Shown here: positions 1 through 60,780 of the stretch, piece by piece
Numbering within the stretch: the first letter of the stretch is position 1
Layout: each line of letters starts with the position of its first letter
The notes under the pieces: model-generated
What the model was told of the DNA's origin: nothing
Databases searched by the model: none
What the model saw: only the letters and a program-made list of their open reading frames with translations
Virus record (IMG/VR): IMGVR_UViG_3300033273_000409
Span: 1-60,780 of that record
Direction: 5' to 3' (one strand)
From: a virus
Length of the DNA stretch: 60,780 nucleotides
Made by a program: the position numbers and the translations under genes

Positions 1-783
1 CACTTATGTAAGAAGAGTATTCCTACGATTGTTGCTAAAGGTGAGGGTAAAGGTTCTGCAGGATTTTTATTCTGGGAGACTTCTGCTGGATATAATTTCA
101 AAGCAACAGATGAGGTTTTTGCTGGACCTAAGAAGTCAACAACTAGTCCATTCAAAGGTGCAGAAGAGAAAGAAACTTATTTTTGGAATGTGGCAAGAGA
201 GAATGATAGTAACGATCAAGCATCTGAGGCAAGAAATGTACTATCATTCAAACTCTTGTCAAATGACAACTCAGAAAAGGCAGCTATCCATGGTGGAAGA
301 TCTAATCTGATTGGATTTTTTGATGTAAGTTCTCTACAGTATAATGAGTCCATATATAAACTTGAGGACAACTTTGATAGTTTCGGTCATCTAGCAAAAG
401 GTCCTGTTCCTTACGGTAGTTCTGGCAATCCAACCAGAATTATGACTAAGATCTATAACAATGAAATGTATGAAAACAGTGACTCTAAAGCACAATCTGA
501 AAGTTATGATAAAATAAGGCAGTCTTTAGCGCAACAACTTATCAGGAAGAATCTTTCAAACAACAATAAAGTCGAAATAAATATCTACGGAAATACTAAC
601 TTACACGCAGGAGATAAGATCTACCTCGCGGTCTTGAAAGGTAAAAGTTCTGCTAATACAAAGGAGAACTATGATAAGAAGCAATCTGGATATTACACGA
701 TTGCTACACTGGTACATAGCATGCAACCACAAGGCATGAAAACATCTCTACTGCTACTTAGAGATATCAACAACGAGGAGTAA
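1..783 (+). CDS. Baseplate hub protein, gp27-like (5' end missing)
   Basis: The reading frame is open from the first base of the window and stops at 783, so the start lies upstream; 260 residues are visible. The last 70 residues (pattern G-N-x-N-L-x-A-G-D-x-I, then D-x-x-x-S-G-Y-Y-x-I-x-x-x-x-H) resemble the C-terminal beta-domain of tail hub proteins such as T4 gp27, phage gpD and the VgrG hub. In that family the protein forms a trimeric ring at the tail tip that seats the spike. The next large gene is gp5, the natural gp27 partner, which supports the call. The internal Met codon at 190 is probably not the start, because the frame upstream of it is equally protein-like. Family assignment is by pattern and position, not by alignment. 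Confidence 0.6.
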   Translation, partial: HLCKKSIPTIVAKGEGKGSAGFLFWETSAGYNFKATDEVFAGPKKSTTSPFKGAEEKETYFWNVARENDSNDQASEARNVLSFKLLSNDNSEKAAIHGGRSNLIGFFDVSSLQYNESIYKLEDNFDSFGHLAKGPVPYGSSGNPTRIMTKIYNNEMYENSDSKAQSESYDKIRQSLAQQLIRKNLSNNNKVEINIYGNTNLHAGDKIYLAVLKGKSSANTKENYDKKQSGYYTIATLVHSMQPQGMKTSLLLLRDINNEE

Positions 784-786
784 ACC

Positions 787-999
787 ATGGAAAACATCGA
801 AGCACACATCAAAAAAGACAAAGAGATTCTTGAGAATCCAACAACTTCGCCACAGATGCGTCGTCATATTCAAGAAGAATTGCACGACCTAGAAGAATAC
901 AAAGAGCATCATCCTGGGGATGATCATGATCCCACACCTTTAGAACTATACTGCGATCAAAACCCATCAGAACCTGAGTGTCTGATTTACGACGATTGA
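787..999 (+). CDS. Small CP12-like protein (C-terminal CP12 loop)
   Basis: This 70-residue acidic protein starts three bases after the preceding stop, with GAGGAG upstream. Residues 1-42 look like a charged helical hairpin. Residues 51-70 (P-L-E-L-Y-C-D-Q-N-P-S-E-P-E-C-L-I-Y-D-D) match the C-terminal loop of CP12, including its C-x8-C pair (C56, C65) and the Y-D-D end. In cyanobacteria CP12 binds GAPDH and PRK and switches off the Calvin cycle; cyanophages are known to carry cp12 genes. Here the N-terminal Cys pair and the AWD-VEEL core of full CP12 are absent, so only the GAPDH-binding end is represented. Its place between hub and spike genes is unexpected for a metabolic gene. An alternative is a baseplate-associated small protein that converged on or borrowed this loop. 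Confidence 0.6.
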   Translation: MENIEAHIKKDKEILENPTTSPQMRRHIQEELHDLEEYKEHHPGDDHDPTPLELYCDQNPSEPECLIYDD

Positions 1000-1005
1000 T
1001 AATAA

Positions 1006-3693
1006 ATGGAACAATTAACGAGTCTAACAAAACCTAACTTTATCGGTAAAGACACATTCAACTGGTGGGTTGGGCAAGTCGAAAAATCTGTTGACACTGC
1101 TAAAAATTCTAACCGAGTCAAGGTTAGAATTGTTGGATATCATTCTGACAGGAATGATGTGAAAGCAGAGGACTTGCCATGGGCTCAGATACTTTATCCA
1201 CCGACTAACTCACAAATGAGTGGTCAGGGGACAAAATGTATGTTATTGCCTGGACAATGGTGTCTAGGATTCTTCCTTGATGGTGATGAACAACAGATCC
1301 CGATTGTATGGGGATTGTTAGGTGGAACTTCAAATACTGATGATAATTCTCAGGTTTCTGCAGAATCTTTTAGTAATCCACAGAACATCTGGAAGAAACC
1401 TGATTATGTAATGCCAGAGAACGCAGGCAAGAAACCTGGATCACCTTCAGCAGATAAAACCAACGATCAACCACATCTTGCACCAAAAGCAAAAGAAGAA
1501 GACGAGATTGCAGATGGTGGTGGTAGTCCAAGAAAGGTTGCAGAAGATGAATTAGGTAGTCAGGCGGATCAAAAACGCTCATCAGATGAAGCGTACAAAG
1601 TCAATAGAGGAGACGGAGTATGTGCATCTGAGGGTATGATGGATCAGATGGCTGCTAAACTTGAAGAGTTTAGTAATAAACTTGCAAACGTAACTAAGGC
1701 AGGTGAGAATTGGATTGACGAAAAAACTGGAACTGTCTTAGACATTCAGGCAGATGTCAATACATATTCTACTGTGTTGTCTGATATGATGAAGCATCCG
1801 CTGTCAGCAATCATTAGATTTACTGAGCAGCAAATTGCTAAAGCTTATCCTGCAATTTATGGTGCAGCAGCAAATCCTAAACCAAGTACACTAAGAGGAA
1901 TTAAGAAGACCCTTGATACTGCATTGAATACAATCAAATGTATTATGGAGACTGGTCTCTTAGAGGGACTATTCCCACAGTTCAATGATATGTTGAATGG
2001 TATTCTGGATCAAGTTACCAGTGCTCCCACAAAGTTCTTCCATCAGGCAAACTGTGCAATTCGCAAAGCGATGGGAGATATTCTCAACAGAGCATTGGAG
2101 TCTGTTACTAATGCACTCAACACTGTTGCTGATCTTCTTCTCGCTATTTTCTCTGATCTTGGATCACTTCTTGGTACTATCAATGGATTGATCAGTTCAG
2201 TTATTGGTTTTGCAAAATCAATTCTTGGTGTTCTTGGTTGTATTGATCCTGATCTTATCAAGTGTAACAGATCTTTTGTTTATGATACAAAGCAGGGATT
2301 CATGAGACCTCAGATGCCCGCTATCCCTTCATTTGGTAATACACAAACAGGAGCAGCATTAGAAGCAGCAAAGGCATTTATGGATAATCCTATTGCTGCT
2401 GATACTCTTGCAGAAGATGGTTGCGCTGATCCTGATGTCGGAACATATCCATCAGATAATAGACAACTATTAGTACCAGGATATACATCATCGAGTTTCA
2501 ATCAGGCATTGAATCCATTTATTGATCAGGATGAACTTATTGAAGGATTTATTTGTTCTGAGGTTATTGATGATGTCATTCAAGGTAACTTAGATATTGT
2601 CGCTGTTGCCACAGATGCTATTGCTGCTGGTCAAGATCCTACAATCCTACAGACAGCACAAACTGCTCAACTTGTACTTGCGTCTGGTGGTGGAACTGAG
2701 GCACAGATCTATCAAGCTTCTGTATTGATGAGAGATCTTGGTATTCTAGACAACTATCAAACTTGTGTTGCTGGTGAAGGACCAACATATGGAATCAATG
2801 GTACAGCATTGGGTTGGAATCCATCAGACAGAGAGATACTAATTGGGCAGTTAGATGCGCCTCTGATTGATGGAACCTGGGTCAGATATAAGAGAGATAG
2901 GAAGAAGAACATGAAGATTGCATCTTCACGGTTTATTCCTAGATCAGGTGATTTAGGTGGATCAGGTGCAAACATCATTCTACCAATTGATGGTAATGGT
3001 TATCCTGCACAGGATGGAATTGTTATTGATGGTGGATCTGGATATGGTAATGGTGCAAATGGAGCATGTGCTCCTGATCTATTTGTTGTCACACCAATGT
3101 ATGATCCTAATACAGGATTTGAAGTTGATGGACACTTCCTCAAAGGAACTGCATTTGTTAATGTAAATGGTGAGATTGTTGCAGCATCGTTTGAGAACAC
3201 TGAAGGATATGTATTCCGAGATAAACCTGTTGTTAGTATCAACATGTGTGGTGGTGAGTTTAGACAACCTGATGTTAGAGATGCTGTCAATGATCCAAAC
3301 ACGTTGACTAGTCAGACTGATACTACTGTTGTAATTGCAGCAGAATCTCCTGATGTGACTGGTATTCTTTTTGATATTGTCATGAGGAATGTTGGTGCTG
3401 GTTATATTGATCCAGTTGTTGAGATTTCGGGTGGTTGTTTTGGTCATGGTGCTGCAGCAGTTGTTGAACACTCACAAGGTAGAATTACTGCTATTAAACT
3501 AACTGATTCTGGTATTGACTATAATTGTATTCCACAAGTTATTATTCGTGATAATATTGTTGGTACAGGTAATAGAGTTGGTGGAAAGGGTGCTAAAGCA
3601 GTCGCCCGTGTTAGGTTTGTAAATAGAAACAACAGATCACTGCAAGAAAAACTTGCACAAAGACAACCAGTACAAGTAGTCGATTGCCCATAA
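1006..3693 (+). CDS. 5: Baseplate hub/spike protein gp5 (no lysozyme domain seen)
   Basis: 895 residues. Residues about 10-110 form the gp5-type N-terminal OB-fold: F-N-W-W-V-G-Q-V-E opening, then W-A-Q-I-L-Y-P, a G-x-x-x-x-L-L-P-G-Q-W stretch and P-I-V-W-G-L-L-G-G. A low-complexity charged linker follows (about 120-200), then a helical region (about 200-430), and a C-terminal half rich in G-x-G-Y and G-G-x-x-G-x-G-A beta repeats. In T4, gp5 forms the central membrane-puncturing spike and carries a lysozyme domain. I see no lysozyme catalytic signature here, which appears normal for cyanophage gp5. The needle beta-helix is encoded by the next gene rather than fused. Confidence 0.85.
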   Translation: MEQLTSLTKPNFIGKDTFNWWVGQVEKSVDTAKNSNRVKVRIVGYHSDRNDVKAEDLPWAQILYPPTNSQMSGQGTKCMLLPGQWCLGFFLDGDEQQIPIVWGLLGGTSNTDDNSQVSAESFSNPQNIWKKPDYVMPENAGKKPGSPSADKTNDQPHLAPKAKEEDEIADGGGSPRKVAEDELGSQADQKRSSDEAYKVNRGDGVCASEGMMDQMAAKLEEFSNKLANVTKAGENWIDEKTGTVLDIQADVNTYSTVLSDMMKHPLSAIIRFTEQQIAKAYPAIYGAAANPKPSTLRGIKKTLDTALNTIKCIMETGLLEGLFPQFNDMLNGILDQVTSAPTKFFHQANCAIRKAMGDILNRALESVTNALNTVADLLLAIFSDLGSLLGTINGLISSVIGFAKSILGVLGCIDPDLIKCNRSFVYDTKQGFMRPQMPAIPSFGNTQTGAALEAAKAFMDNPIAADTLAEDGCADPDVGTYPSDNRQLLVPGYTSSSFNQALNPFIDQDELIEGFICSEVIDDVIQGNLDIVAVATDAIAAGQDPTILQTAQTAQLVLASGGGTEAQIYQASVLMRDLGILDNYQTCVAGEGPTYGINGTALGWNPSDREILIGQLDAPLIDGTWVRYKRDRKKNMKIASSRFIPRSGDLGGSGANIILPIDGNGYPAQDGIVIDGGSGYGNGANGACAPDLFVVTPMYDPNTGFEVDGHFLKGTAFVNVNGEIVAASFENTEGYVFRDKPVVSINMCGGEFRQPDVRDAVNDPNTLTSQTDTTVVIAAESPDVTGILFDIVMRNVGAGYIDPVVEISGGCFGHGAAAVVEHSQGRITAIKLTDSGIDYNCIPQVIIRDNIVGTGNRVGGKGAKAVARVRFVNRNNRSLQEKLAQRQPVQVVDCP

Positions 3694-3697
3694 GATT

Positions 3698-4369
3698 ATG
3701 TCTATTAGAGATACAAAAGCAAGTCCTGGGTATGTTCAGGGACAAACATTCTTCGATGGATCTGCACTAAGATTCAACACAACGCCAGGTGAGGAAACAT
3801 TTGAGTTTCTTCATAAATCTGGTAGTTCTATCAAATTTGATGCTGGTGGTAGTATTTCCATCATTGCAGAGAAAGATATCATGATCAGGGCAAAGAGTGG
3901 TGAGAACTCTCACATTCAAGTCAATGGTGATTTTGATATTGACATCTCAAAAGAGATGAAGATCAAAGCAAATAAGTTTGACCTTGATGGTGGTAAAGCA
4001 ATCCGCCAGTCTGCCAAAGTTGTTACAACAAAGGCAGAGAAAGAGCATGTTCTGAAGGGTGAAGCGTTTACGATTGAGGGATCTAATACAATCCACGTCG
4101 AGACTAATGCTATTAATACTGTGGTAAATACGATGGAACATCAGGTCAATGGTGTATTCATTATGGAAGCAGTCAACGGAATGGCAGTAACTCAACTCAA
4201 CCCAAAAGGTGGTATTGAGTTTACTAATGCTGGTTTCTGGACTAATGATACTGCAATGAGCATGTATACGACTGTAGGTTTAGAAAGAGCAGATACTACT
4301 GGATTGGCACATACTATCAGGGCAGGCGGCGTCCTGACCATGAGTGCGTTCAGAATTTATCTGAACTAG
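3698..4369 (+). CDS. Spike beta-helix/needle protein (gp5 C-terminal-like)
   Basis: 223 residues, four bases after gp5. The middle (about 45-130) alternates short hydrophobic strands with polar turns (I-S-I-I-A-E-K-D-I-M-I-R-A-K-S-G and I-D-I-S-K-E-M-K-I-K-A-N), the signature of the triple-stranded beta-helix needle found at the end of T4 gp5 and in VgrG spikes. It probably trimerises below gp5 and receives the PAAR tip encoded at 28165. In T4 the OB-fold and the needle are one polypeptide; here they are split, with no sign of a frameshift. Its stop nearly abuts the promoter at 4373. Confidence 0.7.
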   Translation: MSIRDTKASPGYVQGQTFFDGSALRFNTTPGEETFEFLHKSGSSIKFDAGGSISIIAEKDIMIRAKSGENSHIQVNGDFDIDISKEMKIKANKFDLDGGKAIRQSAKVVTTKAEKEHVLKGEAFTIEGSNTIHVETNAINTVVNTMEHQVNGVFIMEAVNGMAVTQLNPKGGIEFTNAGFWTNDTAMSMYTTVGLERADTTGLAHTIRAGGVLTMSAFRIYLN

Positions 4370-4372
4370 GGG

Positions 4373-4402
4373 TTGACACGCCACCCAAAGGCGTGGTATA
4401 CT
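4373..4402 (+). promoter_or_regulatory. Consensus sigma-70 promoter with dyad in the spacer
   Basis: TTGACA at 4373-4378 and TATACT at 4397-4402 are 18 bases apart. CACGCC (4377-4382) and GGCGTG (4390-4395) form a perfect 6-bp dyad across the spacer, which could be an operator or weak hairpin. A start of transcription near 4409 fits the ATG at 4427 and would also carry the tRNAs. Confidence 0.8.
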
Positions 4403-4426
4403 TACAAAGTAATCAGGAGACAACCG

Positions 4427-4606
4427 ATGGATCAAGACGTTCTGACGAGGGTCGTTGTTGACGTTGAGAAGCGTAAGTTTTATCTTTACTCTTTACAAGG
4501 TGACGAACGTATGGTAGAATGTGAATCACCCAACGAGTTCATGAACGTCTTGAAATTGTGTCGGGAAATGCTTGATGAAGACACCTTAGTATACGTTTCA
4601 CTCTGA
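4427..4606 (+). CDS. Small hypothetical protein, 59 aa
   Basis: Unrecognised acidic protein beginning M-D-Q-D-V-L-T-R. A longer frame opens with TTG at 4373, but that TTG is the -35 box of the promoter, so translation must start at ATG 4427, which has AGGAGA at 4414-4419. The residues alternate beta strands (V-V-V-D-V-E, K-F-Y-L-Y-S) with a helix (F-M-N-V-L-K-L-C-R-E-M-L). It is co-transcribed with the two tRNAs, suggesting early or middle expression, unlike the late genes on both sides. Confidence 0.7.
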   Translation: MDQDVLTRVVVDVEKRKFYLYSLQGDERMVECESPNEFMNVLKLCREMLDEDTLVYVSL

Positions 4607-4611
4607 ATGCT

Positions 4612-4696
4612 GGGAGTGTGGCGGAATAGGTAGACGCACCAGACTTAAAATCTGTTGGGCATTGTGCCCGTGAGAGTTCAAGTCTCTCCACTCCTA
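4612..4696 (+). tRNA. tRNA-Leu (UAA)
   Basis: A class II cloverleaf can be folded. Acceptor GGGAGTG pairs with CACTCCT (one G-U at the first pair). The anticodon stem CAGA/TCTG encloses loop CTTAAAA with anticodon TAA. A long variable arm (GGGCATTGTGCCC) and T arm GAGAG-TTCAAGT-CTCTC follow. CCA is not encoded. It reads UUA/UUG leucine codons. Confidence 0.93.
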
Positions 4697-4698
4697 TT

Positions 4699-4772
4699 GC
4701 CACTCTAGCTCAGCTGGATAGAGCAACGGTTTTGTAAACCGTAGGTCGTCGGTTCAAGTCCGACGAGTGGCT
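4699..4772 (+). tRNA. tRNA-Thr (UGU)
   Basis: Acceptor GCCACTC pairs with GAGTGGC. The D arm contains AGCTCAGCTGGATAGAGC. Anticodon stem ACGGT/ACCGT encloses loop TTTGTAA with anticodon TGT, and the T arm is GTCGG-TTCAAGT-CCGAC. CCA is not encoded. Only two bases separate it from tRNA-Leu, so both come from one transcript. It reads ACA threonine codons, frequent in the virion genes here. Confidence 0.95.
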
Positions 4773-4813
4773 TTGGCGATACTGTCGTCAGTGACCCCTT
4801 CCGTGTGACTTCA

Positions 4814-4840
4814 AAAACCCTCCTTCGGGAGGGTTTTGTT
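4814..4840 (+). terminator. Rho-independent terminator after tRNAs
   Basis: CCCTCC-TTCG-GGAGGG stem-loop extended by AAAA/TTTT pairing and followed by a T-rich tail. It ends the promoter-4373 transcript. Confidence 0.9.
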
Positions 4841-4843
4841 GTT

Positions 4844-4851
4844 TATAAATA
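4844..4851 (+). promoter_or_regulatory. T4-type late promoter TATAAATA
   Basis: Exact match to the T4 late promoter box read by gp55 sigma with the gp45 clamp and gp33. It lies 34 bases before the ATG of the fibre gene at 4885, directly after the tRNA terminator. Confidence 0.85.
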
Positions 4852-4884
4852 TGCATATAGGATCCGTATGTCTAATAAAAGAGC

Positions 4885-7800
4885 ATGTCACTCACTCGCC
4901 TAACAAACCTGATTAGTTCTACTGAAGGTCGTTTTCTCTATGTTGATCCTAGTGAGTTCAACTCGTCAGACCTTATTTCAAATAGGGGCAACTCACCAAC
5001 AAGACCCTTCAAAACTATTCAGAGAGCACTACTTGAAGTTGCAAGATTTTCTTATGTCGCTGGTCCCGACAAAGGAAACGATAAGTATGATCAATACTCA
5101 ATTCTTCTATCACCAGGGGATCACTGGATTGATAACAGACCTGGATACTTTGTAGATTGGGATAAAGACACAAACTATTGGAATACTGATCAGGAGATCA
5201 ATGGGCAAGTTATTGTTCCTAAACTGACAGATGGATCCAACTTTAATATTTTTGATGACAACAACGACCTATTCAAGTTCAACTCCACTGAAGGTGGTGT
5301 AGTCATTCCTAGAGGTACTTCCATCATTGGTAGTGACCTCCGTAAAACGAGAATTAGACCTCGTTATGTTCCTGACCCAATGTATGCGGAGTATCTAGAC
5401 TCCAACAATATAGGATATGGTACGTCTGACTATAAGCAACCTGGAGCATATGTAGAGGAAGCATACAATCAGACTTTAGGAAGAACATCGTTCTTCAGAG
5501 TTACTGGTGCTTGTTACTTCTGGCAGTTCTCTATCTTTGATGCTGTTCCAACTAACACTGGTGGTATCTACAGATATGCAACTAATGACTTTGCAGATAT
5601 TGTCAAGTTCACTAAGTATTCTGCAAACTATGAGTGGAATCTATCTCAACAACCACTCACAACTGATGCCACAACTGGTCTAGGATCACACCACAAAATT
5701 ACTGGTTTTGAGTATGCCAATGGAATGTCAGTTGCTGACATTGTTTGCACTCAAGCAGTCAATGATCCCACTGCCACTGATATCTACCTCAACAAGATCA
5801 ACAGTGGTTCGCAGGCAAGAATCTTCATGGGAGATTACCTGCTGATTGATAATTCTACTGCCTCATCGAGAGAGGTTGTTAGAGTCAAGAAGGTATATCC
5901 TGAAGAGAGCAGAATCACTGTATATAGAAACCAGTTAGGTACAACAGCCCCTGCACTTCATGAAGCAAATACTAAGATCACTAAACTGAATGATCTTGGA
6001 CTGTATTATGCAAAGGTTGCTAGAGGTTTCTCTGACGCTGATATTATTGACCCTATTACTGATGCTGAAGGTGAGATTGAAGCAAGACAGCAGGAAAATA
6101 GAATTGTTGGTCCTCTGAACGTAGACAATAGAATTGAGTCTATTGCTATCAATCTGATTCAAGGATCGAGATATAGAATTAGTGTTACTACAAGAGGATC
6201 ACATGGTCTATTCAAGAACCAGATCGTTTCTTTGAAAGACCTGGATGTAACTGAAACCTCTCAAGGTACTGGATTTGGTGGTGACATCAACGGTACAGTC
6301 TTTGTTACTAGTGTTATTAATGCTAACACAATTCAATGTGAGAAGGTTCTTTCTTCCTCTACAATCCCACAGACATATAGTTTCAATACTACAGCAGCAG
6401 CAACACTGATTGCTGATATTGATACTGTTGACTCTGCATCACCATATATCTTCAACTGTTCGATTCGTTCAGTCTTTGGTATTTGTGGCATGTTGGCTGA
6501 TGGATCTAAGGCAACTGGATTCAAGTCAATGGTTGTTGCACAGTACACGGGTGTTTCGCTCCAGAAGGATGATAGAGCGTTCGTTCGTTACATGTATCAG
6601 ATCCAGAATAGAACTGATGCTGATGGCAACCCACTGAAAGATCCCGCATGGTTGACAGAATCGCAGGTAGGATTCACTCTACCATCTGACCAAGTATCGA
6701 CTACAGTTGCTACACTACACAGTGAAGGATCTGCACTCTATCGTGATGACTGGAGAACTTTCCACGTTCATATCACAAATGAGAGTTTGATTCAGGCAGT
6801 TTCTGTCTTCGCTGTTGGATTCTGTGATCACTTCTTGATTGAAGATGGTGGTGACATTTCTATTACCAACTCTAACTCTAACTTTGGTAATACAGCTCTG
6901 AGAGCGATTGGTTTCCGTGAGAAGTCATTCCCTCAGGATAAGTTTGGTAAGATCACTCACATCATTCCACCTAAGAAGATTGATGATACTGCTATTGATG
7001 AACTGTCCTGGTATCCATTTGATGTTGCAAAGGTACAATCATCTAATACAAATGCAACCAGAACCAAACTACATCTATTCAATGCTAAGACACCAAATAA
7101 GACACCAACTTATCTGTTTGACAACAAGTATGTTTTAGGTGGTAAGCAAGATGAAGACCTAGATGTTGAGATGACTCTAGGTGCTATCACTGTTGTCAAA
7201 AACGTACAACTAGCAACCAACGTAACTGGTTCTGGTTCATTCGAACACGTACAAGAGAAAGTATTTACAGTCAACCCAAATACTGACGTTTGTACTCTGT
7301 CTGGCGGTCAAACTCACCAGTGGAGAACTGGTACACCTGTCAGAATTGAATCTGAGATGGGTTACTTACCTGATGGTATTGAACCTAACACCACATACTA
7401 TATTATCTCAGAGAATGGTGGTAGATGGACAAGTTCTGGTCAAGGATGGAATGGACCAACTGGAACTATTACAAACAGAGATAGTCAGTTCAAACTTGCT
7501 AAGACTATTGAAGAAGCAAGAGCAGGTACTGCTATCGATGTTCGTACTGATAATCCACCCAAAACTGTCAATACACAGGGTGAAATTACGGCAACTGGTG
7601 AACTGAGGGTCATCCAAAGAACCTCAGACATGAGACCAACTCCTACATCATTTGAATTCATTACTAGTACAAACTCTAACGAGTTTATTACTGTTAATGA
7701 TGCAACTGCTTTGGGACCAACAGAAATTCCTCACGGATTTGATAAGGGACAGCCTATCTTCTTCGTGAAATCTTCTGCGACAGATACAATGCCATCTCTG

Positions 7801-10800
7801 TCGAGTGGTCCTCTGATTCAGACACAATTCTACTATGCATATCCAACTAGCACATCAAGATTCAAGATCGTTGCTACATTTGACGATGCAAATAATGATA
7901 GAAACCTGATTACTTTAGGTGCTATCGCTGCTGCTGGTTCCGTCAAAGTATTTGCTAACTCTGGTCAGTGGCAAGCTGCTCCATGGATTACAAGATGCCC
8001 ACTACAGTATGATCCTCTGAATCCACTGGGTGCCTCTAATCCTGTAGACACTGAAACAGGAACTGCTGGTAACTGGATTGTAACTACTAAGACAGCAAAC
8101 AACCAGGTTATTGATGCTCTTTTGAGTGAAGGGGACTTCCAAGGAGATCAAGCACCTAAAGCAACACAACCAGCAAAACTCAAGCGTCAGAGAGACGTTA
8201 GAACTAACTATGATAGAACATATAGATTCAGATATGTTCTACCTAAAGAGTTCAAGTCTGCTCGCCCACCATTCCTTGGTTATGTTGTAAAACTAAGAAC
8301 TAATGCTGATGGATATGTACCTGAGACATGGGATGGTGGTATTCCTGGAGACTATACTCAGTATGAAAGAACATATTACATCTATGACATCACTGAGGTT
8401 CAGGACTTTATTCCTGGAGTACAAGATGGTGTCTACTATCTGACACTGCTGCTTGCAGATATTCAGGTTGATCATGACAGAATGGTTCGTGGTGATGGTG
8501 GTTCTATCTCACAAAACTGGTTCAAGAAGTTCAAGTTTAGTCAGAGCACCGCTGAACTATATCCTTCATTGGATGCTGATAATCCTGTCAGTAATGCACC
8601 AGTCGCTAAATCAGTTGCAGACCATAGAATTCAAGGTTATGTTTACTCTGATTCTAGAAGTCATTCTATCACTAGAGAGGCAGCAGCTTCTTTCCTCAAT
8701 GATAACAACTATGCCACGGTTGCAATCTCTAACATTACTGTAGAACGTGAAGGTTCAGCAAGAAGAGGTAGAGAAGACCAGTCAAGAATCTTACCTGTTG
8801 GTTATCTGAGAAGTGGTTCTTCAAATAGAACTGAAGATGAGGGTATTCAGATTGAACTTCGTAGACCATCTTTGGTTAGATCTGGTAACCATACGTTTGA
8901 ATATGTTGGTTATGGTCCTGGTAACTACTCAACTGCTTTCCCTGCTAAGCAACAACGTGAACTGACAGATCGTGAGGTTGTTGTATCACAGGCGAAGAAA
9001 GAAGATGCGGGTGTTGTATTCTATTCTGGTCTGAACTCACAGGGTGATCTATATGTTGGTAACCAGAAGATTAATGCTGTTACTGGTGCAATCGAGATTA
9101 TTGATGAGGCAATTCTAGAGGTTTCTGCTGTACCTGCGGACAACATTCCTGTTGGTGATGAAGAAGGTGCAGATTCTGGAGATGATGTATTTGATCTTGT
9201 TGTCAAAGGATCACTAACTGTTGAGAACTCTGACCAAGATTCAGCTGCTAGACAGAAAGGATCTGTTAGGGGTCCAACTAAGTTTTTAGGTGGTGTTCAG
9301 TTCAATACACCTAAGGATGCTGGAACTAAGACCCAGAAAGTTACATTCTATGGTGCAGGTAATGGTTTCTCAGTAAGAGATACTGGTGATTATCGTGGTG
9401 TTCATGACCTATTCTCTACAAACAACGTAAGTTTGAGAGCAGTTGGTGTCGAAACTTCTGGTGGTGAAATTACATTTGAAACCTATGATACTGATTTAGC
9501 ACTAAGAAAGGACACTACACTTTGGGCGCTAACTACACGTCCACCAATGCATGCTGCTGGTGCTGGTGATAACATTGAGAACATGGTAAGTTCTGCTGGT
9601 CTACTAGTAGATGTTACCTGGGCTCATGGTCAAAGTTTTGGTGATGTTGCACACAAAGCATCTGCTGCATTGAGTGCTGATGCTACATCAAACAACCAAT
9701 CTTGGATCTTCTTACCTGATCCTGCTGGTCAAACTGATGGTGTCTGGTATCAAACAGGCATGACAAAGACTGGTGGTCTATATGCTTTTGAGGATAGAGA
9801 TACACCAACTGAAGGTAGACTAGGCATCAATGGTTACTATAGAAACTCTGCACGTACCTCTAACTTCTACATCAAAGCAGGATCTACACGTCCTAATGAT
9901 TGGTTGGTAGGTATTGATAAGTCTGATGGATCTCCTGTTATGTGGATCGATCAGTCACGTTCTGGTGCTTCTGGAGCACTGACACAACCATCAGTTGCAT
10001 ACTTCCAAGACGCTCCAAGAACAAGAATTACTGAACTTGGTGGTGGTGTTTATTCATTCGATGTTGCACCTGGATATGTTTCTGCGTTTGGTGATACTGT
10101 TGTAATGTCATCTGATCTATACCTAGAAGACGATATGTTCTTCCGTGGTCAGACTAGTGGCATCTCAATTCCTAACAGTCATGTGTGCTATTCATCTTTC
10201 CAAAATGACAATGATGAGAACTATTTCTTCAGAGTTAAGGAACCAACTAACACTAATAATGTCTATAGAAACTTCAGTCTAAACAACGGTTTCTCACAAC
10301 CTGCAGGTACACTCTTCTCACCAGAAATTCGTGATGATATTATGAACCAAGCACTACCTGTTGGTGCAGTTATCATGTGGTCTGGAACTAACTCTAACAT
10401 TCCGAGTGGATATGTTCTATGTGATGGTGGTACATACAACAACAGATTTGGTACGACAACAGTTGCACCAAACATGACAGATAAGTTTGTCAAGGGTATG
10501 TTGAGTGCTAATGGAACTGGTGGTCAACATACTCAATCAAGAACTATTTCAATCTCTGCTCACGAACTATCAAGACCAGAAATTCCTGCTCACACTCACG
10601 GTTTGAACGGTCAATACTTCGAACACAAACACAACTATACTAAAGCTTATACGTCAACGGAAGGCACTGAATTGGAGCAAGAAGGTGTGCCCGATGGTAG
10701 CAGATTGTCTTTCATGACTGATGCATTGACTAGTAATCCAGACTATGGAGATGGTGAGACCCAACCTGGACCTGATTTCCACAACGATGTAGGTGGTGGT

Positions 10801-11085
10801 AGAACTAACAGAACTGGTCCTGGTTCTGGTGGTAATCACTCACTTGATGGTGGAGTTAGTGATCCTAGAAGAGGTGACAGTAGTGGTTCTGGTAACTCTC
10901 TAGGTAATTCAAGTAACGGAAGAGCATACGCACACCATCACCCAATTCAAATTACTGGTACTGGACAAGGCGATTCTGGTAGTGTTAATGCCAATGACTA
11001 TGGTACTGGTGATTCAGATAGTGCAACTCTATCATGGGATAACCAACCAGAATGGGTCAGTCTTGTATTCATTATGAAAGTTTGA
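4885..11085 (+). CDS. Large tail fibre / tail collar protein
   Basis: 2066 residues, late-expressed from TATAAATA at 4844. The N-terminal part (about 1-130, with N-R-G-N-S-P-T-R-P-F-K-T-I-Q-R-A-L-L-E) and the long middle look like a beta-solenoid fibre shaft of the kind seen in cyanophage virion proteins. Residues about 1823-1870 (L-P-V-G-A-V-I-M-W-S-G, P-S-G-Y-V-L-C-D-G) are a phage tail collar domain. The end is His- and Gly-rich with P-A-H-T-H-G, E-H-K-H-N and A-H-H-H-P, similar to the metal-binding HxH motifs of T4 gp12 and gp37 tips. The C terminus is the likely receptor-contacting end. It is the last structural gene before the accessory block. Confidence 0.8.
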   Translation: MSLTRLTNLISSTEGRFLYVDPSEFNSSDLISNRGNSPTRPFKTIQRALLEVARFSYVAGPDKGNDKYDQYSILLSPGDHWIDNRPGYFVDWDKDTNYWNTDQEINGQVIVPKLTDGSNFNIFDDNNDLFKFNSTEGGVVIPRGTSIIGSDLRKTRIRPRYVPDPMYAEYLDSNNIGYGTSDYKQPGAYVEEAYNQTLGRTSFFRVTGACYFWQFSIFDAVPTNTGGIYRYATNDFADIVKFTKYSANYEWNLSQQPLTTDATTGLGSHHKITGFEYANGMSVADIVCTQAVNDPTATDIYLNKINSGSQARIFMGDYLLIDNSTASSREVVRVKKVYPEESRITVYRNQLGTTAPALHEANTKITKLNDLGLYYAKVARGFSDADIIDPITDAEGEIEARQQENRIVGPLNVDNRIESIAINLIQGSRYRISVTTRGSHGLFKNQIVSLKDLDVTETSQGTGFGGDINGTVFVTSVINANTIQCEKVLSSSTIPQTYSFNTTAAATLIADIDTVDSASPYIFNCSIRSVFGICGMLADGSKATGFKSMVVAQYTGVSLQKDDRAFVRYMYQIQNRTDADGNPLKDPAWLTESQVGFTLPSDQVSTTVATLHSEGSALYRDDWRTFHVHITNESLIQAVSVFAVGFCDHFLIEDGGDISITNSNSNFGNTALRAIGFREKSFPQDKFGKITHIIPPKKIDDTAIDELSWYPFDVAKVQSSNTNATRTKLHLFNAKTPNKTPTYLFDNKYVLGGKQDEDLDVEMTLGAITVVKNVQLATNVTGSGSFEHVQEKVFTVNPNTDVCTLSGGQTHQWRTGTPVRIESEMGYLPDGIEPNTTYYIISENGGRWTSSGQGWNGPTGTITNRDSQFKLAKTIEEARAGTAIDVRTDNPPKTVNTQGEITATGELRVIQRTSDMRPTPTSFEFITSTNSNEFITVNDATALGPTEIPHGFDKGQPIFFVKSSATDTMPSLSSGPLIQTQFYYAYPTSTSRFKIVATFDDANNDRNLITLGAIAAAGSVKVFANSGQWQAAPWITRCPLQYDPLNPLGASNPVDTETGTAGNWIVTTKTANNQVIDALLSEGDFQGDQAPKATQPAKLKRQRDVRTNYDRTYRFRYVLPKEFKSARPPFLGYVVKLRTNADGYVPETWDGGIPGDYTQYERTYYIYDITEVQDFIPGVQDGVYYLTLLLADIQVDHDRMVRGDGGSISQNWFKKFKFSQSTAELYPSLDADNPVSNAPVAKSVADHRIQGYVYSDSRSHSITREAAASFLNDNNYATVAISNITVEREGSARRGREDQSRILPVGYLRSGSSNRTEDEGIQIELRRPSLVRSGNHTFEYVGYGPGNYSTAFPAKQQRELTDREVVVSQAKKEDAGVVFYSGLNSQGDLYVGNQKINAVTGAIEIIDEAILEVSAVPADNIPVGDEEGADSGDDVFDLVVKGSLTVENSDQDSAARQKGSVRGPTKFLGGVQFNTPKDAGTKTQKVTFYGAGNGFSVRDTGDYRGVHDLFSTNNVSLRAVGVETSGGEITFETYDTDLALRKDTTLWALTTRPPMHAAGAGDNIENMVSSAGLLVDVTWAHGQSFGDVAHKASAALSADATSNNQSWIFLPDPAGQTDGVWYQTGMTKTGGLYAFEDRDTPTEGRLGINGYYRNSARTSNFYIKAGSTRPNDWLVGIDKSDGSPVMWIDQSRSGASGALTQPSVAYFQDAPRTRITELGGGVYSFDVAPGYVSAFGDTVVMSSDLYLEDDMFFRGQTSGISIPNSHVCYSSFQNDNDENYFFRVKEPTNTNNVYRNFSLNNGFSQPAGTLFSPEIRDDIMNQALPVGAVIMWSGTNSNIPSGYVLCDGGTYNNRFGTTTVAPNMTDKFVKGMLSANGTGGQHTQSRTISISAHELSRPEIPAHTHGLNGQYFEHKHNYTKAYTSTEGTELEQEGVPDGSRLSFMTDALTSNPDYGDGETQPGPDFHNDVGGGRTNRTGPGSGGNHSLDGGVSDPRRGDSSGSGNSLGNSSNGRAYAHHHPIQITGTGQGDSGSVNANDYGTGDSDSATLSWDNQPEWVSLVFIMKV

Positions 11086-11091
11086 TATAAT
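11063..11091 (+). promoter_or_regulatory. Candidate sigma-70 promoter
   Basis: TTGTAT (11063-11068), 17 bases, TATAAT (11086-11091). It overlaps the end of the fibre gene and precedes ATG 11116 by 24 bases. Confidence 0.55.
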
Positions 11092-11115
11092 CACGTACAC
11101 ATATACCGTAGAAAA

Positions 11116-11361
11116 ATGACTAACAGAACATATGAATTTTTAGATCGATGGGGCGTAGCATTGTTTATTGATAACAATGGTGTGCTATGCATGTATCCAC
11201 TTGGCACTGAAGGTGTTATCGAGAACGACCGTTATTTGTCAGTAGTTAACTTTGACAATACACAATATGCTAGAGGTGAAGAGAAGGAAGGTTTTGCTGA
11301 TGATGCTAGAGCAGCACAAGTAAGACTGAGGAAGCGATGGCTCAGGGATAGACAGTCCTGA
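11116..11361 (+). CDS. Small hypothetical protein, 81 aa
   Basis: Unrecognised. It starts M-T-N-R-T-Y-E-F-L-D-R-W-G-V-A-L-F, has a beta-rich first half and a basic C-terminal helix (R-L-R-K-R-W-L-R-D-R). It has its own candidate promoter and is followed within 12 bases by a hairpin-promoter cassette, so it is probably a single-gene unit. It marks the left edge of the accessory block. Confidence 0.65.
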   Translation: MTNRTYEFLDRWGVALFIDNNGVLCMYPLGTEGVIENDRYLSVVNFDNTQYARGEEKEGFADDARAAQVRLRKRWLRDRQS

Positions 11362-11363
11362 TA

Positions 11364-11406
11364 GTGTCACACCCCCCTTGACGGATCCGTTGAGGGGGTT
11401 TATTAT
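11364..11406 (+). promoter_or_regulatory. Combined hairpin-promoter cassette 1
   Basis: GTGTCACA (11364-11371) is followed by TTGACG (11378-11383), 17 bases, and TATTAT (11401-11406). The -35 lies inside the left arm of the terminator hairpin at 11373-11398. The -10 directly abuts the next ATG, so the transcript would start inside that reading frame. Confidence 0.65.
11373..11404 (+). terminator. Terminator hairpin sharing bases with promoter
   Basis: CCCCC...GGGGG stem interrupted by two mismatches, with an ACG-GATC-CGT top and a TTTATTAT tail. It ends the 11116 gene while its left arm holds the -35 for the next gene. Confidence 0.65.
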
Positions 11407-11583
11407 ATGAAGGTTCAAACGACGGAGCACATGTACGACGATCTTCAATACGAGCAAGACGTTTTTGATAAGTCTTTCGAGATGGAAGACTTCGATCCTT
11501 TCGAGGATGACAATGACTATTGGTCTGTAGGAATCAAGGACAACATTGATCCTGAGACTATCAAGATGCTAAACAAGTTCTGA
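11407..11583 (+). CDS. Small acidic protein, 50-58 aa
   Basis: M-K-V-Q-T-T-E-H-M-Y-D-D opening, strongly acidic middle (E-M-E-D-F-D-P-F-E-D-D-N-D) and a short helical end. The cassette -10 ends at 11406, so mRNA from it would begin near 11413. The second Met at 11431, with GGAG three bases before it, is therefore the more likely start, giving 50 residues. Such acidic small proteins often bind host enzymes or mimic DNA, but nothing here proves that. Confidence 0.6.
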   Translation: MKVQTTEHMYDDLQYEQDVFDKSFEMEDFDPFEDDNDYWSVGIKDNIDPETIKMLNKF

Positions 11584-11626
11584 TGTATAGTAACACTGAT
11601 CGTCTTCTGTTTGTTGGTTCGTTCTT

Positions 11627-12109
11627 ATGGATGCTACATTGGTCGGCAAGAGTATTCTCTGCCCTAGTGGATATGGTTATCGCAAACGGGAGTGCGAGAG
11701 TGTTGTATCCTGGTTTGTAGAAACTTATCTACCAAACTATCAACTCACGATTGATGTTGTTCATCGTGGTCTGAAGAAAGAATCTGTGGTTGGGTATTGT
11801 TCTACCGAGGACATTCCATCACGTCCTAGAACTTTTCTGATTGAACTTCAGACTTATATGGACAAGACTCTATATCGTACAACTCTTTTACATGAACTCT
11901 GGCACATGTTTCAGATGGTCAAAGGTGATCTCAAGCACAAGAATGGACACAAATACTGGAAAAGTGAGACCATTGACCATCTAGAATACTGTGATGATCC
12001 TTCCGAATTGGAAGCATATCGCATGGAAGAATTTCTATTGGAAGAGTATCAAATGCGTTGGAAAACCGTGACATTCTTCCCTAATAGGTTGACAGATTAT
12101 TCTGTCTAG
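11627..12109 (+). CDS. SprT-like zinc metallopeptidase
   Basis: 160 residues. H89-E-L-W-H93 is a HExxH zinc site on a predicted helix (T-T-L-L-H-E-L-W-H-M-F). It is followed by a His-rich stretch (K-H-K-N-G-H-K-Y-W) and P-S-E-L-E-A-Y-R-M-E-E, where E129 could be a third ligand. SprT/Spartan-type proteins cut proteins trapped on DNA; a phage version could clear DNA-protein crosslinks or process a protein. It stands in front of a ParB-like gene and near a helicase, which favours a DNA-related role. The exact peptidase family is not settled by eye. Confidence 0.7.
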   Translation: MDATLVGKSILCPSGYGYRKRECESVVSWFVETYLPNYQLTIDVVHRGLKKESVVGYCSTEDIPSRPRTFLIELQTYMDKTLYRTTLLHELWHMFQMVKGDLKHKNGHKYWKSETIDHLEYCDDPSELEAYRMEEFLLEEYQMRWKTVTFFPNRLTDYSV

Positions 12110-12117
12110 TGTATACT
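12089..12117 (+). promoter_or_regulatory. Consensus sigma-70 promoter with operator-like dyad
   Basis: TTGACA (12089-12094), 17 bases, TATACT (12112-12117). GACAGA (12091-12096) and TCTGTC (12101-12106) form a perfect 6-bp dyad overlapping the -35 and spacer, with no U tract, so an operator is more likely than a terminator. The promoter overlaps the end of the metallopeptidase gene and serves ATG 12145. Confidence 0.8.
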
Positions 12118-12144
12118 AAACAAGTTGTTAGTTAGGACTTACTT

Positions 12145-13215
12145 ATGTCTCTCAACGACGCATTCAATACTGAATCGTTTGTGAATAGTTACTGGGCAAA
12201 GGATCATTGTGATCCTGCAGTCTGGGACTATGTTCCCTCCACTTATGGGGTGGAAGGTGCAGAACTGGTTGGTGAAAAGCACATGAAGTTTTTCTCTGAT
12301 CTTAACAACTCCTGGAAGAATCCTGGACGAGTTAGCACTGACCCCAAGCGTGTTAGAGAACTAGTTACCGAGATTGTAGAGAACGGTATCAAGACCCAAG
12401 GTAGCGTAATTTATTATGATGTTGACACACTTGATCGTGTCAATGGTACACACCGCACAGAAGTTGCTGCCGAATTAGGTATCGACGGATGGATGATGCA
12501 GGCAATTCGCTTTACTAGTGAGCGAGCAAAGATCGAGTTTGCCACTCTGTCTAATAACAGAAAAGATCTCCTGCACCTGAATACTTCACCAACAGATGTA
12601 TTCGAAGCAGTGTGGGCTTTGAATAATCTTGATGATAACTTTGATGAGCAGCAGGTAAAAGCAGACGTACTTCGTCTGGGTTGGCACCTCACCAAGAAGC
12701 AGAAAGAGAGGATTTTTGATAATCTGATCATGAAGTTTCGATTGAGTGGTGCTGCTCCTACCCGCAAGTATGCTGATTATAATACTAATCAGTTCCACTC
12801 TTTGATGGCAGAGATGTCACACAGAGACCTCAATCCTACCTGGGTTGATATGTGGGAAGACGAGGATTGCATGACGTTGTATATCAACGCTAAGCAGTTT
12901 GAGTCTCGCGTTGGTACTATCATCAATGCAAATGTGCAAGCAATCAAGGCAAACAAACCGCTGCACATTATCTACAGTGTGTCAATTCCTGAGGGTGAAA
13001 AGAATACCCTACAGACCAATCGATTGTCTTTCTGGACTACACAGATGGCATCGATTGAGACTCGCATGATGGAATCATGTGGTCTTCAGGGTGATATGCA
13101 CCGCCGAATCTTTGCTTGGAATGATCCAAGATGTGAGCATCGTGCGGTTGCTCAAGATAACATTCAGGAGGATCAGTTTGACCTTATCAAGGTAAGAAAC
13201 CGAGACTTCAACTGA
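12145..13215 (+). CDS. ParB/sulfiredoxin-like domain protein
   Basis: 356 residues. Residues about 65-120 resemble the ParB N-terminal fold: a helix V-R-E-L-V-T-E-I-V-E-N-G, a strand Q-G-S-V-I-Y-Y-D-V, then D-R-V-N-G-T-H-R-T-E-V-A-A-E-L-G-I, which fits the G-x-H-R nucleotide-binding motif (residues 101-104). The remaining 230 residues are mixed helical and unrecognised. ParB-like proteins include CTP-dependent partition factors and nucleases or modification enzymes. It has its own consensus promoter and ends just before a strong terminator, so it is a single-gene unit. A link with the array at 22.8-23.1 kb is only a speculation. Confidence 0.6.
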   Translation: MSLNDAFNTESFVNSYWAKDHCDPAVWDYVPSTYGVEGAELVGEKHMKFFSDLNNSWKNPGRVSTDPKRVRELVTEIVENGIKTQGSVIYYDVDTLDRVNGTHRTEVAAELGIDGWMMQAIRFTSERAKIEFATLSNNRKDLLHLNTSPTDVFEAVWALNNLDDNFDEQQVKADVLRLGWHLTKKQKERIFDNLIMKFRLSGAAPTRKYADYNTNQFHSLMAEMSHRDLNPTWVDMWEDEDCMTLYINAKQFESRVGTIINANVQAIKANKPLHIIYSVSIPEGEKNTLQTNRLSFWTTQMASIETRMMESCGLQGDMHRRIFAWNDPRCEHRAVAQDNIQEDQFDLIKVRNRDFN

Positions 13216-13230
13216 AGACAGTCAGTGAAC

Positions 13231-13272
13231 TGACACAGCCCCTTGACGGTTCGCCGTCAGGGGGTTTATACT
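13231..13272 (+). promoter_or_regulatory. Combined hairpin-promoter cassette 2
   Basis: TGACACA (13231-13237), TTGACG (13243-13248), 18 bases, TATACT (13267-13272). The -35 lies wholly inside the left arm of the 11-bp hairpin and the -10 starts in its T-rich tail. It would drive the helicase at 13296. Confidence 0.75.
13239..13267 (+). terminator. Strong terminator hairpin sharing bases with promoter
   Basis: CCCCTTGACGG (13239-13249), TTCG loop, CCGTCAGGGGG (13254-13264): 11 pairs with one T-G wobble, followed by TTT. It terminates the ParB-like gene. Confidence 0.8.
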
Positions 13273-13295
13273 ATATGCATTGAAGCGAAACCAAC

Positions 13296-14537
13296 TTGAC
13301 CATCACTCTCCTTCCCCACCAGCAACGTGCTCTCGATTCTATGAGCAGTGCTGCTAAGGGTCAAGTGCTTGTCCCCACAGGCGGTGGCAAGACCATGATC
13401 ATGATCCGTCACGCGCTGCGTATGCTCGCTGATGGTCCCCGTACCATTGTTGTTGTTGCTCCTCGCATCCTGCTCGCTAACCAACTATGCGAGGAGTTTA
13501 TGCAACAAATTGACAGTAAGTATGTTCATGTTGCTCACTGCCACAGCGGTGAGACTCACTACTTCAGCAGCACTAAGTCTGAGAAGATTGCTCTGTTCAA
13601 TGATGTTGCCCGTACTGCCGATGAGTCCTGCATTATCTTCACTACCTATCATTCACTACGTCGTGTTGTTGACTCTGGTATTGACATCGACGTGGCTTAC
13701 TTTGACGAAGCGCACAATGCTTGCTCTAAGCAATTCTTTGTTCCTGTTGCTGCTTGCTCTAATTTTGCAGATCGTTCATTCTTCTTTACTGCTACTCCAC
13801 GTCAATCACGTCGGCATGATCGTGGCATGAACAACACCATGGTGTTTGGTAATGTTATCTGCAATGTTCCTGCACCTGAACTGATCAACAACGGTAGCAT
13901 CATTCCTCCTGTTGTTGTTGGCATTGAGACCAATGTTGATCGCACTAAGGATAGTGCTGCTCAGATCGACGCTGATACCGTCTCTAACATCATTGATAAC
14001 CTTGATGATAGTCAGGCAGCAAAGGTGTTGGTTGCAGCACCTTCCAGTCGCGTCCTGGGGCGTATGCTGGGGCAGTCTGATATGATTCAGCAACTCAAAG
14101 ACCGTGATTATCACGTCCTACATATTACTAGTAAGTTCGGTGCATATGTTGATGATCGTAAGGTCAACCGTGAAGAGTTTTTCAACACTCTGACCACTTG
14201 GGGTAGTGATCCTTCTAAGAAGTTTGTAGTCTTCCACTATTCTATTCTGTCCGAAGGTATCAACGTCCCTGGGTTGACTCACTGTATCCTTCTTCGCAAC
14301 CTGAATGTTGTTGAGATGGCACAGACTATCGGTCGTGTGATTCGTATTGATCGCAACGATGCTGCTGACATTGCCTCTGGCAAACTTATCCCTGGTCAGT
14401 GTCAGTTCTACCGCAAGTCTTGTGGATTTGTTTCAGTTCCTGTCCACAACAACTACGGTGCTGCTACAATCAAACGCCTTCAGAATGTAGTTGACGCTAT
14501 CTTCGTGAAAGGTATTCCGCCCCTCGCACTGGTGTAA
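13296..14537 (+). CDS. SF2 DNA/RNA helicase (DEAH box)
   Basis: 413 residues with the full set of superfamily 2 motifs: Q-type opening L-L-P-H-Q-Q-R-A-L, Walker A V-P-T-G-G-G-K-T (26-33), D137-E-A-H140, F-T-A-T-P (about 163-167) and motif VI Q-T-I-G-R-V-I-R-I-D (about 341-350). The only suitable start is TTG at 13296, since an in-frame stop lies at 13281. It is shorter than T4 UvsW (503 aa) but could act similarly in fork regression, R-loop removal or recombination. It is transcribed from cassette 2 and uses more C-ending codons than the virion genes, suggesting efficient early translation. Confidence 0.88.
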   Translation: MTITLLPHQQRALDSMSSAAKGQVLVPTGGGKTMIMIRHALRMLADGPRTIVVVAPRILLANQLCEEFMQQIDSKYVHVAHCHSGETHYFSSTKSEKIALFNDVARTADESCIIFTTYHSLRRVVDSGIDIDVAYFDEAHNACSKQFFVPVAACSNFADRSFFFTATPRQSRRHDRGMNNTMVFGNVICNVPAPELINNGSIIPPVVVGIETNVDRTKDSAAQIDADTVSNIIDNLDDSQAAKVLVAAPSSRVLGRMLGQSDMIQQLKDRDYHVLHITSKFGAYVDDRKVNREEFFNTLTTWGSDPSKKFVVFHYSILSEGINVPGLTHCILLRNLNVVEMAQTIGRVIRIDRNDAADIASGKLIPGQCQFYRKSCGFVSVPVHNNYGAATIKRLQNVVDAIFVKGIPPLALV

Positions 14538-14538
14538 T

Positions 14539-14910
14539 ATGGGAATGTTCGATTACTTCAAATCATCATATGATTTGGGTCCACAGTTTACAAAAGTACC
14601 ATGCCAAACTAAAGACATTGAGGACACTGGTGGTGGCACCATGTCCTTTTATTGGTTAAATCCACATGGTCAGTTATTTCGTGTTTCATACGATGGGACA
14701 CAAGATTTTGAGGAAGTTCCTGAAGGAGAGAGGAAATATAAATGGCAAATTTATCGTCCTGTTGCTAATGGTCAAAAGGGTAGAGTTGTCGCTGAGATGA
14801 TCAGTAAGAGCATTGTAATTGTCCCTGCAATGTGTGTTGAGAGCAGTCTCCCTAAGTTGCTAATAGACTTCAAATATGGTAGAATAACAGGGCATGAGCG
14901 AATAGGATGA
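14539..14910 (+). CDS. Conserved-looking hypothetical protein, 123 aa
   Basis: Opens M-G-M-F-D-Y-F-K-S-S-Y-D-L-G and carries C-Q-T-K-D-I-E-D, a pattern I associate with small phage and cyanophage proteins of unknown function. Beta-rich, with no catalytic motif recognised. It starts one base after the helicase stop and its last bases overlap the next gene (ATGA), so it belongs to the helicase operon. Confidence 0.65.
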   Translation: MGMFDYFKSSYDLGPQFTKVPCQTKDIEDTGGGTMSFYWLNPHGQLFRVSYDGTQDFEEVPEGERKYKWQIYRPVANGQKGRVVAEMISKSIVIVPAMCVESSLPKLLIDFKYGRITGHERIG

Positions 14911-15155
14911 ACATTTACCATTGCCAAAAGATAGGTGACATTCACGTTGGGGATGTTGTCGAGTTCCTGGGATGTAGCAAGGAACAAATTAACTGGGGGA
15001 ACAATGATGATCCCTATATGTTAGAAAAAGGAAAATGCTACATCGTGGAGGAGGTCGAGGTCCATCGGTCCCACACGAAACTGAAATTGCAAGGAATTGA
15101 AGGAATGTTCAATAGTGTCTGTTTTATTGACATTGATGAACTATTAGATCTGTAA
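14907..15155 (+). CDS. Hypothetical protein, 82 aa, small beta-barrel type
   Basis: Overlaps the previous stop by four bases. The sequence (D-I-H-V-G-D-V-V-E-F-L-G, then G-K-C-Y-I-V-E-E-V-E-V and T-K-L-K-L-Q-G-I-E-G) suggests a KOW/SH3-like barrel as in small nucleic-acid or ribosome-associated proteins. The fold is inferred from strand spacing only. Confidence 0.6.
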   Translation: MNIYHCQKIGDIHVGDVVEFLGCSKEQINWGNNDDPYMLEKGKCYIVEEVEVHRSHTKLKLQGIEGMFNSVCFIDIDELLDL

Positions 15156-15170
15156 ACAGGAGACAAACTT

Positions 15171-15314
15171 ATGACTAAACGCGAATTTGTGGACTCTAAA
15201 GGTAACACTTGGGAGTGGGATGAGACCGATGAGGTAAGAAAGGCAGTCGAACGTCTGCACCAGACCATCCGCGACCTGGAGGCAAAAAACGCCGAGGACG
15301 GTGGTGACAAATGA
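15171..15314 (+). CDS. Small coiled-coil protein, 47 aa
   Basis: M-T-K-R-E-F-V-D-S-K-G-N-T-W-E-W-D opening, then a heptad-like helix (V-R-K-A-V-E-R-L-H-Q-T-I-R-D-L-E). AGGAGA lies 6 bases before the ATG. Its stop overlaps the next ATG (15311), so it is translationally coupled. Confidence 0.65.
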   Translation: MTKREFVDSKGNTWEWDETDEVRKAVERLHQTIRDLEAKNAEDGGDK

Positions 15315-15541
15315 AATTACTAACACTTGACGATTATATCAAAGCTGGTGAAACATTCTGGCCAAAGTATAATTATGTTGCCACTACACTTGGACCTGAT
15401 GCTAAACCAGAAGACATTCTGAAAGTAATGGAAGCAGTTGGTACTGTAGCACTCAAACTTGCACTCGAAGAAAAAGAAGGATCATTTGGATTTAACAAAC
15501 ATGACGGAAGAGACGAGGAAGAAGAAGAGAACTGTTCTTGA
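15311..15541 (+). CDS. Hypothetical protein, 76 aa
   Basis: Translationally coupled to the previous gene. Helical, with a very acidic tail (D-G-R-D-E-E-E-E-E-N). The tail lies over the start of the next gene in another frame. Function not recognised. Confidence 0.6.
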   Translation: MKLLTLDDYIKAGETFWPKYNYVATTLGPDAKPEDILKVMEAVGTVALKLALEEKEGSFGFNKHDGRDEEEEENCS

Positions 15542-15806
15542 TTCAATCAGTACTAACCCAACGATTGAGAAGGACATTCCTGAAGATCAGGTGTGGATTG
15601 ATGATGCTTTCTTTATCAAGAAGACACGCTTTGGTCTGTTTGTGAGTGTACTCAAAGAACCAATCTATGGGGCACAGTTTATCACTGGACCGACAGAAGA
15701 AGCAGTGTTACAAATTACACGTTGGCACCTCAAATGCTTGCAAGAAGGCTCACTTGATGAGTATACTAGGGTAGTAAATGATGGTTTTGTAGGCGGTAAA
15801 CTGTGA
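15501..15806 (+). CDS. Hypothetical protein, 101 aa
   Basis: A longer frame opens at 15459, but ATG 15501 (M-T-E-E-T-R-K-K-K-R) is preferred because the longer form would overlap its upstream neighbour by 83 bases. Middle: V-W-I-D-D-A-F-F-I-K-K-T-R-F-G-L-F-V-S-V-L, a beta hairpin, then a helix (E-E-A-V-L-Q-I-T-R-W-H-L-K-C-L). Unrecognised. It overlaps the next gene by four bases. Confidence 0.6.
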   Translation: MTEETRKKKRTVLDSISTNPTIEKDIPEDQVWIDDAFFIKKTRFGLFVSVLKEPIYGAQFITGPTEEAVLQITRWHLKCLQEGSLDEYTRVVNDGFVGGKL

Positions 15807-16330
15807 ACATCTTTGTATCTCATCCTGATCCATTTGTGTCAGCAAAGGTATTACCTGACAAGCACATTGTCAAGATGCCTTTAGAATGTTGTCAGATGTT
15901 GTCTATCATCTATAGCAAATGGTATTATGATTGGGGTCCACTACCCAAAAAAGATGGTGGTTATTATGCAACTACCAAGGGAGCATTTCGTAACCATCCA
16001 TGCACAATCTGGGCAGCACAGAATCACTACAATACTGCCTGGTTGATACAACACGGTCTCGCATTGTCTGCAGAGTATAAAGCACGGTACGATAAAGTAC
16101 ACTCATGCGCTGAGACATTGTGGGAGGCAAAAAAGATCTTCCATCGTAAGTCTGGCAAAGCAATTACATGCTACTGTATGGCAGATAACTTCGCTCGCGC
16201 TATGCCAGACAAGTTCAAATACGACACAAGCATAGATACTTTTACGGCATACAAAATGTATATTGCTAGTAAACCATGGGTATCTACCAATTACAATCGT
16301 ATACCAGAACGTAAACCAGAATGGATCTAA
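15803..16330 (+). CDS. Conserved phage protein with DKHxVKM signature
   Basis: 175 residues, GTG start overlapping the previous stop (GTGA). It opens M-N-I-F-V-S-H-P-D-P and contains D-K-H-I-V-K-M-P-L-E-C-C-Q-M-L, later F-R-N-H-P-C-T-I-W, N-T-A-W-L-I-Q-H-G and K-V-H-S-C. I recognise this as a family widespread in phages with conserved His, Cys and Trp residues that could form an active site, but with no function I can name with confidence. Confidence 0.65.
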   Translation: MNIFVSHPDPFVSAKVLPDKHIVKMPLECCQMLSIIYSKWYYDWGPLPKKDGGYYATTKGAFRNHPCTIWAAQNHYNTAWLIQHGLALSAEYKARYDKVHSCAETLWEAKKIFHRKSGKAITCYCMADNFARAMPDKFKYDTSIDTFTAYKMYIASKPWVSTNYNRIPERKPEWI

Positions 16331-16331
16331 C

Positions 16332-16508
16332 ATGTACGAAGAACAAGACTCTTACGATAAAGCAGTACAACTATTTGGCACCCGTGTCAGTATGATTTGT
16401 GCAATGGAATTGGCAAAGAAAATTGATGCTGAGACTGCATATTCCAATATCAAAGCAGAACTAAAAGCACTAAAAGCAGTGAGGAAAGAATGGAAGAAGG
16501 ACCAGTAA
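16332..16508 (+). CDS. Small helical protein, 58 aa
   Basis: Starts at ATG 16332 directly after the previous stop; the frame continues upstream but overlaps a real gene there. Mostly helix (I-K-A-E-L-K-A-L-K-A-V-R-K-E-W). Unrecognised. Overlaps the next gene by 19 bases. Confidence 0.55.
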   Translation: MYEEQDSYDKAVQLFGTRVSMICAMELAKKIDAETAYSNIKAELKALKAVRKEWKKDQ

Positions 16509-16678
16509 CATCTAAAGACTCTCTATCAGTTAATATTACTGAAGACGGCAAAGTTGAACTTGATTGGGATCCAAATGATCCACGTTGGTCATGGTTGAAT
16601 GACTTGACAAATGAAGAAGTTCAGGCTATACTAACCACAGCAATCGAACATGCTACCGAAAAGGATTGGAAACTATGA
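16490..16678 (+). CDS. Small acidic protein, 62 aa
   Basis: M-E-E-G-P-V-T-S-K-D opening, beta strands, then W-D-P-N-D-P-R-W-S-W-L and a C-terminal helix. Unrecognised. A consensus promoter for the following gene lies inside its 3' third. Confidence 0.55.
   Translation: MEEGPVTSKDSLSVNITEDGKVELDWDPNDPRWSWLNDLTNEEVQAILTTAIEHATEKDWKL
16604..16632 (+). promoter_or_regulatory. Consensus sigma-70 promoter inside a gene
   Basis: TTGACA (16604-16609), 17 bases, TATACT (16627-16632). It would give the gene at 16675 its own transcript. Confidence 0.65.
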
Positions 16679-16968
16679 CTCTCGATTATGATAAAGTTTG
16701 GGAAGTGATGAATGATCTTGAAGAGATTCAAGAAAATGTATCACAGATTCGTGCAACATTATTGGCATCACTTGACTATGAAGATGAACAAACCAGTCGT
16801 AAACTTGTGGAGGCAAGCGTGACACAACTCAATCACTATCTAAATCTTTGGGAAACTAAGTTTCAACGTGCATGGAACAAAACTGTGCGTGAACTAAAGT
16901 ATCAAGACATTCAGAAGATGCGTCTCACTTCTGTTGGTGTAACGACTGATGAACACAATCAGAAGTAA
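16675..16968 (+). CDS. Coiled-coil hypothetical protein, 97 aa
   Basis: ATG 16675 overlaps the previous stop (ATGA); a start at 16666 is possible. Long helices (V-W-E-V-M-N-D-L-E-E-I-Q-E-N-V and L-N-H-Y-L-N-L-W-E-T-K-F-Q-R-A-W) suggest a helical bundle or oligomer. Function unknown. Confidence 0.6.
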   Translation: MTLDYDKVWEVMNDLEEIQENVSQIRATLLASLDYEDEQTSRKLVEASVTQLNHYLNLWETKFQRAWNKTVRELKYQDIQKMRLTSVGVTTDEHNQK

Positions 16969-16969
16969 A

Positions 16970-17009
16970 TGTGAAGATTTCACAATTTGTTTGGGATCAC
17001 TGTTATAAT
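16970..17009 (+). promoter_or_regulatory. Extended -10 promoter with upstream dyad
   Basis: TGTGAA-GAT-TTCACA (16970-16984) is a perfect dyad. TG-T-TATAAT (17001-17009) is an extended -10, with no good -35. The dyad covers the usual -35 position and may be an activator or repressor site. Confidence 0.6.
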
Positions 17010-17031
17010 TAGTTGTACCAAAGGCAATTCT

Positions 17032-17196
17032 ATGACACTTCCAAAGGACGGCAGAAAACTTGACCAGAATGAGATCGACAGCATCGAAAATGCTGTAAAA
17101 GAGGCAGGAATCCAGCAGATTCACCCCGATAAGATGGAAGCATTTGCTGAGGAATTGGTTAGGCGATGGCGCAACGGCAGTCCGTTGTCCGAATGA
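17032..17196 (+). CDS. Small helical protein, 54 aa
   Basis: ATG 17032 is chosen because the extended -10 at 17004 lies inside any longer frame. M-T-L-P-K-D-G-R-K-L-D-Q-N-E-I opening, two helices (I-E-N-A-V-K-E-A-G and A-F-A-E-E-L-V-R-R-W). Unrecognised. Followed by cassette 3. Confidence 0.6.
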   Translation: MTLPKDGRKLDQNEIDSIENAVKEAGIQQIHPDKMEAFAEELVRRWRNGSPLSE

Positions 17197-17200
17197 TGAA

Positions 17201-17243
17201 GTGTCACAGGGGTCTTGACAGACCCCTTTTTTTGTGCCATAAT
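17201..17243 (+). promoter_or_regulatory. Combined hairpin-promoter cassette 3
   Basis: GTGTCACA (17201-17208), consensus TTGACA (17215-17220), 17 bases, CATAAT (17238-17243). The TTGACA is exactly the six-base loop of the terminator hairpin. Transcription would start at about 17250, where the ATG lies, so the ligase-like mRNA may be leaderless. Confidence 0.75.
17208..17233 (+). terminator. Terminator hairpin whose loop is a -35 box
   Basis: AGGGGTC (17208-17214) pairs perfectly with GACCCCT (17221-17227), followed by seven Ts in all. Confidence 0.85.
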
Positions 17244-17249
17244 AACAGT

Positions 17250-18134
17250 ATGAAAAACACCCACCTGCAACACCCCGAAGATACCATCCTCACGGGTGAT
17301 CTTTCGGTCATCAATCTTTTCTACAACTTCAACACTGCCAGCGTCAAGATTGACGGTGCTCCTGCTATTGTGTGGGGCACAGATCCTGCCACTGGTACTA
17401 AGTTTGTTGGCACTAAGTCTGTCTTCAATAAGAAGAAGATCAAGATTAATCACTCCCATGATGAGATTGACATCAATCATGATGGTAAGGTAGCAGATAT
17501 ACTCCACGCCTGTTTTGACCTCCTTCCTGAGCATCCTGGCATCATTCAGGGTGACTTTATTGGTTTCGGTGGTACTGATACTTTCCGTCCCAATACTATT
17601 ACATACAAGTTCAATCGTATGATCAATCACCTCAAGATTGTGATTGCACCTCATACGATGTATGCAACTGATGATGAGATGAAGGATGCCTATGTAATTC
17701 AAGAGGCAGACATGGAGATCTTTGAAGATACCGAAGACGTTGTATTTGTGCAACCAACTGTTGACTGGATCTCTGCTAATGTTGATGCTCCTATCATCAA
17801 CACTGACAATGTTCAGTTCATGACTGATGCTGAAGCAGCAGATGCTATCAAGAAGATCAATGCATGTATTCGTGACGGTCTTGATCTTACTGATGACCTG
17901 CTGTTTGACATCTTTGGTTGCATCTATCTGACCAATCTGTATCAAATGGTGATTGAGATGAAAGAGGACATTATGGACAATTTCATTCTCTACAACTGCC
18001 CCAAAGCATACATCGGTGAGAAACAAATCAATCAAGAAGGATTTGTCATCTCTGGTGATTGTGGTATGATGGTCAAGTTGGTTGATCGTCCTACCTTCGC
18101 ACATGCAAACTTTACTCTTCCTAAGACATGGTAA
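17250..18134 (+). CDS. Ligase-like nucleotidyltransferase
   Basis: 294 residues. Motif I is S-V-K33-I-D-G-A-P-A, with Lys33 as the expected AMP-accepting residue. G-D-F-I-G-F-G may be motif III, E263-G-F-V fits motif IV and M-V-K276-L-V fits motif V of the DNA/RNA ligase and capping superfamily. The central part is helical and unlike known ligases. It probably forms an enzyme-AMP intermediate and seals or modifies nucleic acid, but DNA versus RNA cannot be told. Start ATG 17250 is preferred over upstream Met codons, which lie in or before the terminator-promoter. Codons are C-rich like those of the helicase. Confidence 0.7.
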   Translation: MKNTHLQHPEDTILTGDLSVINLFYNFNTASVKIDGAPAIVWGTDPATGTKFVGTKSVFNKKKIKINHSHDEIDINHDGKVADILHACFDLLPEHPGIIQGDFIGFGGTDTFRPNTITYKFNRMINHLKIVIAPHTMYATDDEMKDAYVIQEADMEIFEDTEDVVFVQPTVDWISANVDAPIINTDNVQFMTDAEAADAIKKINACIRDGLDLTDDLLFDIFGCIYLTNLYQMVIEMKEDIMDNFILYNCPKAYIGEKQINQEGFVISGDCGMMVKLVDRPTFAHANFTLPKTW

Positions 18135-18316
18135 GCAAATCTGAGTTGATTCATTACAAGATTCAGGCAGCATTGCGTGAGCATAATATACCTGAAACAG
18201 AAATAAAGTATATGGGAGAAGTAGTTGCAACTGGGCAGCATATGTACCTGATTGCAAATCAACATCTGGTAGAAGCATCAAATATAATGGAGTTTGAGCG
18301 GGTCGATGAAGATTGA
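18128..18316 (+). CDS. Small hypothetical protein, 62 aa
   Basis: Overlaps the ligase-like gene by seven bases. Helix-strand pattern (Y-K-I-Q-A-A-L-R-E-H-N-I, then M-Y-L-I-A-N-Q-H-L). Unrecognised. It overlaps the next gene, so coupled translation is likely. Confidence 0.6.
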   Translation: MVSKSELIHYKIQAALREHNIPETEIKYMGEVVATGQHMYLIANQHLVEASNIMEFERVDED

Positions 18317-18557
18317 ACTATCAACGAGTGAGGTACAATTTATCATGGATTTAATGATGGGTTGTCCACTTGGATTTACTAAAGATCATGCTATTCAAAA
18401 TAACATAGATGATTCTGCCCTGTTCAACCGTCTTGGTGTGGCACTTGAAAAGGTGGCACACCTGCCTGCTCAGCAGGGGGAGGGTGCTGCTATGATTGTT
18501 GTATCAACAAAGGAGACCGATGGATTCGAAACTCAAGCATCACCTCTCAATCCCTGA
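18306..18557 (+). CDS. Hypothetical protein, 83 aa
   Basis: Start ATG 18306 (M-K-I-E-L-S-T-S-E-V-Q-F) is preferred over 18294. Helical first half; the last 30 residues lie over a GTGGCACA box and a CCTGC/GCAGG dyad (about 18455-18475), a partial likeness to the promoter cassettes. Function unknown. Confidence 0.55.
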   Translation: MKIELSTSEVQFIMDLMMGCPLGFTKDHAIQNNIDDSALFNRLGVALEKVAHLPAQQGEGAAMIVVSTKETDGFETQASPLNP

Positions 18558-18684
18558 GAACCGTCTGAGGTATGCCTTTGACTTCCTGCTCAACCATGGT
18601 CCTGACTTCGTAGACTATCGCAAGTGCTATAATGCTATTGCTGAATGGTCTGACAAACTTGACACTTCTGAGGCACACTACTGA
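18520..18684 (+). CDS. Small helical protein, 54 aa
   Basis: AGGAGA (18511-18516) fixes ATG 18520. M-D-S-K-L-K-H-H-L-S-I-P-E-N-R-L-R-Y-A-F-D-F opening. The reading frame of the preceding gene runs over its first 38 bases. Unrecognised. Its stop overlaps the next ATG by one base. Confidence 0.6.
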   Translation: MDSKLKHHLSIPENRLRYAFDFLLNHGPDFVDYRKCYNAIAEWSDKLDTSEAHY

Positions 18685-18887
18685 TGCAATTCCAAGTTAC
18701 TGACATTCACTTCGATTTTGGTGATAGTTTTGAACCAATTATCACCAAAGAGGAAATGGATGAGATTGTAGATGAAACCATTGGTACATTCTGGGAGGCA
18801 GAGGATGGTGATGATTTGATTGAAGAGATTACTGCTGCCACAGGATTTTGCGTCAATTCTATTGATTATCGTCACATTCTCAAATGA
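18684..18887 (+). CDS. Conserved cyanophage small protein, copy 1
   Basis: 67 residues beginning M-Q-F-Q-V-T-D-I-H-F-D-F, with the core W-E-A-E-D-G-D-D-L-I-E-E-I-T and end S-I-D-Y-R-H-I-L-K. It is a clear paralogue of the protein at 23867: same length, near-identical C-terminal half. I associate the family with cyanophages but know no function. Acidic and probably a small alpha/beta fold. Confidence 0.75.
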   Translation: MQFQVTDIHFDFGDSFEPIITKEEMDEIVDETIGTFWEAEDGDDLIEEITAATGFCVNSIDYRHILK

Positions 18888-19063
18888 CAGCAACTTATCA
18901 GATCTCAGTAACACTTGACGAGGGCACATTGTCATTTTTGAAGACAATGCCCACACGCCCTAAGACACAAAAAGGTATCAAGACACGCAACACCAGACTG
19001 GAGAATTATGCTATGAATCGCTATCCTAATTGGAAAGAAATCGACATCAAACTGCTGCCATGA
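18884..19063 (+). CDS. Small basic protein, 59 aa
   Basis: Overlaps the previous stop (ATGA). A beta opening (A-T-Y-Q-I-S-V-T-L) precedes a basic middle (R-P-K-T-Q-K-G-I-K-T-R-N-T-R). A nucleic-acid-binding role is possible. Unrecognised. Confidence 0.55.
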   Translation: MTATYQISVTLDEGTLSFLKTMPTRPKTQKGIKTRNTRLENYAMNRYPNWKEIDIKLLP

Positions 19064-19191
19064 TTACTGAAGCAACACCACAAGATTGGGAAGACTTTTG
19101 GTATTCCCCAGAAAAGTTCGGGACGTGGTATCCTGAAGACTTCTACAATTCTGAATCTGAAGGACGCGAATTTAAGGACAATGAGCAATGA
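19060..19191 (+). CDS. Small acidic aromatic protein, 43 aa
   Basis: Overlaps the previous stop (ATGA). Rich in W, F, Y, D and E (W-E-D-F-W-Y-S-P-E-K-F-G-T-W-Y). Unrecognised, but tight coupling to both neighbours supports it as a gene. Confidence 0.5.
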   Translation: MITEATPQDWEDFWYSPEKFGTWYPEDFYNSESEGREFKDNEQ

Positions 19192-19468
19192 ATTACCAAC
19201 CTCCTTTCCTCACACGCCACCAAGCAATTACAGATATGAGCGTGTTCGCAAAACGTCTACTATTGATGCAATTTGGATTGTATCTAATCATCTTTTCCTT
19301 TACAGTGGGGCTAGTGCTCGTAGTATCTGGGGATTCTACAATCACAGAAAAGATCAATACTTCTCGCCCATCAATTCAAAGCGAGTCGGTGAAACGGTAG
19401 ACGTGAGCACCACCAGTCCCTGGACTGCTATGCCACTTCTCAAACTGGCACTGGACTCCACCGACTGA
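19181..19468 (+). CDS. Conserved-looking hypothetical protein, 95 aa
   Basis: Overlaps the previous gene by eleven bases. The core (A-I-W-I-V-S-N-H-L-F-L-Y-S-G, W-G-F-Y-N, Y-F-S-P-I-N-S, T-T-S-P-W-T-A-M-P) matches a pattern I associate with small cyanophage proteins of unknown role. A competing frame (19188-19400) with a hydrophobic stretch was judged less likely. Confidence 0.6.
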   Translation: MSNELPTSFPHTPPSNYRYERVRKTSTIDAIWIVSNHLFLYSGASARSIWGFYNHRKDQYFSPINSKRVGETVDVSTTSPWTAMPLLKLALDSTD

Positions 19469-19481
19469 CTCCATTTCACCC

Positions 19482-19506
19482 TATAATAACTTCAGTTCAA
19501 ACAAAG
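19482..19506 (+). promoter_or_regulatory. -10 box and repeated leader, copy A
   Basis: TATAAT (19482-19487) is followed by a leader, AACTTCAGTTCAAACAAAG, that recurs with one change after the -10 at 20421. No convincing -35, so an activator or non-host sigma is possible. Confidence 0.55.
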
Positions 19507-19513
19507 GCACTCC

Positions 19514-19942
19514 ATGGGCACTCGCTCCCTGATCGGCAAGCAACTCAACGATGGTAGCATCCTGGGCGTCTACTGCCACTATGATGGCTATCCTGAGTTC
19601 AATGGTCGCATCCTGCGTGACAACTTCGACACCGAAGATAAAGTTAACAAACTGATCGATGGTGGTGATATGTCCTGCACCTGGACTAATGCAGGTTGGA
19701 ATAATGAAACCCTGCCCGAAACTGGTCCTCTTTACTACACCATGCGTGGTGAATCTCTGGAGAACAATGCTCCTCAACTCTACAAAGATTTGAATGAGTT
19801 CCTCTGTGGTGCTGACGATTGTGGTGCAGAATATACCTATCACTTCGTTGATGGTGAGTGGACCTGCCACGATGTGCGTCCTAATCCTTACCTTCCTCAC
19901 AATGTGATGGAAGTGCCTATCCCTGCTGGTCCAGTTGCCTAA
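19514..19942 (+). CDS. MGTRSLIG-type conserved hypothetical protein
   Basis: 142 residues opening M-G-T-R-S-L-I-G and containing Y-C-H-Y-D-G-Y-P-E-F-N-G, a signature shared by a family spread through phages and bacteria. The conserved Y-C-H-x-D-G-Y segment could be functional. Strongly C-ending codons, with its own -10/leader upstream and cassette 4 downstream, mark it as a separately controlled and probably well-expressed gene. Biochemical role unknown to me. Confidence 0.7.
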   Translation: MGTRSLIGKQLNDGSILGVYCHYDGYPEFNGRILRDNFDTEDKVNKLIDGGDMSCTWTNAGWNNETLPETGPLYYTMRGESLENNAPQLYKDLNEFLCGADDCGAEYTYHFVDGEWTCHDVRPNPYLPHNVMEVPIPAGPVA

Positions 19943-19985
19943 GTGGCACAGGGGCGCTTGTAGCGCCCTCTCCATGCCCTATAAT
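19943..19985 (+). promoter_or_regulatory. Combined hairpin-promoter cassette 4
   Basis: GTGGCACA (19943-19950), hairpin GGGCGCT-TGT-AGCGCCC (19952-19968), -35 TTGTAG (19958-19963) inside it, 16 bases, TATAAT (19980-19985). It would serve ATG 20007. CCAGTTG just upstream is shared with the elements at 23614 and 24188. Confidence 0.7.
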
Positions 19986-20006
19986 TACTACATCAGCAAA
20001 CGACCC

Positions 20007-20246
20007 ATGCGACTCCACACCTCTGCCACACAGATCGACTTCTATCCCATTGGTACTGGCAAGCGTTTCGTCAAGCGTGTCATCTGGCATCCTGGTGATG
20101 AGCAGACTGAGATGACCTCATTCTCCACCCGTAGCAAGACCGACATGGTGTATGATGTGAACTGCTACCTTGCTAACGGTGCTACTATCAGTGACTTTAA
20201 CACTGAAGAATACACTGGCACTGATTACTCTCCCGTCTACTGCTGA
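20007..20246 (+). CDS. Hypothetical protein, 79 aa
   Basis: ATG 20007 lies 21 bases after the -10; the upstream extension of the frame covers the promoter. Beta-rich (Q-I-D-F-Y-P-I-G-T-G-K-R-F-V-K-R-V-I-W). Unrecognised. C-rich codons. Confidence 0.6.
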   Translation: MRLHTSATQIDFYPIGTGKRFVKRVIWHPGDEQTEMTSFSTRSKTDMVYDVNCYLANGATISDFNTEEYTGTDYSPVYC

Positions 20247-20248
20247 TC

Positions 20249-20413
20249 ATGGATTTTTCTCTGACTTTTGAACAACTCATCGAACAAATGTGTGAAGACC
20301 CTATGTTCATCAAACAATGCGAGGAGAACAATCGTATGTGGGATGAGGAGGCAGCAGCAGAGCTGGAGGTGACAGTCGATGAACTGCACCACATGCTCGG
20401 CATCGGTGCCTGA
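20249..20413 (+). CDS. Small acidic helical protein, 54 aa
   Basis: Starts two bases after the previous stop: M-D-F-S-L-T-F-E-Q-L-I-E-Q-M-C. It ends with a helix-turn-helix-like stretch (A-A-A-E-L-E-V-T-V-D-E-L-H-H-M-L-G-I), which could be a small DNA-binding motif. Function inferred only from pattern. Confidence 0.55.
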   Translation: MDFSLTFEQLIEQMCEDPMFIKQCEENNRMWDEEAAAELEVTVDELHHMLGIGA

Positions 20414-20420
20414 TCTACCC

Positions 20421-20445
20421 TATACTAACTTTAGTTCAAACAAAG
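20421..20445 (+). promoter_or_regulatory. -10 box and repeated leader, copy B
   Basis: TATACT (20421-20426) plus AACTTTAGTTCAAACAAAG, nearly identical to the leader at 19488. ACCC precedes the -10 in both copies; no clear -35. Confidence 0.55.
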
Positions 20446-20447
20446 AC

Positions 20448-20849
20448 ATGACCACCGCTTCCTTCGCTGACTTCTGTGCCACCGCTGACGCCCGCAACAC
20501 CATTGAGTTGAACATCCGCAAGTATTGCCTGATGCTGTGTGATGCTCTCGTGGACAACTTCAAGTCCCGTAACCATGGCAAGGTTGGTCGTTATGATGCC
20601 CCCGTCTACCAGTTCGTGATTGAGACTGGTCGCAAGTATCACAAGATCATCATGGTTATTCCCAACGATGGTCGCCCTGATTCTCGCTCTGTCCATGCAT
20701 TTGTGGACAAGAAGACTGGTGAAGTTTACAAACCTGCTTCTTTCAAAGCACCTGCTAAGGGTGTTCGTTACAATCTGCTGCTGATCAAAGATCGTGAATG
20801 GTTGTTAGAAAATGCTGATTGGGCTGGTGGTTATTTGTATGTCCGATGA
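20448..20849 (+). CDS. Conserved phage protein, 133 aa
   Basis: ATG 20448 directly follows the repeated leader. The second half (S-V-H-A-F-V-D-K-K-T-G-E-V-Y-K-P-A-S-F-K-A-P-A-K) matches a family of small phage proteins I recognise without a known function. The first half is helical. C-rich codons and a private promoter suggest strong early expression. It overlaps the next gene by eleven bases. Confidence 0.7.
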   Translation: MTTASFADFCATADARNTIELNIRKYCLMLCDALVDNFKSRNHGKVGRYDAPVYQFVIETGRKYHKIIMVIPNDGRPDSRSVHAFVDKKTGEVYKPASFKAPAKGVRYNLLLIKDREWLLENADWAGGYLYVR

Positions 20850-20979
20850 GTTGAAACCACCAGTTCCTAATTTGATCATGTTAGGTGTCCTGTTACTTTG
20901 TACCATTGGTATCATTGTTGCGGGATACTTTCATGGCAAAATGCATTTGCTCACCGTATTAAAGAACGCTGTTTCATGA
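20839..20979 (+). CDS. Small single-pass membrane protein, 46 aa
   Basis: M-S-D-E-L-K-P-P-V-P-N then a hydrophobic segment of about 20 residues (positions 11-30: L-I-M-L-G-V-L-L-L-C-T-I-G-I-I-V-A-G) and a short basic tail. Probably inserts in the host inner membrane. Overlaps both neighbours. A holin or superinfection-exclusion role is possible, but nothing specific supports it. Confidence 0.6.
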   Translation: MSDELKPPVPNLIMLGVLLLCTIGIIVAGYFHGKMHLLTVLKNAVS

Positions 20980-21134
20980 ATCTGAATTTGCAAGAAATCG
21001 ACCATTTGATCACTGCACTGCAACATATGTCATCACATGATGTTGCAAGAGCGAGAGAGATGATTACACCTGGTGTGACAAATCACAATGAGTTGATTCA
21101 AAAACTGAAAGACTATCGGATGAGATTGACATGA
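20976..21134 (+). CDS. Small helical protein, 52 aa
   Basis: ATGA overlap with the membrane protein. M-N-L-N-L-Q-E-I-D-H-L-I-T-A-L-Q-H-M opening, two helices. It resembles its neighbour at 21131 in the E-x-x-x-I-x-x-A-L start, hinting at a local family of similar small proteins. Confidence 0.6.
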   Translation: MNLNLQEIDHLITALQHMSSHDVARAREMITPGVTNHNELIQKLKDYRMRLT

Positions 21135-21313
21135 ACTTTGAACTTGACATGGAGGATTTCACGATTATTCTCAACGCGCTTCATTACTATAAGAAAGTAG
21201 AGAAGCGAGGAGAGTTTGAGAATTACACGGACGAGCGAATCAATGCAGTCCGTGATAAACTGGTAGAGCAAATGGCACCCACTCCAAAATATGACTTCAC
21301 GCGGAAAGTATAG
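21131..21313 (+). CDS. Small helical protein, 60 aa
   Basis: ATGA overlap with the previous gene. M-N-F-E-L-D-M-E-D-F-T-I-I-L-N-A-L-H-Y-Y, then charged helices. Its 3' end (F-T-R-K-V) comes from the first copy of a 16-base repeat described at 21295. Confidence 0.6.
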   Translation: MNFELDMEDFTIILNALHYYKKVEKRGEFENYTDERINAVRDKLVEQMAPTPKYDFTRKV

Positions 21314-21458
21314 TGTAAGAGGACCAGATTCACGCGGAAAGTATGCAATCATCTGGTTTCCTTCCAACTCATCCACACCAAGAGTTGTAGCAAAGTTCTC
21401 TGATGAATTTACTGCACATCGACATAAACGAGCCCTTGTCAAGTTCACCATCTCATAG
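21291..21458 (+). CDS. Small basic protein with repeated SRGKY, 55 aa
   Basis: Overlaps the previous gene by 23 bases in another frame. S-R-G-K-Y occurs at residues 3-7 and 14-18 from an exact 16-base direct repeat. The rest is beta then a basic helix (T-A-H-R-H-K-R-A-L-V-K). The -35 and spacer of the next promoter lie in its last 8 codons. Confidence 0.5.
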   Translation: MTSRGKYSVRGPDSRGKYAIIWFPSNSSTPRVVAKFSDEFTAHRHKRALVKFTIS

Positions 21459-21464
21459 TATAAT
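21436..21464 (+). promoter_or_regulatory. Sigma-70 promoter
   Basis: TTGTCA (21436-21441), 17 bases, TATAAT (21459-21464). It directly abuts an ATG at 21465, so the mRNA begins inside that frame. Confidence 0.7.
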
Positions 21465-21488
21465 ATGACCATCGATCATTCTTCTTTC

Positions 21489-21743
21489 ATGAACGTCTAC
21501 CCGCCCGACTTTTACGAACAAGTAGTACAAAGCATGCCGAAGATTGATCACAAAGTAGCAGAGTCTACCACAAAACAAACTCAAAGTGATGTGTTAGATC
21601 TGTCTCTACGACAGTTGGAATATCTTTCCATTCTGGTAAGGGGAAATGAATATGAACAGTATTTGATGAGTCATATTAATAGTGTAAAGGTCGAACTTCA
21701 GCGTCAGTACAATGTCATCAACAACATCAATGCTTATGTCTGA
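21489..21743 (+). CDS. Hypothetical protein, 84 aa
   Basis: The frame opens at ATG 21465, which touches the -10; the expected transcript start near 21471 makes the next Met at 21489 (M-N-V-Y-P-P-D-F-Y) the probable start. The C-terminal half is helical (L-R-Q-L-E-Y-L-S-I-L-V and Y-L-M-S-H-I-N-S-V-K-V-E-L-Q). Unrecognised. Confidence 0.6.
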   Translation: MNVYPPDFYEQVVQSMPKIDHKVAESTTKQTQSDVLDLSLRQLEYLSILVRGNEYEQYLMSHINSVKVELQRQYNVINNINAYV

Positions 21744-22080
21744 AGTTCCTCCTCTCAAAACATTAGTCCAATATAAAGAACATATTGGGCACATTGCATT
21801 TTATATGCCCCCCACTCATGATTCCCTAAATTATTATGAGGGGTGTATTACTATCGCAATTCCCCCATCTTACGTCCGTATTGTCGTCCCACCCTCTGAT
21901 TATTCTCTCATTCAACCTATAACTTTCATGGATAAGACCGTCTCCCTCACTCACGCTGAAATTGATATTCTCATTCAATGCATGTATCATATGAAGGATA
22001 CTCTCAAAGACATGACTGATATTGAAGATGACAAGAAAGACATACTCGCGTCGTGTTATCAAAAGTTAGTCAATGCATGA
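21736..22080 (+). CDS. Hypothetical protein, 114 aa
   Basis: Overlaps the previous gene by eight bases. Beta-rich N-terminal two thirds (I-G-H-I-A-F-Y-M-P-P, C-I-T-I-A-I-P-P-S-Y-V-R-I-V-V-P-P) and a C-terminal helix close to that of its upstream neighbour (H-A-E-I-D-I-L-I-Q-C-M-Y-H-M). Unrecognised. Confidence 0.6.
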   Translation: MSEVPPLKTLVQYKEHIGHIAFYMPPTHDSLNYYEGCITIAIPPSYVRIVVPPSDYSLIQPITFMDKTVSLTHAEIDILIQCMYHMKDTLKDMTDIEDDKKDILASCYQKLVNA

Positions 22081-22276
22081 AAAGTACGAAGAACTACTCA
22101 CACGGTATACAAGAGAAGGATTACCTGAACAAGATGAATTAGTTGAATTGTTTCAATACTTGTTAGACACTGATAAAATAAAAGAAATGTCTCCACGTAT
22201 GCAACAGTATGCTAATTACTTACTGATGGAAGGTTTCCTATACAACGTACACACAGGAGAGAATGAGGAGTCTTAG
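22073..22276 (+). CDS. Small helical protein, 67 aa
   Basis: Overlaps the previous gene by eight bases. M-H-E-K-Y-E-E-L-L-T-R-Y opening, all-helical pattern, acidic end. Last gene of the plus-strand run before the origin-like region; a terminator hairpin overlaps its final codons. Confidence 0.6.
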   Translation: MHEKYEELLTRYTREGLPEQDELVELFQYLLDTDKIKEMSPRMQQYANYLLMEGFLYNVHTGENEES

Positions 22277-22292
22277 TTACTCCTCTTTTTTT
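22265..22292 (+). terminator. Terminator between converging genes
   Basis: GAGGAGT-CTTAGTT-ACTCCTC followed by seven Ts. The stem starts inside the last codons of the plus-strand gene. The minus-strand gene ends at 22300, so the hairpin may serve both directions. Confidence 0.85.
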
Positions 22293-22299
22293 GTATTGA

Positions 22300-22542
22300 T
22301 TACTCCGTTTTTCTTGTACCCAACCCAGTCTCTCTTGCTTTATTCAATCTCCACCAATCTTCTGCTGTCTCATGTGATTCAAAGTATTTTACTTTTCCGT
22401 GCCAGAATAAAGTAAACTTATCAAGTAATGACTCATATGATATCATTGGAGCTTCCTCTGATTCATATACAATGTCATTCTCATAGCAATCATGGATGAA
22501 TTTTTCCATATCTGCCTTTTCTTCTTCAATCCATCTGTCCAT
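22300..22542 (-). CDS. Hypothetical protein, 80 aa, only minus-strand gene
   Basis: M-D-R-W-I-E-E-E-K-A-D-M-E-K-F-I-H-D-C-Y-E-N-D opening, then S-Y-E-S-L-L-D-K-F-T-L-F-W-H-G-K-V-K-Y-F and A-E-D-W-W-R-L-N-K-A-R. Composition is protein-like and there is no competing plus-strand frame. A longer start at 22608 would add a hydrophobic leader (I-H-I-L-L-Y-I-F-L-F) but reaches into the DnaA-box palindrome, so 22542 is preferred. Its promoter must lie in the origin-like region, which thus sits between divergent genes. Confidence 0.65.
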   Translation of the reverse strand: MDRWIEEEKADMEKFIHDCYENDIVYESEEAPMISYESLLDKFTLFWHGKVKYFESHETAEDWWRLNKARETGLGTRKTE

Positions 22543-22600
22543 AGTAGTAAGTGCGGAGAATAAAAAAATGTATAATAAAATATGTATGTGTTGTTTATAG

Positions 22601-22654
22601 TTTTCCACAAGGATGTGGAAAAAGTGTTATAAACTGGGGAAAACATGTGGAATA
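22601..22654. promoter_or_regulatory. Left DnaA-box cluster
   Basis: TTTTCCACA-AGGA-TGTGGAAAA is a perfect 9-bp palindrome (22601-22622), followed by TGTGGAATA (22646-22654). It overlaps the probable promoter region of the minus-strand gene. Confidence 0.65.
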
Positions 22655-22762
22655 TGATCTTTTGTAATCTTATGTCTTCTTATGTCTTCTTATGCCAAAT
22701 CTTATAGTCATCTTAGCGTGCATGTTAACACAAAACTCCGAAAATGTCAAGACCTCAAAAAT

Positions 22763-23059
22763 CTAGTCTAGGGGTTGACAAAAATCTCGACTAGGGTTAT
22801 AATAACTCTACTAGATTCAACTAGATTTCATATAATCTCGACTAGATCATATATCTCTACTAGATCTCTACTAGACCCTTCTAGAATCGTCTATAACACG
22901 TCTAGAACTAGATCTCTACTAGATCTACTAGATTCTTCGTAATTCATAACTAGATGCACTAGATCATGTACACATATACGTACTAGATCATAACTAGATC
23001 ATGCGTGTATATGTGTACTAGATGAGCGAGAATGCGTGTACTAGATGTACGTGTACTAG
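22763..23059. repeat. CTAG array: 20 copies, 13 within ACTAGAT
   Basis: CTAG starts at 22763, 22768, 22791, 22811, 22821, 22842, 22860, 22871, 22881, 22902, 22908, 22919, 22928, 22950, 22959, 22983, 22994, 23018, 23041 and 23056. Thirteen are in ACTAGAT, most often preceded by T or A, with longer versions TCTCTACTAGAT and TCTCGACTAG. Eleven of 19 spacings are within about 1.5 bp of one or two helical turns (9-11 or 20-22), so a bound protein would sit repeatedly on one face. No protein frame runs through it, and it is not a CRISPR: there are no constant spacers or long repeats. Confidence 0.85.
22775..22803 (+). promoter_or_regulatory. Perfect consensus promoter firing into the CTAG array
   Basis: TTGACA (22775-22780), exactly 17 bases, TATAAT (22798-22803). 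The transcript would start near 22810 and run through the array with no gene for over 500 bases. A CTAG lies in its spacer and two just before the -35, so array-binding protein could repress it. Confidence 0.8.
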
Positions 23060-23155
23060 ACGCACATACGCTCACCCCACTCACCCCTACCCACACCATT
23101 TGTGCGTGTTATGTGTTATAATGTGTGTGTATGTGTTAGGTATAGTGGGGGCACG

Positions 23156-23239
23156 TATTCCACAGATATTCTGTCTCAAGGGGGGAAAAACGATGAAATT
23201 TGTATAGTTTTCCACAAATATTTGAGAATCTGTGGAAAA
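23156..23239. promoter_or_regulatory. Right DnaA-box cluster
   Basis: TATTCCACA (23156-23164), TTTTCCACA (23208-23216) and TGTGGAAAA (23231-23239); the last two form a 9-bp inverted pair around 14 bases. A further dyad, ATCACGT/ACGTGAT, lies at 23265-23285. Confidence 0.65.
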
Positions 23240-23374
23240 CGTTTGTTTTGCTAATATTATTGATATCACGTGTACACTACGTGATCAAGTACTGTTGTGA
23301 CAGTTTCTGAACTGTCCACTAATTGCCCCATTCGTCCTCGGATGGGGTATTATAATATCAATCGCAACCACTTC

Positions 23375-23575
23375 ATGGCAGATCGTATCATTGATCGTGA
23401 TTCTCTGCAGGAAAATTACATCGAAGCAATCATCGATGGAATGGATCACAAGTCCTTGTGGGCGTTCGTTTATGATAACCTGAACGATCATTTGGATAAG
23501 TATAGTGTCAATGAGTTGATTCAGGAAGTTGAAGAGTATTATCCTGAACTTCTTGAAGAAAGTGAGGCTAACTGA
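23375..23575 (+). CDS. Small acidic protein, 66 aa
   Basis: M-A-D-R-I-I-D-R-D-S-L-Q-E-N-Y opening. Start at 23375 because a CCCCAT/ATGGGG hairpin (about 23326-23347) and TATAAT (23351-23356) lie in the longer frame. Helical and acidic (L-I-Q-E-V-E-E-Y-Y-P-E-L-L-E-E). First plus-strand gene after the origin-like region; unrecognised. Confidence 0.6.
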   Translation: MADRIIDRDSLQENYIEAIIDGMDHKSLWAFVYDNLNDHLDKYSVNELIQEVEEYYPELLEESEAN

Positions 23576-23613
23576 ATCAGTGAGTTATTAACACTAACTG
23601 GGGCAGCTGCTCG

Positions 23614-23669
23614 ACCAGTTGACAAGGTGGACTAGGGGGGGTTGATTCTCCCCCGATCCCGTGTATTGT
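23614..23669 (+). promoter_or_regulatory. Combined hairpin-promoter cassette 5
   Basis: ACCAGTTGACAAGGTGG (23614-23630) is identical to 24188-24204. Then a GGGGG/CCCCC hairpin (23636-23654) with TTGATT (23642-23647) in its loop, 16 bases and TATTGT (23664-23669). It precedes the gene at 23698. Confidence 0.6.
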
Positions 23670-23697
23670 ACCTTTGTCATTCGGAACCAACACTTTT

Positions 23698-23862
23698 ATG
23701 ATGGACCAACTCGAAATGTTATCCCAACGTGAACAACTCATGTGGGATATTGATGGAATTGTTGAAGAGTTTGCCTGCAACAATAACATCAGCGAAGATG
23801 ACATGGAAGATCTAATTCGTGTCCTTTGTGATTCCGTCTGCAAAAACTTTCCTGCTAACTGA
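23698..23862 (+). CDS. Small acidic helical protein, 54 aa
   Basis: Two adjacent Met codons (23698, 23701) open M-M-D-Q-L-E-M-L-S-Q-R-E-Q-L. All-helical with a calcium-loop-like but unproven acidic stretch (N-N-I-S-E-D-D-M-E-D-L). Unrecognised. Four bases before the next gene. Confidence 0.55.
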   Translation: MMDQLEMLSQREQLMWDIDGIVEEFACNNNISEDDMEDLIRVLCDSVCKNFPAN

Positions 23863-23866
23863 AACC

Positions 23867-24070
23867 ATGCTATTCCAAGTCACACAGATTGAGTTCGACT
23901 TTGAAGATTCTGCGTCCTATGATAAGGAACCAGGATATTTTCAGAGTATTATTGATGAAACATTAGAAGGAGTTTGGGAGGCAGAGGATGGTGATGATCT
24001 CATCGAAGAGATAACATGCGCCACAGGATGGTGTGTAAAATCTATAGATTATCGTCACGTCCTTAAATGA
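23867..24070 (+). CDS. Conserved cyanophage small protein, copy 2
   Basis: 67 residues, M-L-F-Q-V-T-Q-I-E-F-D-F opening, W-E-A-E-D-G-D-D-L-I-E-E-I-T core and S-I-D-Y-R-H-V-L-K end: paralogue of the protein at 18684. Position relative to the origin-like region differs (one copy each side). Followed by a different small gene than copy 1, so it was not a simple operon duplication. Confidence 0.75.
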   Translation: MLFQVTQIEFDFEDSASYDKEPGYFQSIIDETLEGVWEAEDGDDLIEEITCATGWCVKSIDYRHVLK

Positions 24071-24219
24071 ACATGAACACCGAACCTTGCCGCTATTGTG
24101 GTGGAAACTGTCCCCAAGATGAAGAATATGCTTGCGACGGATACTTAGGGGACATTGATGAACTCTACTCTTCTGAGGGGTCGCCCAACCAGTTGACAAG
24201 GTGGCACACAACCCCTTGA
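24067..24219 (+). CDS. Small Cys-rich (zinc-ribbon-like) protein, 50 aa
   Basis: ATGA overlap with the previous gene. Residues 8-23 hold four cysteines (P-C-R-Y-C-G-G-N-C, then Y-A-C-D-G), followed by G-D-I-D-E-L-Y. A zinc site is plausible. Its last ten codons overlie the repeat ACCAGTTGACAAGGTGG and the promoter for the next gene. Confidence 0.6.
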   Translation: MNMNTEPCRYCGGNCPQDEEYACDGYLGDIDELYSSEGSPNQLTRWHTTP

Positions 24220-24244
24220 TTTTTGCCCGATTCTGTGCCATGAT
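24188..24244 (+). promoter_or_regulatory. Promoter element, cassette 6
   Basis: Repeat (24188-24204), GTGGCACA (24201-24208), TTGATT (24216-24221), 17 bases, CATGAT (24239-24244). TGGCACA (24202-24208) and TGTGCCA (24234-24240) are exact inverted copies around the -35. Confidence 0.55.
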
Positions 24245-24250
24245 ACCATC

Positions 24251-24418
24251 ATGAACAAAACAACTTCCAACCCCTACGAAACCTACATCCTGTCCAAGGG
24301 TCGCGATCTGCCCAAGGCACAACCCAGCACGGGTAAGGTGCCTGCTCGCTTCGCTGACCGCTTCGCCACCTACGAAGCATACCAGGAAGCGATGGCAGAC
24401 TTCCTCAACGGTCTGTGA
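24251..24418 (+). CDS. Small protein, 55 aa
   Basis: M-N-K-T-T-S-N-P-Y-E-T-Y-I-L-S-K-G-R-D-L-P opening and a helical end (Y-E-A-Y-Q-E-A-M-A-D-F). The start lies about 6 bases after the -10, so the mRNA may be leaderless. C-rich codons. Unrecognised. Confidence 0.55.
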   Translation: MNKTTSNPYETYILSKGRDLPKAQPSTGKVPARFADRFATYEAYQEAMADFLNGL

Positions 24419-24478
24419 CAGTCGGGGTACTGTCCCCAACCTATTGACTTTCCACCTGATCTCTGCAATCATACATAC

Positions 24479-24649
24479 ATGGCACAAACATCATTCCGAA
24501 ACGGCGACTCCTACGGGATATCCGACCGCTACACTACACGCGAAGATGGGGACTGGGATGATATCATCTCCCCCGACGATTATGAAGAAATTCTTGATCG
24601 TAAACGCTTCAATCAATCAATGGGTTACAATGCATGGAGGGGAATCTGA
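24479..24649 (+). CDS. Small acidic protein, 56 aa
   Basis: M-A-Q-T-S-F-R-N-G-D-S-Y-G-I-S-D-R-Y, then D-G-D-W-D-D-I-I-S-P-D-D-Y-E-E-I. A GGGGTACTGTCCCC dyad and TTGACT (24444-24449) lie upstream. Stop overlaps the next start. Unrecognised. Confidence 0.5.
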   Translation: MAQTSFRNGDSYGISDRYTTREDGDWDDIISPDDYEEILDRKRFNQSMGYNAWRGI

Positions 24650-24771
24650 TGTGGGATGAAATTCAAGACATGCCAGGCGAAATTTTTGACCTGGACATTG
24701 ATGATCGGGAATTGATGCCACCCGACATGCAAGAGGACATTGAGAAGGAAGACCCGTTGCTGGACGATTGA
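24649..24771 (+). CDS. Very small acidic protein, 40 aa
   Basis: M-W-D-E-I-Q-D-M-P-G-E-I-F-D-L-D-I-D-D; about 15 of 40 residues are D or E. Coupled to the previous gene. Possible DNA-mimic or host-factor ligand, without direct support. Confidence 0.45.
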   Translation: MWDEIQDMPGEIFDLDIDDRELMPPDMQEDIEKEDPLLDD

Positions 24772-24842
24772 GCAACTGTCCACCATTGTCCTCAAACCCC
24801 TCCACGGGGTGCCATACTAAGATCAATCAAACGAACCACACC

Positions 24843-25091
24843 ATGAACGGATTCACCAACTACGAAACCTGGAACGCTGCTCTCTGGATCGGCAACGATG
24901 AGTTTCTCTACAACACCGCTAAGGCATGCGTTGAGTTCTGCGATGTTACAGAGACCCCTTGGCAGAAGTTCGTCCGCTGCATGACTGACGGCGTGGTCGG
25001 TCGGTTCATCGGTGAGACGGGCGACGGCGTGCGTTGGGATGATCCTGCCATCGACGCTGCAGAGATGGAGGAAATGCTGTGCGATCTGTGA
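24843..25091 (+). CDS. NYETWN-type conserved phage protein, 82 aa
   Basis: M-N-G-F-T-N-Y-E-T-W-N-A-A-L-W-I-G-N-D-E opening is the hallmark of a small family found in many phages and plasmids (unknown function). ATG 24843 is preferred to the upstream extension. A CCCC/GGGG hairpin and CATACT lie 30-60 bases before it. From this gene on, base composition becomes clearly GC-richer. Confidence 0.7.
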   Translation: MNGFTNYETWNAALWIGNDEFLYNTAKACVEFCDVTETPWQKFVRCMTDGVVGRFIGETGDGVRWDDPAIDAAEMEEMLCDL

Positions 25092-25138
25092 TCTCTGCCC
25101 TTACCAAACCCCGATCCCCATCCTACCATCGTCGCACC

Positions 25139-25294
25139 ATGCTTAAGTTGATCGTTGCCGCTGGTCTGCTCTATCTGCTGTGGGAACCGATCAAACCCGT
25201 CCGCAGTGTGACAGCTGAGATACTGTACCAAGCGGGAGATCTGATCAAAGCAGACTCCCTTATGATTGATCACGAACCACAGCAGAGACCATGA
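25139..25294 (+). CDS. Small membrane-anchored protein, 51 aa
   Basis: M-L-K-L-I-V-A-A-G-L-L-Y-L-L-W-E-P is an N-terminal hydrophobic segment without a cleavage site; the rest is an amphipathic soluble tail. Probably a single-pass inner-membrane protein. Overlaps the next gene by four bases. Confidence 0.55.
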   Translation: MLKLIVAAGLLYLLWEPIKPVRSVTAEILYQAGDLIKADSLMIDHEPQQRP

Positions 25295-25539
25295 CCGACC
25301 TTCCGACCTTCGCCGTCCAACCCGCCGCCTGGGAGACCTTGGACACCTACGGATGCGACTGGGCGATCGACATGTCCCACGCCTATAAGATCGCAGCGAT
25401 CTGGCAGGAGATGAACGACGGCGGCGATATGATGATCTGGCGCGTGACCCCTGGCGGTGATCCGATCCGCTGGGTTCGGGTTTATGAGTATGAGTCCGTC
25501 GATGTTGTGGCAGATGACGCACTGGCACTCCTCTCTTGA
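25291..25539 (+). CDS. Hypothetical protein, 82 aa
   Basis: M-T-D-L-P-T-F-A-V-Q-P opening, helix (A-Y-K-I-A-A-I-W-Q-E-M-N), then beta strands (M-M-I-W-R-V-T, W-V-R-V-Y-E-Y). GC-rich. Unrecognised. The next promoter begins inside its last codon region. Confidence 0.55.
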   Translation: MTDLPTFAVQPAAWETLDTYGCDWAIDMSHAYKIAAIWQEMNDGGDMMIWRVTPGGDPIRWVRVYEYESVDVVADDALALLS

Positions 25540-25564
25540 CCTGACCGCCAATCCGCTGTATCCT
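25536..25564 (+). promoter_or_regulatory. Sigma-70 promoter
   Basis: TTGACC (25536-25541), 17 bases, TATCCT (25559-25564), 28 bases before ATG 25593. Confidence 0.65.
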
Positions 25565-25592
25565 TAAGAAGTCAACCGCACAACACCCGAAC

Positions 25593-25919
25593 ATGCGTAA
25601 GATCGAACGACTCATGAACGATGCCATCTCCAACGGCACCGATTGGCAGAGCGCCAACACCAGCGTGACCCATACCGATGACGTGGCACAGGTCCGACTC
25701 CATGGTAACCTGATCGCTGAGATCGGTGACAACTTCATCCGCCTGTTCGATGGTGGGTGGCAGTCCAATACCACCAAGTCCCGCCTGAATGCCATCCTGG
25801 CAGAGCATGGCGAGCAGGGTGACGGCGTTTTCCAGAAGGACTGGCAATGGTTCGTCCAGATGAACACCGCCCAAGGTCTGACCGTCGTCCCGTTCTTCTC
25901 CTCCATGCGCCTGGGGTGA
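25593..25919 (+). CDS. Conserved phage protein, 108 aa
   Basis: M-R-K-I-E-R-L-M-N-D-A-I-S-N-G-T-D-W opening, V-R-L-H-G-N-L-I-A-E-I-G and F-D-G-G-W-Q-S-N-T-T-K-S-R-L-N-A-I-L in the middle, F-Q-K-D-W-Q-W-F-V near the end. I recognise this as a family common in phages with no assigned function. Private promoter and GC-rich codons. Confidence 0.7.
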   Translation: MRKIERLMNDAISNGTDWQSANTSVTHTDDVAQVRLHGNLIAEIGDNFIRLFDGGWQSNTTKSRLNAILAEHGEQGDGVFQKDWQWFVQMNTAQGLTVVPFFSSMRLG

Positions 25920-26018
25920 TCCCCCCCACCGAGCTCTGAGATTCTGAAGAAATGTTACTGCCCCTGGATTCTGCCGCCTGATGCTGTAGGATACGGGGGA
26001 ACCAATCAAAGGACACCT

Positions 26019-26228
26019 ATGCGTTTTCTGAACACCTGGATCGATTGGCAGAACGTCCCCAGCAGTGCCGTCGCCTCTATGCGAATCCGCCCCCGTCGTC
26101 GGTCGGTCACCATTGAATGGCGATCGGGGCACTACAGCACCCACACCGTGCGCCGCCGCGATATGATCCGCCTGCTGGATCCCCGCCAATCGGTCGGGCA
26201 GTGGGTGAATTGCTTCGCCCTGGGGTGA
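26019..26228 (+). CDS. Small very basic protein, 69 aa
   Basis: M-R-F-L-N-T-W-I-D-W-Q-N-V-P-S-S-A-V-A-S-M-R, then R-P-R-R-R-S-V-T-I-E-W-R-S-G-H-Y-S-T-H-T-V-R-R-R. The S-x-x-V...S-V-T-I-x-W-x-x-G-x-Y arrangement resembles KTSC-type beta-barrel proteins; high Arg content suggests nucleic-acid binding. Upstream 100 bases show no clear promoter. Confidence 0.55.
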   Translation: MRFLNTWIDWQNVPSSAVASMRIRPRRRSVTIEWRSGHYSTHTVRRRDMIRLLDPRQSVGQWVNCFALG

Positions 26229-26231
26229 GGG

Positions 26232-26259
26232 TTGACCCCCTCCCCCGATCTGCTACAAT
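26232..26259 (+). promoter_or_regulatory. Sigma-70 promoter
   Basis: TTGACC (26232-26237), 16 bases, TACAAT (26254-26259), 27 bases before the nuclease start. Confidence 0.6.
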
Positions 26260-26286
26260 ATCCCTAACGATCCAAACCAACGGACC

Positions 26287-26784
26287 ATGACCCACACCGC
26301 ACTCATCGAATCCCTCCCCATCTATCAGAAGTGGGAGAGCAGCAAACAGTCCATCTGGGAGGGCAGCAAGTTCCAGTCCTTCCGCAACATCCCCTCCCCC
26401 AAGTCCAAAGGCGCTCAGGGTGAGCGTCTGGTTCAGCAGGTGATGGAGGCGCTCGGGCATCGTGTCGAGCGTCCTGAGAATTCTGATCATGATCGGATCA
26501 TCGACGGATGGAAGACTGAGATTAAGGTCAGCACCACCTGGAACGAAACCCTGGACAACTGGACCTGGCAGCAGATCAGGGAGCAGGATTATGATCGGAT
26601 CATCTTCGTGGGCATCAACCCCAACGACGTGAGCATCTGGTGGGCGACCAAGGAGGACCTTCGTCAGTTCGTGCTGGGTCGTGATGAGATGCGCCAGCAT
26701 GCTGGCAAGGACGGCGGTCAGGAGTTGTACTGGATTCAGGGCAGCGGCAAGCGCCCCTGGTTTCGTGATCTGGCAGACTTCTGA
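26287..26784 (+). CDS. Putative PD-(D/E)XK nuclease
   Basis: 165 residues. G-E46-R-L-V, S-D67-H-D69-R-I-I and T-E78-I-K80-V-S fit the E, D, E-x-K metal site of the restriction-endonuclease fold, on the usual strand order (K-S-K-G-A-Q-G-E helix, then H-R-V-E-R-P-E-N and W-K-T-E-I-K). Later R-I-I-F-V-G-I-N and V-S-I-W-W-A are strand-like. It could be a host-DNA-degrading, resolvase-like or homing-type enzyme. No companion methylase is seen. GC-rich and set between its own promoter and a strong terminator, it behaves as an independent cassette. Confidence 0.65.
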   Translation: MTHTALIESLPIYQKWESSKQSIWEGSKFQSFRNIPSPKSKGAQGERLVQQVMEALGHRVERPENSDHDRIIDGWKTEIKVSTTWNETLDNWTWQQIREQDYDRIIFVGINPNDVSIWWATKEDLRQFVLGRDEMRQHAGKDGGQELYWIQGSGKRPWFRDLADF

Positions 26785-26793
26785 TCCTACCAC

Positions 26794-26820
26794 GGCGGGG
26801 CGGGTGCCTCGCCTTTTTTT
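26794..26820 (+). terminator. Strong terminator
   Basis: GGCGGGGC-GGGT-GCCTCGCC (one G-T pair) followed by seven Ts. It ends the GC-rich block. The 207 bases to 27027 hold only the promoter at 26996. Confidence 0.92.
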
Positions 26821-26995
26821 GTAAAAACAGAAAAGGTGTTTCGACAGTGTTATTGAGAACGGTGGGGTCTTATTGCGAAAGCCCCGTATATTAATTCTAT
26901 GGGTCCCTCTAACCTACAAAACTTTGAAAACGAGCGATAAGTATTCTGTTTTCGAATTCGCAAAAGGGGAACCTAGTGATCAAAAAAATTTTCCG

Positions 26996-27004
26996 TGGTA
27001 TAAT
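26996..27004 (+). promoter_or_regulatory. Extended -10 promoter
   Basis: TGG-TATAAT preceded by an A7TTTT run (about 26982-26992); no -35 of standard form. It lies 24 bases before ATG 27028. Confidence 0.55.
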
Positions 27005-27027
27005 ACATACTATAGGTCATTCAAATT

Positions 27028-27222
27028 ATGGACAATTACAACATCTATTGCCGAGGTCGCCGTATTTACACCGAGGTTTCTGAAGACGACATGTTGGATA
27101 TTCTCGCAGAATTCGCAGAGGACTTTCATAGTACGGGCGAGCCTGACCCTGACGAAATCGCTGTAGAATTGATAGAAAACAATGGAAAAGCAAGATATCT
27201 CACACAACCCCCCAAAGATTGA
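27028..27222 (+). CDS. Small acidic protein, 64 aa
   Basis: M-D-N-Y-N-I-Y-C-R-G-R-R-I-Y-T-E-V opening, helix D-D-M-L-D-I-L-A-E-F-A-E-D-F, acidic D-P-D-E-I-A-V-E-L-I. The start is like a short strand plus helix domain. Unrecognised. Overlaps the next gene by 41 bases. Confidence 0.6.
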   Translation: MDNYNIYCRGRRIYTEVSEDDMLDILAEFAEDFHSTGEPDPDEIAVELIENNGKARYLTQPPKD

Positions 27223-27370
27223 ATTATACTACCGCGCCCCACTACGCACGGATCATGTATTATTGAATGAAGCATTAGATGAATTATACAAAAAAATTGC
27301 TGTACTAGAAAAGAAAGTCGATGAGTTATCACGGAAATCTACCACTGACGACGGGTTACACCCTAGTTGA
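27182..27370 (+). CDS. Small coiled-coil protein, 62 aa
   Basis: M-E-K-Q-D-I-S-H-N-P-P-K-I-E-L opening, then a clear heptad helix (L-L-N-E-A-L-D-E-L-Y-K-K-I-A-V-L-E-K-K-V-D-E-L). Probably oligomeric. Overlaps both neighbours in different frames, more than is usual here, so the exact boundaries are less sure. Confidence 0.55.
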   Translation: MEKQDISHNPPKIELYYRAPLRTDHVLLNEALDELYKKIAVLEKKVDELSRKSTTDDGLHPS

Positions 27371-28181
27371 CAAGAACGTTCTGAATACTGTTAGGATTCA
27401 TGATTCCTGGAGCGACAGTATTGTTGTTTCTATTGCAACAGATTCAAATGGAAGACCCTATCCGATTACAATTACCGAATGTAGGGTAGAGTTTGACAAT
27501 GAAGCGAGAACAGTGCTCAGAGCGCCTGGTAGCGGGCAGCCAGGGGACTGTAAGGCATGGAAGGAAGGATCTGTCAAGATTCTATCAAAAGAGATGAAAA
27601 TCCTAGATCTTGAGAATGACTCTACGAAAGTGATTGATGGTATTACATATCCATTGATTAATTCTGCTGGTACGATGACTTTCAGTGGACAGTATACGAA
27701 AGTAGTATTTCCATGTGATCGTATTGGATATCTTGATGATTTCAAGAGTGATGAGAACGTAGTAACTTCACATCCATATGCTGATGAACAGGGTACTGAG
27801 AGTTTGTATGTTGAGAAGTTACCGAGTGAATGGGATCATCTAACAGAGTTTCGACCTGATCCTACACATGACTGTACTTTGACATATCATATTCATGTGA
27901 TCTACACTGGTGGATCGTATGCGAATATACCAGACGATCCAAATACACCAGAGGATGAAACAATTCCTGGATATACTATTTCTGACGGGTATGAGATTCA
28001 CACGATTACGCAGAAGATACTAAATAATCACGACGATAATATCAAAATTATGCGTCATTTGCTCTCGAAAGAACGTGGGCAAGATGCTATGCAGGAAAAA
28101 TATAAGTATAGCAACACGCATTCAGACTACGAGCAATACGATACTGAGTTAGCAGATAAACAATATGCCAGCAGCGACTAG
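27321..28181 (+). CDS. Hypothetical virion-associated protein, 286 aa
   Basis: Beta-rich protein opening M-S-Y-H-G-N-L-P-L-T-T-G-Y-T-L, with a D/P-rich stretch (P-D-D-P-N-T-P-E-D-E) and a helical end (N-D-N-I-K-I-M-R-H-L-L). It is followed by the PAAR tip gene with a 17-base overlap, and codon use returns to the AT-rich virion style. A baseplate or tail-tip accessory role is inferred from position only. Confidence 0.5.
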   Translation: MSYHGNLPLTTGYTLVDKNVLNTVRIHDSWSDSIVVSIATDSNGRPYPITITECRVEFDNEARTVLRAPGSGQPGDCKAWKEGSVKILSKEMKILDLENDSTKVIDGITYPLINSAGTMTFSGQYTKVVFPCDRIGYLDDFKSDENVVTSHPYADEQGTESLYVEKLPSEWDHLTEFRPDPTHDCTLTYHIHVIYTGGSYANIPDDPNTPEDETIPGYTISDGYEIHTITQKILNNHDDNIKIMRHLLSKERGQDAMQEKYKYSNTHSDYEQYDTELADKQYASSD

Positions 28182-28509
28182 GATTGGAGACGCAGATTTA
28201 CCACATTGCTCTGGAATGGTCAGAGCAAAGGGATCGATCAACGTGTTTGTGAACGGAATCTCTTGGAGTTTACAGACACATCCAAATACAGGACACTTAC
28301 TTCCTGGCAATCCATGCCCAGGACACGCTGCACCAATCTCTGCAGGCGCACCAACAGTCTATGTGAACGGATTACAAGTCGGACGTATCGGAGATCCGAC
28401 GTGTACCGCAGTAGCAAGAGGTTCAATTAATGTATTTGCAGGATCTGGTGCGAGTACAGTGGCAGCACCTGCCTCTATTACACTATCCACAGCGGCAGTA
28501 ACGGTGTGA
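28165..28509 (+). CDS. PAAR-domain spike tip protein
   Basis: 114 residues. M-P-A-A-T-R-I-G-D opening, H-C-S-G (conserved His and Cys), G-S-I-N-V-F-V-N-G-I, H-A-A-P-I-S-A-G-A-P-T-V-Y-V-N-G and V-G-R-I-G-D-P-T-C show the repeated strand pattern and the metal-binding His/Cys of PAAR proteins. These cap the beta-helix spike with a sharp zinc- or iron-bound cone in T4-like tails and type VI secretion. The partner spike is encoded 24 kb away at 3698. Confidence 0.85.
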   Translation: MPAATRIGDADLPHCSGMVRAKGSINVFVNGISWSLQTHPNTGHLLPGNPCPGHAAPISAGAPTVYVNGLQVGRIGDPTCTAVARGSINVFAGSGASTVAAPASITLSTAAVTV

Positions 28510-28510
28510 T

Positions 28511-31486
28511 ATGGTACAAAAGACGCAGTATACCTTTGCAATTGGGTCGATCTTTACGCCTCAAGCGTTTGATGAGACGATAAACCACGTCGCAACGTCG
28601 TGGCAGGTGTCTGATCAACCAGAATTTGGCGATGATGGGCGCGTCGAAGACCGCAGTTTTATCATTTATGAGTCATTAGTTGATACCACCGCGTTAAAGA
28701 CTCTAAAGTTCTTTGCAGAAGATGTTCTACTACCCTTTAGAGACTATTATTTACGCGCAAAATTCCATTCTGACCTCTCTGCAGGCATAAAATTAGACCC
28801 TCTGGTGCTCAAATGCACTGCAGGGTCTAATGTTGTAGACATTCGTGGGCGTCAAAACATAGTTACGAAGCAAGTAGAAGCGGATACTGGCGCAATTAAT
28901 GAAATTTTGTTCGGAATGAGAGTGAATTATGTCACTAATTTACTCGGACTTGCTGGTGGAAACATGTTTTCTAAACCTGCAGTCATAAAAAGTATTGATT
29001 ATACGAACCAACAACTAACATTATCACAGAATTGCCTCTTCAATGGGTCATATATCTTCGATTTAGAGCAAACTTACGAAAGTGAGTGGAGTCCAGCGAT
29101 CAGATTTGACTCTACAGAAGGATTTTGGGCAACTATCGAGTTCATTACTCAACCTGTGGACATCTCTATACCGCTTACTCAGTCTGGTTCGCTCACTGTT
29201 TTGGCGCAAATGTCAGATTCTACCGCAATTTCTTATCAGTGGCAGATCAGAAACGCTCAAAATCAGTTCCAAGACGTTCCTGGGGAGACTTCTACAACTC
29301 TAACCATCTCAAATGTTGCTCTAACTCAGGATGGTAGCGTATATCGTGTCAAAGCAACGTCAATTTACGGTCAACAGATCATTTCGAATGAGGTAACACT
29401 CACTGTTATCCCAATTACGATCACAATTCTCAGAGATCCAAGAGACACTGCGTTTGTTCAAGGTGGAGCTGCAACGTTTGACGTGGTTGCTACTCTTGTT
29501 GGTAGCGCAAACCTTACATATCAATGGCAGAAGCAAGAAGCAGTTGATGACCAGTGGGTAGATATTAGCGGAGCAACTAGTGTCACATATACAACTGGTG
29601 CTCTTAATACTACAAATGACCTTGGAGATAAGTATCGTGTCAAGGTTAGTAATGATGTAGCACCAGGAATTGTTGTAATATCTAATTTTGGTACTCTAGT
29701 TGCACAACCATTCGATCTTACTCTTGTCTATCCAAACAATACATCACGAAACTGGACATTTGAAATTGATGGTCCAGTAATTTGTGATAGCAGTGTCGGT
29801 CAAACATGGAACGTAATTCCGTATTCACCACTGAGTGTTGATGTTAAGATGTGGGGTAAGAGTACGACTAATCAATATGCTGGATACACTGAAGGAAGAA
29901 TTTCTTTAGCACAAGATAATGACTATAGAATTTACACTGACGTTGGTGGAGCAGCCCCAGGTACTAGTTATGGTTGGGTTACGGGTGAAAAGGGTGGTGG
30001 ATATACGGGCATTTTCAATGGTCTAAACGCATCACAATCATCGGCAATTATGATTGCAGGTGGATCTGGTGGTAGAGGTTATGGTCATGGATCATCTGCT
30101 GGTGGTCTTGGCGGTGGTACTAGTGGTACTGCAGGTGCAAACTCTAACGACACCCAAATTGGATCTACTGGCGGTGGACCAGGTACTCAAACTGGTGCTG
30201 GCGGTGGCGGCAGTGCTGGTGGATCAGCAGGAAGCGCCCTCCAAGGTGGTAGAGGTGGTAATGGATCCCTAAGTGGTTACCCCAACGCTGGAGGCGGTGG
30301 AGGAGGCGGTGGAGGTTACTACGGCGGCGGTGGCGGCGGTGGTGGTAACGACTATGGTCAGACTACTCGTAATGCATCTGGTGGTGGCGGTGGATCAGGA
30401 TATTTTGATTCATCAATCGTTACTAGTGGACTTACTACTACTGGGGCATCTCTTAAATCAACAGGTGGTACTTGGGATGATGAAGATCCAAACCGTAACG
30501 GCGCAGGATATAACTCTGATGGATCTGCTCGTCTTGTTATGACTACAGTTCTGGGTCAATATTATACCGATCCTCTTGGAAGATACCTTATCTTCTCAAA
30601 CTGCACTTACATGACTCCACCATCTTCGATGCAGAAGACATTTGGTACTGTATACCCAGGAGATACTAAGTGTATTGATAATGCAAGATGGCAGAGTATT
30701 CGTAACTCTGCTGGTAATACTGCGGCTTCAAACTTCCGTATTCAATATACAATGGGTGGATCCAAGAAACCATTCCCTTCACTCAGTCCTACTGACTACA
30801 ATCTTCATAAGATGAAGAATGCAAATGTCATAGCATTGACAAATGATTTGACTCAATGGCAACGGTATCCATCGCCTTATGAATCATCCTCATATGAGGG
30901 CATTGTACATTTTGCTTGGCATGAAGATGCTCTTGATAGTTATGCTGGACAGTTTTGGGGATATGGACTAGACTATACTGGTTTGACGTACAGTGACTAC
31001 AACATTTCACCAAATTATAGACAACCTGGAGAGAGTCTGTTCTATCAATCAATTAATTCATCAGTGCCTACATTTACTGGTAGTGGTGGTGACACAACAC
31101 TTTCAATGTGGATTATTCCCCCAGGAGTAGCACCAATCACAGGAACTAGTAGATCTGCAACAGCTAGTGTATATGAAAACCCAGCATGTAATCCTTCGTC
31201 ATATGGAAGTGGATGGTATCACAGAAGTGGTAGTGCAGAGAATACTCCTAGGATCGGAAGACAACTCGTTATCCTTTGGGATGGTGTTGTTATTTTGAAC
31301 ACTAAGACTGACACTGGTGTTACTCAAAATCCATTTGATGGCACGGTTACTTTTAATGGATGGACTTATGAAGCAACTACTCATAGGGGATCAGTTTATG
31401 GTTGGGCTTCGAATGGAACATCTTGTGGTCAGCAGAGCAGTCCGCAAGGAGACTACTGCAACTCCTTTGACATTATCAGATATTGA
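28511..31486 (+). CDS. Tail fibre/adhesin with Ig-like and poly-glycine domains
   Basis: 991 residues. An N-terminal beta domain (1-210) is followed by two Ig-like repeats with Y-Q-W-Q and Y-R-V-K hallmarks (about 215-300 and 305-395). A glycine-rich region (about 515-645) includes runs of eight and nine glycines, similar in style to the poly-glycine helices of T-even-like adhesins. The C-terminal 330 residues are aromatic-rich and may bind the host surface. It directly follows the PAAR gene. Fibre attachment site unknown. Confidence 0.7.
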   Translation: MVQKTQYTFAIGSIFTPQAFDETINHVATSWQVSDQPEFGDDGRVEDRSFIIYESLVDTTALKTLKFFAEDVLLPFRDYYLRAKFHSDLSAGIKLDPLVLKCTAGSNVVDIRGRQNIVTKQVEADTGAINEILFGMRVNYVTNLLGLAGGNMFSKPAVIKSIDYTNQQLTLSQNCLFNGSYIFDLEQTYESEWSPAIRFDSTEGFWATIEFITQPVDISIPLTQSGSLTVLAQMSDSTAISYQWQIRNAQNQFQDVPGETSTTLTISNVALTQDGSVYRVKATSIYGQQIISNEVTLTVIPITITILRDPRDTAFVQGGAATFDVVATLVGSANLTYQWQKQEAVDDQWVDISGATSVTYTTGALNTTNDLGDKYRVKVSNDVAPGIVVISNFGTLVAQPFDLTLVYPNNTSRNWTFEIDGPVICDSSVGQTWNVIPYSPLSVDVKMWGKSTTNQYAGYTEGRISLAQDNDYRIYTDVGGAAPGTSYGWVTGEKGGGYTGIFNGLNASQSSAIMIAGGSGGRGYGHGSSAGGLGGGTSGTAGANSNDTQIGSTGGGPGTQTGAGGGGSAGGSAGSALQGGRGGNGSLSGYPNAGGGGGGGGGYYGGGGGGGGNDYGQTTRNASGGGGGSGYFDSSIVTSGLTTTGASLKSTGGTWDDEDPNRNGAGYNSDGSARLVMTTVLGQYYTDPLGRYLIFSNCTYMTPPSSMQKTFGTVYPGDTKCIDNARWQSIRNSAGNTAASNFRIQYTMGGSKKPFPSLSPTDYNLHKMKNANVIALTNDLTQWQRYPSPYESSSYEGIVHFAWHEDALDSYAGQFWGYGLDYTGLTYSDYNISPNYRQPGESLFYQSINSSVPTFTGSGGDTTLSMWIIPPGVAPITGTSRSATASVYENPACNPSSYGSGWYHRSGSAENTPRIGRQLVILWDGVVILNTKTDTGVTQNPFDGTVTFNGWTYEATTHRGSVYGWASNGTSCGQQSSPQGDYCNSFDIIRY

Positions 31487-31495
31487 TGCTATACT
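31467..31495 (+). promoter_or_regulatory. Consensus sigma-70 promoter
   Basis: TTGACA (31467-31472), 17 bases, TATACT (31490-31495). It overlaps the end of the fibre gene and serves the small basic gene at 31520. Confidence 0.8.
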
Positions 31496-31519
31496 AATGT
31501 TTTCATACGAGTCACTCTA

Positions 31520-31669
31520 ATGGCAAAGGCAAAAGTCGGTCTGAATAAAGATGGTTACGTTCCTGGTAAACCCAAGATGACCCGTCAAGGACGCTCTGCT
31601 AATACCAAAGTTTCTGCAACTTCCCGTAACGGTCGTCGTAAAGTTTATCGCGGACAAGGTAATAAATAA
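31520..31669 (+). CDS. Small highly basic protein, 49 aa
   Basis: M-A-K-A-K-V-G-L-N-K-D-G-Y-V-P-G-K-P-K-M, then R-Q-G-R-S-A-N-T-K and R-N-G-R-R-K-V-Y-R-G. About a third of residues are K or R and there is no hydrophobic core. I associate very similar small proteins with cyanophages. Probably binds nucleic acid. It is a one-gene unit between a consensus promoter and a strong terminator within the virion cluster. Confidence 0.7.
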   Translation: MAKAKVGLNKDGYVPGKPKMTRQGRSANTKVSATSRNGRRKVYRGQGNK

Positions 31670-31682
31670 TTTAGGAGATAGT

Positions 31683-31723
31683 AACCTCCTAAAAAGTTCT
31701 TATGGACTTTTAGGAGGTTTTTT
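31683..31723 (+). terminator. Long terminator hairpin
   Basis: AACCTCCTAAAA pairs with TTTTAGGAGGTT over 12 bp, extended by a few pairs to a TTAT loop, then TTTTT. It reaches to one base before the next ATG. Confidence 0.88.
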
Positions 31724-31724
31724 C

Positions 31725-31928
31725 ATGGGCAATCATCACGTAGATAAAAGTGAAGAATTTATAAAGGAAGGTATGACTCTCATCACAGAGGTAGAGTCAG
31801 AAAAGTGGATAAAATTGCATCAAGAAAACAAGAAGAGAGAAGCAACAAAACCACCAGAGGACAGACTTTCAAGACCATGTGGTGGTCAGGGTGGTTTTGA
31901 CGACTTTGTAGAAAGGTGGTCTCAGTGA
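31725..31928 (+). CDS. Small hypothetical protein, 67 aa
   Basis: M-G-N-H-H-V-D-K-S-E-E-F-I-K-E-G-M opening, charged helices, then S-R-P-C-G-G-Q-G-G-F-D-D-F-V. The GGAGG arm of the terminator just upstream may double as its ribosome binding site. Unrecognised. Confidence 0.55.
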   Translation: MGNHHVDKSEEFIKEGMTLITEVESEKWIKLHQENKKREATKPPEDRLSRPCGGQGGFDDFVERWSQ

Positions 31929-31932
31929 CAGT

Positions 31933-31943
31933 CTAAATAAATA
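31933..31943 (+). promoter_or_regulatory. Late-promoter-like box
   Basis: CTAAATAAATA, a one- or two-base variant of TATAAATA, 23 bases before gp25. A plausible late promoter for the gp25-gp6 operon. Confidence 0.5.
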
Positions 31944-31966
31944 TAAGACGATGTTATTAGTGCCTC

Positions 31967-32362
31967 ATGGCGCAACAAAAATCCAGGTCATTCAAAGATA
32001 TAGCATTTTCTTTTGATAGGCATCCTAAAACAAAGGATATCCTTATCAAAAAGAATGAGCAGGCTATTGTGTCTGCAGTGAAGCACTTGATTTTGACTAA
32101 TAAAGGTGAAAGACCATTTCAACCGAATTTAGGTACAGATATCAACCGTTTATTATTTGAAAATATTGACGTTGGTATCGCGGCAAGGTTATCTGAAGAA
32201 ATTGAGTTTTTGATAAAGGGTTATGAGCCAAGGGTAGAACTAGACTCTGTAACTGTTACTCCAGATTATGATAATAATGGTTTTTCTGCCGAGATCAATT
32301 TTTATATTATCGGTATACCATATCTTCAAACTGTAGACATGTTTTTAGAGAGCACTAGGTAA
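31967..32362 (+). CDS. 25: Baseplate wedge subunit gp25
   Basis: 131 residues (T4 gp25 is 132). S-F-K-D-I-A-F-S-F opening, A-I-V-S-A-V-K-H-L-I-L-T-N-K-G-E-R-P-F-Q-P-N-L-G-T-D-I and Y-E-P-R-V are the diagnostic GPW/gp25 pattern (the E-P-R core). It forms part of the wedge with gp6 and gp53 and is related to TssE of type VI secretion. Its stop overlaps the start of gp6, as expected of subunits made together. Confidence 0.95.
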   Translation: MAQQKSRSFKDIAFSFDRHPKTKDILIKKNEQAIVSAVKHLILTNKGERPFQPNLGTDINRLLFENIDVGIAARLSEEIEFLIKGYEPRVELDSVTVTPDYDNNGFSAEINFYIIGIPYLQTVDMFLESTR

Positions 32363-34239
32363 TGGCAAATACAAAATTAACAAGTTTAGATTTTGACCAG
32401 ATAAAGGCAACGCTAAAGGATTATCTAAAGAATAATACCGATTTTAGCGATTATGACTTTGAAGGATCTGCCTTATCTAATATTGTAGACCTTCTGGCAT
32501 ATAACACATCATTTCAGGCATTTATGTCTAATATGGTGGCAAACGAGTCGTTTCTGAGTTCATCTGTTCTCAGAGACAACATCGTTCTGCATGCCAGAAA
32601 TCTAGGATATCTACCAAGATCTGCAAAATCATCAAGTGCATCATTTACATTCAGTGTTTTCTCTACATTTGATGGATTGGTAGGAAGTGCTCCAGCATCT
32701 CTGACTATTAGATCTGGATCAGTATTTACTGCAGTAAAAGACAACAATTCATACACATTTTCGACTCCAACCGACATTACCACTCCTTTGGTATATGTTG
32801 ATCCTCAGTCCCCTTCTCTAGGTGCTACAGCGTCTTTCTCGGGAGTCTCACTGTACGAAGGAACATACCTCACATCTGTCTTTGATGTTTCAAGACAAGA
32901 CTTAGATCAGAGATTTATTCTTGAAAACCCAGGTATTGACCTTGATACATTGGTTATCAATGTTGCACCAGACAGAAACAGCACAGAAAACGTTCTTTAC
33001 GTCAGATCTACTAATATTACGCAACTGACATCAGAATCAAAAGTATATTTTGTCCAAGAAATTGAAGACGAACGCTACGAACTGATTTTTGGTGATGGTG
33101 TCATTGGTGAACAACTACCCGATGGTTCTAGAATTACTGCATCATACATTATTTCGAATGGAAGTGATGCCAATGGTATTCAGGGTAATGAAAACTTTGT
33201 ATTCTCTGGAAATGTAACCAACAATGCTGGGGCAGTACCCAGTCTTCAAACAATTACAATTTCAAACTCTCCAGTTACTGAAGGTGGTGCAGAAATTGAG
33301 TCAATTGACTCAATTAAGTTCCAAGCACCCAGATTCTATTCTACCCAGAATAGAGCGGTGACCGCCTCTGACTATGAAACGATTACCAGACTTGTTTATC
33401 CTAACGTTGATGACCTATTTGCATTTGGTGGTGAGGAATCTTCACCCCCAGAGTATGGAAGGGTCAAAATTGTCGTAAAACCAAAATCTGGTGATAAATT
33501 ATCTGGAAGTTCTAAGAGTTTCATCAAACAGAAACTACAAAAGTATAAAGTAGCATCTCTGTCGGTTGACATTATCGATCCAGCAGTTGTTTATCCTGTT
33601 ATTGACTCTACGGTTTACTACAATGCAGATCAGACTACATCAACTGCAGCAGAGATCAAGAGTTTGGTAGAAACTGCAATTGATTTGCATGAGGCATCAA
33701 CAGCATTGAGTAAATTTGGTGGAAAATTAAAATATAGTAAATTAGTTTCAGTGATTGACGACGCTGACATTTCTATTAGCAGAAATGACACTAAGATTTT
33801 TATGAGAAGAGATTTACAGGCAGTTTTGAATACAAATGCATCTTATGAACTATGTTATGTAAATGCTTTTGAAATTGACACTGATGCACCTGTCTTATCT
33901 TCAACAGGATTCAATATTCAGGGTTATGATGATACCCTATTCCTCGAAGATGACTTCTCAGGATCCTTTGTAAATAGTAAGAGAACTACAAAAAACGTTC
34001 GTGCATATTATCTGAACAATTCTATCAAAACTTACCTAGGTGAACCGCTTGGTACTATTGATTATGAAACTGGTGAGATTTTATTGGGTCAGAAATCATC
34101 TTTGGTCATCACAGGTACATCAGAACCTGGTTCGGTTGTGAAAATTACAGTAAAACCAAGAAGTAACGATATCTTCGCAAGAAGAGAAGTATTTTTATCC
34201 TTAGTTAAGAGAAGCATTCAAGTTTTAGCGGAGTCGTAA
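32362..34239 (+). CDS. 6: Baseplate wedge subunit gp6
   Basis: 625 residues (T4 gp6 is 660). L-D-F-D-Q-I-K-A-T-L-K-D-Y-L, D-Y-D-F-E-G-S-A-L-S-N-I-V-D-L-L-A-Y-N-T and V-L-R-D-N-I-V-L-H-A-R-N-L-G-Y are the gpJ/gp6 signature at residues 5-90; R-A-V-T-A-S-D-Y-E near 345 is the second conserved block. Gp6 dimers form the inner ring that links the wedges. Overlaps gp25 by one base. Confidence 0.95.
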   Translation: MANTKLTSLDFDQIKATLKDYLKNNTDFSDYDFEGSALSNIVDLLAYNTSFQAFMSNMVANESFLSSSVLRDNIVLHARNLGYLPRSAKSSSASFTFSVFSTFDGLVGSAPASLTIRSGSVFTAVKDNNSYTFSTPTDITTPLVYVDPQSPSLGATASFSGVSLYEGTYLTSVFDVSRQDLDQRFILENPGIDLDTLVINVAPDRNSTENVLYVRSTNITQLTSESKVYFVQEIEDERYELIFGDGVIGEQLPDGSRITASYIISNGSDANGIQGNENFVFSGNVTNNAGAVPSLQTITISNSPVTEGGAEIESIDSIKFQAPRFYSTQNRAVTASDYETITRLVYPNVDDLFAFGGEESSPPEYGRVKIVVKPKSGDKLSGSSKSFIKQKLQKYKVASLSVDIIDPAVVYPVIDSTVYYNADQTTSTAAEIKSLVETAIDLHEASTALSKFGGKLKYSKLVSVIDDADISISRNDTKIFMRRDLQAVLNTNASYELCYVNAFEIDTDAPVLSSTGFNIQGYDDTLFLEDDFSGSFVNSKRTTKNVRAYYLNNSIKTYLGEPLGTIDYETGEILLGQKSSLVITGTSEPGSVVKITVKPRSNDIFARREVFLSLVKRSIQVLAES

Positions 34240-34242
34240 AGA

Positions 34243-37200
34243 ATGACCAACATTTCTCAATTAGTCGATAACCAACTACCTGAGTTTTTCGTTCAGGAAT
34301 ATCCGCTATTTGTTGATTTTTTCAAACAGTATTACAGATATACTGAAATTGATAATTCATCATCATCCATTCTGAAGAAAATTCAGACTTATCAGGGTGC
34401 AGATTTTTATAAAGATGGTATTATCCTAGAAACCATCCTTGCTTCTGACGTTAGTGCGACAGATACTCAAATCACCCTTTCTAGTGACGTAAACAAGGAT
34501 AAAGCAGTAGATAAGAATGATGTACCCATTTTTAGGAGATTTCCTAAAGAGGGATTGCTTCTCCTGAAATCAAGTAATGGTGATGAGATTGTACAATATA
34601 AGTCATACGATAAAAATACAGGTGTTTTTAGTCACCTAAAGAGAGGTGCTGCAGGTACAGTTAAATTAGGTGACCTTTTATTAGAATCTGACTCATATAC
34701 TAGTACAGATGCAGTCGCGCATAGTGCATCTGATACTACAGTAACTAATATTACTCATTTGTTCTTGGCATCTCTGTTCAAGAACCTAAAAACACAATAT
34801 TTCTCTGGTCTACCAGTAGAAAGACTAAACGAGAGTGTAAATGTACCGACTGTACTAAAATACATCAAAGATTTTTACAGATCTAAGGGTACAAGTCCTG
34901 CTGTAGAATTTTTATTCAGAAGTTCGTTCAATGACGAGAAGATTCTCGTTAGATATCCAAACGAGCAACTCATCAAAGCTTCTGAATCAACTTGGTCTAT
35001 TGATACTATTGTTCAGGGAGACTTAGTAACTCTTAAATCTGGATATACTATTGATGATCTCTCAGGATTAGTTCTAAAACAGTCAACATATGCTTATGAT
35101 CCTTCTATTATAGAAGCATCTGCATCTATTGAAAGAATTGTTGCTGTAAAGAGTGGTGACAGGCAATTATATAGAATTTTTGTCAATAGTGAAAGTACAA
35201 CAGGAACTTTCTCTCCAATAAACCAAACTCTAAGTAGAGTAAACTTTTCTTTTGGTCAAAAATCTCTAGTTGTTGATTCTACTGTAGGATTCCCAGAAAT
35301 TAATGGGATATTCTACATTGATGGAGTTGTAGATCAAAATGGAGATGCTGTTGCCTTTACATATGCAGAAAAAACTGGAACTGAGTTTTATGGTATTGAA
35401 AGTAACGCTCTAGGGTTCACTACAGCACAAAAGAATACAAGAGTTTATAGTGGAAATATTGTAAGTGTAGTAGAAGATGTTACTTCTTCTATGAATTCTG
35501 CTTTTGCTGAATTTAGACCAACAGGAGTTATTACAGACTTCAATATTGTAAATAGTGGTTTATTATTATCTGAAGGTGATAAATTTGACTTTGTTCAGTC
35601 TGGTATTGAAGGTACTACGCCAATTGAAACCTCCTGGTCACAGAATGTACCAGGAAATGAGGCAAATGTGAATTTGGTAAGTGTTTCTGGTCAGATGGAT
35701 GCAACTTATCTGCAAGGAAACTATAGAGTTACTAAGGGTGTAAACGGTGTATATGATGATGGCGATTACGTATACGTCTCTTCCAACGGATTTCCAGATG
35801 TAATTGGATCAATTGGTAATATCAATGGTGGTCCTAATGCGTTACTTAGACCAGCTTCGCAAAGACATCTGAAAAAGATTCCTAAGCAACTAAGTTTTGC
35901 ACAAACATTATATGCTCTCCCAGATGATAATACGGTTGCAGTATCTGTTGATGGTGTACCTATTATCTCCCCAACAGGAACAAATGAAATAATAACTAAT
36001 AGAGAATTGGTAACTCAAGGTGAAGTTACCAAAATCAATGTTACCAATGGGGGATCTGGTTACTCTGCAGCACCTAGGGTAACGATTAGTGGTGTTGGTG
36101 GAGCAGCAGGAACTGCAACCATCTCAAATGGTAGTGTTATTGGAATCACTATTACTTCTGCGGGTCAGGGTTATACTTATAGACCAGAAATTACTATCTC
36201 CACTGGATCTGGAGCAGTTTTACAGGCAAATTTTGGATCAAATAATAAACTAGGGGATATTCAATCTTTAGATATTGTAAACAGTGGATCTTTCTATACT
36301 CAGACACCAGATATCGAAGTTGTAGACGAATCTGGGAGGGGTAGAGGTGCTAAATTTATTGTTGAGAATATTGATCCAGTAAACGGTAATATTACATCAA
36401 TCAAGAAAGTTTCTGGTGGTTTTGACTATGATCAGTCTAAAACCAAGATTTATGTAGTATCTACTGGCACTGGAGCAACAGCAGAAGCAGAAATCAGAAG
36501 CTGGCATAGAGATAACTATGCGGCATATACACAGTTTGCTGATGATGCAAATGGATATCCTTTCCAAGGAAGATTGCCAGAATATAATGATGCATATTAT
36601 TATGTTGGTAACCCTAGAGGTTATAGAATTACTAAAAATGATAATATTACTCCTAGTGGAGTTGAATTGCCATCTGATCTCTCACACTCGCCAATTGTTG
36701 CTTGGTCTTATGATGGAGTACCAATTTACGGTCCAGTCGGATATTCAGATCCAATGGATTCCACATCTGATCTAAAGAGAGTAGAATCTTCATATTATCT
36801 GAAAGAAAATAGAGGTGTAAATGGTCCCACTGCAGTGGAATTTACTATGGGCACCTTTGTAGAGGATTATGAGTATAAACCAGAAGGAAATGCTCTACAT
36901 AAAGACTTAGATAAGCATAATGGTCGATTCTGTGTTACTCCAGATTTCCCAGAAGGTAGATATTGCTATTTCTTGACGATTCATACTAGTGATGATGTCA
37001 ATCAAAAGAATAGACAGGATGCTAGACCAAGATATCCTTATATGATTGGTCCAACATATAAGTTCAATCCCGAAGACTCTAATTTTACAACAGAATCGAT
37101 TCTATCATCTTTACCTTCTAACGCAATTAGAATTAGAGATGTAAATGATAATGTTCCTAATTTTGGAGTTAATTTAGAAGCAACTGTAACTGCAGTTTCT

Positions 37201-40200
37201 TCTGGAACTGTAGATTCTGTAATTATCGAAAATCCAGGAAACAATTACTCAATTGGAACAGATAATTATTATCCACGATTTGTTGCTGGGGATAAACTTT
37301 TTGTAGATGATACAAATACTGAGGGTGTAGGATTTTCTGGTAAGGTTGCTTCTATTATTGCAAAAAATGATTCTGGATCGGATATTGGTGTATCTTCTAT
37401 TTCATATTCATCAATTACTGGAAATTTAGACGTTAGAAAGCAAATTCTAAATATTGCTCCACCAACATTTGATGGTACAAATTTCCAGTATAATAAAATC
37501 TTTGAAAGTGATACTATTGTAGATACATCTAAGACTGTATATAATCTTGAAACTGCAATTCCATGTTCCGCTACAGATACTGTACTTAGATTTAGAGAAG
37601 CGAACACTTCCAATGTAAATATTGGAGATACTGTTGGTATTCAATCAGAAAGCATTTATATCAGTAGTGCATTCACTAATAGTGTTCAATATGCATATTT
37701 AAGTGTAGCAACTACCCAAACACAAGATCCAGTTTCACCACAGACTGACCGAGGATTCTTCTGCAAGTATGAGGGTGGTAAAGCACTGTTTGATGAAATT
37801 TATGTAGATTCTGGAGAAAATTCAACTAAAATCGGTAAAATCCTAGAAATCAATACAGTAGCAAATGTATTGAAGGTTGAGATGTATATTGATCCAGATA
37901 CACAAAATTATTATTCATTCCCAGCGTTGGGAACTGGCATTTCAAACCAAATTCAGACCGAACCTCGATATAGTCAGAATGTTAGTGCTATTGAATATGT
38001 ACAAGAAGTTACTGTTGTTAGAGGATACGATGGATCCAATGAATCCAAGCATCCTTCTGGTGTAAAATGCCCAACCCAAGTTCCTACTGCAACTATTGAC
38101 GATTATAAGGTAAGACTTCAATTTACTGGTGCTGATCCATCTTTATTTGTTCCTGGAGTTTACATTAAGGGTCAAAACTCAGATACTACCGCACGTATTG
38201 AACTGGTAGAAACCATTTCTGCAACTTCAGGATATTTGTATCTAACTGATGTAAAAGAAGGACCAAATGCTGCTGATGTTCCTAGATTTGGTATTTACAA
38301 TAATGGATCATTCAATCCAGAAACTATCAATGAAATTGGTGCTGGTGTATCAACAACACTTACAGAATCTGTTGATGGGGATGACACAGTACTAAAAGTT
38401 GTCAATAGCGATCTTTTCTATGTCAATCGTTATGTCAACGTTGGTTCCGAACTAATGAGAATCACTGACAAACAACCAGGTCAGTTGACAGTTGCTAGAG
38501 CACAGGGTGGTACTCCTGCAGATGACCATTCAGTAAATGCCACTGTAAGTATTGCAAACCATACTGCTACAACAGCAGGTGATACATATCAACTCACAGT
38601 TTCTTTGGAAAACGCACAAAGATTCTCTAATACTAGCACATTCAATGATAACAATGGTGATAGCATTGCGATCGATACTGTTGCTGATGGTAAATTATTA
38701 GGAGAGGAGAATACTTTAACTATTGATGCTCAAAATTATGACAGGTTCGCTCTCGGTGATATAATCAAGATTGGAACGGAGCAAATTAGAATTGATAGTA
38801 AGAGAACTAATCTTCTAAGAGTTACAAGAGGATTCAATCAAACTACTGCAATCAATCACAACCATAATCTCTCTGTAGAAAATGTTAGTAAGTACGATGC
38901 ACTCGTAACTACAAATACTCCTCATGATTTGATTGATAGTGATCTCATAGAAATTACTGGAGATCCTTCATTAGAGACAGTTCAAGAGACTGGTATTGCT
39001 GTTAGAATTTCAAACGGTCAGTTTGAATTCAATAGTGTTCATACTAATGGAAATTATCAGCAAAATCCGTCATTGACTTTAGTTTATGGTCATAAGTATG
39101 TTTTTGATGTCTCAGATTCATCTAATACAAATACTACTCTTGGATTGTATTCTGATAAAGACTTCAATAATGAAATTTCTGTAGAAAGAATTGGTGTCCC
39201 TGGTTCATTGAACTCTAAAGTTATTTTGAAGAATACCAATAGAGACAATACTAATATTTACTACAATAATCCCAATGCTCTTATTTCTAGCCTAACAAGT
39301 AGACTTACATTTATTGATGATCCATATAATGTTTCTTTGACTGGGGTATTTGATCTGACCACCACAACATTCAAGTATCTTGTCAGATCTAGACCAGAAG
39401 GGAATGCTAGAGGAACTAAGACACTTGCACTGCAAAGTCATAGGTATTCTGGCAAGATTAATAGAATTTCTATTACAGATAGTGGTGATGGATATCAGTC
39501 ACTGCCAGTTATCAAGGGTATCTATTTTAGAGAAGAGGATGCATTCAGAGGCACCGTTATTACTGATGATGATGGTACAATTCAAAGAGTAGATATTGAT
39601 TTTGGTGGAACAAGATATATTTCACCAAAAGTATATGTCATTGGTAATGGAAGTGGCGCATCAATGACTGCTGATGTTCTTGACAATAGTGTCAGACGAA
39701 TCACCATTAATAATGGTGGTTTTGGGTATGATAAAGACACTCAATTAGTCTTAGTTGAAGAAGATGCTAGAACAGCAAGAATTCTTCCTCAAACTAAAAC
39801 CATTGGTAAGATTTCAGCATTCAGTATCAAGAATCCTGGACTTGATCTGACAAGTAACTATACGATGGCACCTCAGGTCAGAATTCCGACCACTATCCAA
39901 GTTACTAACATCAATGGTGAATATAGGAAGGGTGAGACTGCATATCAAGGAAACGTAAATAATCCATCAGGAAAGGGTATTGTTGAAAGTTTTGATACTA
40001 AGATCAATGTTCTAAAACTTGTCGGCGTCACAGGTCGCTTTGTTGATGGAGAAACTGTTGTTGGATATACGTCTTCAGCAACTAGTAATGCAAATAAAGT
40101 AAACCTGTCTAAGGTTTCTGCAACTGTAGGTGCTCTAACTACAGTTGAAGGCGTATTTACCGATGAATTCGGTAAAATGAATACTGCATCTCAAAAGATT

Positions 40201-43200
40201 CAGGATTCTTACTTCTACCAAGACTTCTCTTATGTAATTAGATCTTCGATTCCAGTCTCTGATTGGAGACAAACTATCAAGACATCAACCCACCCCGCAG
40301 GTTTTGTTGTATTTGGTGAGGTCATTATTGACTCTTCCCAAAGTGTAGCAATGCTACCTGTTCTAGGTGAGGTCAAGTGTCCTGCAAATGACGTTACTTC
40401 TTCTTGGAAATTTGATACTAGAACGGAGATTTCAAATACTGGTGATACTGCAGGTGCTCTATATCTTAGAAATGCATTTGGTGTTCAGGTTGGGGATGCT
40501 CTGAAATATCGTTCTACAAGTCAAGATGAAGTTATTTCTTGGAATGCTACAAATCTTGCAGGGGATCAGATAACAGGAAGACTGGTTCATGATCGTATTT
40601 ACCATGTGCTAGAAATTACTGCTACCGATCAATATGGAACTTGGGTCAAAGTGGGTCAATATCATCCATCAGATAAATTTGCTGATGTTGCTCACAACAA
40701 AGAAAATTACATTTATAATTTAGTACCAACTGATATTTCATATAAGCATGAGTTTAGATGTGATAGTCAAAATCCAAAGACTCTAATTACAATCAACGTT
40801 ATCAAAAAGTTTGTTGAGATTGAAGATACTAGAGCACAATTAGGACCATCACTCAAAACTATTCAAATTAATAAGTTCTTCCAATTCAATAGGAAGCGTG
40901 GTATTGGTTCTCTTATTGTATCTGAAGGATCTGTTGCGGTTGATCTCAAGCAAATTGATGATCTAACTCCAACCTTCGTAGAAGGTGTGAAGATGTATGA
41001 TTTGAGAAGTCTTGGAACTAATTTTATCCCTTACAATGAAAATACTCTAATTATTACTCTTGATGGTGTTGTTCAAGAACCAGGAAAATCATTCAGTATT
41101 ATTAACGATAGAAAGTTAGATGAACTAGAAATTACAACAACTGGTGCAGGAGAACTTGAATTTGATTCTTGGAGAGTCACTAATATCTCAACTAATGCAG
41201 GTATTGCTGATATCAGAACTGTGTATAATGATCTGGATTTTGTTTACATCAAGGCAGAAAGTTTACCATCATATACTACTGAATTTTCAGGATATACAAC
41301 AGCACCGTCTGCACAAGGGTTTATTAGAAGATTCCCCAAAAAACCATTTGCTCCTGTCCAAAAAACCAGAAAACCCTTAGGTACTTTTGGTACTTTTGTG
41401 AATGGTGTTCAGATTTATAATGTTCTGCAAGGAGATAGTTATAAAAATGGGGGTTATTGGAATATCAACCATGGAAACTGGTCTGGAAATGAGGATACTT
41501 ACAATGGTTTAGTTGACTCTGCTGGTACATATTTTCACTATAACAATCCAATTGAACTAAGAAGACAACTATCTGATAATATTTCTCCTTCTGGTACATA
41601 TACTGAAGCAACTTCATTATCTCACTCACCAATTCTTGGTTGGGCATATGATGGTACTCCCATCTATGGTCCATATGGATATTCAAATCCAGATGAAGTT
41701 TCTTCTATTGTAAAGATTGATAGTAGTTATTCTAAGAGATCTATTGCTACAAGAAATGTTCTTCCTGACGGAACTATTCTTCCAGATGCTGAAGTTGGAC
41801 CCCCAGTCAACTCGGTAGAGTTTACTGTAACTGCTTTTGTAGATTTTACTGGATCGACCGCAGCGTTTGAGCAAGACCAGAATATATTACAAGTCAATAG
41901 TGGAACGAATAGTGATGTAATTGCAGGAGTTTCTGGAACGGTTGTTTCTTATGATTCAACTACAAGATTGATGCTTTTGAATAATGTTACTGGAACATTT
42001 GCTGATGGTATGTGGATCAAGTCTCAGACTGGATGGGCACAAATCAATAGCGCACCTGTTCGATATAATCTTGGATATTTTGCTGAAGATTATGTCTATA
42101 TTGATGGATCGGGACATCTTGATCAATATAATGGCAGATTCTGTGTAACTCCAGAATTCCCAGAAGGAAGATATTGTTACTTTAGCACTATCGAGTCAAC
42201 AACTCCCACATATGGCGGAGCAAATAATGGCGCATATCCATATATTGCTGGTGTTGACATGTATCATAGATTTTATGAGGAAAACCGCCTCAGAGCATCT
42301 GAGCTGAAAGATAAGATTATCTTCAATGATCCTCCTCTAAAATATACTGATCCAATTAATGGACAAGTAAATGTACAGAGATTCCAAGGAAGACTGTTCA
42401 GTTTTGTTGATGATAACAATAACCAAGAGTATACTAAAAAATATAAGGATATCTCTTCACAGTTTGATGGAAATAAGACAACTTTCAATCTAGAACTTAC
42501 TCACGGTCAAGCACTGTATGCACCTGATGATGCGGCAGAGGCAAATGAATATGCATTTGTTTGTATTGATGGTGTTCCTCAGGTATATGGTGAAGCGTAT
42601 ACCATCAATGAAGCGGGCAATACAATCACATTTACCACTCCACCAAAAAGAATTGGTAAAGTGATCAATATGAGTGAAGTTACTAATATTTCCCAATTTG
42701 CTGATAGTGAAATTGTTGTTGGTCAAACCACACAAGCACAAGGAAAGGTTCTATCAAGAACACCATCTGGTTATGAAGGTAAGGGTATTATGAAGGTTGA
42801 GGTTATCCGTGGTGACTTCCAAAATGAAAACATTGTTGGTCAAACATCAAATACTACAGGTTCTATCAAACTGACTGGAACTATTACTACGGGTAAAGAT
42901 AGATTCCTTGATGCTGCCAATTTGATTGAAGCAAACAAGGAATTGATTGCTAATGAGGCAGTTGATATTATGTTGAATTATACTGCCTATACAGGATTCT
43001 CCGTACCAGGAGGAACTCAAAATTGCGTTGATGATGTCAAAGACGTTATTGGTGCAGTGGTCAATAACTTAAGATTTGGTGGTAATGATTATACCTGGGA
43101 TGCAGCAAATCTATATGCAACTGGTGGAGCACTTCAACATCTTGTAGGTGAAGAGGAACAATCTAAACTAGTATTCAGATGGGCAAAAGACCTATGTATT

Positions 43201-46200
43201 CTTGCAATGCAGAATAAACTTGGTTATAACCCCGTTGATGGTGCAGGATATCCAACAAATCCAGTTGAAGATAGATTTGTTGATGCAGCAAATTTGATCA
43301 CAAGCAATAGAGACTTTATTGCAAATGAGGCTGTTCAGAGAATGCTTCTTGATCCAGCAAATTCTGGATTCTCAGTTCCTGGTGGAACTGTAAATTGTGT
43401 TGATGATGTCAAAGATGTCCTAGATTCTATGGCATTCAATATGAGATATGGTGGAAATAGTAAGGTTTGGGATTCAGCAAACTTTTATGCCACTACAGAT
43501 AATCTTTTGGATGAAGAAGATGAATCGATTGAGGTTTTCAACCATGCTAGAGCAATCGCTATTGAGGTAATTAATAACATTGCAGTAACTGTTCAAGGAA
43601 CACATGGTTTGACACAAACGTTTGACAATACCATTACTGTTGATGCTGGGGGATGTGCAAATGTACAATCAGCGATTACTACGTATATTGGTATTATTAC
43701 AAGCACAATTAGTGATAATACGTATTTGAATGGTGTGACCAGAACATCACCTAAAGCATATCCAATCACATATAATGGTCAGATCAACCCAGTTACTGAT
43801 GATACAATTATCGTTGATGGTGCGAGTTACACTGGATCATGTGCAAATATTGAATCTGCAATCTATACACTATTTGATATTGTAATCAATACAATCACTA
43901 ATCCTACAAGTCTATCTGCTATTACTAGAACATCGGGTAAAGGGTATGTAGAGAAAGTTGGATTCCCACAAGAATTCTTCGCATTTGCCAATGGTAAGTA
44001 TTCTGTTCTTGATTCTTTTGATACCTCACTTCAAGACAACACAACGTTCTTGCTGAAGAGATCTGGAGAACTTATTGTACCAACCAGTTCTCTTCAAGTT
44101 ATTATGATGGTTGATGGTGTGATTCAGGAATTTGGTAAATCATATGTCTTGAATGAGGCATTGGTTGAATTCTATGAACCAGTAAGAAAGGGATCTAAAG
44201 TCGTTGCACTTTACTGGTATGGTAAGGATCTTGAGAAGATTCTTCAGGGTTATAATATGCCTCTATATGAACCAAACTTCATCAAGAGAAACCTTATCAC
44301 TGGTACTCCAATCACATATACCGATCCAGGTGGATTCACTACGAATAAACTGATCAGATCAATTAAACCTGAGGATGTGCCTGTATTTGAATATCTTGAT
44401 ACTTCGAAAAAAGTCCAAATTGATGGTGAGGCACAACCAAGAACTATCTTTAGTGTTTCTGATAGAGACATTATTCAATGGGAGACTGATGATACTGAGA
44501 GCAACACCTACTCGTTTGATGCAGCAAACATCAATACTGTATTCCGTAAAGTATATCTTGATGAATATACTGGAACAGCACAAACTTCTGATGTTATTGA
44601 ACCTGGCACAAGAGTAACATACAATAACAATGGCAATCCAGATGTTCCTGGGTTGACTGGTGGTCAGCAGTATTATGTTGGATATCGTTATCCTGAAAGA
44701 GCAGTTCTGTTCTACAATGATTATCAAACATCACTCTCATCTGACGAGACTTATTCTATTGCAATTGGAACCAGTACGGGTGTTCATAGCATTACTATTC
44801 CATCAGATCTATATGGTCTGAGACAAGCAAATATCACTACCAGTGATTATGGTGGTATTACTAGAGGACAGGGTGCAGATCTTGTTGCTAGAGTTAGATG
44901 GACCGCAACTGTTGCAAGTACTGCATCATATGCAGTAGACACATTGCTATTTGCTGGTGGTGAAACTGTCGCTAAAGTAATCCAGGTAATTTCGCCAACT
45001 GAGGTCGAAATTCAAATGTTCCCAGATAGGGCAATTGCACTAAACTCTGTTGTTACGACTGACCTTGGTGGATCTAATCCACAAACAGTTACTGGAAGAG
45101 TCAATGGTAGAGTTGTTGCTATTGAACCTGTTCAGGGATCGTTCCCAATCGGATCAGATTATGAGACCGCTCCAGTAATTATTATTAGACCAGCTAAAAA
45201 TGATTCTGGTAGATATGCACGTGCATATTCTCAGATCAATAGAAATAATCAACTTGAAAATTGTGTTGTAACTAGTGAGGGTGAAGAGTATTACGAAGTT
45301 CCTGATGTACTCGTCAGTAGAGAATATGATGTTATTACTCCAGTATATCCAACTGTCAAGACTGCAGGATATCTAAACTTCTGGACATCACAAAACACTC
45401 AAATTTCTGTCAGCACCCTTATTGATGCTAGATCTGAAGTTGAGGTTGAAATTCTAAGGAATATTGATGTTGGTTTAGATGAACCAGTTGATGATCAAGT
45501 AATTACTATAAATCTTGAACCAAAGATTCTTGATGATTTTATTACCACACCAGGAAAAACTTATTCATACAATGGTGCGGCACCATTTGAAGAAGATTTG
45601 GCAGATGCAGTCCCAGCAACAGTCACTTCTGTTGGACTATTGAGACTGACACCAACATTCAGTCTCCTTGAGGAAGATAGATTTGCTCTTGAGACATCGT
45701 TTGAGATTGGTAGTTTGGATCAGTTCCAAGACTTAACTATTGGAACGGTAAGTGATAGATACTATTCTTCGATCTATAAAGATCTAAATAACCGCGTGAC
45801 CAGATATAATATGTCACCAATTACATCAACTGTTGATGCTGTGGCAACAGTGACATCTAACTATTCAACCACAGACACTTCACTTTATATTTCTAGTGTA
45901 GCTGGTTTCAATCGACTTTACGTTGAGGGAACAACTTTCTGGATTTATCCTGGTGCAGAGATTTACAATGAAGTTTCCACTGAAATGATTGGTAGAGTTG
46001 AGAGAATTATTGATTCAAATACTTGGATAATTCAATTAGAAAGAGGCAAACAACTTACACTTGGTCAAGGATTGACATATGCCAAGAATACTGTGAAGGT
46101 AACAGAAGTTGCCGATAGATATGGATATGTTCAATTTGCTGAAACTAATAGAATGGAAGTTATTAGATATGGAACTGTGAATTGGACTAATAACTCATTG

Positions 46201-46269
46201 GATGGAATGCAAATCTCAACGTATGCACACAACACTGGTGTCGAAGTAAAATCTATTTTTCAGCACTAA
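34243..46269 (+). CDS. Giant baseplate/virion protein (gp7 position), 4008 aa
   Basis: Three bases after gp6, in the slot of T4 gene 7 (1032 aa), but four times longer. The N terminus (I-S-Q-L-V-D-N-Q-L-P-E-F-F, F-V-D-F-F-K-Q-Y-Y-R-Y) is the conserved wedge-like part. Further on: G-G-S-G-Y...I-S-G-V-G-G repeats (about 595-720), a YHYH domain (about 770-930: H-S-P-I-V-A-W-S-Y-D-G-V-P-I-Y-G-P and N-G-R-F-C-V-T-P), a second YHYH domain (about 2410-2660), and two tandem 120-residue repeats (about 2885-3130, each with D-A-A-N-L-I and C-V-D-D-V-K-D-V). Probably a baseplate wedge extended into a peripheral fibre or shell. No frameshift seen. Confidence 0.75.
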   Translation: MTNISQLVDNQLPEFFVQEYPLFVDFFKQYYRYTEIDNSSSSILKKIQTYQGADFYKDGIILETILASDVSATDTQITLSSDVNKDKAVDKNDVPIFRRFPKEGLLLLKSSNGDEIVQYKSYDKNTGVFSHLKRGAAGTVKLGDLLLESDSYTSTDAVAHSASDTTVTNITHLFLASLFKNLKTQYFSGLPVERLNESVNVPTVLKYIKDFYRSKGTSPAVEFLFRSSFNDEKILVRYPNEQLIKASESTWSIDTIVQGDLVTLKSGYTIDDLSGLVLKQSTYAYDPSIIEASASIERIVAVKSGDRQLYRIFVNSESTTGTFSPINQTLSRVNFSFGQKSLVVDSTVGFPEINGIFYIDGVVDQNGDAVAFTYAEKTGTEFYGIESNALGFTTAQKNTRVYSGNIVSVVEDVTSSMNSAFAEFRPTGVITDFNIVNSGLLLSEGDKFDFVQSGIEGTTPIETSWSQNVPGNEANVNLVSVSGQMDATYLQGNYRVTKGVNGVYDDGDYVYVSSNGFPDVIGSIGNINGGPNALLRPASQRHLKKIPKQLSFAQTLYALPDDNTVAVSVDGVPIISPTGTNEIITNRELVTQGEVTKINVTNGGSGYSAAPRVTISGVGGAAGTATISNGSVIGITITSAGQGYTYRPEITISTGSGAVLQANFGSNNKLGDIQSLDIVNSGSFYTQTPDIEVVDESGRGRGAKFIVENIDPVNGNITSIKKVSGGFDYDQSKTKIYVVSTGTGATAEAEIRSWHRDNYAAYTQFADDANGYPFQGRLPEYNDAYYYVGNPRGYRITKNDNITPSGVELPSDLSHSPIVAWSYDGVPIYGPVGYSDPMDSTSDLKRVESSYYLKENRGVNGPTAVEFTMGTFVEDYEYKPEGNALHKDLDKHNGRFCVTPDFPEGRYCYFLTIHTSDDVNQKNRQDARPRYPYMIGPTYKFNPEDSNFTTESILSSLPSNAIRIRDVNDNVPNFGVNLEATVTAVSSGTVDSVIIENPGNNYSIGTDNYYPRFVAGDKLFVDDTNTEGVGFSGKVASIIAKNDSGSDIGVSSISYSSITGNLDVRKQILNIAPPTFDGTNFQYNKIFESDTIVDTSKTVYNLETAIPCSATDTVLRFREANTSNVNIGDTVGIQSESIYISSAFTNSVQYAYLSVATTQTQDPVSPQTDRGFFCKYEGGKALFDEIYVDSGENSTKIGKILEINTVANVLKVEMYIDPDTQNYYSFPALGTGISNQIQTEPRYSQNVSAIEYVQEVTVVRGYDGSNESKHPSGVKCPTQVPTATIDDYKVRLQFTGADPSLFVPGVYIKGQNSDTTARIELVETISATSGYLYLTDVKEGPNAADVPRFGIYNNGSFNPETINEIGAGVSTTLTESVDGDDTVLKVVNSDLFYVNRYVNVGSELMRITDKQPGQLTVARAQGGTPADDHSVNATVSIANHTATTAGDTYQLTVSLENAQRFSNTSTFNDNNGDSIAIDTVADGKLLGEENTLTIDAQNYDRFALGDIIKIGTEQIRIDSKRTNLLRVTRGFNQTTAINHNHNLSVENVSKYDALVTTNTPHDLIDSDLIEITGDPSLETVQETGIAVRISNGQFEFNSVHTNGNYQQNPSLTLVYGHKYVFDVSDSSNTNTTLGLYSDKDFNNEISVERIGVPGSLNSKVILKNTNRDNTNIYYNNPNALISSLTSRLTFIDDPYNVSLTGVFDLTTTTFKYLVRSRPEGNARGTKTLALQSHRYSGKINRISITDSGDGYQSLPVIKGIYFREEDAFRGTVITDDDGTIQRVDIDFGGTRYISPKVYVIGNGSGASMTADVLDNSVRRITINNGGFGYDKDTQLVLVEEDARTARILPQTKTIGKISAFSIKNPGLDLTSNYTMAPQVRIPTTIQVTNINGEYRKGETAYQGNVNNPSGKGIVESFDTKINVLKLVGVTGRFVDGETVVGYTSSATSNANKVNLSKVSATVGALTTVEGVFTDEFGKMNTASQKIQDSYFYQDFSYVIRSSIPVSDWRQTIKTSTHPAGFVVFGEVIIDSSQSVAMLPVLGEVKCPANDVTSSWKFDTRTEISNTGDTAGALYLRNAFGVQVGDALKYRSTSQDEVISWNATNLAGDQITGRLVHDRIYHVLEITATDQYGTWVKVGQYHPSDKFADVAHNKENYIYNLVPTDISYKHEFRCDSQNPKTLITINVIKKFVEIEDTRAQLGPSLKTIQINKFFQFNRKRGIGSLIVSEGSVAVDLKQIDDLTPTFVEGVKMYDLRSLGTNFIPYNENTLIITLDGVVQEPGKSFSIINDRKLDELEITTTGAGELEFDSWRVTNISTNAGIADIRTVYNDLDFVYIKAESLPSYTTEFSGYTTAPSAQGFIRRFPKKPFAPVQKTRKPLGTFGTFVNGVQIYNVLQGDSYKNGGYWNINHGNWSGNEDTYNGLVDSAGTYFHYNNPIELRRQLSDNISPSGTYTEATSLSHSPILGWAYDGTPIYGPYGYSNPDEVSSIVKIDSSYSKRSIATRNVLPDGTILPDAEVGPPVNSVEFTVTAFVDFTGSTAAFEQDQNILQVNSGTNSDVIAGVSGTVVSYDSTTRLMLLNNVTGTFADGMWIKSQTGWAQINSAPVRYNLGYFAEDYVYIDGSGHLDQYNGRFCVTPEFPEGRYCYFSTIESTTPTYGGANNGAYPYIAGVDMYHRFYEENRLRASELKDKIIFNDPPLKYTDPINGQVNVQRFQGRLFSFVDDNNNQEYTKKYKDISSQFDGNKTTFNLELTHGQALYAPDDAAEANEYAFVCIDGVPQVYGEAYTINEAGNTITFTTPPKRIGKVINMSEVTNISQFADSEIVVGQTTQAQGKVLSRTPSGYEGKGIMKVEVIRGDFQNENIVGQTSNTTGSIKLTGTITTGKDRFLDAANLIEANKELIANEAVDIMLNYTAYTGFSVPGGTQNCVDDVKDVIGAVVNNLRFGGNDYTWDAANLYATGGALQHLVGEEEQSKLVFRWAKDLCILAMQNKLGYNPVDGAGYPTNPVEDRFVDAANLITSNRDFIANEAVQRMLLDPANSGFSVPGGTVNCVDDVKDVLDSMAFNMRYGGNSKVWDSANFYATTDNLLDEEDESIEVFNHARAIAIEVINNIAVTVQGTHGLTQTFDNTITVDAGGCANVQSAITTYIGIITSTISDNTYLNGVTRTSPKAYPITYNGQINPVTDDTIIVDGASYTGSCANIESAIYTLFDIVINTITNPTSLSAITRTSGKGYVEKVGFPQEFFAFANGKYSVLDSFDTSLQDNTTFLLKRSGELIVPTSSLQVIMMVDGVIQEFGKSYVLNEALVEFYEPVRKGSKVVALYWYGKDLEKILQGYNMPLYEPNFIKRNLITGTPITYTDPGGFTTNKLIRSIKPEDVPVFEYLDTSKKVQIDGEAQPRTIFSVSDRDIIQWETDDTESNTYSFDAANINTVFRKVYLDEYTGTAQTSDVIEPGTRVTYNNNGNPDVPGLTGGQQYYVGYRYPERAVLFYNDYQTSLSSDETYSIAIGTSTGVHSITIPSDLYGLRQANITTSDYGGITRGQGADLVARVRWTATVASTASYAVDTLLFAGGETVAKVIQVISPTEVEIQMFPDRAIALNSVVTTDLGGSNPQTVTGRVNGRVVAIEPVQGSFPIGSDYETAPVIIIRPAKNDSGRYARAYSQINRNNQLENCVVTSEGEEYYEVPDVLVSREYDVITPVYPTVKTAGYLNFWTSQNTQISVSTLIDARSEVEVEILRNIDVGLDEPVDDQVITINLEPKILDDFITTPGKTYSYNGAAPFEEDLADAVPATVTSVGLLRLTPTFSLLEEDRFALETSFEIGSLDQFQDLTIGTVSDRYYSSIYKDLNNRVTRYNMSPITSTVDAVATVTSNYSTTDTSLYISSVAGFNRLYVEGTTFWIYPGAEIYNEVSTEMIGRVERIIDSNTWIIQLERGKQLTLGQGLTYAKNTVKVTEVADRYGYVQFAETNRMEVIRYGTVNWTNNSLDGMQISTYAHNTGVEVKSIFQH

Positions 46270-46277
46270 TCACCCAC

Positions 46278-46285
46278 TATAAATA
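46278..46285 (+). promoter_or_regulatory. T4-type late promoter TATAAATA
   Basis: Exact late box nine bases after the giant gene and 44 bases before gp8; TATAAATAA overlaps at 46284. Confidence 0.85.
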
Positions 46286-46328
46286 TAAATAATCGAAGGA
46301 CTTAGACCCTTACTCTAGAGATATAACA

Positions 46329-47990
46329 ATGTCAAGCAGCATCATTACTGAACAGTTTAGAGTGCATAATGCCGACAAATTTGTTAAGTCGTTTGATGTC
46401 ACCAACAGTGGCACAAACTCTAACAATATGTACTTCTTTATCGGAAGACATCGTGCATGGTACTCAACCGTAGCAACCAACTCAAACTATGGCACGTCAA
46501 CGACTCCTACCCTAGACGAGGGTAACGTTCCTGTACCATATGATAATAACGACTTCTACAGCGAAGTTTACGATGATATCCTCTCTCTAAAGAAGATTGG
46601 ATTTTCTAACGTAAGAAAGGTTGTTAGAAGATATAATTGGCAGCAAGGTAAGAAATTTACCATGTATCGCCCAAACTACAGTGTACAGAATCAGACTGCG
46701 ACTGGTACGTCAAGTCTATTCGACTCTGAGTTTTATGTAATGAATCCAGATACCTATGAGGTATTCAAAGTTCTAAACAATGGTGTAAGTCCTACCAACC
46801 CCACTGGAACTTCGACTGGTTCAGTTGCTCCAACCGCTGCTGTTGCTGACTCAAATAACATCGTTGATTTTACCTCAACTGATGGTTATGTTTATCAATA
46901 TCTCTATAAGCTAGAGACGAACGATGTTCTCTTCTTCACCACTACTGATTTTATTCCTGTGAAGGACACCAGTTATGCTGGTTCAGTAGTTAATGGAGCA
47001 ATTGATATTGCTCTTCTCAAGAGTGCTGGGTCTGGAATGCCAGTTAGCACAAACCTATATTTCCGTATCTATGGTGACGGTGATGATGCTACTAATGGTT
47101 TCTCTGTACTAAAACTAACCACCGATGCTGGTGGTACTTGTACTGCTGCAGAAATCACCACAAGAGGTAGAAACTACACTTATGGTGTTATTGATCTTAC
47201 TGCATCTGCAACTTATTACGCTTCTGAGGCAGATCTCAGAGAAGGTACATCACCACTGACACTACCAAGCAGTGGATATACTGCACCTGACGTTGAAATT
47301 GTTATTGCTCCTCAGGGTGGACATGGTTCTGATACGGCACTAGAGATGGGTGCTAAGAGAGTCATGCTCAATACTCGCCTTGTTTATGGTAACAGGTCAA
47401 CTGCTGCAGATAAGACATCTGACTTCTATGTCGATCAGGACTTCAGAAGAATTGGAATCGTCAAAGATCCCCTAAACACTTCTGGTGCTGCACTGACCAC
47501 CGATACTGCTAGTGGAACGCATGCGATTATTATTGATACTTCCAGCGGTAGTGGAATCTTCTCTAGGGACGAAGTTATTACTCAAACTTATACAGTTACC
47601 AGAGGTACTGCAAGTTTGACTGTTACTGCAAAGGGTAGAGTTGTTGATTACAACCAATACGATACATCAAATAATCTTGCTATTCTTCGTTATACCCAAG
47701 CACCGAATGACTATGAACTAAGAGATACAGACGGTTCTATTTGGCCATTCTTCACAGCAGCGACTGGTGGCGGAACTGTAAATAACATCAATGGTGCAGC
47801 GTCATCTTCTGACAGACCAATCAATAGAGGTAGTCAAGGTGTTATTGAAAACCAAGGTACGTTTGTGAATGGCATTTGCCCACCTGAGTATGAAAAGTAT
47901 AGTGGTGAAGTTATCTATGTTGAGAACAGAAGAGTCATCACAAGAGCTGCTGACCAAATCGAAGACGTAAAACTCGTTATTGAGTTCTGA
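46329..47990 (+). CDS. 8: Baseplate wedge subunit gp8
   Basis: 553 residues (T4 gp8 is 334). I-I-T-E-Q-F-R-V-H-N-A-D-K-F-V-K-S-F, Y-F-F-I-G-R-H-R-A-W, D-D-I-L-S-L-K-K-I-G and Y-V-M-N-P-D-T-Y-E-V-F-K-V-L-N-N-G match the cyanophage gp8 pattern; Y-V-Y-Q-Y-L-Y-K-L near 195 is also typical. The extra length is in the C-terminal half. In T4, gp8 joins gp10 and gp7 in the wedge. Late promoter 44 bases upstream. Confidence 0.88.
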   Translation: MSSSIITEQFRVHNADKFVKSFDVTNSGTNSNNMYFFIGRHRAWYSTVATNSNYGTSTTPTLDEGNVPVPYDNNDFYSEVYDDILSLKKIGFSNVRKVVRRYNWQQGKKFTMYRPNYSVQNQTATGTSSLFDSEFYVMNPDTYEVFKVLNNGVSPTNPTGTSTGSVAPTAAVADSNNIVDFTSTDGYVYQYLYKLETNDVLFFTTTDFIPVKDTSYAGSVVNGAIDIALLKSAGSGMPVSTNLYFRIYGDGDDATNGFSVLKLTTDAGGTCTAAEITTRGRNYTYGVIDLTASATYYASEADLREGTSPLTLPSSGYTAPDVEIVIAPQGGHGSDTALEMGAKRVMLNTRLVYGNRSTAADKTSDFYVDQDFRRIGIVKDPLNTSGAALTTDTASGTHAIIIDTSSGSGIFSRDEVITQTYTVTRGTASLTVTAKGRVVDYNQYDTSNNLAILRYTQAPNDYELRDTDGSIWPFFTAATGGGTVNNINGAASSSDRPINRGSQGVIENQGTFVNGICPPEYEKYSGEVIYVENRRVITRAADQIEDVKLVIEF

Positions 47991-48023
47991 TTCCACTTAT
48001 CTAAGCATCGGGAAGAATAGACA

Positions 48024-51000
48024 ATGCCACAGAGTACTAATTTAAACGTATCTCCTTACTATGACGATTTTGATGTAAATAAAGATTTTTATAGAGTATT
48101 ATTCAGACCTGGATATTCTATTCAGTCAAGAGAACTAACTACTCTACAATCTATTCTCCAAAATCAAGTTGAGAGTATTGGTAAGAATATTGTAAAAGAG
48201 GGGTCCATGGTGGTCCCTGGTGAAGTTTCTTACAACAGCTCATACAATTACATCAAACTTTCAAGTTTCTCCCAAGGATTTGCACTTTCCCAATTTATTG
48301 GGGCAACTCTAACAGGGGAAACTACTGGTGTAACTGCTAAGGTTATTAATACTTCCGATGAAACATCGGATGATGCTGTCACTTTATATGTCAACTACGT
48401 TTCTAGTGGTACATCAAATACTAATAGGGTTTTCCAAGAAGGTGAAATTCTATCTACTGATATTGTCGGCGCTCCAACTGCTGTCGTTGGTATTACTGGC
48501 AGTACAAAACCAACTGTTTATAGACCTGTCGGTTCGAGTGCAGAACTGGCACAAAATTCCGCTGTAGGTAAAGGTTCTGCGGTATTCGTACAAGAAGGCA
48601 TTTACTTTACAAACGGACATTATGTCCGTAATGCTACGCAAACACTTATCATTGATAAGTATTCAACCACACCAACCTGTAGGGTTGGTTTTCTGGTACA
48701 AGAGGAAGTTGTCACTCCAGAAGAAGATGAATCTCTGAATGATAACGCTGCTGGTTATAGCAACTATGCAGCTCCTGGTGGTCATCGTCTAAAGATTACT
48801 CTAACTCTAGCATCTAGAGAAATTGACTCTGTAGTTGAGAGTAACTTTATTGAACTTCTTAGAATTCGCAATGGTATTATTGAAAGAAAGATCGAAAAGA
48901 AAACCTGGTCAGATTTAGAAGAAATTCTCGCCAGAAGAACATACGATGAGTCTGGAGACTATATCGTAAAGAATTATACTGTCGATCTGAAAGAGCATAA
49001 GAACGACGGAGACAATAATGGTTTCTATAGTTTAGATCCCGATGATAATCTATATGATGGTTTGACATCAGAAGAGTCTGATGATTCTATGGTTGCTGCC
49101 ATTAGTCCTGGTAAAGCATATGTTCGTGGTTATGAAATTGAGAACGTTGGAACTAAGTTCAAAACTTTATCAAAATCTAGAGATACTTTTGTAAAAGAAA
49201 AATCTTCACTTACGGTTCCTACAGGATCATTCCTAAACCTTCAGAACGTTTATGGATCTATTGATGTATCAAACGTTTCTACAAGTGGAGTTACTACAGA
49301 AACTTCTGAGCAAGTAATTTTCTATAACTCATTTACAGATAGTTATCTTGGTGATACTAAGATTGGTAGGGGTGATGCACCTCAAACCAGATATCTTGTC
49401 CAAATTGAAAATCTTGCTGCACAAGCAACATATGATTGGACTAGTAGTGTTGTTGGAATGGATTCTGCATCCTACCCATCAGGTGCTTTTGGTGGAACTA
49501 TTAATAAAATCAATAAACTCGGTTATATTGCACCAACAGGAACAATCCAAAATGGTGTAGCGTCAACCGCTGATTGTGATACCTTCTTAGCTTTAGTTAC
49601 TCTTGGTTCAGGATCATTCTTACCAGTTGCTGGTCAGACTATTGAGGATGCAGATGTAAACTTGAACGGTAGTGGAACGGCAAGAGCAATTATTAGAAGA
49701 GTTTGGGAACTACCAGGTAGACCAGTTGGATGTGCTCATCCAAAGTATATGGGACTTTCTAATGGTGTTGTTGATGCCAATGGAAAACTAGCAGGTAATG
49801 AAAATCTAGATTCTGTTTTTAGATTAGGTTTATTTGATACTTCAACGTTTACAACGATCAAATGCTTTGGTACTGCTCCTGTTGGTAACTTTACCAATGG
49901 CATCAAAACTCTTGGAGCAAGACTGACTGGTTCTTCTAGTGGAGCAACTGGTATTGTCGAATCATCATATGATGGTGATGGATATGATGAAGTTTTCCTA
50001 TCAAATGTTAGAGGGACTTTCATTGAAGGTGAGGTTCTCGTAACTGATCCAGATTATGGTAATGATGGTAAGAGAGCACAAGGAACCATCATTAAGAGTG
50101 GAACAATCAAAAAAGTCCATATTACTGATCCTGGAACAGGTTATTCGACATCATCCAATCCTGCAGCAGCAGTAGCACTATCTATCAATGGTGAGCAAGT
50201 AAGAGTAACTAGAACATTAGGTAATGATGTATATGCTTTCCAATTGACTGCAGATACTAATGGTGGTGTTTATGCACTACCTATTGATGACGGTACTAAT
50301 ACTGCTTCTGTATTCCCCAATAAGTGGAGCTACAAGAGTCCTAATGCTACTGTATATACAAAGACTCCTACAGCAACAATTCTTGCTAATACTGGATTTG
50401 TTGCAGCAACTCTTGAGGTTGAACTTTGGGGCGAGACAATTACTACCAATTCAGTTACCGACTTCAAGTCTGTAACCGTTCCTGGTGGCAATAAGTTTAG
50501 TGGTGATGTAGTATCCGATTCTGTAGCATTTACTAATTTAGTTGAGGTATGCCAAGTTTCTGCTGCACCAGGAAATGATTATGTTGAAGTTACTTCTCTA
50601 GACAAAGATCCTCGTATTCTCCTGAATAACAATGATGTAATCAAAGTTGTTGATGATAGTGGAGCGGAAAGAAGATACTTAGTTTACAGAGTAGAGAAGA
50701 GTGATATTCTTTCTAGATCTAGAATTTATATTGCAGGAACTATTACTTCACAAATCACCAATGCACAACTTTATAAAGTAGAGTCACTATTTGGTGGTTT
50801 TGGTCAGAATAGTCTGGTTATCCCAATGCCAGATTCTACTATCAAAACTGTTGCTAGAGATAAGAATAAGACTAAGTTTAGTCTAAAAGCACAGAGACAA
50901 CTTGTATCCACTATTGGTAACGATGGAACAGTGTCTTTCAACCTTAGTGGTGTTGATGAAGACTTCCAAGATTTCTCAGAGCAACGTTTTACTGCAGTTG

Positions 51001-54000
51001 TAGCAGATCCTAGTTCTGCTTCTGGTTTAGAGCAAGGTGATATTATTGATCTTGCTAGATATCAGGTACAGAGAGTATCTGCAACTGCTGGTGTAAACGC
51101 ATCTATTTCTTTCTCTGGATTGCCTGCTGGTTTCTATGGTGGAAAAATTAAGTTGACTGCTGCAGTCATCTTGAATAATGCAAAACCAAGAACTAAAATT
51201 CTTAGAAACGTTCAGGTACAAGTTTCTACTTACAATAAGAAAGATATTATCAGTTTAGGTAAAACTGACGGATTTAGATTGAATGCAGTTTATATGTCTG
51301 CTGACCCAGACGCTGCAGCAACAGTAACTGATATTGATATCAAAGATAGATTCTACTTTGATGATGGTCAAAGAGACAACCTCTATGATATCGCAAGAAT
51401 TATTAGAGGAAAGAATACAGAAGAACCATCAGGACAACTTCTTGTAGATTTTGATTATTTTGATCATACATCAAATGATGGTGATTATTTCTCTGTAGAC
51501 TCTTATATCAATCCAAATAACTTGAGTCTAACCTATGGTGATATTCCAGAATATCGTTCAGAAAAGTATGGAATCATTGATCTTAGAGATGCATTGGATT
51601 TCCGTTTATCTGCAGATACTGGATTTGCAAGCACAAATGTAGGTAAGGTTGCTGGTGCAGAAGACAAGAGAGAAATTGGTGCGCTTACATTCCAATCAAT
51701 CAATAACGTAATTCCAACGCCAGGTGATAGTGTGGAATATGAGTGTGAATTCTATCTAGCAAGAAGAGACAGCATTTATCTATCCAAGAGTGGTGCTTTT
51801 GAAATTGTTAGTGGAAAGCCTTCAACAAATCCACAATATCCAAAACCACTTGATGATGCACTGAGATTATTTGATCTGGACATACCTGCTTATACATTTA
51901 GTCCAAAGGACGTACAAGTACAAACATATAATTACAGACGTTATACAATGTCTGATCTTCGTACTCTTGAGAAGAGAGTTGAGAAGATTGAGTATTATAC
52001 TCAATTGAGTATGCTTGAGCAAGACACCCTAAACACGTCAATCAAAGACGCTGTAACAGGTCTTGATAGATTTAAGAGTGGTATTCTTGTAGATAATTTT
52101 GCTGGGCATAATGTTGGTGATTCACTATCCAATGATTATCGTTGTGCAGTTGATATGCAGTCTCAGCAATTGAGACCAAGACATTTCACTGATCAAATTG
52201 AACTTGAGGAAAGTGTTACTGATGATGCATCTAGAGCATCTCTTGGTTACAGAAGGAGTGGCAGTATTGTTACTCTTGACTTTAGTCCAGAAGAATTTGT
52301 TTCTAACAAGTTTGCTACTAAGACTATCAACCTAAACCCATTCCTACAGTTCCAATATAAAGGTGTGCTGCAAATTTCACCTGAAATGGATGAATGGAAA
52401 GATACTGAGTCAAGACCAGATTTGGTTGTTCAAAATAATGCACTTTTTGACACCATCTCTAACATGGCTGACGAAAGAGGCGTTCTAGGCACCATTTGGA
52501 ACGAGTGGCAGACTTCTTGGAGTGGATCTGAGGTTATTGCTTCTGATCAAACAATTATCGATTCCAGAACTGGTAGACGAGTAATTGGTAGAAGTTCCTC
52601 ACGAACAACTCAAAGAGAAAGAGGTGGTCCAAGGGGAAGAGTTAGAAACAGAACAACAACTCGCACAACGACAACCTTCCAGAACTTCCGCGATGATGAT
52701 ATTTTAACCACCGCTATTACTGCTCGTACAAGAACCAGAACAAGAACTGGAACTCAAAATCAGTTGACTGGTTTTGATACGGTCAATCAGGCATTTGGTA
52801 ATAGAGTTGTTGGGGTAAACTTTATCCCATTCATGAGAACTAGAGCGGTTGGATGGAGAATCACTGGTCTAAAACCAAATACAAGAGTCTATGCATTTTT
52901 TGATGGAATTGATGTTAATGCTTGGGTATGTCCAGACTCCACATACACTGGAGAGCCTGAAAGTTCACCAAAAGGATTTGGTCAACCAATTATTAGTGAT
53001 TCTGAGGGTAGTGTCAGTGGTATCTTTATTGTTCCTAATGGATTCCCACCCATCGATGTTTTTGATGACAATGTTGTAACTGAACTTGCTTCTAGAGGAA
53101 TTGGTGGTGATGATCTAAACAGAAGAAGAGTAAGTCAAAGTTCTTCTACTGCAGATTTCAACAAGCAGAAGTTTACTGGCATTGTAGAAGATATTATCTA
53201 TAATTCTGAAGGGGATTTTAGACAATTTAGAGTTGGTGAAAGTGTTCTTAGATTTACTTCTAGTGCTAAGAATTCTTCAAGAGAAGATGAGGTTGATACT
53301 TTCGCAGAGAAAGAGTATTTTGCAATTGGTCTCATGGAGACTCAAGAAAATACTATTATGTCAACAAGAGTCCCAACCATTGCACAAAGAACTGTAACTG
53401 ATCAAGATACTGCTCAATTTGTTGATGGTGTTAGAACTAACGTTGACACAAGAAGAACCGATACAAATAGATCTACAGCAACTAGTACAAATACTGCAGT
53501 AGGTAACTGGTTTGACCCAGTTGCTCAGACTTTCTTGGTTGAGGGATATAATGAAGGTGTCTTCATGACAGAACTTGATGTCTTCTTCAAGACTAAGAGT
53601 GATGTTACTCCTACTGAGTGCTATCTAACAGAAACTAAGATTGGTACTCCTGGCAAGAAGATCATTCCATTTAGTAATGTACAAGTACAACCAGATACTA
53701 AACTTAGAATTGTTAGTGATTCTGCTATCAGTTTTATTGATGGTGAAAGTGTTGTTGGTGTTACCTCTGGTGCTTCTGGAACGGTCAAAACTGATTTAGA
53801 TATTGCAGGTTTGACTGCTAATACTAACTTCTCAAATAATGTATATACTCTTGTCTTAGATAATCATAACGGCACAGAGTTCTTGGCTGGTGAGGAGATC
53901 AAGATTCAGAGATTCCCAGCACCAACTGCAGTTATTAATATTGCAGAACAATCATATGCTGTCAAGGATGGATTTATGAAGACTGGTGGTACGGGATATA

Positions 54001-56711
54001 CCAACGCTACAGTCACAATCTCAGCACCACAACAAGTTGGTGGTGTTCAGGCAACAGCAACTGCTGCTGTTTCTAATGATGGTTCTATCAACCACATCAC
54101 GATTACTAACCCTGGTTCTGGATATACCTCAGAGCCTTCAATCAACATTCAGGGTGATGGTGCAGGAGCTACCGCAGTAACCAGTATCAGACTGGTACAA
54201 AATCCAGTATCTATGGGTGTTGCAACATCAGAGGATGCTAGTGCTGCAACCAAGTTCAAGTTTGATGCTCCAGTATTCCTAGAGAATAATAGAGAGTATG
54301 CTTTTGTTGTTCTATCAAATAGTCTAGATTACAACATGTATGTTTCTAGACTTGGTGATACTGAAATTGGAACTACACAAAGAGTTTCACAACAACCTCT
54401 ACTTGGTTCTCTATTCAAGTCTCAAAACTCTACTGTTTGGACTGCAGACCAGTTTGAAGATGTCAAGTTTACTCTTTATAGGGCAAAGTTTGATACCAGT
54501 TCTACTGCTGTTGTAGAATTTAGCAATAAGTCACTTCCTATGAAGCGTCTTGAGAATAGACCTATTGAGACTAATAAACTTGCATATAGAGGTGGTACTG
54601 CAATTGGTGAAAGTATCTACACCTCATCTTCTGCACCAACTACTTACTCGGATTCTGTATTTGGTGGTAACCCAAGAATTGTAAGAGTTCATCATTACAA
54701 TCATGGTATGAATGAAGGTGATTATGTGGTTATAAATGGTCTTACTGGTGTTGGTACTGGTGATCCACTAGCAAATGGTATTGGTATTTCCAAGTTGAAT
54801 ACTCTTCACCAGATTGAGAATGTAAGTCATAACACTTATGAGGTTCTGGTTCCTAAGGATTCAGGATCAGTCAATGACCAAGCAACTGAAAGTGGTAGAG
54901 TTGGTGGTAACTTTGGATTTGCATCACAAAACCAACAGTTCCAAGTTATTCAACCTCAAGTTGGATTAATGCAATTTGCTGGAACTCAAGTTGGTCATTC
55001 CGTAAGTGCTCTGAGAGCATCTTCAATTGACTATTCAAATCCCTCTGCATATAGTGTTGGACAGTTCTCGGTAACTCCTGGATCAAACACTTACTTGACA
55101 GATAACTATCAGATTCTTTCTGAGATCAATGAAGTCAAGAAAAACAATGGTGATAAATCATTCAAGTATGCAGTATCTATGAGTACGTCTGATGATGCAG
55201 TATCTCCAGTGATTGACTTGGATAGAGTCAATATGTTCGTCACAATGAATCTAATTGATGATCCAAAACCAAATGCATCTAGATTTGGTTATAAAATTTA
55301 TAGAATCTATCCATTCAATGCTGCACCTAACAGTGGTGGAGAACCAACTACAACAGGTCTTGCACTAGGAGCACTAATCCAACAAGTCTACAAAGTAGAT
55401 TCTAATGGTAATAGAAACTTCCTAACAGGAAGTGTTGAGTCATTGTCTTCTGTACATATTCAAGCAGAGGTTGTTGGCATCAATACTACTGAAAATTATA
55501 TTGATATCCGCTATCTGAAGGTTCCAACTGCTAATGTCAATGCACAGTCAGGTATCAAGATTCTAAATGCACAACAGAGATTTGAACCACAAGATCCATC
55601 AAACCCTGCTCTAACTTCTTATGTTTTCCAAGTCGCTGGAGCATCAACAGATTACTACTTACATACGCCCGCAGTTGATCTTGGTGGATATCTTTATAGA
55701 GATGAAACTGAAAGTGAAATGGGATCTTTCGCTGCTAAGTATCAGACTAAGACAATCAAACTGGAAAACCCAGCGACAAATATTGACGTTAGATTGACTG
55801 CTAATCTGTTTGATAATAAGGATATACAAGTTCTCTACAAGATCAAACCAACCACTTCTGACAAGGCGATGAATCAACAACCTTGGAGATATTTCAATCC
55901 CAAGACTGTTGCTACTTCATCCCTAAAAGAGATCAAAGTTCTTGATGGGGGAGCTGGATATAGTAGTGCTCCAAACATCACTTTGAATCCACAGAATGGA
56001 GTTGAACTAACACCAGTTATCAATACTGGAACTGGTGTACTTGAGAAAGTTCTTATTACCAATAGAGGTTCAGGTTTTATATCTGCACCAGAAGTTGTAA
56101 TTGATGCTGCCAGTGGTGGTGCAGGTAATGCAATTAGTGCAAGATCAGTTACTGGACCTGGTTCTGGATATTCGCCTGCTGTAGGATCTCAAACATATCA
56201 GAATATTGCAGCAATTTATGATGCATCATCTCCAGTAAACTTCCCATCTGCTGGTTCTGGTGCTACATTCGATATTACAGTTAATAATGGTGCTGTTAGT
56301 GCTGCAACGGTAAATGGTACAGGTTCTGGATATACTGTTGGAGAAATTCTTACAGTAAATCCAAACTTTGATGGTGCTGGTGCAGGATCTGGTTTGACTA
56401 TTGAGGTTACAGGAGTAACTGCCGCAGGTGCTCCAACTGATCTTGCAATTGCGGAAGCAGTTATCTTCCCAGTAGATTTTGATGAGCGTGAGAGTGGATT
56501 TGCCGATAATATTGGTGATGTACAAATTGAAAATTCTGATATCTTAGATCCAGCACTGGAAGACCCCAATGCATTCAAGGAATATAGATATACTGTAGAG
56601 GATCTTCAGGAGTTTGATTCTTTTGCAGTCAAGGTTCTGATGAGAGTCAATAGCAATGGTCCCGCTTTTGCACCTAAGATTGAGGACCTCAGAGCAATCG
56701 CAAATATCTGA
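48024..56711 (+). CDS. Giant DUF4815-type virion protein, 2895 aa
   Basis: The N terminus (N-V-S-P-Y-Y-D-D-F-D, F-R-P-G-Y-S-I-Q-S-R-E-L-T-T-L-Q-S-I-L-Q-N-Q-V) is the DUF4815 signature of phage structural proteins, continuing to about residue 430. Residues about 1510-1585 are an Arg/Thr/Ser-rich low-complexity linker, followed by F-I-P-F-M-R-T-R-A-V-G-W and P-N-T-R-V-Y-A-F-F-D-G. G-x-G-Y-T beta repeats occur near 1990-2055 and 2640-2780. It occupies the T4 gene 9/10 slot and probably forms a baseplate-attached fibre or connector; exact T4 equivalent not assignable by eye. Confidence 0.75.
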   Translation: MPQSTNLNVSPYYDDFDVNKDFYRVLFRPGYSIQSRELTTLQSILQNQVESIGKNIVKEGSMVVPGEVSYNSSYNYIKLSSFSQGFALSQFIGATLTGETTGVTAKVINTSDETSDDAVTLYVNYVSSGTSNTNRVFQEGEILSTDIVGAPTAVVGITGSTKPTVYRPVGSSAELAQNSAVGKGSAVFVQEGIYFTNGHYVRNATQTLIIDKYSTTPTCRVGFLVQEEVVTPEEDESLNDNAAGYSNYAAPGGHRLKITLTLASREIDSVVESNFIELLRIRNGIIERKIEKKTWSDLEEILARRTYDESGDYIVKNYTVDLKEHKNDGDNNGFYSLDPDDNLYDGLTSEESDDSMVAAISPGKAYVRGYEIENVGTKFKTLSKSRDTFVKEKSSLTVPTGSFLNLQNVYGSIDVSNVSTSGVTTETSEQVIFYNSFTDSYLGDTKIGRGDAPQTRYLVQIENLAAQATYDWTSSVVGMDSASYPSGAFGGTINKINKLGYIAPTGTIQNGVASTADCDTFLALVTLGSGSFLPVAGQTIEDADVNLNGSGTARAIIRRVWELPGRPVGCAHPKYMGLSNGVVDANGKLAGNENLDSVFRLGLFDTSTFTTIKCFGTAPVGNFTNGIKTLGARLTGSSSGATGIVESSYDGDGYDEVFLSNVRGTFIEGEVLVTDPDYGNDGKRAQGTIIKSGTIKKVHITDPGTGYSTSSNPAAAVALSINGEQVRVTRTLGNDVYAFQLTADTNGGVYALPIDDGTNTASVFPNKWSYKSPNATVYTKTPTATILANTGFVAATLEVELWGETITTNSVTDFKSVTVPGGNKFSGDVVSDSVAFTNLVEVCQVSAAPGNDYVEVTSLDKDPRILLNNNDVIKVVDDSGAERRYLVYRVEKSDILSRSRIYIAGTITSQITNAQLYKVESLFGGFGQNSLVIPMPDSTIKTVARDKNKTKFSLKAQRQLVSTIGNDGTVSFNLSGVDEDFQDFSEQRFTAVVADPSSASGLEQGDIIDLARYQVQRVSATAGVNASISFSGLPAGFYGGKIKLTAAVILNNAKPRTKILRNVQVQVSTYNKKDIISLGKTDGFRLNAVYMSADPDAAATVTDIDIKDRFYFDDGQRDNLYDIARIIRGKNTEEPSGQLLVDFDYFDHTSNDGDYFSVDSYINPNNLSLTYGDIPEYRSEKYGIIDLRDALDFRLSADTGFASTNVGKVAGAEDKREIGALTFQSINNVIPTPGDSVEYECEFYLARRDSIYLSKSGAFEIVSGKPSTNPQYPKPLDDALRLFDLDIPAYTFSPKDVQVQTYNYRRYTMSDLRTLEKRVEKIEYYTQLSMLEQDTLNTSIKDAVTGLDRFKSGILVDNFAGHNVGDSLSNDYRCAVDMQSQQLRPRHFTDQIELEESVTDDASRASLGYRRSGSIVTLDFSPEEFVSNKFATKTINLNPFLQFQYKGVLQISPEMDEWKDTESRPDLVVQNNALFDTISNMADERGVLGTIWNEWQTSWSGSEVIASDQTIIDSRTGRRVIGRSSSRTTQRERGGPRGRVRNRTTTRTTTTFQNFRDDDILTTAITARTRTRTRTGTQNQLTGFDTVNQAFGNRVVGVNFIPFMRTRAVGWRITGLKPNTRVYAFFDGIDVNAWVCPDSTYTGEPESSPKGFGQPIISDSEGSVSGIFIVPNGFPPIDVFDDNVVTELASRGIGGDDLNRRRVSQSSSTADFNKQKFTGIVEDIIYNSEGDFRQFRVGESVLRFTSSAKNSSREDEVDTFAEKEYFAIGLMETQENTIMSTRVPTIAQRTVTDQDTAQFVDGVRTNVDTRRTDTNRSTATSTNTAVGNWFDPVAQTFLVEGYNEGVFMTELDVFFKTKSDVTPTECYLTETKIGTPGKKIIPFSNVQVQPDTKLRIVSDSAISFIDGESVVGVTSGASGTVKTDLDIAGLTANTNFSNNVYTLVLDNHNGTEFLAGEEIKIQRFPAPTAVINIAEQSYAVKDGFMKTGGTGYTNATVTISAPQQVGGVQATATAAVSNDGSINHITITNPGSGYTSEPSINIQGDGAGATAVTSIRLVQNPVSMGVATSEDASAATKFKFDAPVFLENNREYAFVVLSNSLDYNMYVSRLGDTEIGTTQRVSQQPLLGSLFKSQNSTVWTADQFEDVKFTLYRAKFDTSSTAVVEFSNKSLPMKRLENRPIETNKLAYRGGTAIGESIYTSSSAPTTYSDSVFGGNPRIVRVHHYNHGMNEGDYVVINGLTGVGTGDPLANGIGISKLNTLHQIENVSHNTYEVLVPKDSGSVNDQATESGRVGGNFGFASQNQQFQVIQPQVGLMQFAGTQVGHSVSALRASSIDYSNPSAYSVGQFSVTPGSNTYLTDNYQILSEINEVKKNNGDKSFKYAVSMSTSDDAVSPVIDLDRVNMFVTMNLIDDPKPNASRFGYKIYRIYPFNAAPNSGGEPTTTGLALGALIQQVYKVDSNGNRNFLTGSVESLSSVHIQAEVVGINTTENYIDIRYLKVPTANVNAQSGIKILNAQQRFEPQDPSNPALTSYVFQVAGASTDYYLHTPAVDLGGYLYRDETESEMGSFAAKYQTKTIKLENPATNIDVRLTANLFDNKDIQVLYKIKPTTSDKAMNQQPWRYFNPKTVATSSLKEIKVLDGGAGYSSAPNITLNPQNGVELTPVINTGTGVLEKVLITNRGSGFISAPEVVIDAASGGAGNAISARSVTGPGSGYSPAVGSQTYQNIAAIYDASSPVNFPSAGSGATFDITVNNGAVSAATVNGTGSGYTVGEILTVNPNFDGAGAGSGLTIEVTGVTAAGAPTDLAIAEAVIFPVDFDERESGFADNIGDVQIENSDILDPALEDPNAFKEYRYTVEDLQEFDSFAVKVLMRVNSNGPAFAPKIEDLRAIANI

Positions 56712-56712
56712 T

Positions 56713-56928
56713 ATGGATGAAGTAAAAATTGAAGGACACTCGAATCTAAGTAAAAACTTGGATTCGGGTGCTGTTGTCAACACAGACAAAGTAGCATATC
56801 AACGCTATCTACAATCAAAAAAGAATATGAAAGAAATGCAGGACACTGTGAGCGATATAAATAAAATGAAGGAAGAGATGTCTGAAATCAAAACTCTACT
56901 GAAGGAATTGCTAAAGAAGAATGTCTAA
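56713..56928 (+). CDS. Small coiled-coil structural-operon protein, 71 aa
   Basis: M-D-E-V-K-I-E-G-H-S-N-L-S-K-N-L opening, Y-Q-R-Y-L-Q-S-K-K-N-M-K-E, then a long heptad helix (I-N-K-M-K-E-E-M-S-E-I-K-T-L-L-K-E-L-L). I associate this pattern with a small cyanophage gene that sits after large virion genes. ATG 56713 follows the previous stop by one base; the next gene overlaps by eight. It may help trimerise or chaperone fibre proteins. Confidence 0.65.
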   Translation: MDEVKIEGHSNLSKNLDSGAVVNTDKVAYQRYLQSKKNMKEMQDTVSDINKMKEEMSEIKTLLKELLKKNV

Positions 56929-59900
56929 TAAAGTTCTCTTACAGAAATCAAAACTTTCTGGACTAAGTTTACAACAAATCGCTGAAGATGTTTCTTCAAA
57001 GGTATCTGTAGATAGTTACAAGATACTAAAGAATCAAAATATGATCATCTTTGATGGAGATGATCAAAATGAACTGTATATAGAGATCCAAGCATTAGAC
57101 CACGGAAAGGTCACTAAAGATCATAGCAATTTTGAGTTTCATGCTCAGAGATCAACTATTGCTCCAGGAACAACCAATAGATATTGGCACCTGGATGCAA
57201 TTACAAGACTAGATTATACTCATAATGCTCCTTCAGGCAACGGCACATTCTCAACCATTAATAATGGTGAAGATATTGACATCTACATTGTTGACTCTGG
57301 TGTTCAGGGTGCGAGTAGACCTACAGGAACAAATGCGGCACTCCACCCAGAACTATTTGATCCTCAGTATGTCACTGATTTGAATGGTGCAACTGAACAA
57401 GCATTCTATAGAGTATACGAACTTCCAACATCTCTTTATAACCCAGGAACTACTCTTGGCAATGACCCACAATCTACTGGTGATATTGGTAAAGATGGTC
57501 ATGGTACACATGCTGCTATCATGGCAGCAGGTAGATATGCTGGTGTAGCTAACAAAGCCAAAATCTATTCTGTTAGAATTACAGACGACTCTGGAGTAAT
57601 TTTTCTCTCCAAGATGGTTGAGGCATATGAGGCAATCTATCGTCATAACGATCCAGACGACTCTGCATATAAGGGTAATACTCTAGATGGTAATACAAGA
57701 CCTAGACCCTCAGTTGTAAACGTCAGTATTGGTGCAACCGCTCCAAACCCAAAAGCACCATATATTGATAGAAACGAAAATTATACTGGTAATGCTGTTG
57801 CACTAACAGCCTCTGCATCTAGTAGTACCGATTATACTATTAGTGGAACTGATGCTGCCACTACACACACCAATGCATTAGATCCAACGATCACTGTCAA
57901 TGCAGGTGATACTCTGACTATTACAACATCAGCGGGTGAATCACACCCAATGTCGATTTGTGTTGAGGGTACGACCACATATAGTGAGAGTGCTCGCGTT
58001 GCTTCTGGTGTCACTGGTCAAGGTCAAACTAATGGTGACATTGTAATTGATACGACAGCACTACTAGCAGGAGAAAGAACTGGTAGTTTTGTTTATATCT
58101 GTCAGTCCCACGATGCGATGAGAGGGACAATTACTGTCAATGATGCCAATTCTCCAACAGCATCTAATGTAAATGAAATCCTAGATGATGGAGAATTCAT
58201 TCTTTCTACACAGAAGGGTGTTGCTGTTACCCGCTCTGCTGGTAATGGTATGGTGTTTATTGACCCAGACATTGATCCAGATAATGCAGTTGATTATGGT
58301 CCACAAAATACCAAGATTACCTATGGTTCCAGAAACGCAGGTAAGCCATCACTCCTAGATCCAGAGATCAGCATTACACCAGAACATAATAGAAATAATC
58401 TAAACAACGCAGATAAGTTCGTTGTTGGTGCTACCAAGATTGGTTCAGATAATAAACAAACCTTTGCTGACTTTACAAACTACGGTGAAGCAGTAACATG
58501 TTATGCACCAGGTCAAGGAATTCTGTGTCCAAGGTATGATTGGGATAGTGGAGATGATTATACCGCTCCCCATCTTAATATTAGCGGTACATCATTCTCA
58601 GCACCTCTGGTTGCAGGTATGCTTGCCGTTTGGAAGCAAGTTCATGATGGACCTATGTGGTCCACAAGTTTACACAATGCATCTCTTGCCACTGAGAGAA
58701 AATATAGATTCTCTGACTATACAAGTTCTAGCGTAATTACTCAAGGAGCAGTTGGTAACTTCCAAAATCCAACTAGTGCATCTGCTGGATCTGCTGTAAC
58801 AAGATATGGATCTACCTCATCAGGTGCAACCTGGTATAGATTCTCAACAACATCAGCATCAAATGCTGTTGTTATGCAACTTACTGACGCTGAGTATACT
58901 GCACTATCTCCTGCTCAGAACGATGTATTTGAATTTGAATTCCCAAGAATTCAAGAAAATAACACTACTGGTGCAAATGGACTTGCAACGGAATATATCC
59001 GCGATGCAATGCACTTGAGTGAAAGAAGAGATTATAACGTTACTGTAGCATCGGGTGCCTATGAACTTGCTAGAGTTCAAAATGGTATTGCAGGAACAGC
59101 AACTGCTCAACCAGCTCTTCAATTAGATGATGGTGTTGTCTACCGCTTTGATCAGTCGGATGCATCAAACCAAACACATCCTATTGCAATTTCAAATACT
59201 GGTGATGGTACTCATGTTGGTGGAGTTAATTTCCAGACCTATGTTTCTCAACTTGCTGGACAATTAGCAGAATCTTACAAGAAAAACCTAAGATTCTTCA
59301 AGGATGAAGGAACTGGTCCCGTAGAGATTGACCAGGATGCATATAATGGTCTTGTAGGTCAAGGACCAGCAATCAAAGCTTGGATTGAATGGATCAATCC
59401 ACATAGAGACACTCATCCAAAAGTAGATAGTTCTATCTATGATGCACTGTTCCATTATTATTGTGTCAACCACCCAAACATGGGTTCGTCTATAGCATCA
59501 ACTGGAGTCATTCCATCTACTGCAAGTATTGGTGGTATTGATATGAGAGAATTCTCCAAAAAGTGGAGAAAGGTCCAGTCAGTAGATGCAGTAAATAAAA
59601 CCATCACTTTTCATGCAGATTCAAATGCAACAGGAACTGAAGTAGGTGGTGGTGGTGCATTTGCACAAGCAGATGAAATTACCGATCAAGGTGCTTGGCC
59701 AAGATATCCAATGAGATTTACTAAGATCACTGGAACTTGGTTTGCTAATGATGCTGTTTGGAACTGGACTGAAAATCATTCAACAGTTCTATATCCTTTT
59801 ACTAAGTATAGTGGTGGTTCTTTTGCTGCAGGTGAATTCTATGCACAGTTAGAGTCAGAAGAAGGTGTTTCTGACGGTGAACTGGTCGAGTATTTCCCAA

Positions 59901-60780
59901 TTCCAAAGGGAAGACTAGTCAGAGAAGGTGTTGCTGGTGGTAATGAGCAGGCAACTCAGGCACTTCAGGTGGGTGCTCGCTGGGGTACTGGTACATCTGC
60001 AGAACCAAGACTATACACACCACTGCCAGCAGGTCAATCATCTGTTACCTACGATGGTGGGCAGGGCGTTTACTTCCCATTTGTTGACCTTACTGCAACT
60101 TGGTCTGATGCTGATGGGTCTTCAATCGGAACGTTTGCACACAATGAAGTAGTGAATAGAACAGTTGGTGTTTCTACAGTATCTACATTTGCTGGAGATG
60201 TAATTGCTGCAGCAGATCGTGAGGAAAACTATGAGTTAGTTTCAGGTGGATCTAATAGTGCATTTACTCAAAATGGTAACGTATACACGATTACTGGTAG
60301 TGGACTGCAGTACAATGCATCAACTGGAACATTATCTGGTACTACAACTGGAACTAATAATGCAGCAAGTTATCAGATTACCCTAAAAGAAACAACCTCA
60401 CAAGCAACGGTTACTTATAACTTTACTGTAAACGCTGCTCCAGCATCATCAACAATTTCAATTACAACTCAACCACCCGCAACATTTACTGGTGATGCAT
60501 CATTCCCAGTAGATCAAGAACTTATTAATATTGCGGTTGTTGCATCAGATTCACTGAGCAGTACCATTACATATCAGTGGCAAGTTGCAGCAGATCTGGA
60601 TGCAGTAAATGCAAACAACTGGACTGACGTGACTGATAGTGATGGATTTACTGGATCCACTACAACTTCATTGAATATCCCAGATAAGGCGGAGCATGAT
60701 GGTAAGTATTATCGTTGTAAGTTAGATTCTAGCACTGCTCCATCTTCAGTATACACAGATAACTCTCTAGCAGTTATTGA
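56921..60780 (+). CDS. Virion protein with subtilase and cupredoxin-like domains (3' end missing)
   Basis: The frame is open for 1286 codons to the window end. Subtilisin-family catalytic residues are all present: D125 (Y-I-V-D-S-G), H194 (D-G-H-G-T-H), N442 (S-A-G-N-G) and S558 (G-T-S-F-S-A-P). Between His and Asn sits an inserted cupredoxin-like domain (about 290-410) with H342 and C394-x2-H-x2-M400 followed by R-G-T-I-T-V. A second set, H753 and C848-x2-H-x2-M854, lies further on. The C-terminal visible part has a putative-Ig region and an Ig-like repeat (Y-Q-W-Q...Y-Y-R-C-K). No signal peptide. Probably a tail- or baseplate-borne protease/adhesin; proteolysis and copper binding are inferred from residues only. 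Confidence 0.8.
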   Translation, partial: MSNKVLLQKSKLSGLSLQQIAEDVSSKVSVDSYKILKNQNMIIFDGDDQNELYIEIQALDHGKVTKDHSNFEFHAQRSTIAPGTTNRYWHLDAITRLDYTHNAPSGNGTFSTINNGEDIDIYIVDSGVQGASRPTGTNAALHPELFDPQYVTDLNGATEQAFYRVYELPTSLYNPGTTLGNDPQSTGDIGKDGHGTHAAIMAAGRYAGVANKAKIYSVRITDDSGVIFLSKMVEAYEAIYRHNDPDDSAYKGNTLDGNTRPRPSVVNVSIGATAPNPKAPYIDRNENYTGNAVALTASASSSTDYTISGTDAATTHTNALDPTITVNAGDTLTITTSAGESHPMSICVEGTTTYSESARVASGVTGQGQTNGDIVIDTTALLAGERTGSFVYICQSHDAMRGTITVNDANSPTASNVNEILDDGEFILSTQKGVAVTRSAGNGMVFIDPDIDPDNAVDYGPQNTKITYGSRNAGKPSLLDPEISITPEHNRNNLNNADKFVVGATKIGSDNKQTFADFTNYGEAVTCYAPGQGILCPRYDWDSGDDYTAPHLNISGTSFSAPLVAGMLAVWKQVHDGPMWSTSLHNASLATERKYRFSDYTSSSVITQGAVGNFQNPTSASAGSAVTRYGSTSSGATWYRFSTTSASNAVVMQLTDAEYTALSPAQNDVFEFEFPRIQENNTTGANGLATEYIRDAMHLSERRDYNVTVASGAYELARVQNGIAGTATAQPALQLDDGVVYRFDQSDASNQTHPIAISNTGDGTHVGGVNFQTYVSQLAGQLAESYKKNLRFFKDEGTGPVEIDQDAYNGLVGQGPAIKAWIEWINPHRDTHPKVDSSIYDALFHYYCVNHPNMGSSIASTGVIPSTASIGGIDMREFSKKWRKVQSVDAVNKTITFHADSNATGTEVGGGGAFAQADEITDQGAWPRYPMRFTKITGTWFANDAVWNWTENHSTVLYPFTKYSGGSFAAGEFYAQLESEEGVSDGELVEYFPIPKGRLVREGVAGGNEQATQALQVGARWGTGTSAEPRLYTPLPAGQSSVTYDGGQGVYFPFVDLTATWSDADGSSIGTFAHNEVVNRTVGVSTVSTFAGDVIAAADREENYELVSGGSNSAFTQNGNVYTITGSGLQYNASTGTLSGTTTGTNNAASYQITLKETTSQATVTYNFTVNAAPASSTISITTQPPATFTGDASFPVDQELINIAVVASDSLSSTITYQWQVAADLDAVNANNWTDVTDSDGFTGSTTTSLNIPDKAEHDGKYYRCKLDSSTAPSSVYTDNSLAVI

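Follow-up and report, generated by a model that had tools for sequence, protein, structure and literature searches.

Does a terminator hairpin that carries the -35 box of the next gene form a compact punctuation unit in this viral DNA, and which part of such a unit is constant? The stretch analysed (the window; 60,780 nt, IMG/VR record IMGVR_UViG_3300033273_000409) belongs to a T4-like cyanomyovirus, a virus of ocean cyanobacteria, with the cassettes in its small-gene, probably early region. The timing and insulation of the many small early genes in T4-like cyanophages are poorly known. The first-pass annotation had proposed five intergenic G/C hairpins with a -35 in the stem or loop and a -10 16-18 bases later. 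These were numbered sites 1-5 (11373, 13239, 17208, 19952, and 23636, all on the (+) strand). Their elements, and a sixth hairpin, are as follows:

11373-11398 (+), site 1 terminator-like hairpin, TTGACG (11378-11383) in the 5' arm; RNA fold -19.1 kcal/mol
11401-11406 (+), site 1 -10 TATTAT, by sequence 17 nt behind TTGACG
13237-13266 (+), site 2 hairpin, TTGACG (13243-13248) in the 5' arm; RNA fold -23.7 kcal/mol, z -6
13267-13272 (+), site 2 -10 TATACT, 18 nt behind TTGACG, ahead of the helicase gene 13296-14537
17208-17227 (+), site 3 terminator-like hairpin, followed by TTTTTTT; RNA fold -13.3 kcal/mol
17238-17243 (+), site 3 -10 CATAAT, 17 nt behind TTGACA, ahead of the DUF6267 gene 17250-18134
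19951-19969 (+), site 4 hairpin; RNA fold, stem co-variation in relatives
19980-19985 (+), site 4 -10 TATAAT, by sequence
23635-23654 (+), site 5 hairpin, TTGATT in the loop; RNA fold
23664-23669 (+), site 5 -10 TATTGT, by sequence
26223-26246 (+), sixth hairpin, TTGACC as the loop, TACAAT downstream, no operator; sequence and RNA fold

The proposed arrangement was clear at sites 1-3, where the -10 lies 17-18 nt behind the -35, the promoters scored 10-11/12, and a stable hairpin is joined by a T-rich tail. The site 1 hairpin is followed by TTTATTAT, and the likely gene start is the ATG at 11431, preceded by GGAG. At site 3, TTGACA (17215-17220) had been described as precisely the loop; it comprises the loop and its closing pair, and the loop itself is TGAC because the fold closes a T-A pair. 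The gene behind site 3 gave a family match to DUF6267. Sites 4 and 5 have good hairpins but weaker promoters: TTGTAG at site 4 agrees with TTGACA at only 3/6 positions and is a poor -35, and site 5 combines TTGATT (4/6) with TATTGT (4/6). The site 5 fold was about as stable as its composition would predict (z -1.2). No U-run was found behind the stem at site 4 or site 5, and termination at both is therefore doubtful. At sites 1-3, the sharing of bases between terminator and promoter was supported, and other cyanophages show it too; it is weaker at sites 4 and 5. At sites 1-3, the RNA hairpin and T-rich tail would end the upstream transcript, the DNA of the same terminator would supply the promoter of the next gene, and the -10s would start its transcripts. 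A search of Rfam matched two tRNAs and nothing else.

Hairpins were enriched on the -35. In the window, the -35 was the centre of a strong hairpin in 4/42 sigma70-like promoters; shuffling the flanks around intact hexamers gave an expectation of 0.3, and uniform placement one of 0.7 (p = 0.005). In eight reference Kyanoviridae (cyanomyoviruses), the same was seen in 40/815 promoters, versus 6.7 by flank shuffling with the hexamers kept and 13.1 under uniform placement (p = 2e-9). These sequence statistics exclude the case in which hairpins at promoters are no commoner than chance. In the eight genomes, the mean number of T in the 8 nt downstream was 3.73 for -35 hairpins versus 2.45 for other hairpins. 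Terminators and promoters might nevertheless be independent elements that overlap by accident in crowded intergenic regions. In favour of this, such regions offer little room, and a position 20-30 nt upstream of the -35 is taken by a further 24 non-redundant hairpins. However, among the non-redundant intergenic hairpin-promoter pairs from all cyanophage DNA examined, 52 fell at offsets 0 and +5 (35 and 17), forming a sharp peak on the -35, whereas other 5-nt bins held 1-11 pairs each. RB49 promoters with the same hexamers lacked this peak; their hairpins clustered in the spacer and on the -10 instead. Together with the excess that remained after flank shuffling, this makes accidental overlap very improbable.

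Each noted site also belongs to a longer unit, in which the palindrome GTGnCAGTTn4AACTGnCAC, a candidate operator, is followed after 34 nt by a sigma70-type -10. The palindrome matrix was trained without the window and without the reference genomes, on loci gathered around window genes. It gave 16 raw hits with a score of at least 16 in the window, versus 0.1 in shuffled sequence. There are 14 distinct units at 11.35-25.52 kb, and all five sites are among them:

11348-11371 (+), site 1 operator palindrome (CAGTcctgatAGTG), 34 nt before the -10; matrix score 28
13214-13237 (+), site 2 operator palindrome, gap 34; matrix score 30
17185-17208 (+), site 3 operator, left half degenerate, intact in relatives L130-L132; matrix score 13
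18437-18496 (+), operator-promoter unit, slot hairpin CCTGCTCAGCAGG; matrix score 21
19429-19487 (+), operator-promoter unit, TATAAT at 19482; matrix score 27
19927-19950 (+), site 4 operator, gap 34; matrix score 38
20368-20426 (+), operator-promoter unit ahead of the DUF7717 gene 20448-20849; matrix score 30
23296-23356 (+), operator unit, hairpin 23324-23349 without any -35, TATAAT at 23351; matrix score 31
23611-23634 (+), site 5 operator (weak), gap 34; matrix score 12
24185-24244 (+), operator unit without hairpin (TTGATT, CATGAT); matrix score 17
24414-24472 (+), operator unit without slot hairpin (TTGACT, AATCAT); matrix score 27
24760-24818 (+), operator unit, slot hairpin ACCCCTCCACGGGGT; matrix score 15
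25207-25266 (+), operator unit (TATGAT); matrix score 22
25506-25564 (+), operator unit (TTGACC, TATCCT); matrix score 21

The geometry of this unit was tightly kept. The inner gap of the palindrome was 5 or 6 in 167/170 copies, the distance to the -10 was 33-35 nt in 146/170, and the -10 offsets peaked at 27, 28, and 55 copies versus a background of about 1. The slot between palindrome and -10 variously holds a G/C hairpin, a -35, both, or neither, and where both occur the -35 lies in the hairpin loop or 5' arm. A slot hairpin with a score of at least 14 was present in 8/14 window units. Only 30% of 172 non-redundant palindrome promoters had a -35 of at least 4/6 (shuffled, 10%), and 54/71 hairpin-bearing ones had none. 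Hairpins thus fill the slot more often than chance, and on sequence comparison a good -35 is optional, the constant feature being the palindrome with its 34-nt spacing to the -10.

Stems can be kept while the hexamer within them changes, and on this ground the -35 inside the hairpin, taken earlier as the defining trait, was rejected. Across relatives of site 4, 98.4% of stem cells were paired and 4/7 pairs had double changes, which shows co-variation in this one family, while the hexamer had become CTGAAA, CTCAGG, or CTTAGA. The hairpin could instead be a promoter-controlling DNA element, either an inverted repeat bound by a protein or a cruciform, and not a terminator. This would suit stems that are kept where the hexamer is lost and the many slot hairpins without a U-run (sites 4 and 5 and the unit at 23296-23356). 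Nevertheless, stems differ widely between cassettes and change in a compensatory manner, a misfit for one DNA-binding protein, and long U-runs follow the hairpins at site 3, in L004, in S-RSM4 (60.0 kb), and in S-RIM32 (131.7 kb). We consider a DNA-level role for the hairpin improbable. Nothing supported the earlier suggestion that cruciform or RNA folding tunes promoter strength; a hairpin in the RNA of the upstream transcript would be expected to terminate it and to leave the strength of the downstream promoter unaffected.

We examined other phages with the same matrix. Seven of the eight Kyanoviridae were positive, with 6-22 units each (shuffled, at most 0.4): S-SZBM1 15, Syn9 8, S-PM2 20, S-RSM4 17, S-T4 22, S-SM2 6, and S-BM3 11. 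In these 99 held-out units, slot hairpins with a score of at least 16 were found in 20% versus 5%, and with a score of at least 19 in 14% versus 1%. The scan of S-H38 gave no operator, though -35 hairpins are present there, which indicates that the hairpin and operator features are separable. The T4-like phages RB49, T4, Phi1, and KVP40 gave 0 units each, showing that the operator is restricted by lineage among the tested phages.

Two cassettes also coincide with boundaries of gene-module swaps: between the window and L002/L003, homology resumes at 11363 and 13216, at cassettes, past different upstream genes. Boundaries were also found at cassette-free gene ends (14540, 15306, and 18510), and an exclusive link to cassettes was rejected on this ground. 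Homology between cassettes may let phages swap gene modules, the terminator and promoter moving together, and the cassette would give gene shuffling a concrete path. The two boundaries would also fit a palindrome that serves only as recombination homology, and its frequent overlap with an in-place stop codon and its ability to pair in RNA would fit a 3'-terminal hairpin on the upstream transcript. Neither role predicts the fixed 34-nt phasing to the -10, which hairpin-free units keep as well, and we regard a non-operator palindrome as unlikely, though less so than the alternatives above.

A putative dimeric regulator may bind the palindrome, whose centre lies near -53, and assist or replace the -35, making up for one that is absent or buried. 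A search of 257 Gb of prokaryote genomes with one well-conserved variant of the palindrome gave no match, but 63 stretches in IMG/VR matched, and a host regulator with identical sites was rejected. A host factor with looser sites may act instead; seven Synechococcus/Cyanobium genomes held 2 looser matches in 18.7 Mb. The DUF7717 gene is present in 7/7 operator-bearing reference genomes, usually directly behind a cassette, and absent from S-H38. Its confident model (pLDDT 91) had no solved-structure match below E = 0.2, and its candidacy as the regulator found no support. The palindrome itself could serve as bait to find the regulator.

PeSL (promoter-early stem-loop) cassettes, which Arbiol reportedly described in 2010, are composite promoter-terminators of T4-like phages. 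By architecture, the present sites are of the PeSL type; the sequences compared directly were those of RB49, Phi1, and KVP40. Both combine a sigma70-type promoter (clear at sites 1-3, weaker at 4-5) and a stem-loop (able by its sequence to terminate at sites 1-3, not at 4-5) in one short intergenic element. Both occur in many copies among small variable genes, here as the 14 units, and exchange gene modules at the elements, here at the two boundaries named above with others elsewhere. KVP40 copies (AAAGGG[TTGACA]..GTCAGCCCTTT..TATTAT) have the -35 in the 5' arm as at window sites 1-2, whereas in RB49/Phi1 the hairpin fills the spacer or encloses the -10. Unlike these phages and T4, the cyanophage cassettes carry the operator, and they differ from PeSLs in their highly variable stems and optional -35. 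Our main reading, with a probability of roughly 70%, is that they are a cyanophage version of PeSL-type cassettes with a fixed palindrome-34 nt--10 frame and a variable slot. More tentatively, and at somewhat less than even odds, they may represent a previously undescribed Kyanoviridae promoter class, in which a phage-specific regulator at the palindrome near -53 frees the -35 slot for a built-in terminator of the preceding gene. In literature searches, with the PeSL and Syn9 transcription papers outside their scope, no account of the palindrome turned up; this is weak evidence that none exists.

Several known systems share parts of this design. T4 middle promoters, likened here by description, also have a -10 without a good -35 and an upstream protein site, but the palindrome stands much farther out than their MotA box (TGCTTtA), which precedes the -10 by 11-13 nt (PMC1524935). 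In bacterial terminator-coupled reinitiation, a terminator adjoining a promoter could pass released RNAP to the next start (PMC11347151); reinitiation with recycled RNAP is a general property of bacterial RNAP and not a cassette. The halovirus HGTV-1 has an intergenic promoter with an inverted repeat that was likened to PeSLs (PMC3950731); its promoters are of the archaeal TATA type, and the likeness is one of description, with no shared sequence claimed.

The cassette is rigid and can be recognised from sequence; across the seven reference phages, some 100 start sites are predicted from it, with matching terminators at a subset. S-PM2 was stated to have few PeSLs (PMC4503421), a statement on which its 20 operator units bear. 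The S-PM2 stem-loop listed at 11369-11391 in the same report (PMC4503421) falls in the slot of an operator unit.

The nearest annotated relatives of this 60,780-base IMG/VR virus record are Synechococcus T4-like myoviruses. The hairpin sites lie on the + strand within a run of small genes, between the tail fibre gene and later large ORFs. The first-pass annotation had reported five hairpins carrying the next gene's -35 box, each followed by a -10. All five hairpins exist in the sequence, and the full arrangement was confirmed at sites 1 to 3; at sites 4 and 5 the -35 is poor.

Tail fibre gene and hairpins of the window
4885-11085, tail fibre gene, 2,066 aa
11373, + strand, site 1: strong hairpin, T-rich sequence after it, carries TTGACG, -10 17 nt downstream
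13237, + strand, site 2: strong hairpin, T-rich sequence after it, carries TTGACG, -10 18 nt downstream
17208, + strand, site 3: strong hairpin, T-rich sequence after it, carries TTGACA, -10 17 nt downstream
19952, + strand, site 4: real hairpin, poor -35 (3/6), no U-run
23636, + strand, site 5: real hairpin, poor -35 (4/6), no U-run

TTGACA at 17208, described as precisely the loop, is the loop proper (TGAC) plus the closing T-A pair.

Promoters with a hairpin on the -35 were counted against sequences in which the -35 and -10 hexamers were fixed and the flanks shuffled. The window held 4 such promoters compared with 0.3 in shuffles, showing that hairpins are commoner than chance at its promoters. 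The arrangement extends to other cyanophage genomes, as eight reference cyanomyoviruses held 40, compared with 6.7 in shuffles and 13.1 under uniform placement (p = 2e-9). The flank shuffle gave 6 versus 0.5 in KVP40 and 2 versus 0.9 in RB49.

Promoter-early stem-loops (PeSLs) of T4-like phages are composite promoter-terminator motifs. The place of the hairpin varies by phage group: it is on the -35 in cyanomyoviruses and likewise in KVP40's own promoters, whereas in RB49 and Phi1 it lies within the spacer, [TTGACA]GGGGATC..GATCCCC[TATACT], or encloses the -10, GGGAGTAG[TAAGAT]ACTCCC. A statement in PMC1524935 has RB49 early promoters matching mapped 5' ends, and PMC4503421 cites PeSL papers by title and use. 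The composite arrangement is therefore of an already known kind, the PeSLs. Window promoters 12089-12117 and 4373-4402 carry the hairpin inside the -35/-10 spacer (TTGACAGATTATTCTGTC..TATACT; TTGACACGCCACCCAAAGGCGTGgTATACT), a layout typical of RB49 PeSLs and unlike the phage's other cassettes.

A recurring palindrome, GTGnCAGTTn4AACTGnCAC (here called the operator), was seen 5' of the hairpin upstream of orthologous genes in relatives. The dyad pattern occurred 297 times in 1.57 Mb of relatives compared with 17 in shuffles, and showed no excess in other T4-like phages (1 versus 1.7). Among 225 non-redundant copies, a near-consensus -10 lay 28, 29 or 30 nt past the final CAC in 27, 28 and 55 copies, with about 1 at other offsets. 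The -10 started 34 nt past the conserved ACTG end in 89 of 170 copies and 33-35 nt past it in 146; the gap within the dyad was 5 or 6 in 167. Taking the -10 hexamer as -12 to -7 puts the middle of the dyad near -53. Because the dyad-to--10 phasing is rigid, these results point to recognition of the palindrome at the DNA level.

An operator-promoter matrix was trained on relatives' loci, leaving out the window and every reference genome. The training loci were collected around window genes and deduplicated at 70% identity only; intergenic regions in the analysis were called by simple stop-codon rules. The matrix scan found 14 distinct units (operator plus spaced -10) in the window, all on the + strand at 11.35-25.52 kb. 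Raw hits scoring 16 or more numbered 16 compared with 0.1 in shuffled sequence; 3 of the 14 units score 11.5-14.6. The gap is exactly 34 in most units, including the five reported sites. In the held-out genomes we found 99 units, in 7 of 8 Kyanoviridae, and zero in S-H38, RB49, T4, Phi1 and KVP40. They cluster at 44.8-53.0 kb in Syn9, 2-21.5 kb in S-PM2, 5.5-15.4 kb in S-BM3 and 0.8-14.2 kb in S-SZBM1. Between operator and -10, 14% of the 99 had hairpins scoring 19 or more (versus 1%) and 16% had -35 boxes of 5/6 or better (versus 1%); most carry only one or neither.

S-H38 has hairpin-on-35 composites, such as GACCCC[TTGACA]GGGGTC at 47840, without the operator. Thus, a -35 hairpin can exist without it, and S-H38 is a natural contrast by which the two features can be told apart. 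In S-PM2, at 2-21.5 kb, twelve operator units fall inside or close to the region that PMC4503421 calls the ORFanage and for which few PeSLs were reported; given these units, that inference may deserve re-examination.

At site 4, the 7-bp stem was paired in 98.4% of cells across nine relatives, a small alignment. Double changes occurred at 4 of 7 pairs, and the covariation score was reached by 0 of 500 column shuffles, a comparison that kinship among sequences inflates. The loop hexamer drifts from the -35 while the stem stays, suggesting that selection here acts on the stem and not on the hexamer.

From the sequence, the hairpin and T-rich tail would end the upstream transcript, most plausibly at sites 1-3, and the -10 would start the next via host sigma70-type polymerase. 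Given the phasing, the palindrome may bind a putative dimeric regulator that aids or replaces the -35. One well-conserved operator form had 63 stretches in IMG/VR, and 84,980 prokaryote genomes gave none, which favours, and does not prove, a phage-encoded factor rather than a host regulator. Restart of bacterial RNAP at an adjacent promoter after termination is described in PMC11347151; speculatively, polymerase staying on the DNA could do so here. We found no evidence for the suggested cruciform control of the promoter.

Compared with two relatives' loci (L002/L003), the window shows 90-95% identity from 11363 and from 13216, at the cassettes of sites 1 and 2, and the genes upstream of both differ. 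On its left side the second swap ends at 12098, within another promoter (12089-12117), and some module boundaries lie away from cassettes. DUF7717 genes stand behind site-4-like cassettes in many relatives, and the window has a different gene behind site 4. The DUF7717/phrog_818 gene (window 20448-20849) occurs in many examined loci, in almost every case as the first gene after an operator cassette; the gene is missing from S-H38, as is the operator. As a regulator candidate it received no structural support, its confident predicted fold having no solved-structure match.

A long CTAG-rich tract of ACTAGAT repeats occupies 22764-23060 and contains, at 22775, a perfect TTGACA-17-TATAAT promoter. 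Repeats of TTTTCCACA / TGTGGAAAA flank it (about 22600-22655 and 23205-23240), and the tract resembles an origin or a regulatory region.

Follow-up and report, generated by a model that had tools for sequence, protein, structure and literature searches.

The DNA analysed, hereafter the window, is a 60,780-bp fragment of a T4-like cyanomyovirus (Kyanoviridae). Its gene order runs from baseplate hub/lysozyme through tail fibres, a helicase (13296-14537) and small ORFs to the region 22543-23374, an 832-bp gene-free stretch with no PHROG or Pfam gene across it; small ORFs, PAAR and baseplate wedge genes of the gp25 and gp6 types lie on its 3' side. The features of the region and its flanks are listed in Table 1. 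The 80-aa ORF on the left, which matched no PHROG family and, above the cut-off, no Pfam family, is probably transcribed leftward from a divergent promoter. The closest named relative by DNA over this region is cyanophage S-BM3.

Several features lie elsewhere in the window. Rfam matches to known structured RNAs were two tRNAs only, both outside the region; tRNA-Leu (TAA) and tRNA-Thr (TGT) are adjacent at 4611-4772, 5' of a 2066-aa ORF (4885-11085) that matches tail-fibre families. Two more very long ORFs in one strand occupy 34243-46269 (4008 aa) and 48024-56711 (2895 aa). To the right of the region, the segment 24000-27000 has a G+C content of 50-57% against about 40%, and long minus-strand ORFs there overlap short plus-strand genes (phrog_554 and phrog_6927); this block is possibly acquired DNA.

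Table 1. Features in and beside the gene-free region (positions in the window).
Feature	Position	Strand	Remark
80-aa ORF, function unassigned	22300..22542	-	left flank of region; conserved in S-BM3
A+T-rich unwinding-element candidate	22558..22597		least stable 40 bp of whole window (nearest-neighbour stability)
Left DnaA-box pair, TTTTCCACA-N4-TGTGGAAAA	22601..22622	22601+, 22614-	conserved in S-BM3
Weaker DnaA boxes beside left pair	22635, 22646	-, -	one-mismatch variants
Conserved element CTTAGCGTGC (TTAGCRYGC class; TTAGCGTGC element)	22712..22721	+	about 110 bp 3' of left boxes
Leftward sigma-70-like promoter, TTGACA-N17-TAACAT	22722..22750	-	TG before -10; towards minus-strand ORF
CTAG iteron array, 20 copies	22763..23059 (297 bp)		between the box clusters; 13 copies are ACTAGAT on + strand
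Rightward sigma-70 promoter, perfect TTGACA-N17-TATAAT (12/12)	22775..22803	+	reads into CTAG array
Weaker DnaA box TATTCCACA	23156..23164	+	one-mismatch variant
Right DnaA-box pair, TTTTCCACA-N14-TGTGGAAAA	23208..23239	23208+, 23231-	
Leader segment with GCCCCAT/ATGGGG hairpin	23297..23355	+	upstream of 66-aa ORF; homologous intergenic/5' segments in several other cyanophages
66-aa ORF, phrog_1352 / DUF7326	23375..23575	+	first downstream gene; right flank of region

All four exact copies of TTTTCCACA in the window fall inside the gene-free region, where they form two convergent (inverted) pairs. Dinucleotide shuffles of the window (300 trials) gave a mean of 1.06 exact boxes per shuffled window and at most 2 in any 832 bp. 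The sequence-only reading had described six such 9-mers in two clusters, four exact and two variant; the clusters and the four exact boxes were recovered, whereas the variants number three rather than two. One-mismatch boxes over the whole window occur at the chance level (25 found, 24.5 expected), so that evidential weight is limited to the exact boxes and their pairing. The exact 15-base direct repeat that the same reading placed at the left and right clusters, TATAGTTTTCCACAA, is present at 22596 and 23203. An intrinsic terminator was considered for the inverted boxes and rejected: their 5' side carries T's and their 3' side A's, opposite to the layout of a terminator stem, and their spacers follow helix pitch, not loop rules.

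We examined the spacers of the TTTTCCACA-N2..30-TGTGGAAAA matches listed from IMG/VR. Among at least 116 distinct spacers, lengths peaked at 4, 14-15 and 25-26 bp, and phasing at 10.5 bp gave a Rayleigh p of about 1e-24, a value that ignores kinship among the sequences; the N4 and N14 spacers of the window fall on the first two peaks. In regard to the host, the commonest 8-mer shared in the 600 bp upstream of dnaN was TTTTCCAC, found in 23 of 29 Cyanobiaceae genomes and often in inverted pairs. A published study names TTTTCCACA as the DnaA box of cyanobacteria and places oriC next to dnaN (PMC5987646), and the description of the phage boxes as cyanobacterial in type is thus borne out. DnaA domain IV was found in none of 25 phage records, and a phage-encoded DnaA, also missing from the window, was discarded as the binding protein; binding would then have to fall to the DnaA of the host. 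A different phage or host protein, such as a nucleoid, partition or packaging factor, might have a site equal to the cyanobacterial DnaA box, and the existence of relatives without boxes fits that proposal. We consider it improbable, given that the motif enriched 5' of dnaN in the hosts agrees with this 9-mer and that relatives use the same TTTTCCACA, not other variants.

In whole-record scans, 13 of the 23 Kyanoviridae cyanophage isolates had at least two exact boxes within 60 bp (S-PM2, S-RIM32, S-SZBM1, S-CREM1, Syn9, DSL-LC02, P-SSM7, Syn19, Syn1, S-SM2, S-ShM2, Syn33 and S-SM1). Such a pair is expected in fewer than 1% of genomes, given about 5 sites per 180-kb genome, and the paired boxes are normally the top box cluster of the genome; several phages have a second cluster 0.4-1 kb away. 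S-BM3 and S-SSM4 carry degenerate versions of the boxes, and S-TIM5 has two sites only, about 200 bp apart. Eight of the 23 isolates lack paired boxes (S-WAM2, S-RSM4, S-T4, P-SSM2, P-SSM4, P-RSM4, S-SSM7 and S-CRM01), as do T4, P-SSP7, P-HM1 and the Pelagibacter phage HTVC008M in the same type of scan.

The position of the boxes is also shared. In S-BM3 the order is that of the window, namely helicase, small ORFs, a homologous minus-strand ORF and a gene-free stretch. That stretch has a CTAG array of 14 copies per 300 bp and, as left boxes, one exact copy followed by TGTGGATAA and TGTGGAA. The cluster of Syn9, like those of the window and S-BM3, has the helicase gene on one side and, on the other, a large gene with the baseplate region after it, and the P-SSM7 cluster precedes a large gene of the same kind as in Syn9. 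The sequence-only reading had made its case depend on conservation of the boxes in relatives; pairs recur in the 13 isolates and are syntenic in the genomes compared. The arrangement is family-wide and no peculiarity of a single phage, and boxes are missing from several relatives. Two annotated genes of Syn9, gp86 and gp87, span the boxes and a TTAGCACG element (12477-12797 of our extracted locus L263, equal to Syn9 52477-52797), and these ORF calls are doubtful.

The A+T-rich segment at the left end of the region abuts the left boxes, and includes AAATGTATAATAAAA, related to AAATGTATTAAAAAA of S-BM3, S-PM2 and DSL-LC02. A second segment, 22796-22835, directly behind the rightward promoter, ranks in the top 0.02% of the window for instability, and the S-BM3 and S-PM2 counterparts of the segment beside the left boxes are also among the least stable 0.02%. 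Low stability is partly expected of any gene-free stretch. The region combines two properties of a DnaA-dependent origin, a cluster of host-consensus boxes with ordered spacing and easily unwound A+T-rich DNA adjoining them.

The rightward promoter occurs at the same position class in Syn9, P-SSM7, Syn19, S-SM1, S-SSM4, P-RSM4 and others, and the -35-like GTCAA/TTGAC of the leftward promoter is kept in relatives. Shuffled sequences reached at most 8 CTAG per 300 bp. The copies in the array are spaced mostly by about 10 bp (9-11) or about 21 bp (18-24), as expected for protein sites on one helix face, and the array has the appearance of a series of protein-binding sites. A scan of IMG/VR for ACTAGAT triplets returned many arrays, almost none of them near DnaA boxes; the idea that the array is a widespread phage motif was therefore rejected, and it is regarded as lineage-specific. 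In S-T4 (L250, 1280-2330), which has no intact DnaA boxes, ATCTCGACTAGATT-type iterons lie behind a promoter-like site; the two features are hence separable. The GTNGNCTTAGCRYGC element, at 22712 in the window, lies between boxes and promoter and is about 55-165 bp from the boxes across phages. It overlaps the leftward -10 in one group, but not in the window or S-BM3, and we therefore treated it as a separate element and not as a plain -10 hexamer. A host derivation of the element was likewise rejected, as it is absent from 61 Cyanobiaceae genomes. Near the right end, the leader segment has 40-60 bp of 80-95% identity to segments 5' of small genes in S-WAM2, S-H9-1, S-RSM4, S-SSM4 and S-T4, which suggests a regulatory cassette common to several cyanophages. 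The unit extends beyond the boxes and includes the divergent promoters, the TTAGCRYGC element and the iterons. The proposal of a DnaA-box origin is partly supported: it holds as to conserved cyanobacterial-type boxes beside unstable DNA, as at oriC, and falls short in taking the boxes for the whole unit. The sequence-only reading had overlooked the CTAG array, both promoters, the TTAGCRYGC element and the low-stability segment.

To compare loci independently of the boxes, the TTAGCRYGC element alone was used as bait in IMG/VR. The GTAGTC form, the commonest, recovered 30 loci, and in 29 of them TTTTCCACA boxes lie upstream at no more than 200 bp; GTAGTC-type loci hold 8 boxes per 402 kb outside the region. 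Boxes accompany 6 of the 26 loci with the GTTGGC form, and most of the box-less GTTGGC loci, together with S-RSM4 and S-WAM2, have TTGAGAATCAATAA inverted repeats at the box position. Some loci are near-duplicates, so these counts are not independent events. The TTGAGAATCAATAA repeats, which we take to resemble Fur-type sites, lie upstream at 1700-2120 of the S-WAM2 locus (L249) and 1690-2180 of the S-RSM4 locus (L251) and also in L358, L363 and L367; L013 and L366 carry both these repeats and DnaA boxes. In four further contigs (L017, L048, L063 and L101), arrays of 4-7 TTTTCCACA boxes occupy about 300 bp and the TTAGCRYGC element is absent; by eye these contigs carry apparent T4-type baseplate genes. 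S-RSM4, S-WAM2 and P-RSM4 keep the TTAGCRYGC core without paired boxes. This retention indicates that the core (A+T-rich segment, TTAGCRYGC element and promoter) predates the boxes or is under tighter constraint, and the two box-less genomes that combine the core with a different inverted repeat indicate that DnaA is not universally required.

Two rival readings concern the boxes and promoters. In the first, replication does not start at the region, and host DnaA regulates the two divergent early promoters and ties early transcription to the replication state of the host. The fairly fixed distance that separates the boxes from the sigma-70 promoter and from the TTAGCRYGC element, the conserved leftward TTGAC facing the boxes and the TTGAGAATCAATAA module of S-RSM4 and S-WAM2, which looks like a regulator site at the same place, all agree with such control. 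It leaves unexplained the adjacent least-stable DNA, the second box cluster of several phages and the long non-coding tracts, of iterons or A+T-rich, that follow the promoter. At some 170 bp or more from the rightward start, the boxes also lie far upstream for a typical activator. As the main rival to an origin, promoter control without a replication start is in our view rather unlikely. The two functions may coexist, because T4 origins are promoters themselves. In P-SSM7 and Syn19 a small ORF lies close behind the promoter, as with an ordinary early promoter, which counts against an origin. In the second reading the boxes would be a decoy that, like datA, titrates host DnaA and blocks replication of the host chromosome. 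The high-affinity type of the paired boxes and the absence of a phage DnaA are compatible with this idea, which the sequence-only reading had also raised. A titration site needs no conserved spacing to a promoter and element, and its boxes could work anywhere in the genome, yet they keep that spacing and the same place in the genomes compared; with just four to seven boxes as well, we judge a decoy very improbable.

Composition skew was also examined. GC skew showed no clean inflection at the region, and the measure is confounded by gene content; in eight whole genomes it was dominated by gene orientation and codon use. Third-position skew, with S-CREM1 left out, drops 3' of the TTAGCRYGC element, where structural genes confound it.

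The region shares parts with several known origins. Origins with both iterons and DnaA boxes, the boxes flanking the iterons, include P1 oriR, pSC101 and R6K gamma, and the phage region likewise has boxes flanking iterons. It differs from these in that its iterons are irregularly spaced 7-12-mers and that it belongs to a lytic T4-type myovirus; moreover, no cognate Rep initiator was recognised beside the iterons and no initiator-like gene near the region, the flanking small ORFs matching only families of unknown function or nothing. The cyanobacterial oriC beside dnaN resembles it in having inverted, spaced TTTTCCACA pairs adjoining low-stability DNA (PMC5987646), whereas the phage region is not beside dnaA or dnaN and sits, with phage-only elements, in the early-gene promoter region of a lytic phage. 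In T4, oriE consists of an early promoter and iterons, and oriF and oriG of a promoter and an A+T-rich segment (PMC3016281). The phage is itself of T4 type, and its region has both combinations, with an early-type promoter reading into direct repeats as in oriE. Unlike T4, it has clustered DnaA boxes and a TTAGCRYGC element outside the published T4 origin anatomy, and its iterons are CTAG-centred, a sequence different from that of oriE. T4 uses MotA middle promoters at oriF and oriG, a class of origin in which a persistent R-loop primes replication; the region has no MotA-dependent middle promoter, and its promoter matches the sigma-70 consensus perfectly, the -35 included.

Since these parts fit oriC-type and T4-type origin designs at once, we consider a DnaA-assisted origin the most likely function, and we lean, somewhat beyond an even chance, towards a bipartite origin driven by an early promoter, resembling T4 oriE with DnaA boxes added. 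Soon after infection begins, DnaA of the host would bind the phased inverted TTTTCCACA pairs on both sides, and host RNA polymerase would fire from the rightward promoter and transcribe through the CTAG array. Binding and transcription together would open the DNA of computed low stability, both next to the left boxes and just after the promoter. A helicase, either the phage gp59/gp41 system or that of the host, could then load on this opened DNA or on an R-loop, and theta-type replication would start, with a later switch to recombination-dependent replication. DnaA would probably have an assisting or timing role in initiation and be no absolute requirement of the family, because box-less relatives carry a different inverted repeat upstream. 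More tentatively, and with odds we place short of even, much of the Kyanoviridae may start replication at a single bipartite origin, conserved among them, to which host DnaA is recruited, the DnaA module having been swapped in some lineages for the site of another host protein while the core origin was kept.

A single theta origin has been predicted for Syn9, according to a passage in a review (PMC2984593), and in at least one phage of Pseudomonas, unrelated to these, Ori-Finder has predicted DnaA boxes (PMC11512268). We found no published description of the present arrangement in the open-access literature, and those papers in which cyanophages and DnaA boxes are both mentioned concern cyanobacterial genomes; the search covered open-access papers only, so priority is not claimed. 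The observation is real and under-described. In the literature searched, the origins of the very abundant T4-like cyanophages are so far only predicted (Syn9), and a short, conserved, sequence-defined site makes initiation directly testable, for example with Syn9 or S-PM2 on Synechococcus WH7803. Because host-type boxes and easily melted DNA recur at the same place in many ocean phages, these phages probably borrow the replication starter of the host to begin DNA copying or to control early genes. If DnaA is used, a T4-type phage would depend on a host initiator, and early phage replication would be coupled to the DnaA supply of the host and possibly to its day-night cell cycle.

Follow-up and report, generated by a model that had tools for sequence, protein, structure and literature searches.

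A CTAG-rich repeat array at a promoter-bearing intergenic locus of T4-like cyanophages: a candidate operator

An IMG/VR virus record of 60,780 bases (the window, analysed over its whole length), which its genes and DNA matches place as a T4-like marine cyanophage contig, carries an array of 20 CTAGs within 297 bp at positions 22763-23059. The array is real and strongly non-random. Judging from its sequence, we somewhat favour the view that it serves as an operator for a phage-encoded DNA-binding protein which would shut off early rightward transcription, mainly because its palindromic unit recurs within promoter spacers. The array is set in an interesting hub, with operator-like repeats, a promoter and host-type DnaA boxes. 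The features of the locus are as follows.

22300-22542, minus strand: divergent left gene, 80 aa, of no family, with relatives in S-BM3, L023 and G004
22601-22622, no strand assigned: inverted pair on the left, exact TTTTCCACA boxes at 22601 (plus) and 22614 (minus)
22668-22694, plus strand: 10-bp tandem repeats TCTTATGTCT, 2.7 copies
22701-22716, minus strand: short element CTAAGATGACTATAAG adjoining the leftward promoter, common to P-TIM68 and DSL-LC02
22722-22750, minus strand: leftward promoter-like TTGACA-17-TAACAT
22762-22772, no strand assigned: operator-like palindrome TCTAGTCTAGG, one mismatch, directly upstream of the −35 box
22763-23059, plus strand: CTAG/ACTAGAT array, 20 CTAG and 13 ACTAGAT by count
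22775-22803, plus strand: perfect sigma-70 promoter TTGACA-17-TATAAT, rightward, the sole perfect one on both strands of the window
22785-22795, no strand assigned: operator-like palindrome TCTCGACTAGG, one mismatch, in the −35/−10 spacer
22836-22846, no strand assigned: exact palindrome TCTCGACTAGA
22854-22923, no strand assigned: three one-mismatch TCTCTACTAGA sites, at 22854, 22865 and 22913
22960-23145, no strand assigned: alternating purine-pyrimidine stretch, in which 73% of steps alternate (49% on average over the window, at most 65% elsewhere)
23208-23239, no strand assigned: inverted pair on the right, exact TTTTCCACA boxes at 23208 (plus) and 23231 (minus)
23375-23575, plus strand: right gene, 66 aa, DUF7326 / phrog_1352

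The array and its palindromic unit

The original prediction had counted 20 CTAGs in 297 bp, 13 of them in ACTAGAT, where about one CTAG would be expected by chance. Recounting gave the same numbers, positions and spacings, and the rate in the rest of the window gives an expectation of 0.72 CTAG per 297 bp. Along the remainder of the window no stretch of that length holds more than 4, and ACTAGAT occurs there only once, at 57208. First-order Markov simulations of the whole window (n=60) reached at most 8 CTAGs per 297 bp, and simulations with the array's own dinucleotides (n=5000) gave a mean of 3.8 and a maximum of 12. Over the whole window CTAG is not in excess (167 observed against 191 expected). 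It had further been suggested that the sites are helically phased, so that a protein would bind the same face many times. Such same-face phasing is weakly supported: 11 of the 19 successive gaps lie within 1.5 bp of 10.5 or 21, compared with 5.5 expected (p=0.007, for gap classes chosen after the prediction had named them), whereas a Rayleigh test over periods of 9.5-12 bp gave p=0.076. The pairwise cosine of CTAG positions gave p=0.072 at 10.5 bp and p=0.014 at 10.0 bp. Elsewhere in the window there are very long open frames at 34243-46269, 48024-56711 and 4885-11085 (4008, 2895 and 2066 aa), which are probably structural.

The CTAGs of the array belong to an 11-bp palindrome, TCT[AC]G[AT]C[TG]AGA, and its half-sites. 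The motif was derived from S-BM3, L010, L023, L051, L055, L061 and the window, and variants seen across arrays are TCTAGTCTAGA, TCTCGACTAGA and TCTCGACGAGA. Exact copies of TCT[AC]GNC[TG]AGA are confined to the array both in the window (1 of 1) and in the complete S-BM3 genome (4 of 4). When one mismatch is allowed, six of the seven sites of the window fall in the array (22762, 22785, 22836, 22854, 22865 and 22913), the seventh being at 39388, and six of the 15 sites of S-BM3 fall in its own array. S-CAM9 has one exact copy, away from the locus, and a sequence scan found none in P-TIM68, DSL-LC02, S-CREM1 or S-PM2d. Downstream of the promoter of the window the half-site ACTAGAT is found 13 times in the forward and never in the reverse orientation; summed over 15 array promoters the ratio is 54:13, and the downstream half-sites are unoriented in S-BM3 (2:2), L010 (2:2) and L023 (1:2). 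In two other contigs an open frame that is short, acidic and rich in DLDE starts within the array (L044, about 5500-5800; L020, about 1400-1580), and the palindrome (GATCTAGACGAG, GATCTCGACGAG) doubles as codons. A second repeat, TTCGTGTT, alternates with ACTAGAT around the promoter in L060, L061 and L063.

The palindrome in promoter spacers

One palindrome of the window sits in the −35/−10 spacer of the perfect promoter. Read from the sequence, such a placement is the arrangement of a repressor operator. To see how far it recurs, 129 distinct perfect promoters were compared, taken from the loci collected minus duplicates and a listed set of exclusions. A palindrome with at most one mismatch was found in the spacer of 9 of the 15 CTAG-rich promoters (6 or more CTAG per 300 bp), compared with 1 of the 114 others. 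The lone exception, L279, has a weaker array nearby, with 5 CTAG and 3 CTCGAC-type sites. CTAG counts in contigs picked by CTAG-containing patterns are biased by that choice; the spacer test is free of it because the spacer consisted of Ns in the pattern. The search with 17 spacer Ns returned 105 stretches, 80 of which were read as loci, and four of the nine positive promoters (L185, L187, L192 and L212) were first seen through such a pattern, after the motif had been defined. The full palindrome is missing from the spacer in 6 of the 15 array promoters. By eye, a half-site is present in the spacer of four more of the 15 (CTAGAT in L198, L060 and L063; TCGAGAT in L062). L251 and L282 have neither a spacer motif nor cyanophage-like genes, and their CTAG-rich promoters are probably due to chance. 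The exact promoter-operator pattern of the window was found by the IMG/VR scan in a single other contig, that of L022.

The original prediction had proposed a protein that binds many times, as in iterons, centromere-like parS arrays or silencer arrays. Multi-site binding is still the best reading, and among the three suggestions the silencer array fits best, given a palindromic operator as the unit and its position in the spacer of a perfect promoter. A probably dimeric and probably phage-encoded protein would bind the 11-bp palindrome and the half-site ACTAGAT. On the spacer and upstream palindromes it would keep host RNA polymerase off the rightward promoter, which we take to be early because of its perfect host-type consensus. 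The 17 downstream CTAGs would load more of the protein onto about 260 bp of transcribed leader, where it may form a road-block, spread cooperatively, or act as a sink and so set the threshold for repression. Several points count against an operator. Twenty sites exceed the need, since one would suffice for repression, and comparison of the window with L022 shows the CTAG positions to be hardly more conserved than the remainder of the array (changes at 3 of 78 CTAG positions, 14 of 217 in the rest of the array and 48 of 381 in the flank). The unoriented half-sites of S-BM3, L010 and L023, the six array promoters that lack the full palindrome and the failure to find a repressor gene also weigh against it. 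The T4-like cyanophages are thought to be lytic, and what a repressor would do for them is not evident.

The repeats might instead act as RNA, in a structured or repeat-bearing leader transcript. The array RNA does fold better than its shuffles (z=−2.84), but a palindrome-rich repeat alone yields such folding, no Rfam family matches at gathering cut-offs, and the motif also stands in the promoter spacer, outside any transcript which that promoter would make. We consider an RNA element very improbable.

The locus in relatives and the question of an origin

The complete phage S-BM3 has 14 CTAGs in 300 bp at the corresponding place, flanked by a homologue of the left gene on one side and the DUF7326 gene on the other. 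Thirty IMG/VR loci were reached through the DUF7326 protein: L010, L011, L022 and L023 are dense (14-18 CTAG per 300 bp), L020 and L021 have a mixed CTAG/CTCGAC array, and the remaining loci have at most 7 CTAG per 300 bp. Pattern scans gave further contigs, from which L045, L047, L053 and L057, being sparse or unlike, were left out as members; a search of IMG/VR for relatives of the left gene gave no match. The intergenic locus itself is common to many cyanomyoviruses, and the S-PM2 version finds matches in 72 phage records (E up to 1), of which the two from Campylobacter phages are likely due to chance. We read 27 homologous loci, with boundaries set by hand. Elements that recur among them are a rightward promoter, a TTGACA-like box facing left, a stretch of A/T-rich DNA and TTTTCCACA boxes. 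The rightward promoter is perfect at all five array loci of the window lineage (window, L022, S-BM3, L010 and L023) and at 2 of the 22 array-less loci (Syn9 and S-SSM4), that is, at 7 of 27 overall. The exact leftward-promoter pattern is found in 2 of 12 records, and this element is therefore not uniform. The adjoining CTAAGATGACTATAAG element is also present in S-BM3, with two bases different.

Other relatives have no array at the locus, or other repeat types. The interval between promoter and gene is rich in CGCAG/GCGCA in S-CAM9, where an array of this type (L064, about 1550-1900) replaces CTAG and is preceded by GTCTTGTGTAAAGTGCTCAGG repeats of about 21 bp; in S-PM2 it is rich in CTTAA/AAATC. 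In P-TIM68 and S-CREM1 the stretch from the rightward promoter to the following gene has no enriched 5-mer, and in S-ShM2 there is almost no room between the two. The repeat type thus differs by lineage. The repeats could have expanded in a nearly neutral way by slippage or unequal exchange, only the promoter-proximal operator being of consequence. Between L022 and the window a 22-bp unit has been inserted and CTAGs have been both gained and lost, and array-less relatives exist, as such expansion would have it. However, the copies have the 7-mer but not the spacer sequence in common, unlike a recent tandem duplication, and arrays are kept in S-BM3 and the window while the rest of the region is much diverged. 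Neutral expansion appears improbable to us.

The boxes flanking the array bring in a replication origin. An excerpt on cyanobacterial DnaA boxes (PMC4674748) gives TTTTCCACA as the consensus. All four exact boxes of the window flank the array, and one-mismatch boxes stand near the left pair (22635 and 22646) and on the right side (23156). Pairs within 60 bp were found in 11 of 20 phage genomes or long records, all at the locus; S-RIM32 has a second pair 1 kb further, and no record has a pair more than about 1.2 kb away. Of 6 complete genomes scored with mismatches allowed, 5 have their best box cluster at the locus. In S-CREM1 (87785-88432) and P-SSM7 (45973-46631) two pairs lie about 600 bp apart, like those at 22601 and 23208 of the window. 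An explanation of the TTTTCCACA dyads as intrinsic terminators was rejected, the terminator scan having found none there and other phages having direct, not inverted, copies.

The array might accordingly be an iteron-like part of an origin, with host DnaA on the TTTTCCACA pairs and an initiator on the CTAG sites, the DNA being opened by the promoter transcript or by local melting. In plasmids, a rep promoter can overlap its own iterons. The leftward promoter is directed at A/T-rich DNA, and one theta origin has been predicted for Syn9, according to an excerpt of a review (PMC2984593). Iterons stay a live rival on account of the DnaA-box pairs on both sides of the array and of the presence of the locus in many cyanomyoviruses. 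Against an origin, seven genomes (six and Syn9) have a monotone GC skew that does not turn at the locus. Over the 27 homologous loci, at least two exact boxes are found in 16, one in 4 and none in 7; at their loci S-BM3 has one and S-CAM9 none. Exact boxes lie near the array in only about half of the array contigs, the promoter-operator arrangement being commoner, and S-ShM2, P-TIM68, Syn9 and others have boxes without a CTAG array. An initiator was not found. On balance an origin is possible but rather unlikely, and the operator and origin readings may both hold.

Early control and the start of replication in cyanomyoviruses are little understood. They have no MotA/AsiA homologues and an unexplained middle mode, as stated in the excerpted review (PMC2984593). 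The locus offers one place to test both processes, in an isolated phage, S-BM3, on host WH7803. It is a tentative and on the whole doubtful proposal that the T4-like cyanophages, thought to be purely lytic, have a lineage-specific operator system at a conserved hub with host DnaA boxes. One phage protein would couple shut-off of the early promoter to control of the origin. CTAG, CTGCGC and other repeats would then stand for different specificities, and co-infecting phages could fall into immunity classes.

Candidate binding proteins and known systems

No gene for the binding protein or repressor was found in the analyses run. WH7803 is the recorded host of both S-BM3 and S-PM2, and S-PM2d is without the exact palindrome; a search for paired exact palindromes in the genomes of 84,980 species gave 12 hits, none titled as a cyanobacterium. 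The differing repeats of phages that share this host, together with the lack of cyanobacterial palindrome hits, favour a phage-encoded binder. A winged-helix-like gene is near the arrays in L046, L051 and L062, contigs that do not resemble S-BM3, but as a general binder it was ruled out, being absent from the complete S-BM3 genome (best E=2.5). The small proteins concerned, so labelled from their sequence, would be encoded at 2449-2748, 259-585 and 7920-8315, respectively. L035 has a winged-helix-like protein and no array in the stretch examined. Subtraction of lineage-specific genes was too noisy to name a binder.

The original prediction had pointed to a ParB-like protein at 12145. Searches of Pfam, PHROGs and NCBIfam with the protein at 12145-13215 gave no match to ParB or ParA, and we know of no partition in T4-like phages. 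A centromere-like parS array, for which the clustered repeats and nothing else speak, is thus scarcely credible.

The repeats could also be the target or decoy of a CTAG-type nuclease, whose cutting would start recombination-dependent replication or exclude other phages. A 165-aa protein (26287-26784, plus strand; T4-GC_685, phrog_6927) is 94% identical to its G003 counterpart and 81% to that of S-BM3. The S-BM3 counterpart is annotated "restriction endonuclease" and is 79-99% identical to the proteins of the window, G003 and G004. The 165-aa protein is PD-(D/E)XK-like in a low-confidence structural model (mean pLDDT only 62), which resembles restriction and homing nucleases (best E 1.2e-3). 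As the binder of the array this protein was rejected, since S-ShM2 has the gene, at 75% identity, and no array at the locus. Besides, 147 CTAGs lie outside the array in the window and 7 ACTAGAT outside that of S-BM3, and self-cutting would therefore be general. We regard a nuclease target as highly unlikely.

The open-access literature, which leaves most subscription papers outside its coverage, yielded nothing on cyanophages and CTAG, nor on a T4-like cyanophage replication origin with a DnaA box. The TrpR operator also has CTAG-centred half-sites, with different spacing and flanks. The original prediction knew of no named element of this kind in T4-like phages, a statement that needs the caveat of T4 oriE, where 12-nt iterons are clustered and their role is ill-defined (PMC3016281, in excerpt). 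In its likeness to the array, oriE has short repeats at even spacing close to a T4-like origin; its repeats are 12-nt direct repeats, and the excerpted text of PMC3016281 mentions neither DnaA-box pairs nor a promoter operator. The locus shares the DnaA-box consensus TTTTCCACA with cyanobacterial oriC (PMC4674748, in excerpt), and the origin of the PLE satellite has RepA iterons, a repeat cluster bound by a dedicated initiator (PMC7145576, in excerpt). Unlike these iteron or DnaA-box origins, the locus has no initiator gene that we could find and no skew signal, and there are relatives without the repeats.

The nearest working analogue is the operator/stoperator system of the Cluster A mycobacteriophages L5 and Bxb1, as described in excerpts of PMC6550527. 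These phages carry many copies of a short site, some in the early promoter and others elsewhere, mostly oriented with transcription; the bound repressor blocks elongation, and the site sequence varies between related phages. Membership of this class is not claimed for the array: the search for a repressor gave none, and the half-sites of S-BM3, L010 and L023 break the orientation rule. The likeness lies in the many copies of a short site, within the promoter and beyond it, and in a sequence that differs between relatives. In Cluster A the sites, asymmetric 13-mers, are scattered along the genome, the repressor is known and there is lysogeny, whereas the array of the window is CTAG-centred, partly palindromic and clustered at one locus of a T4-like phage.
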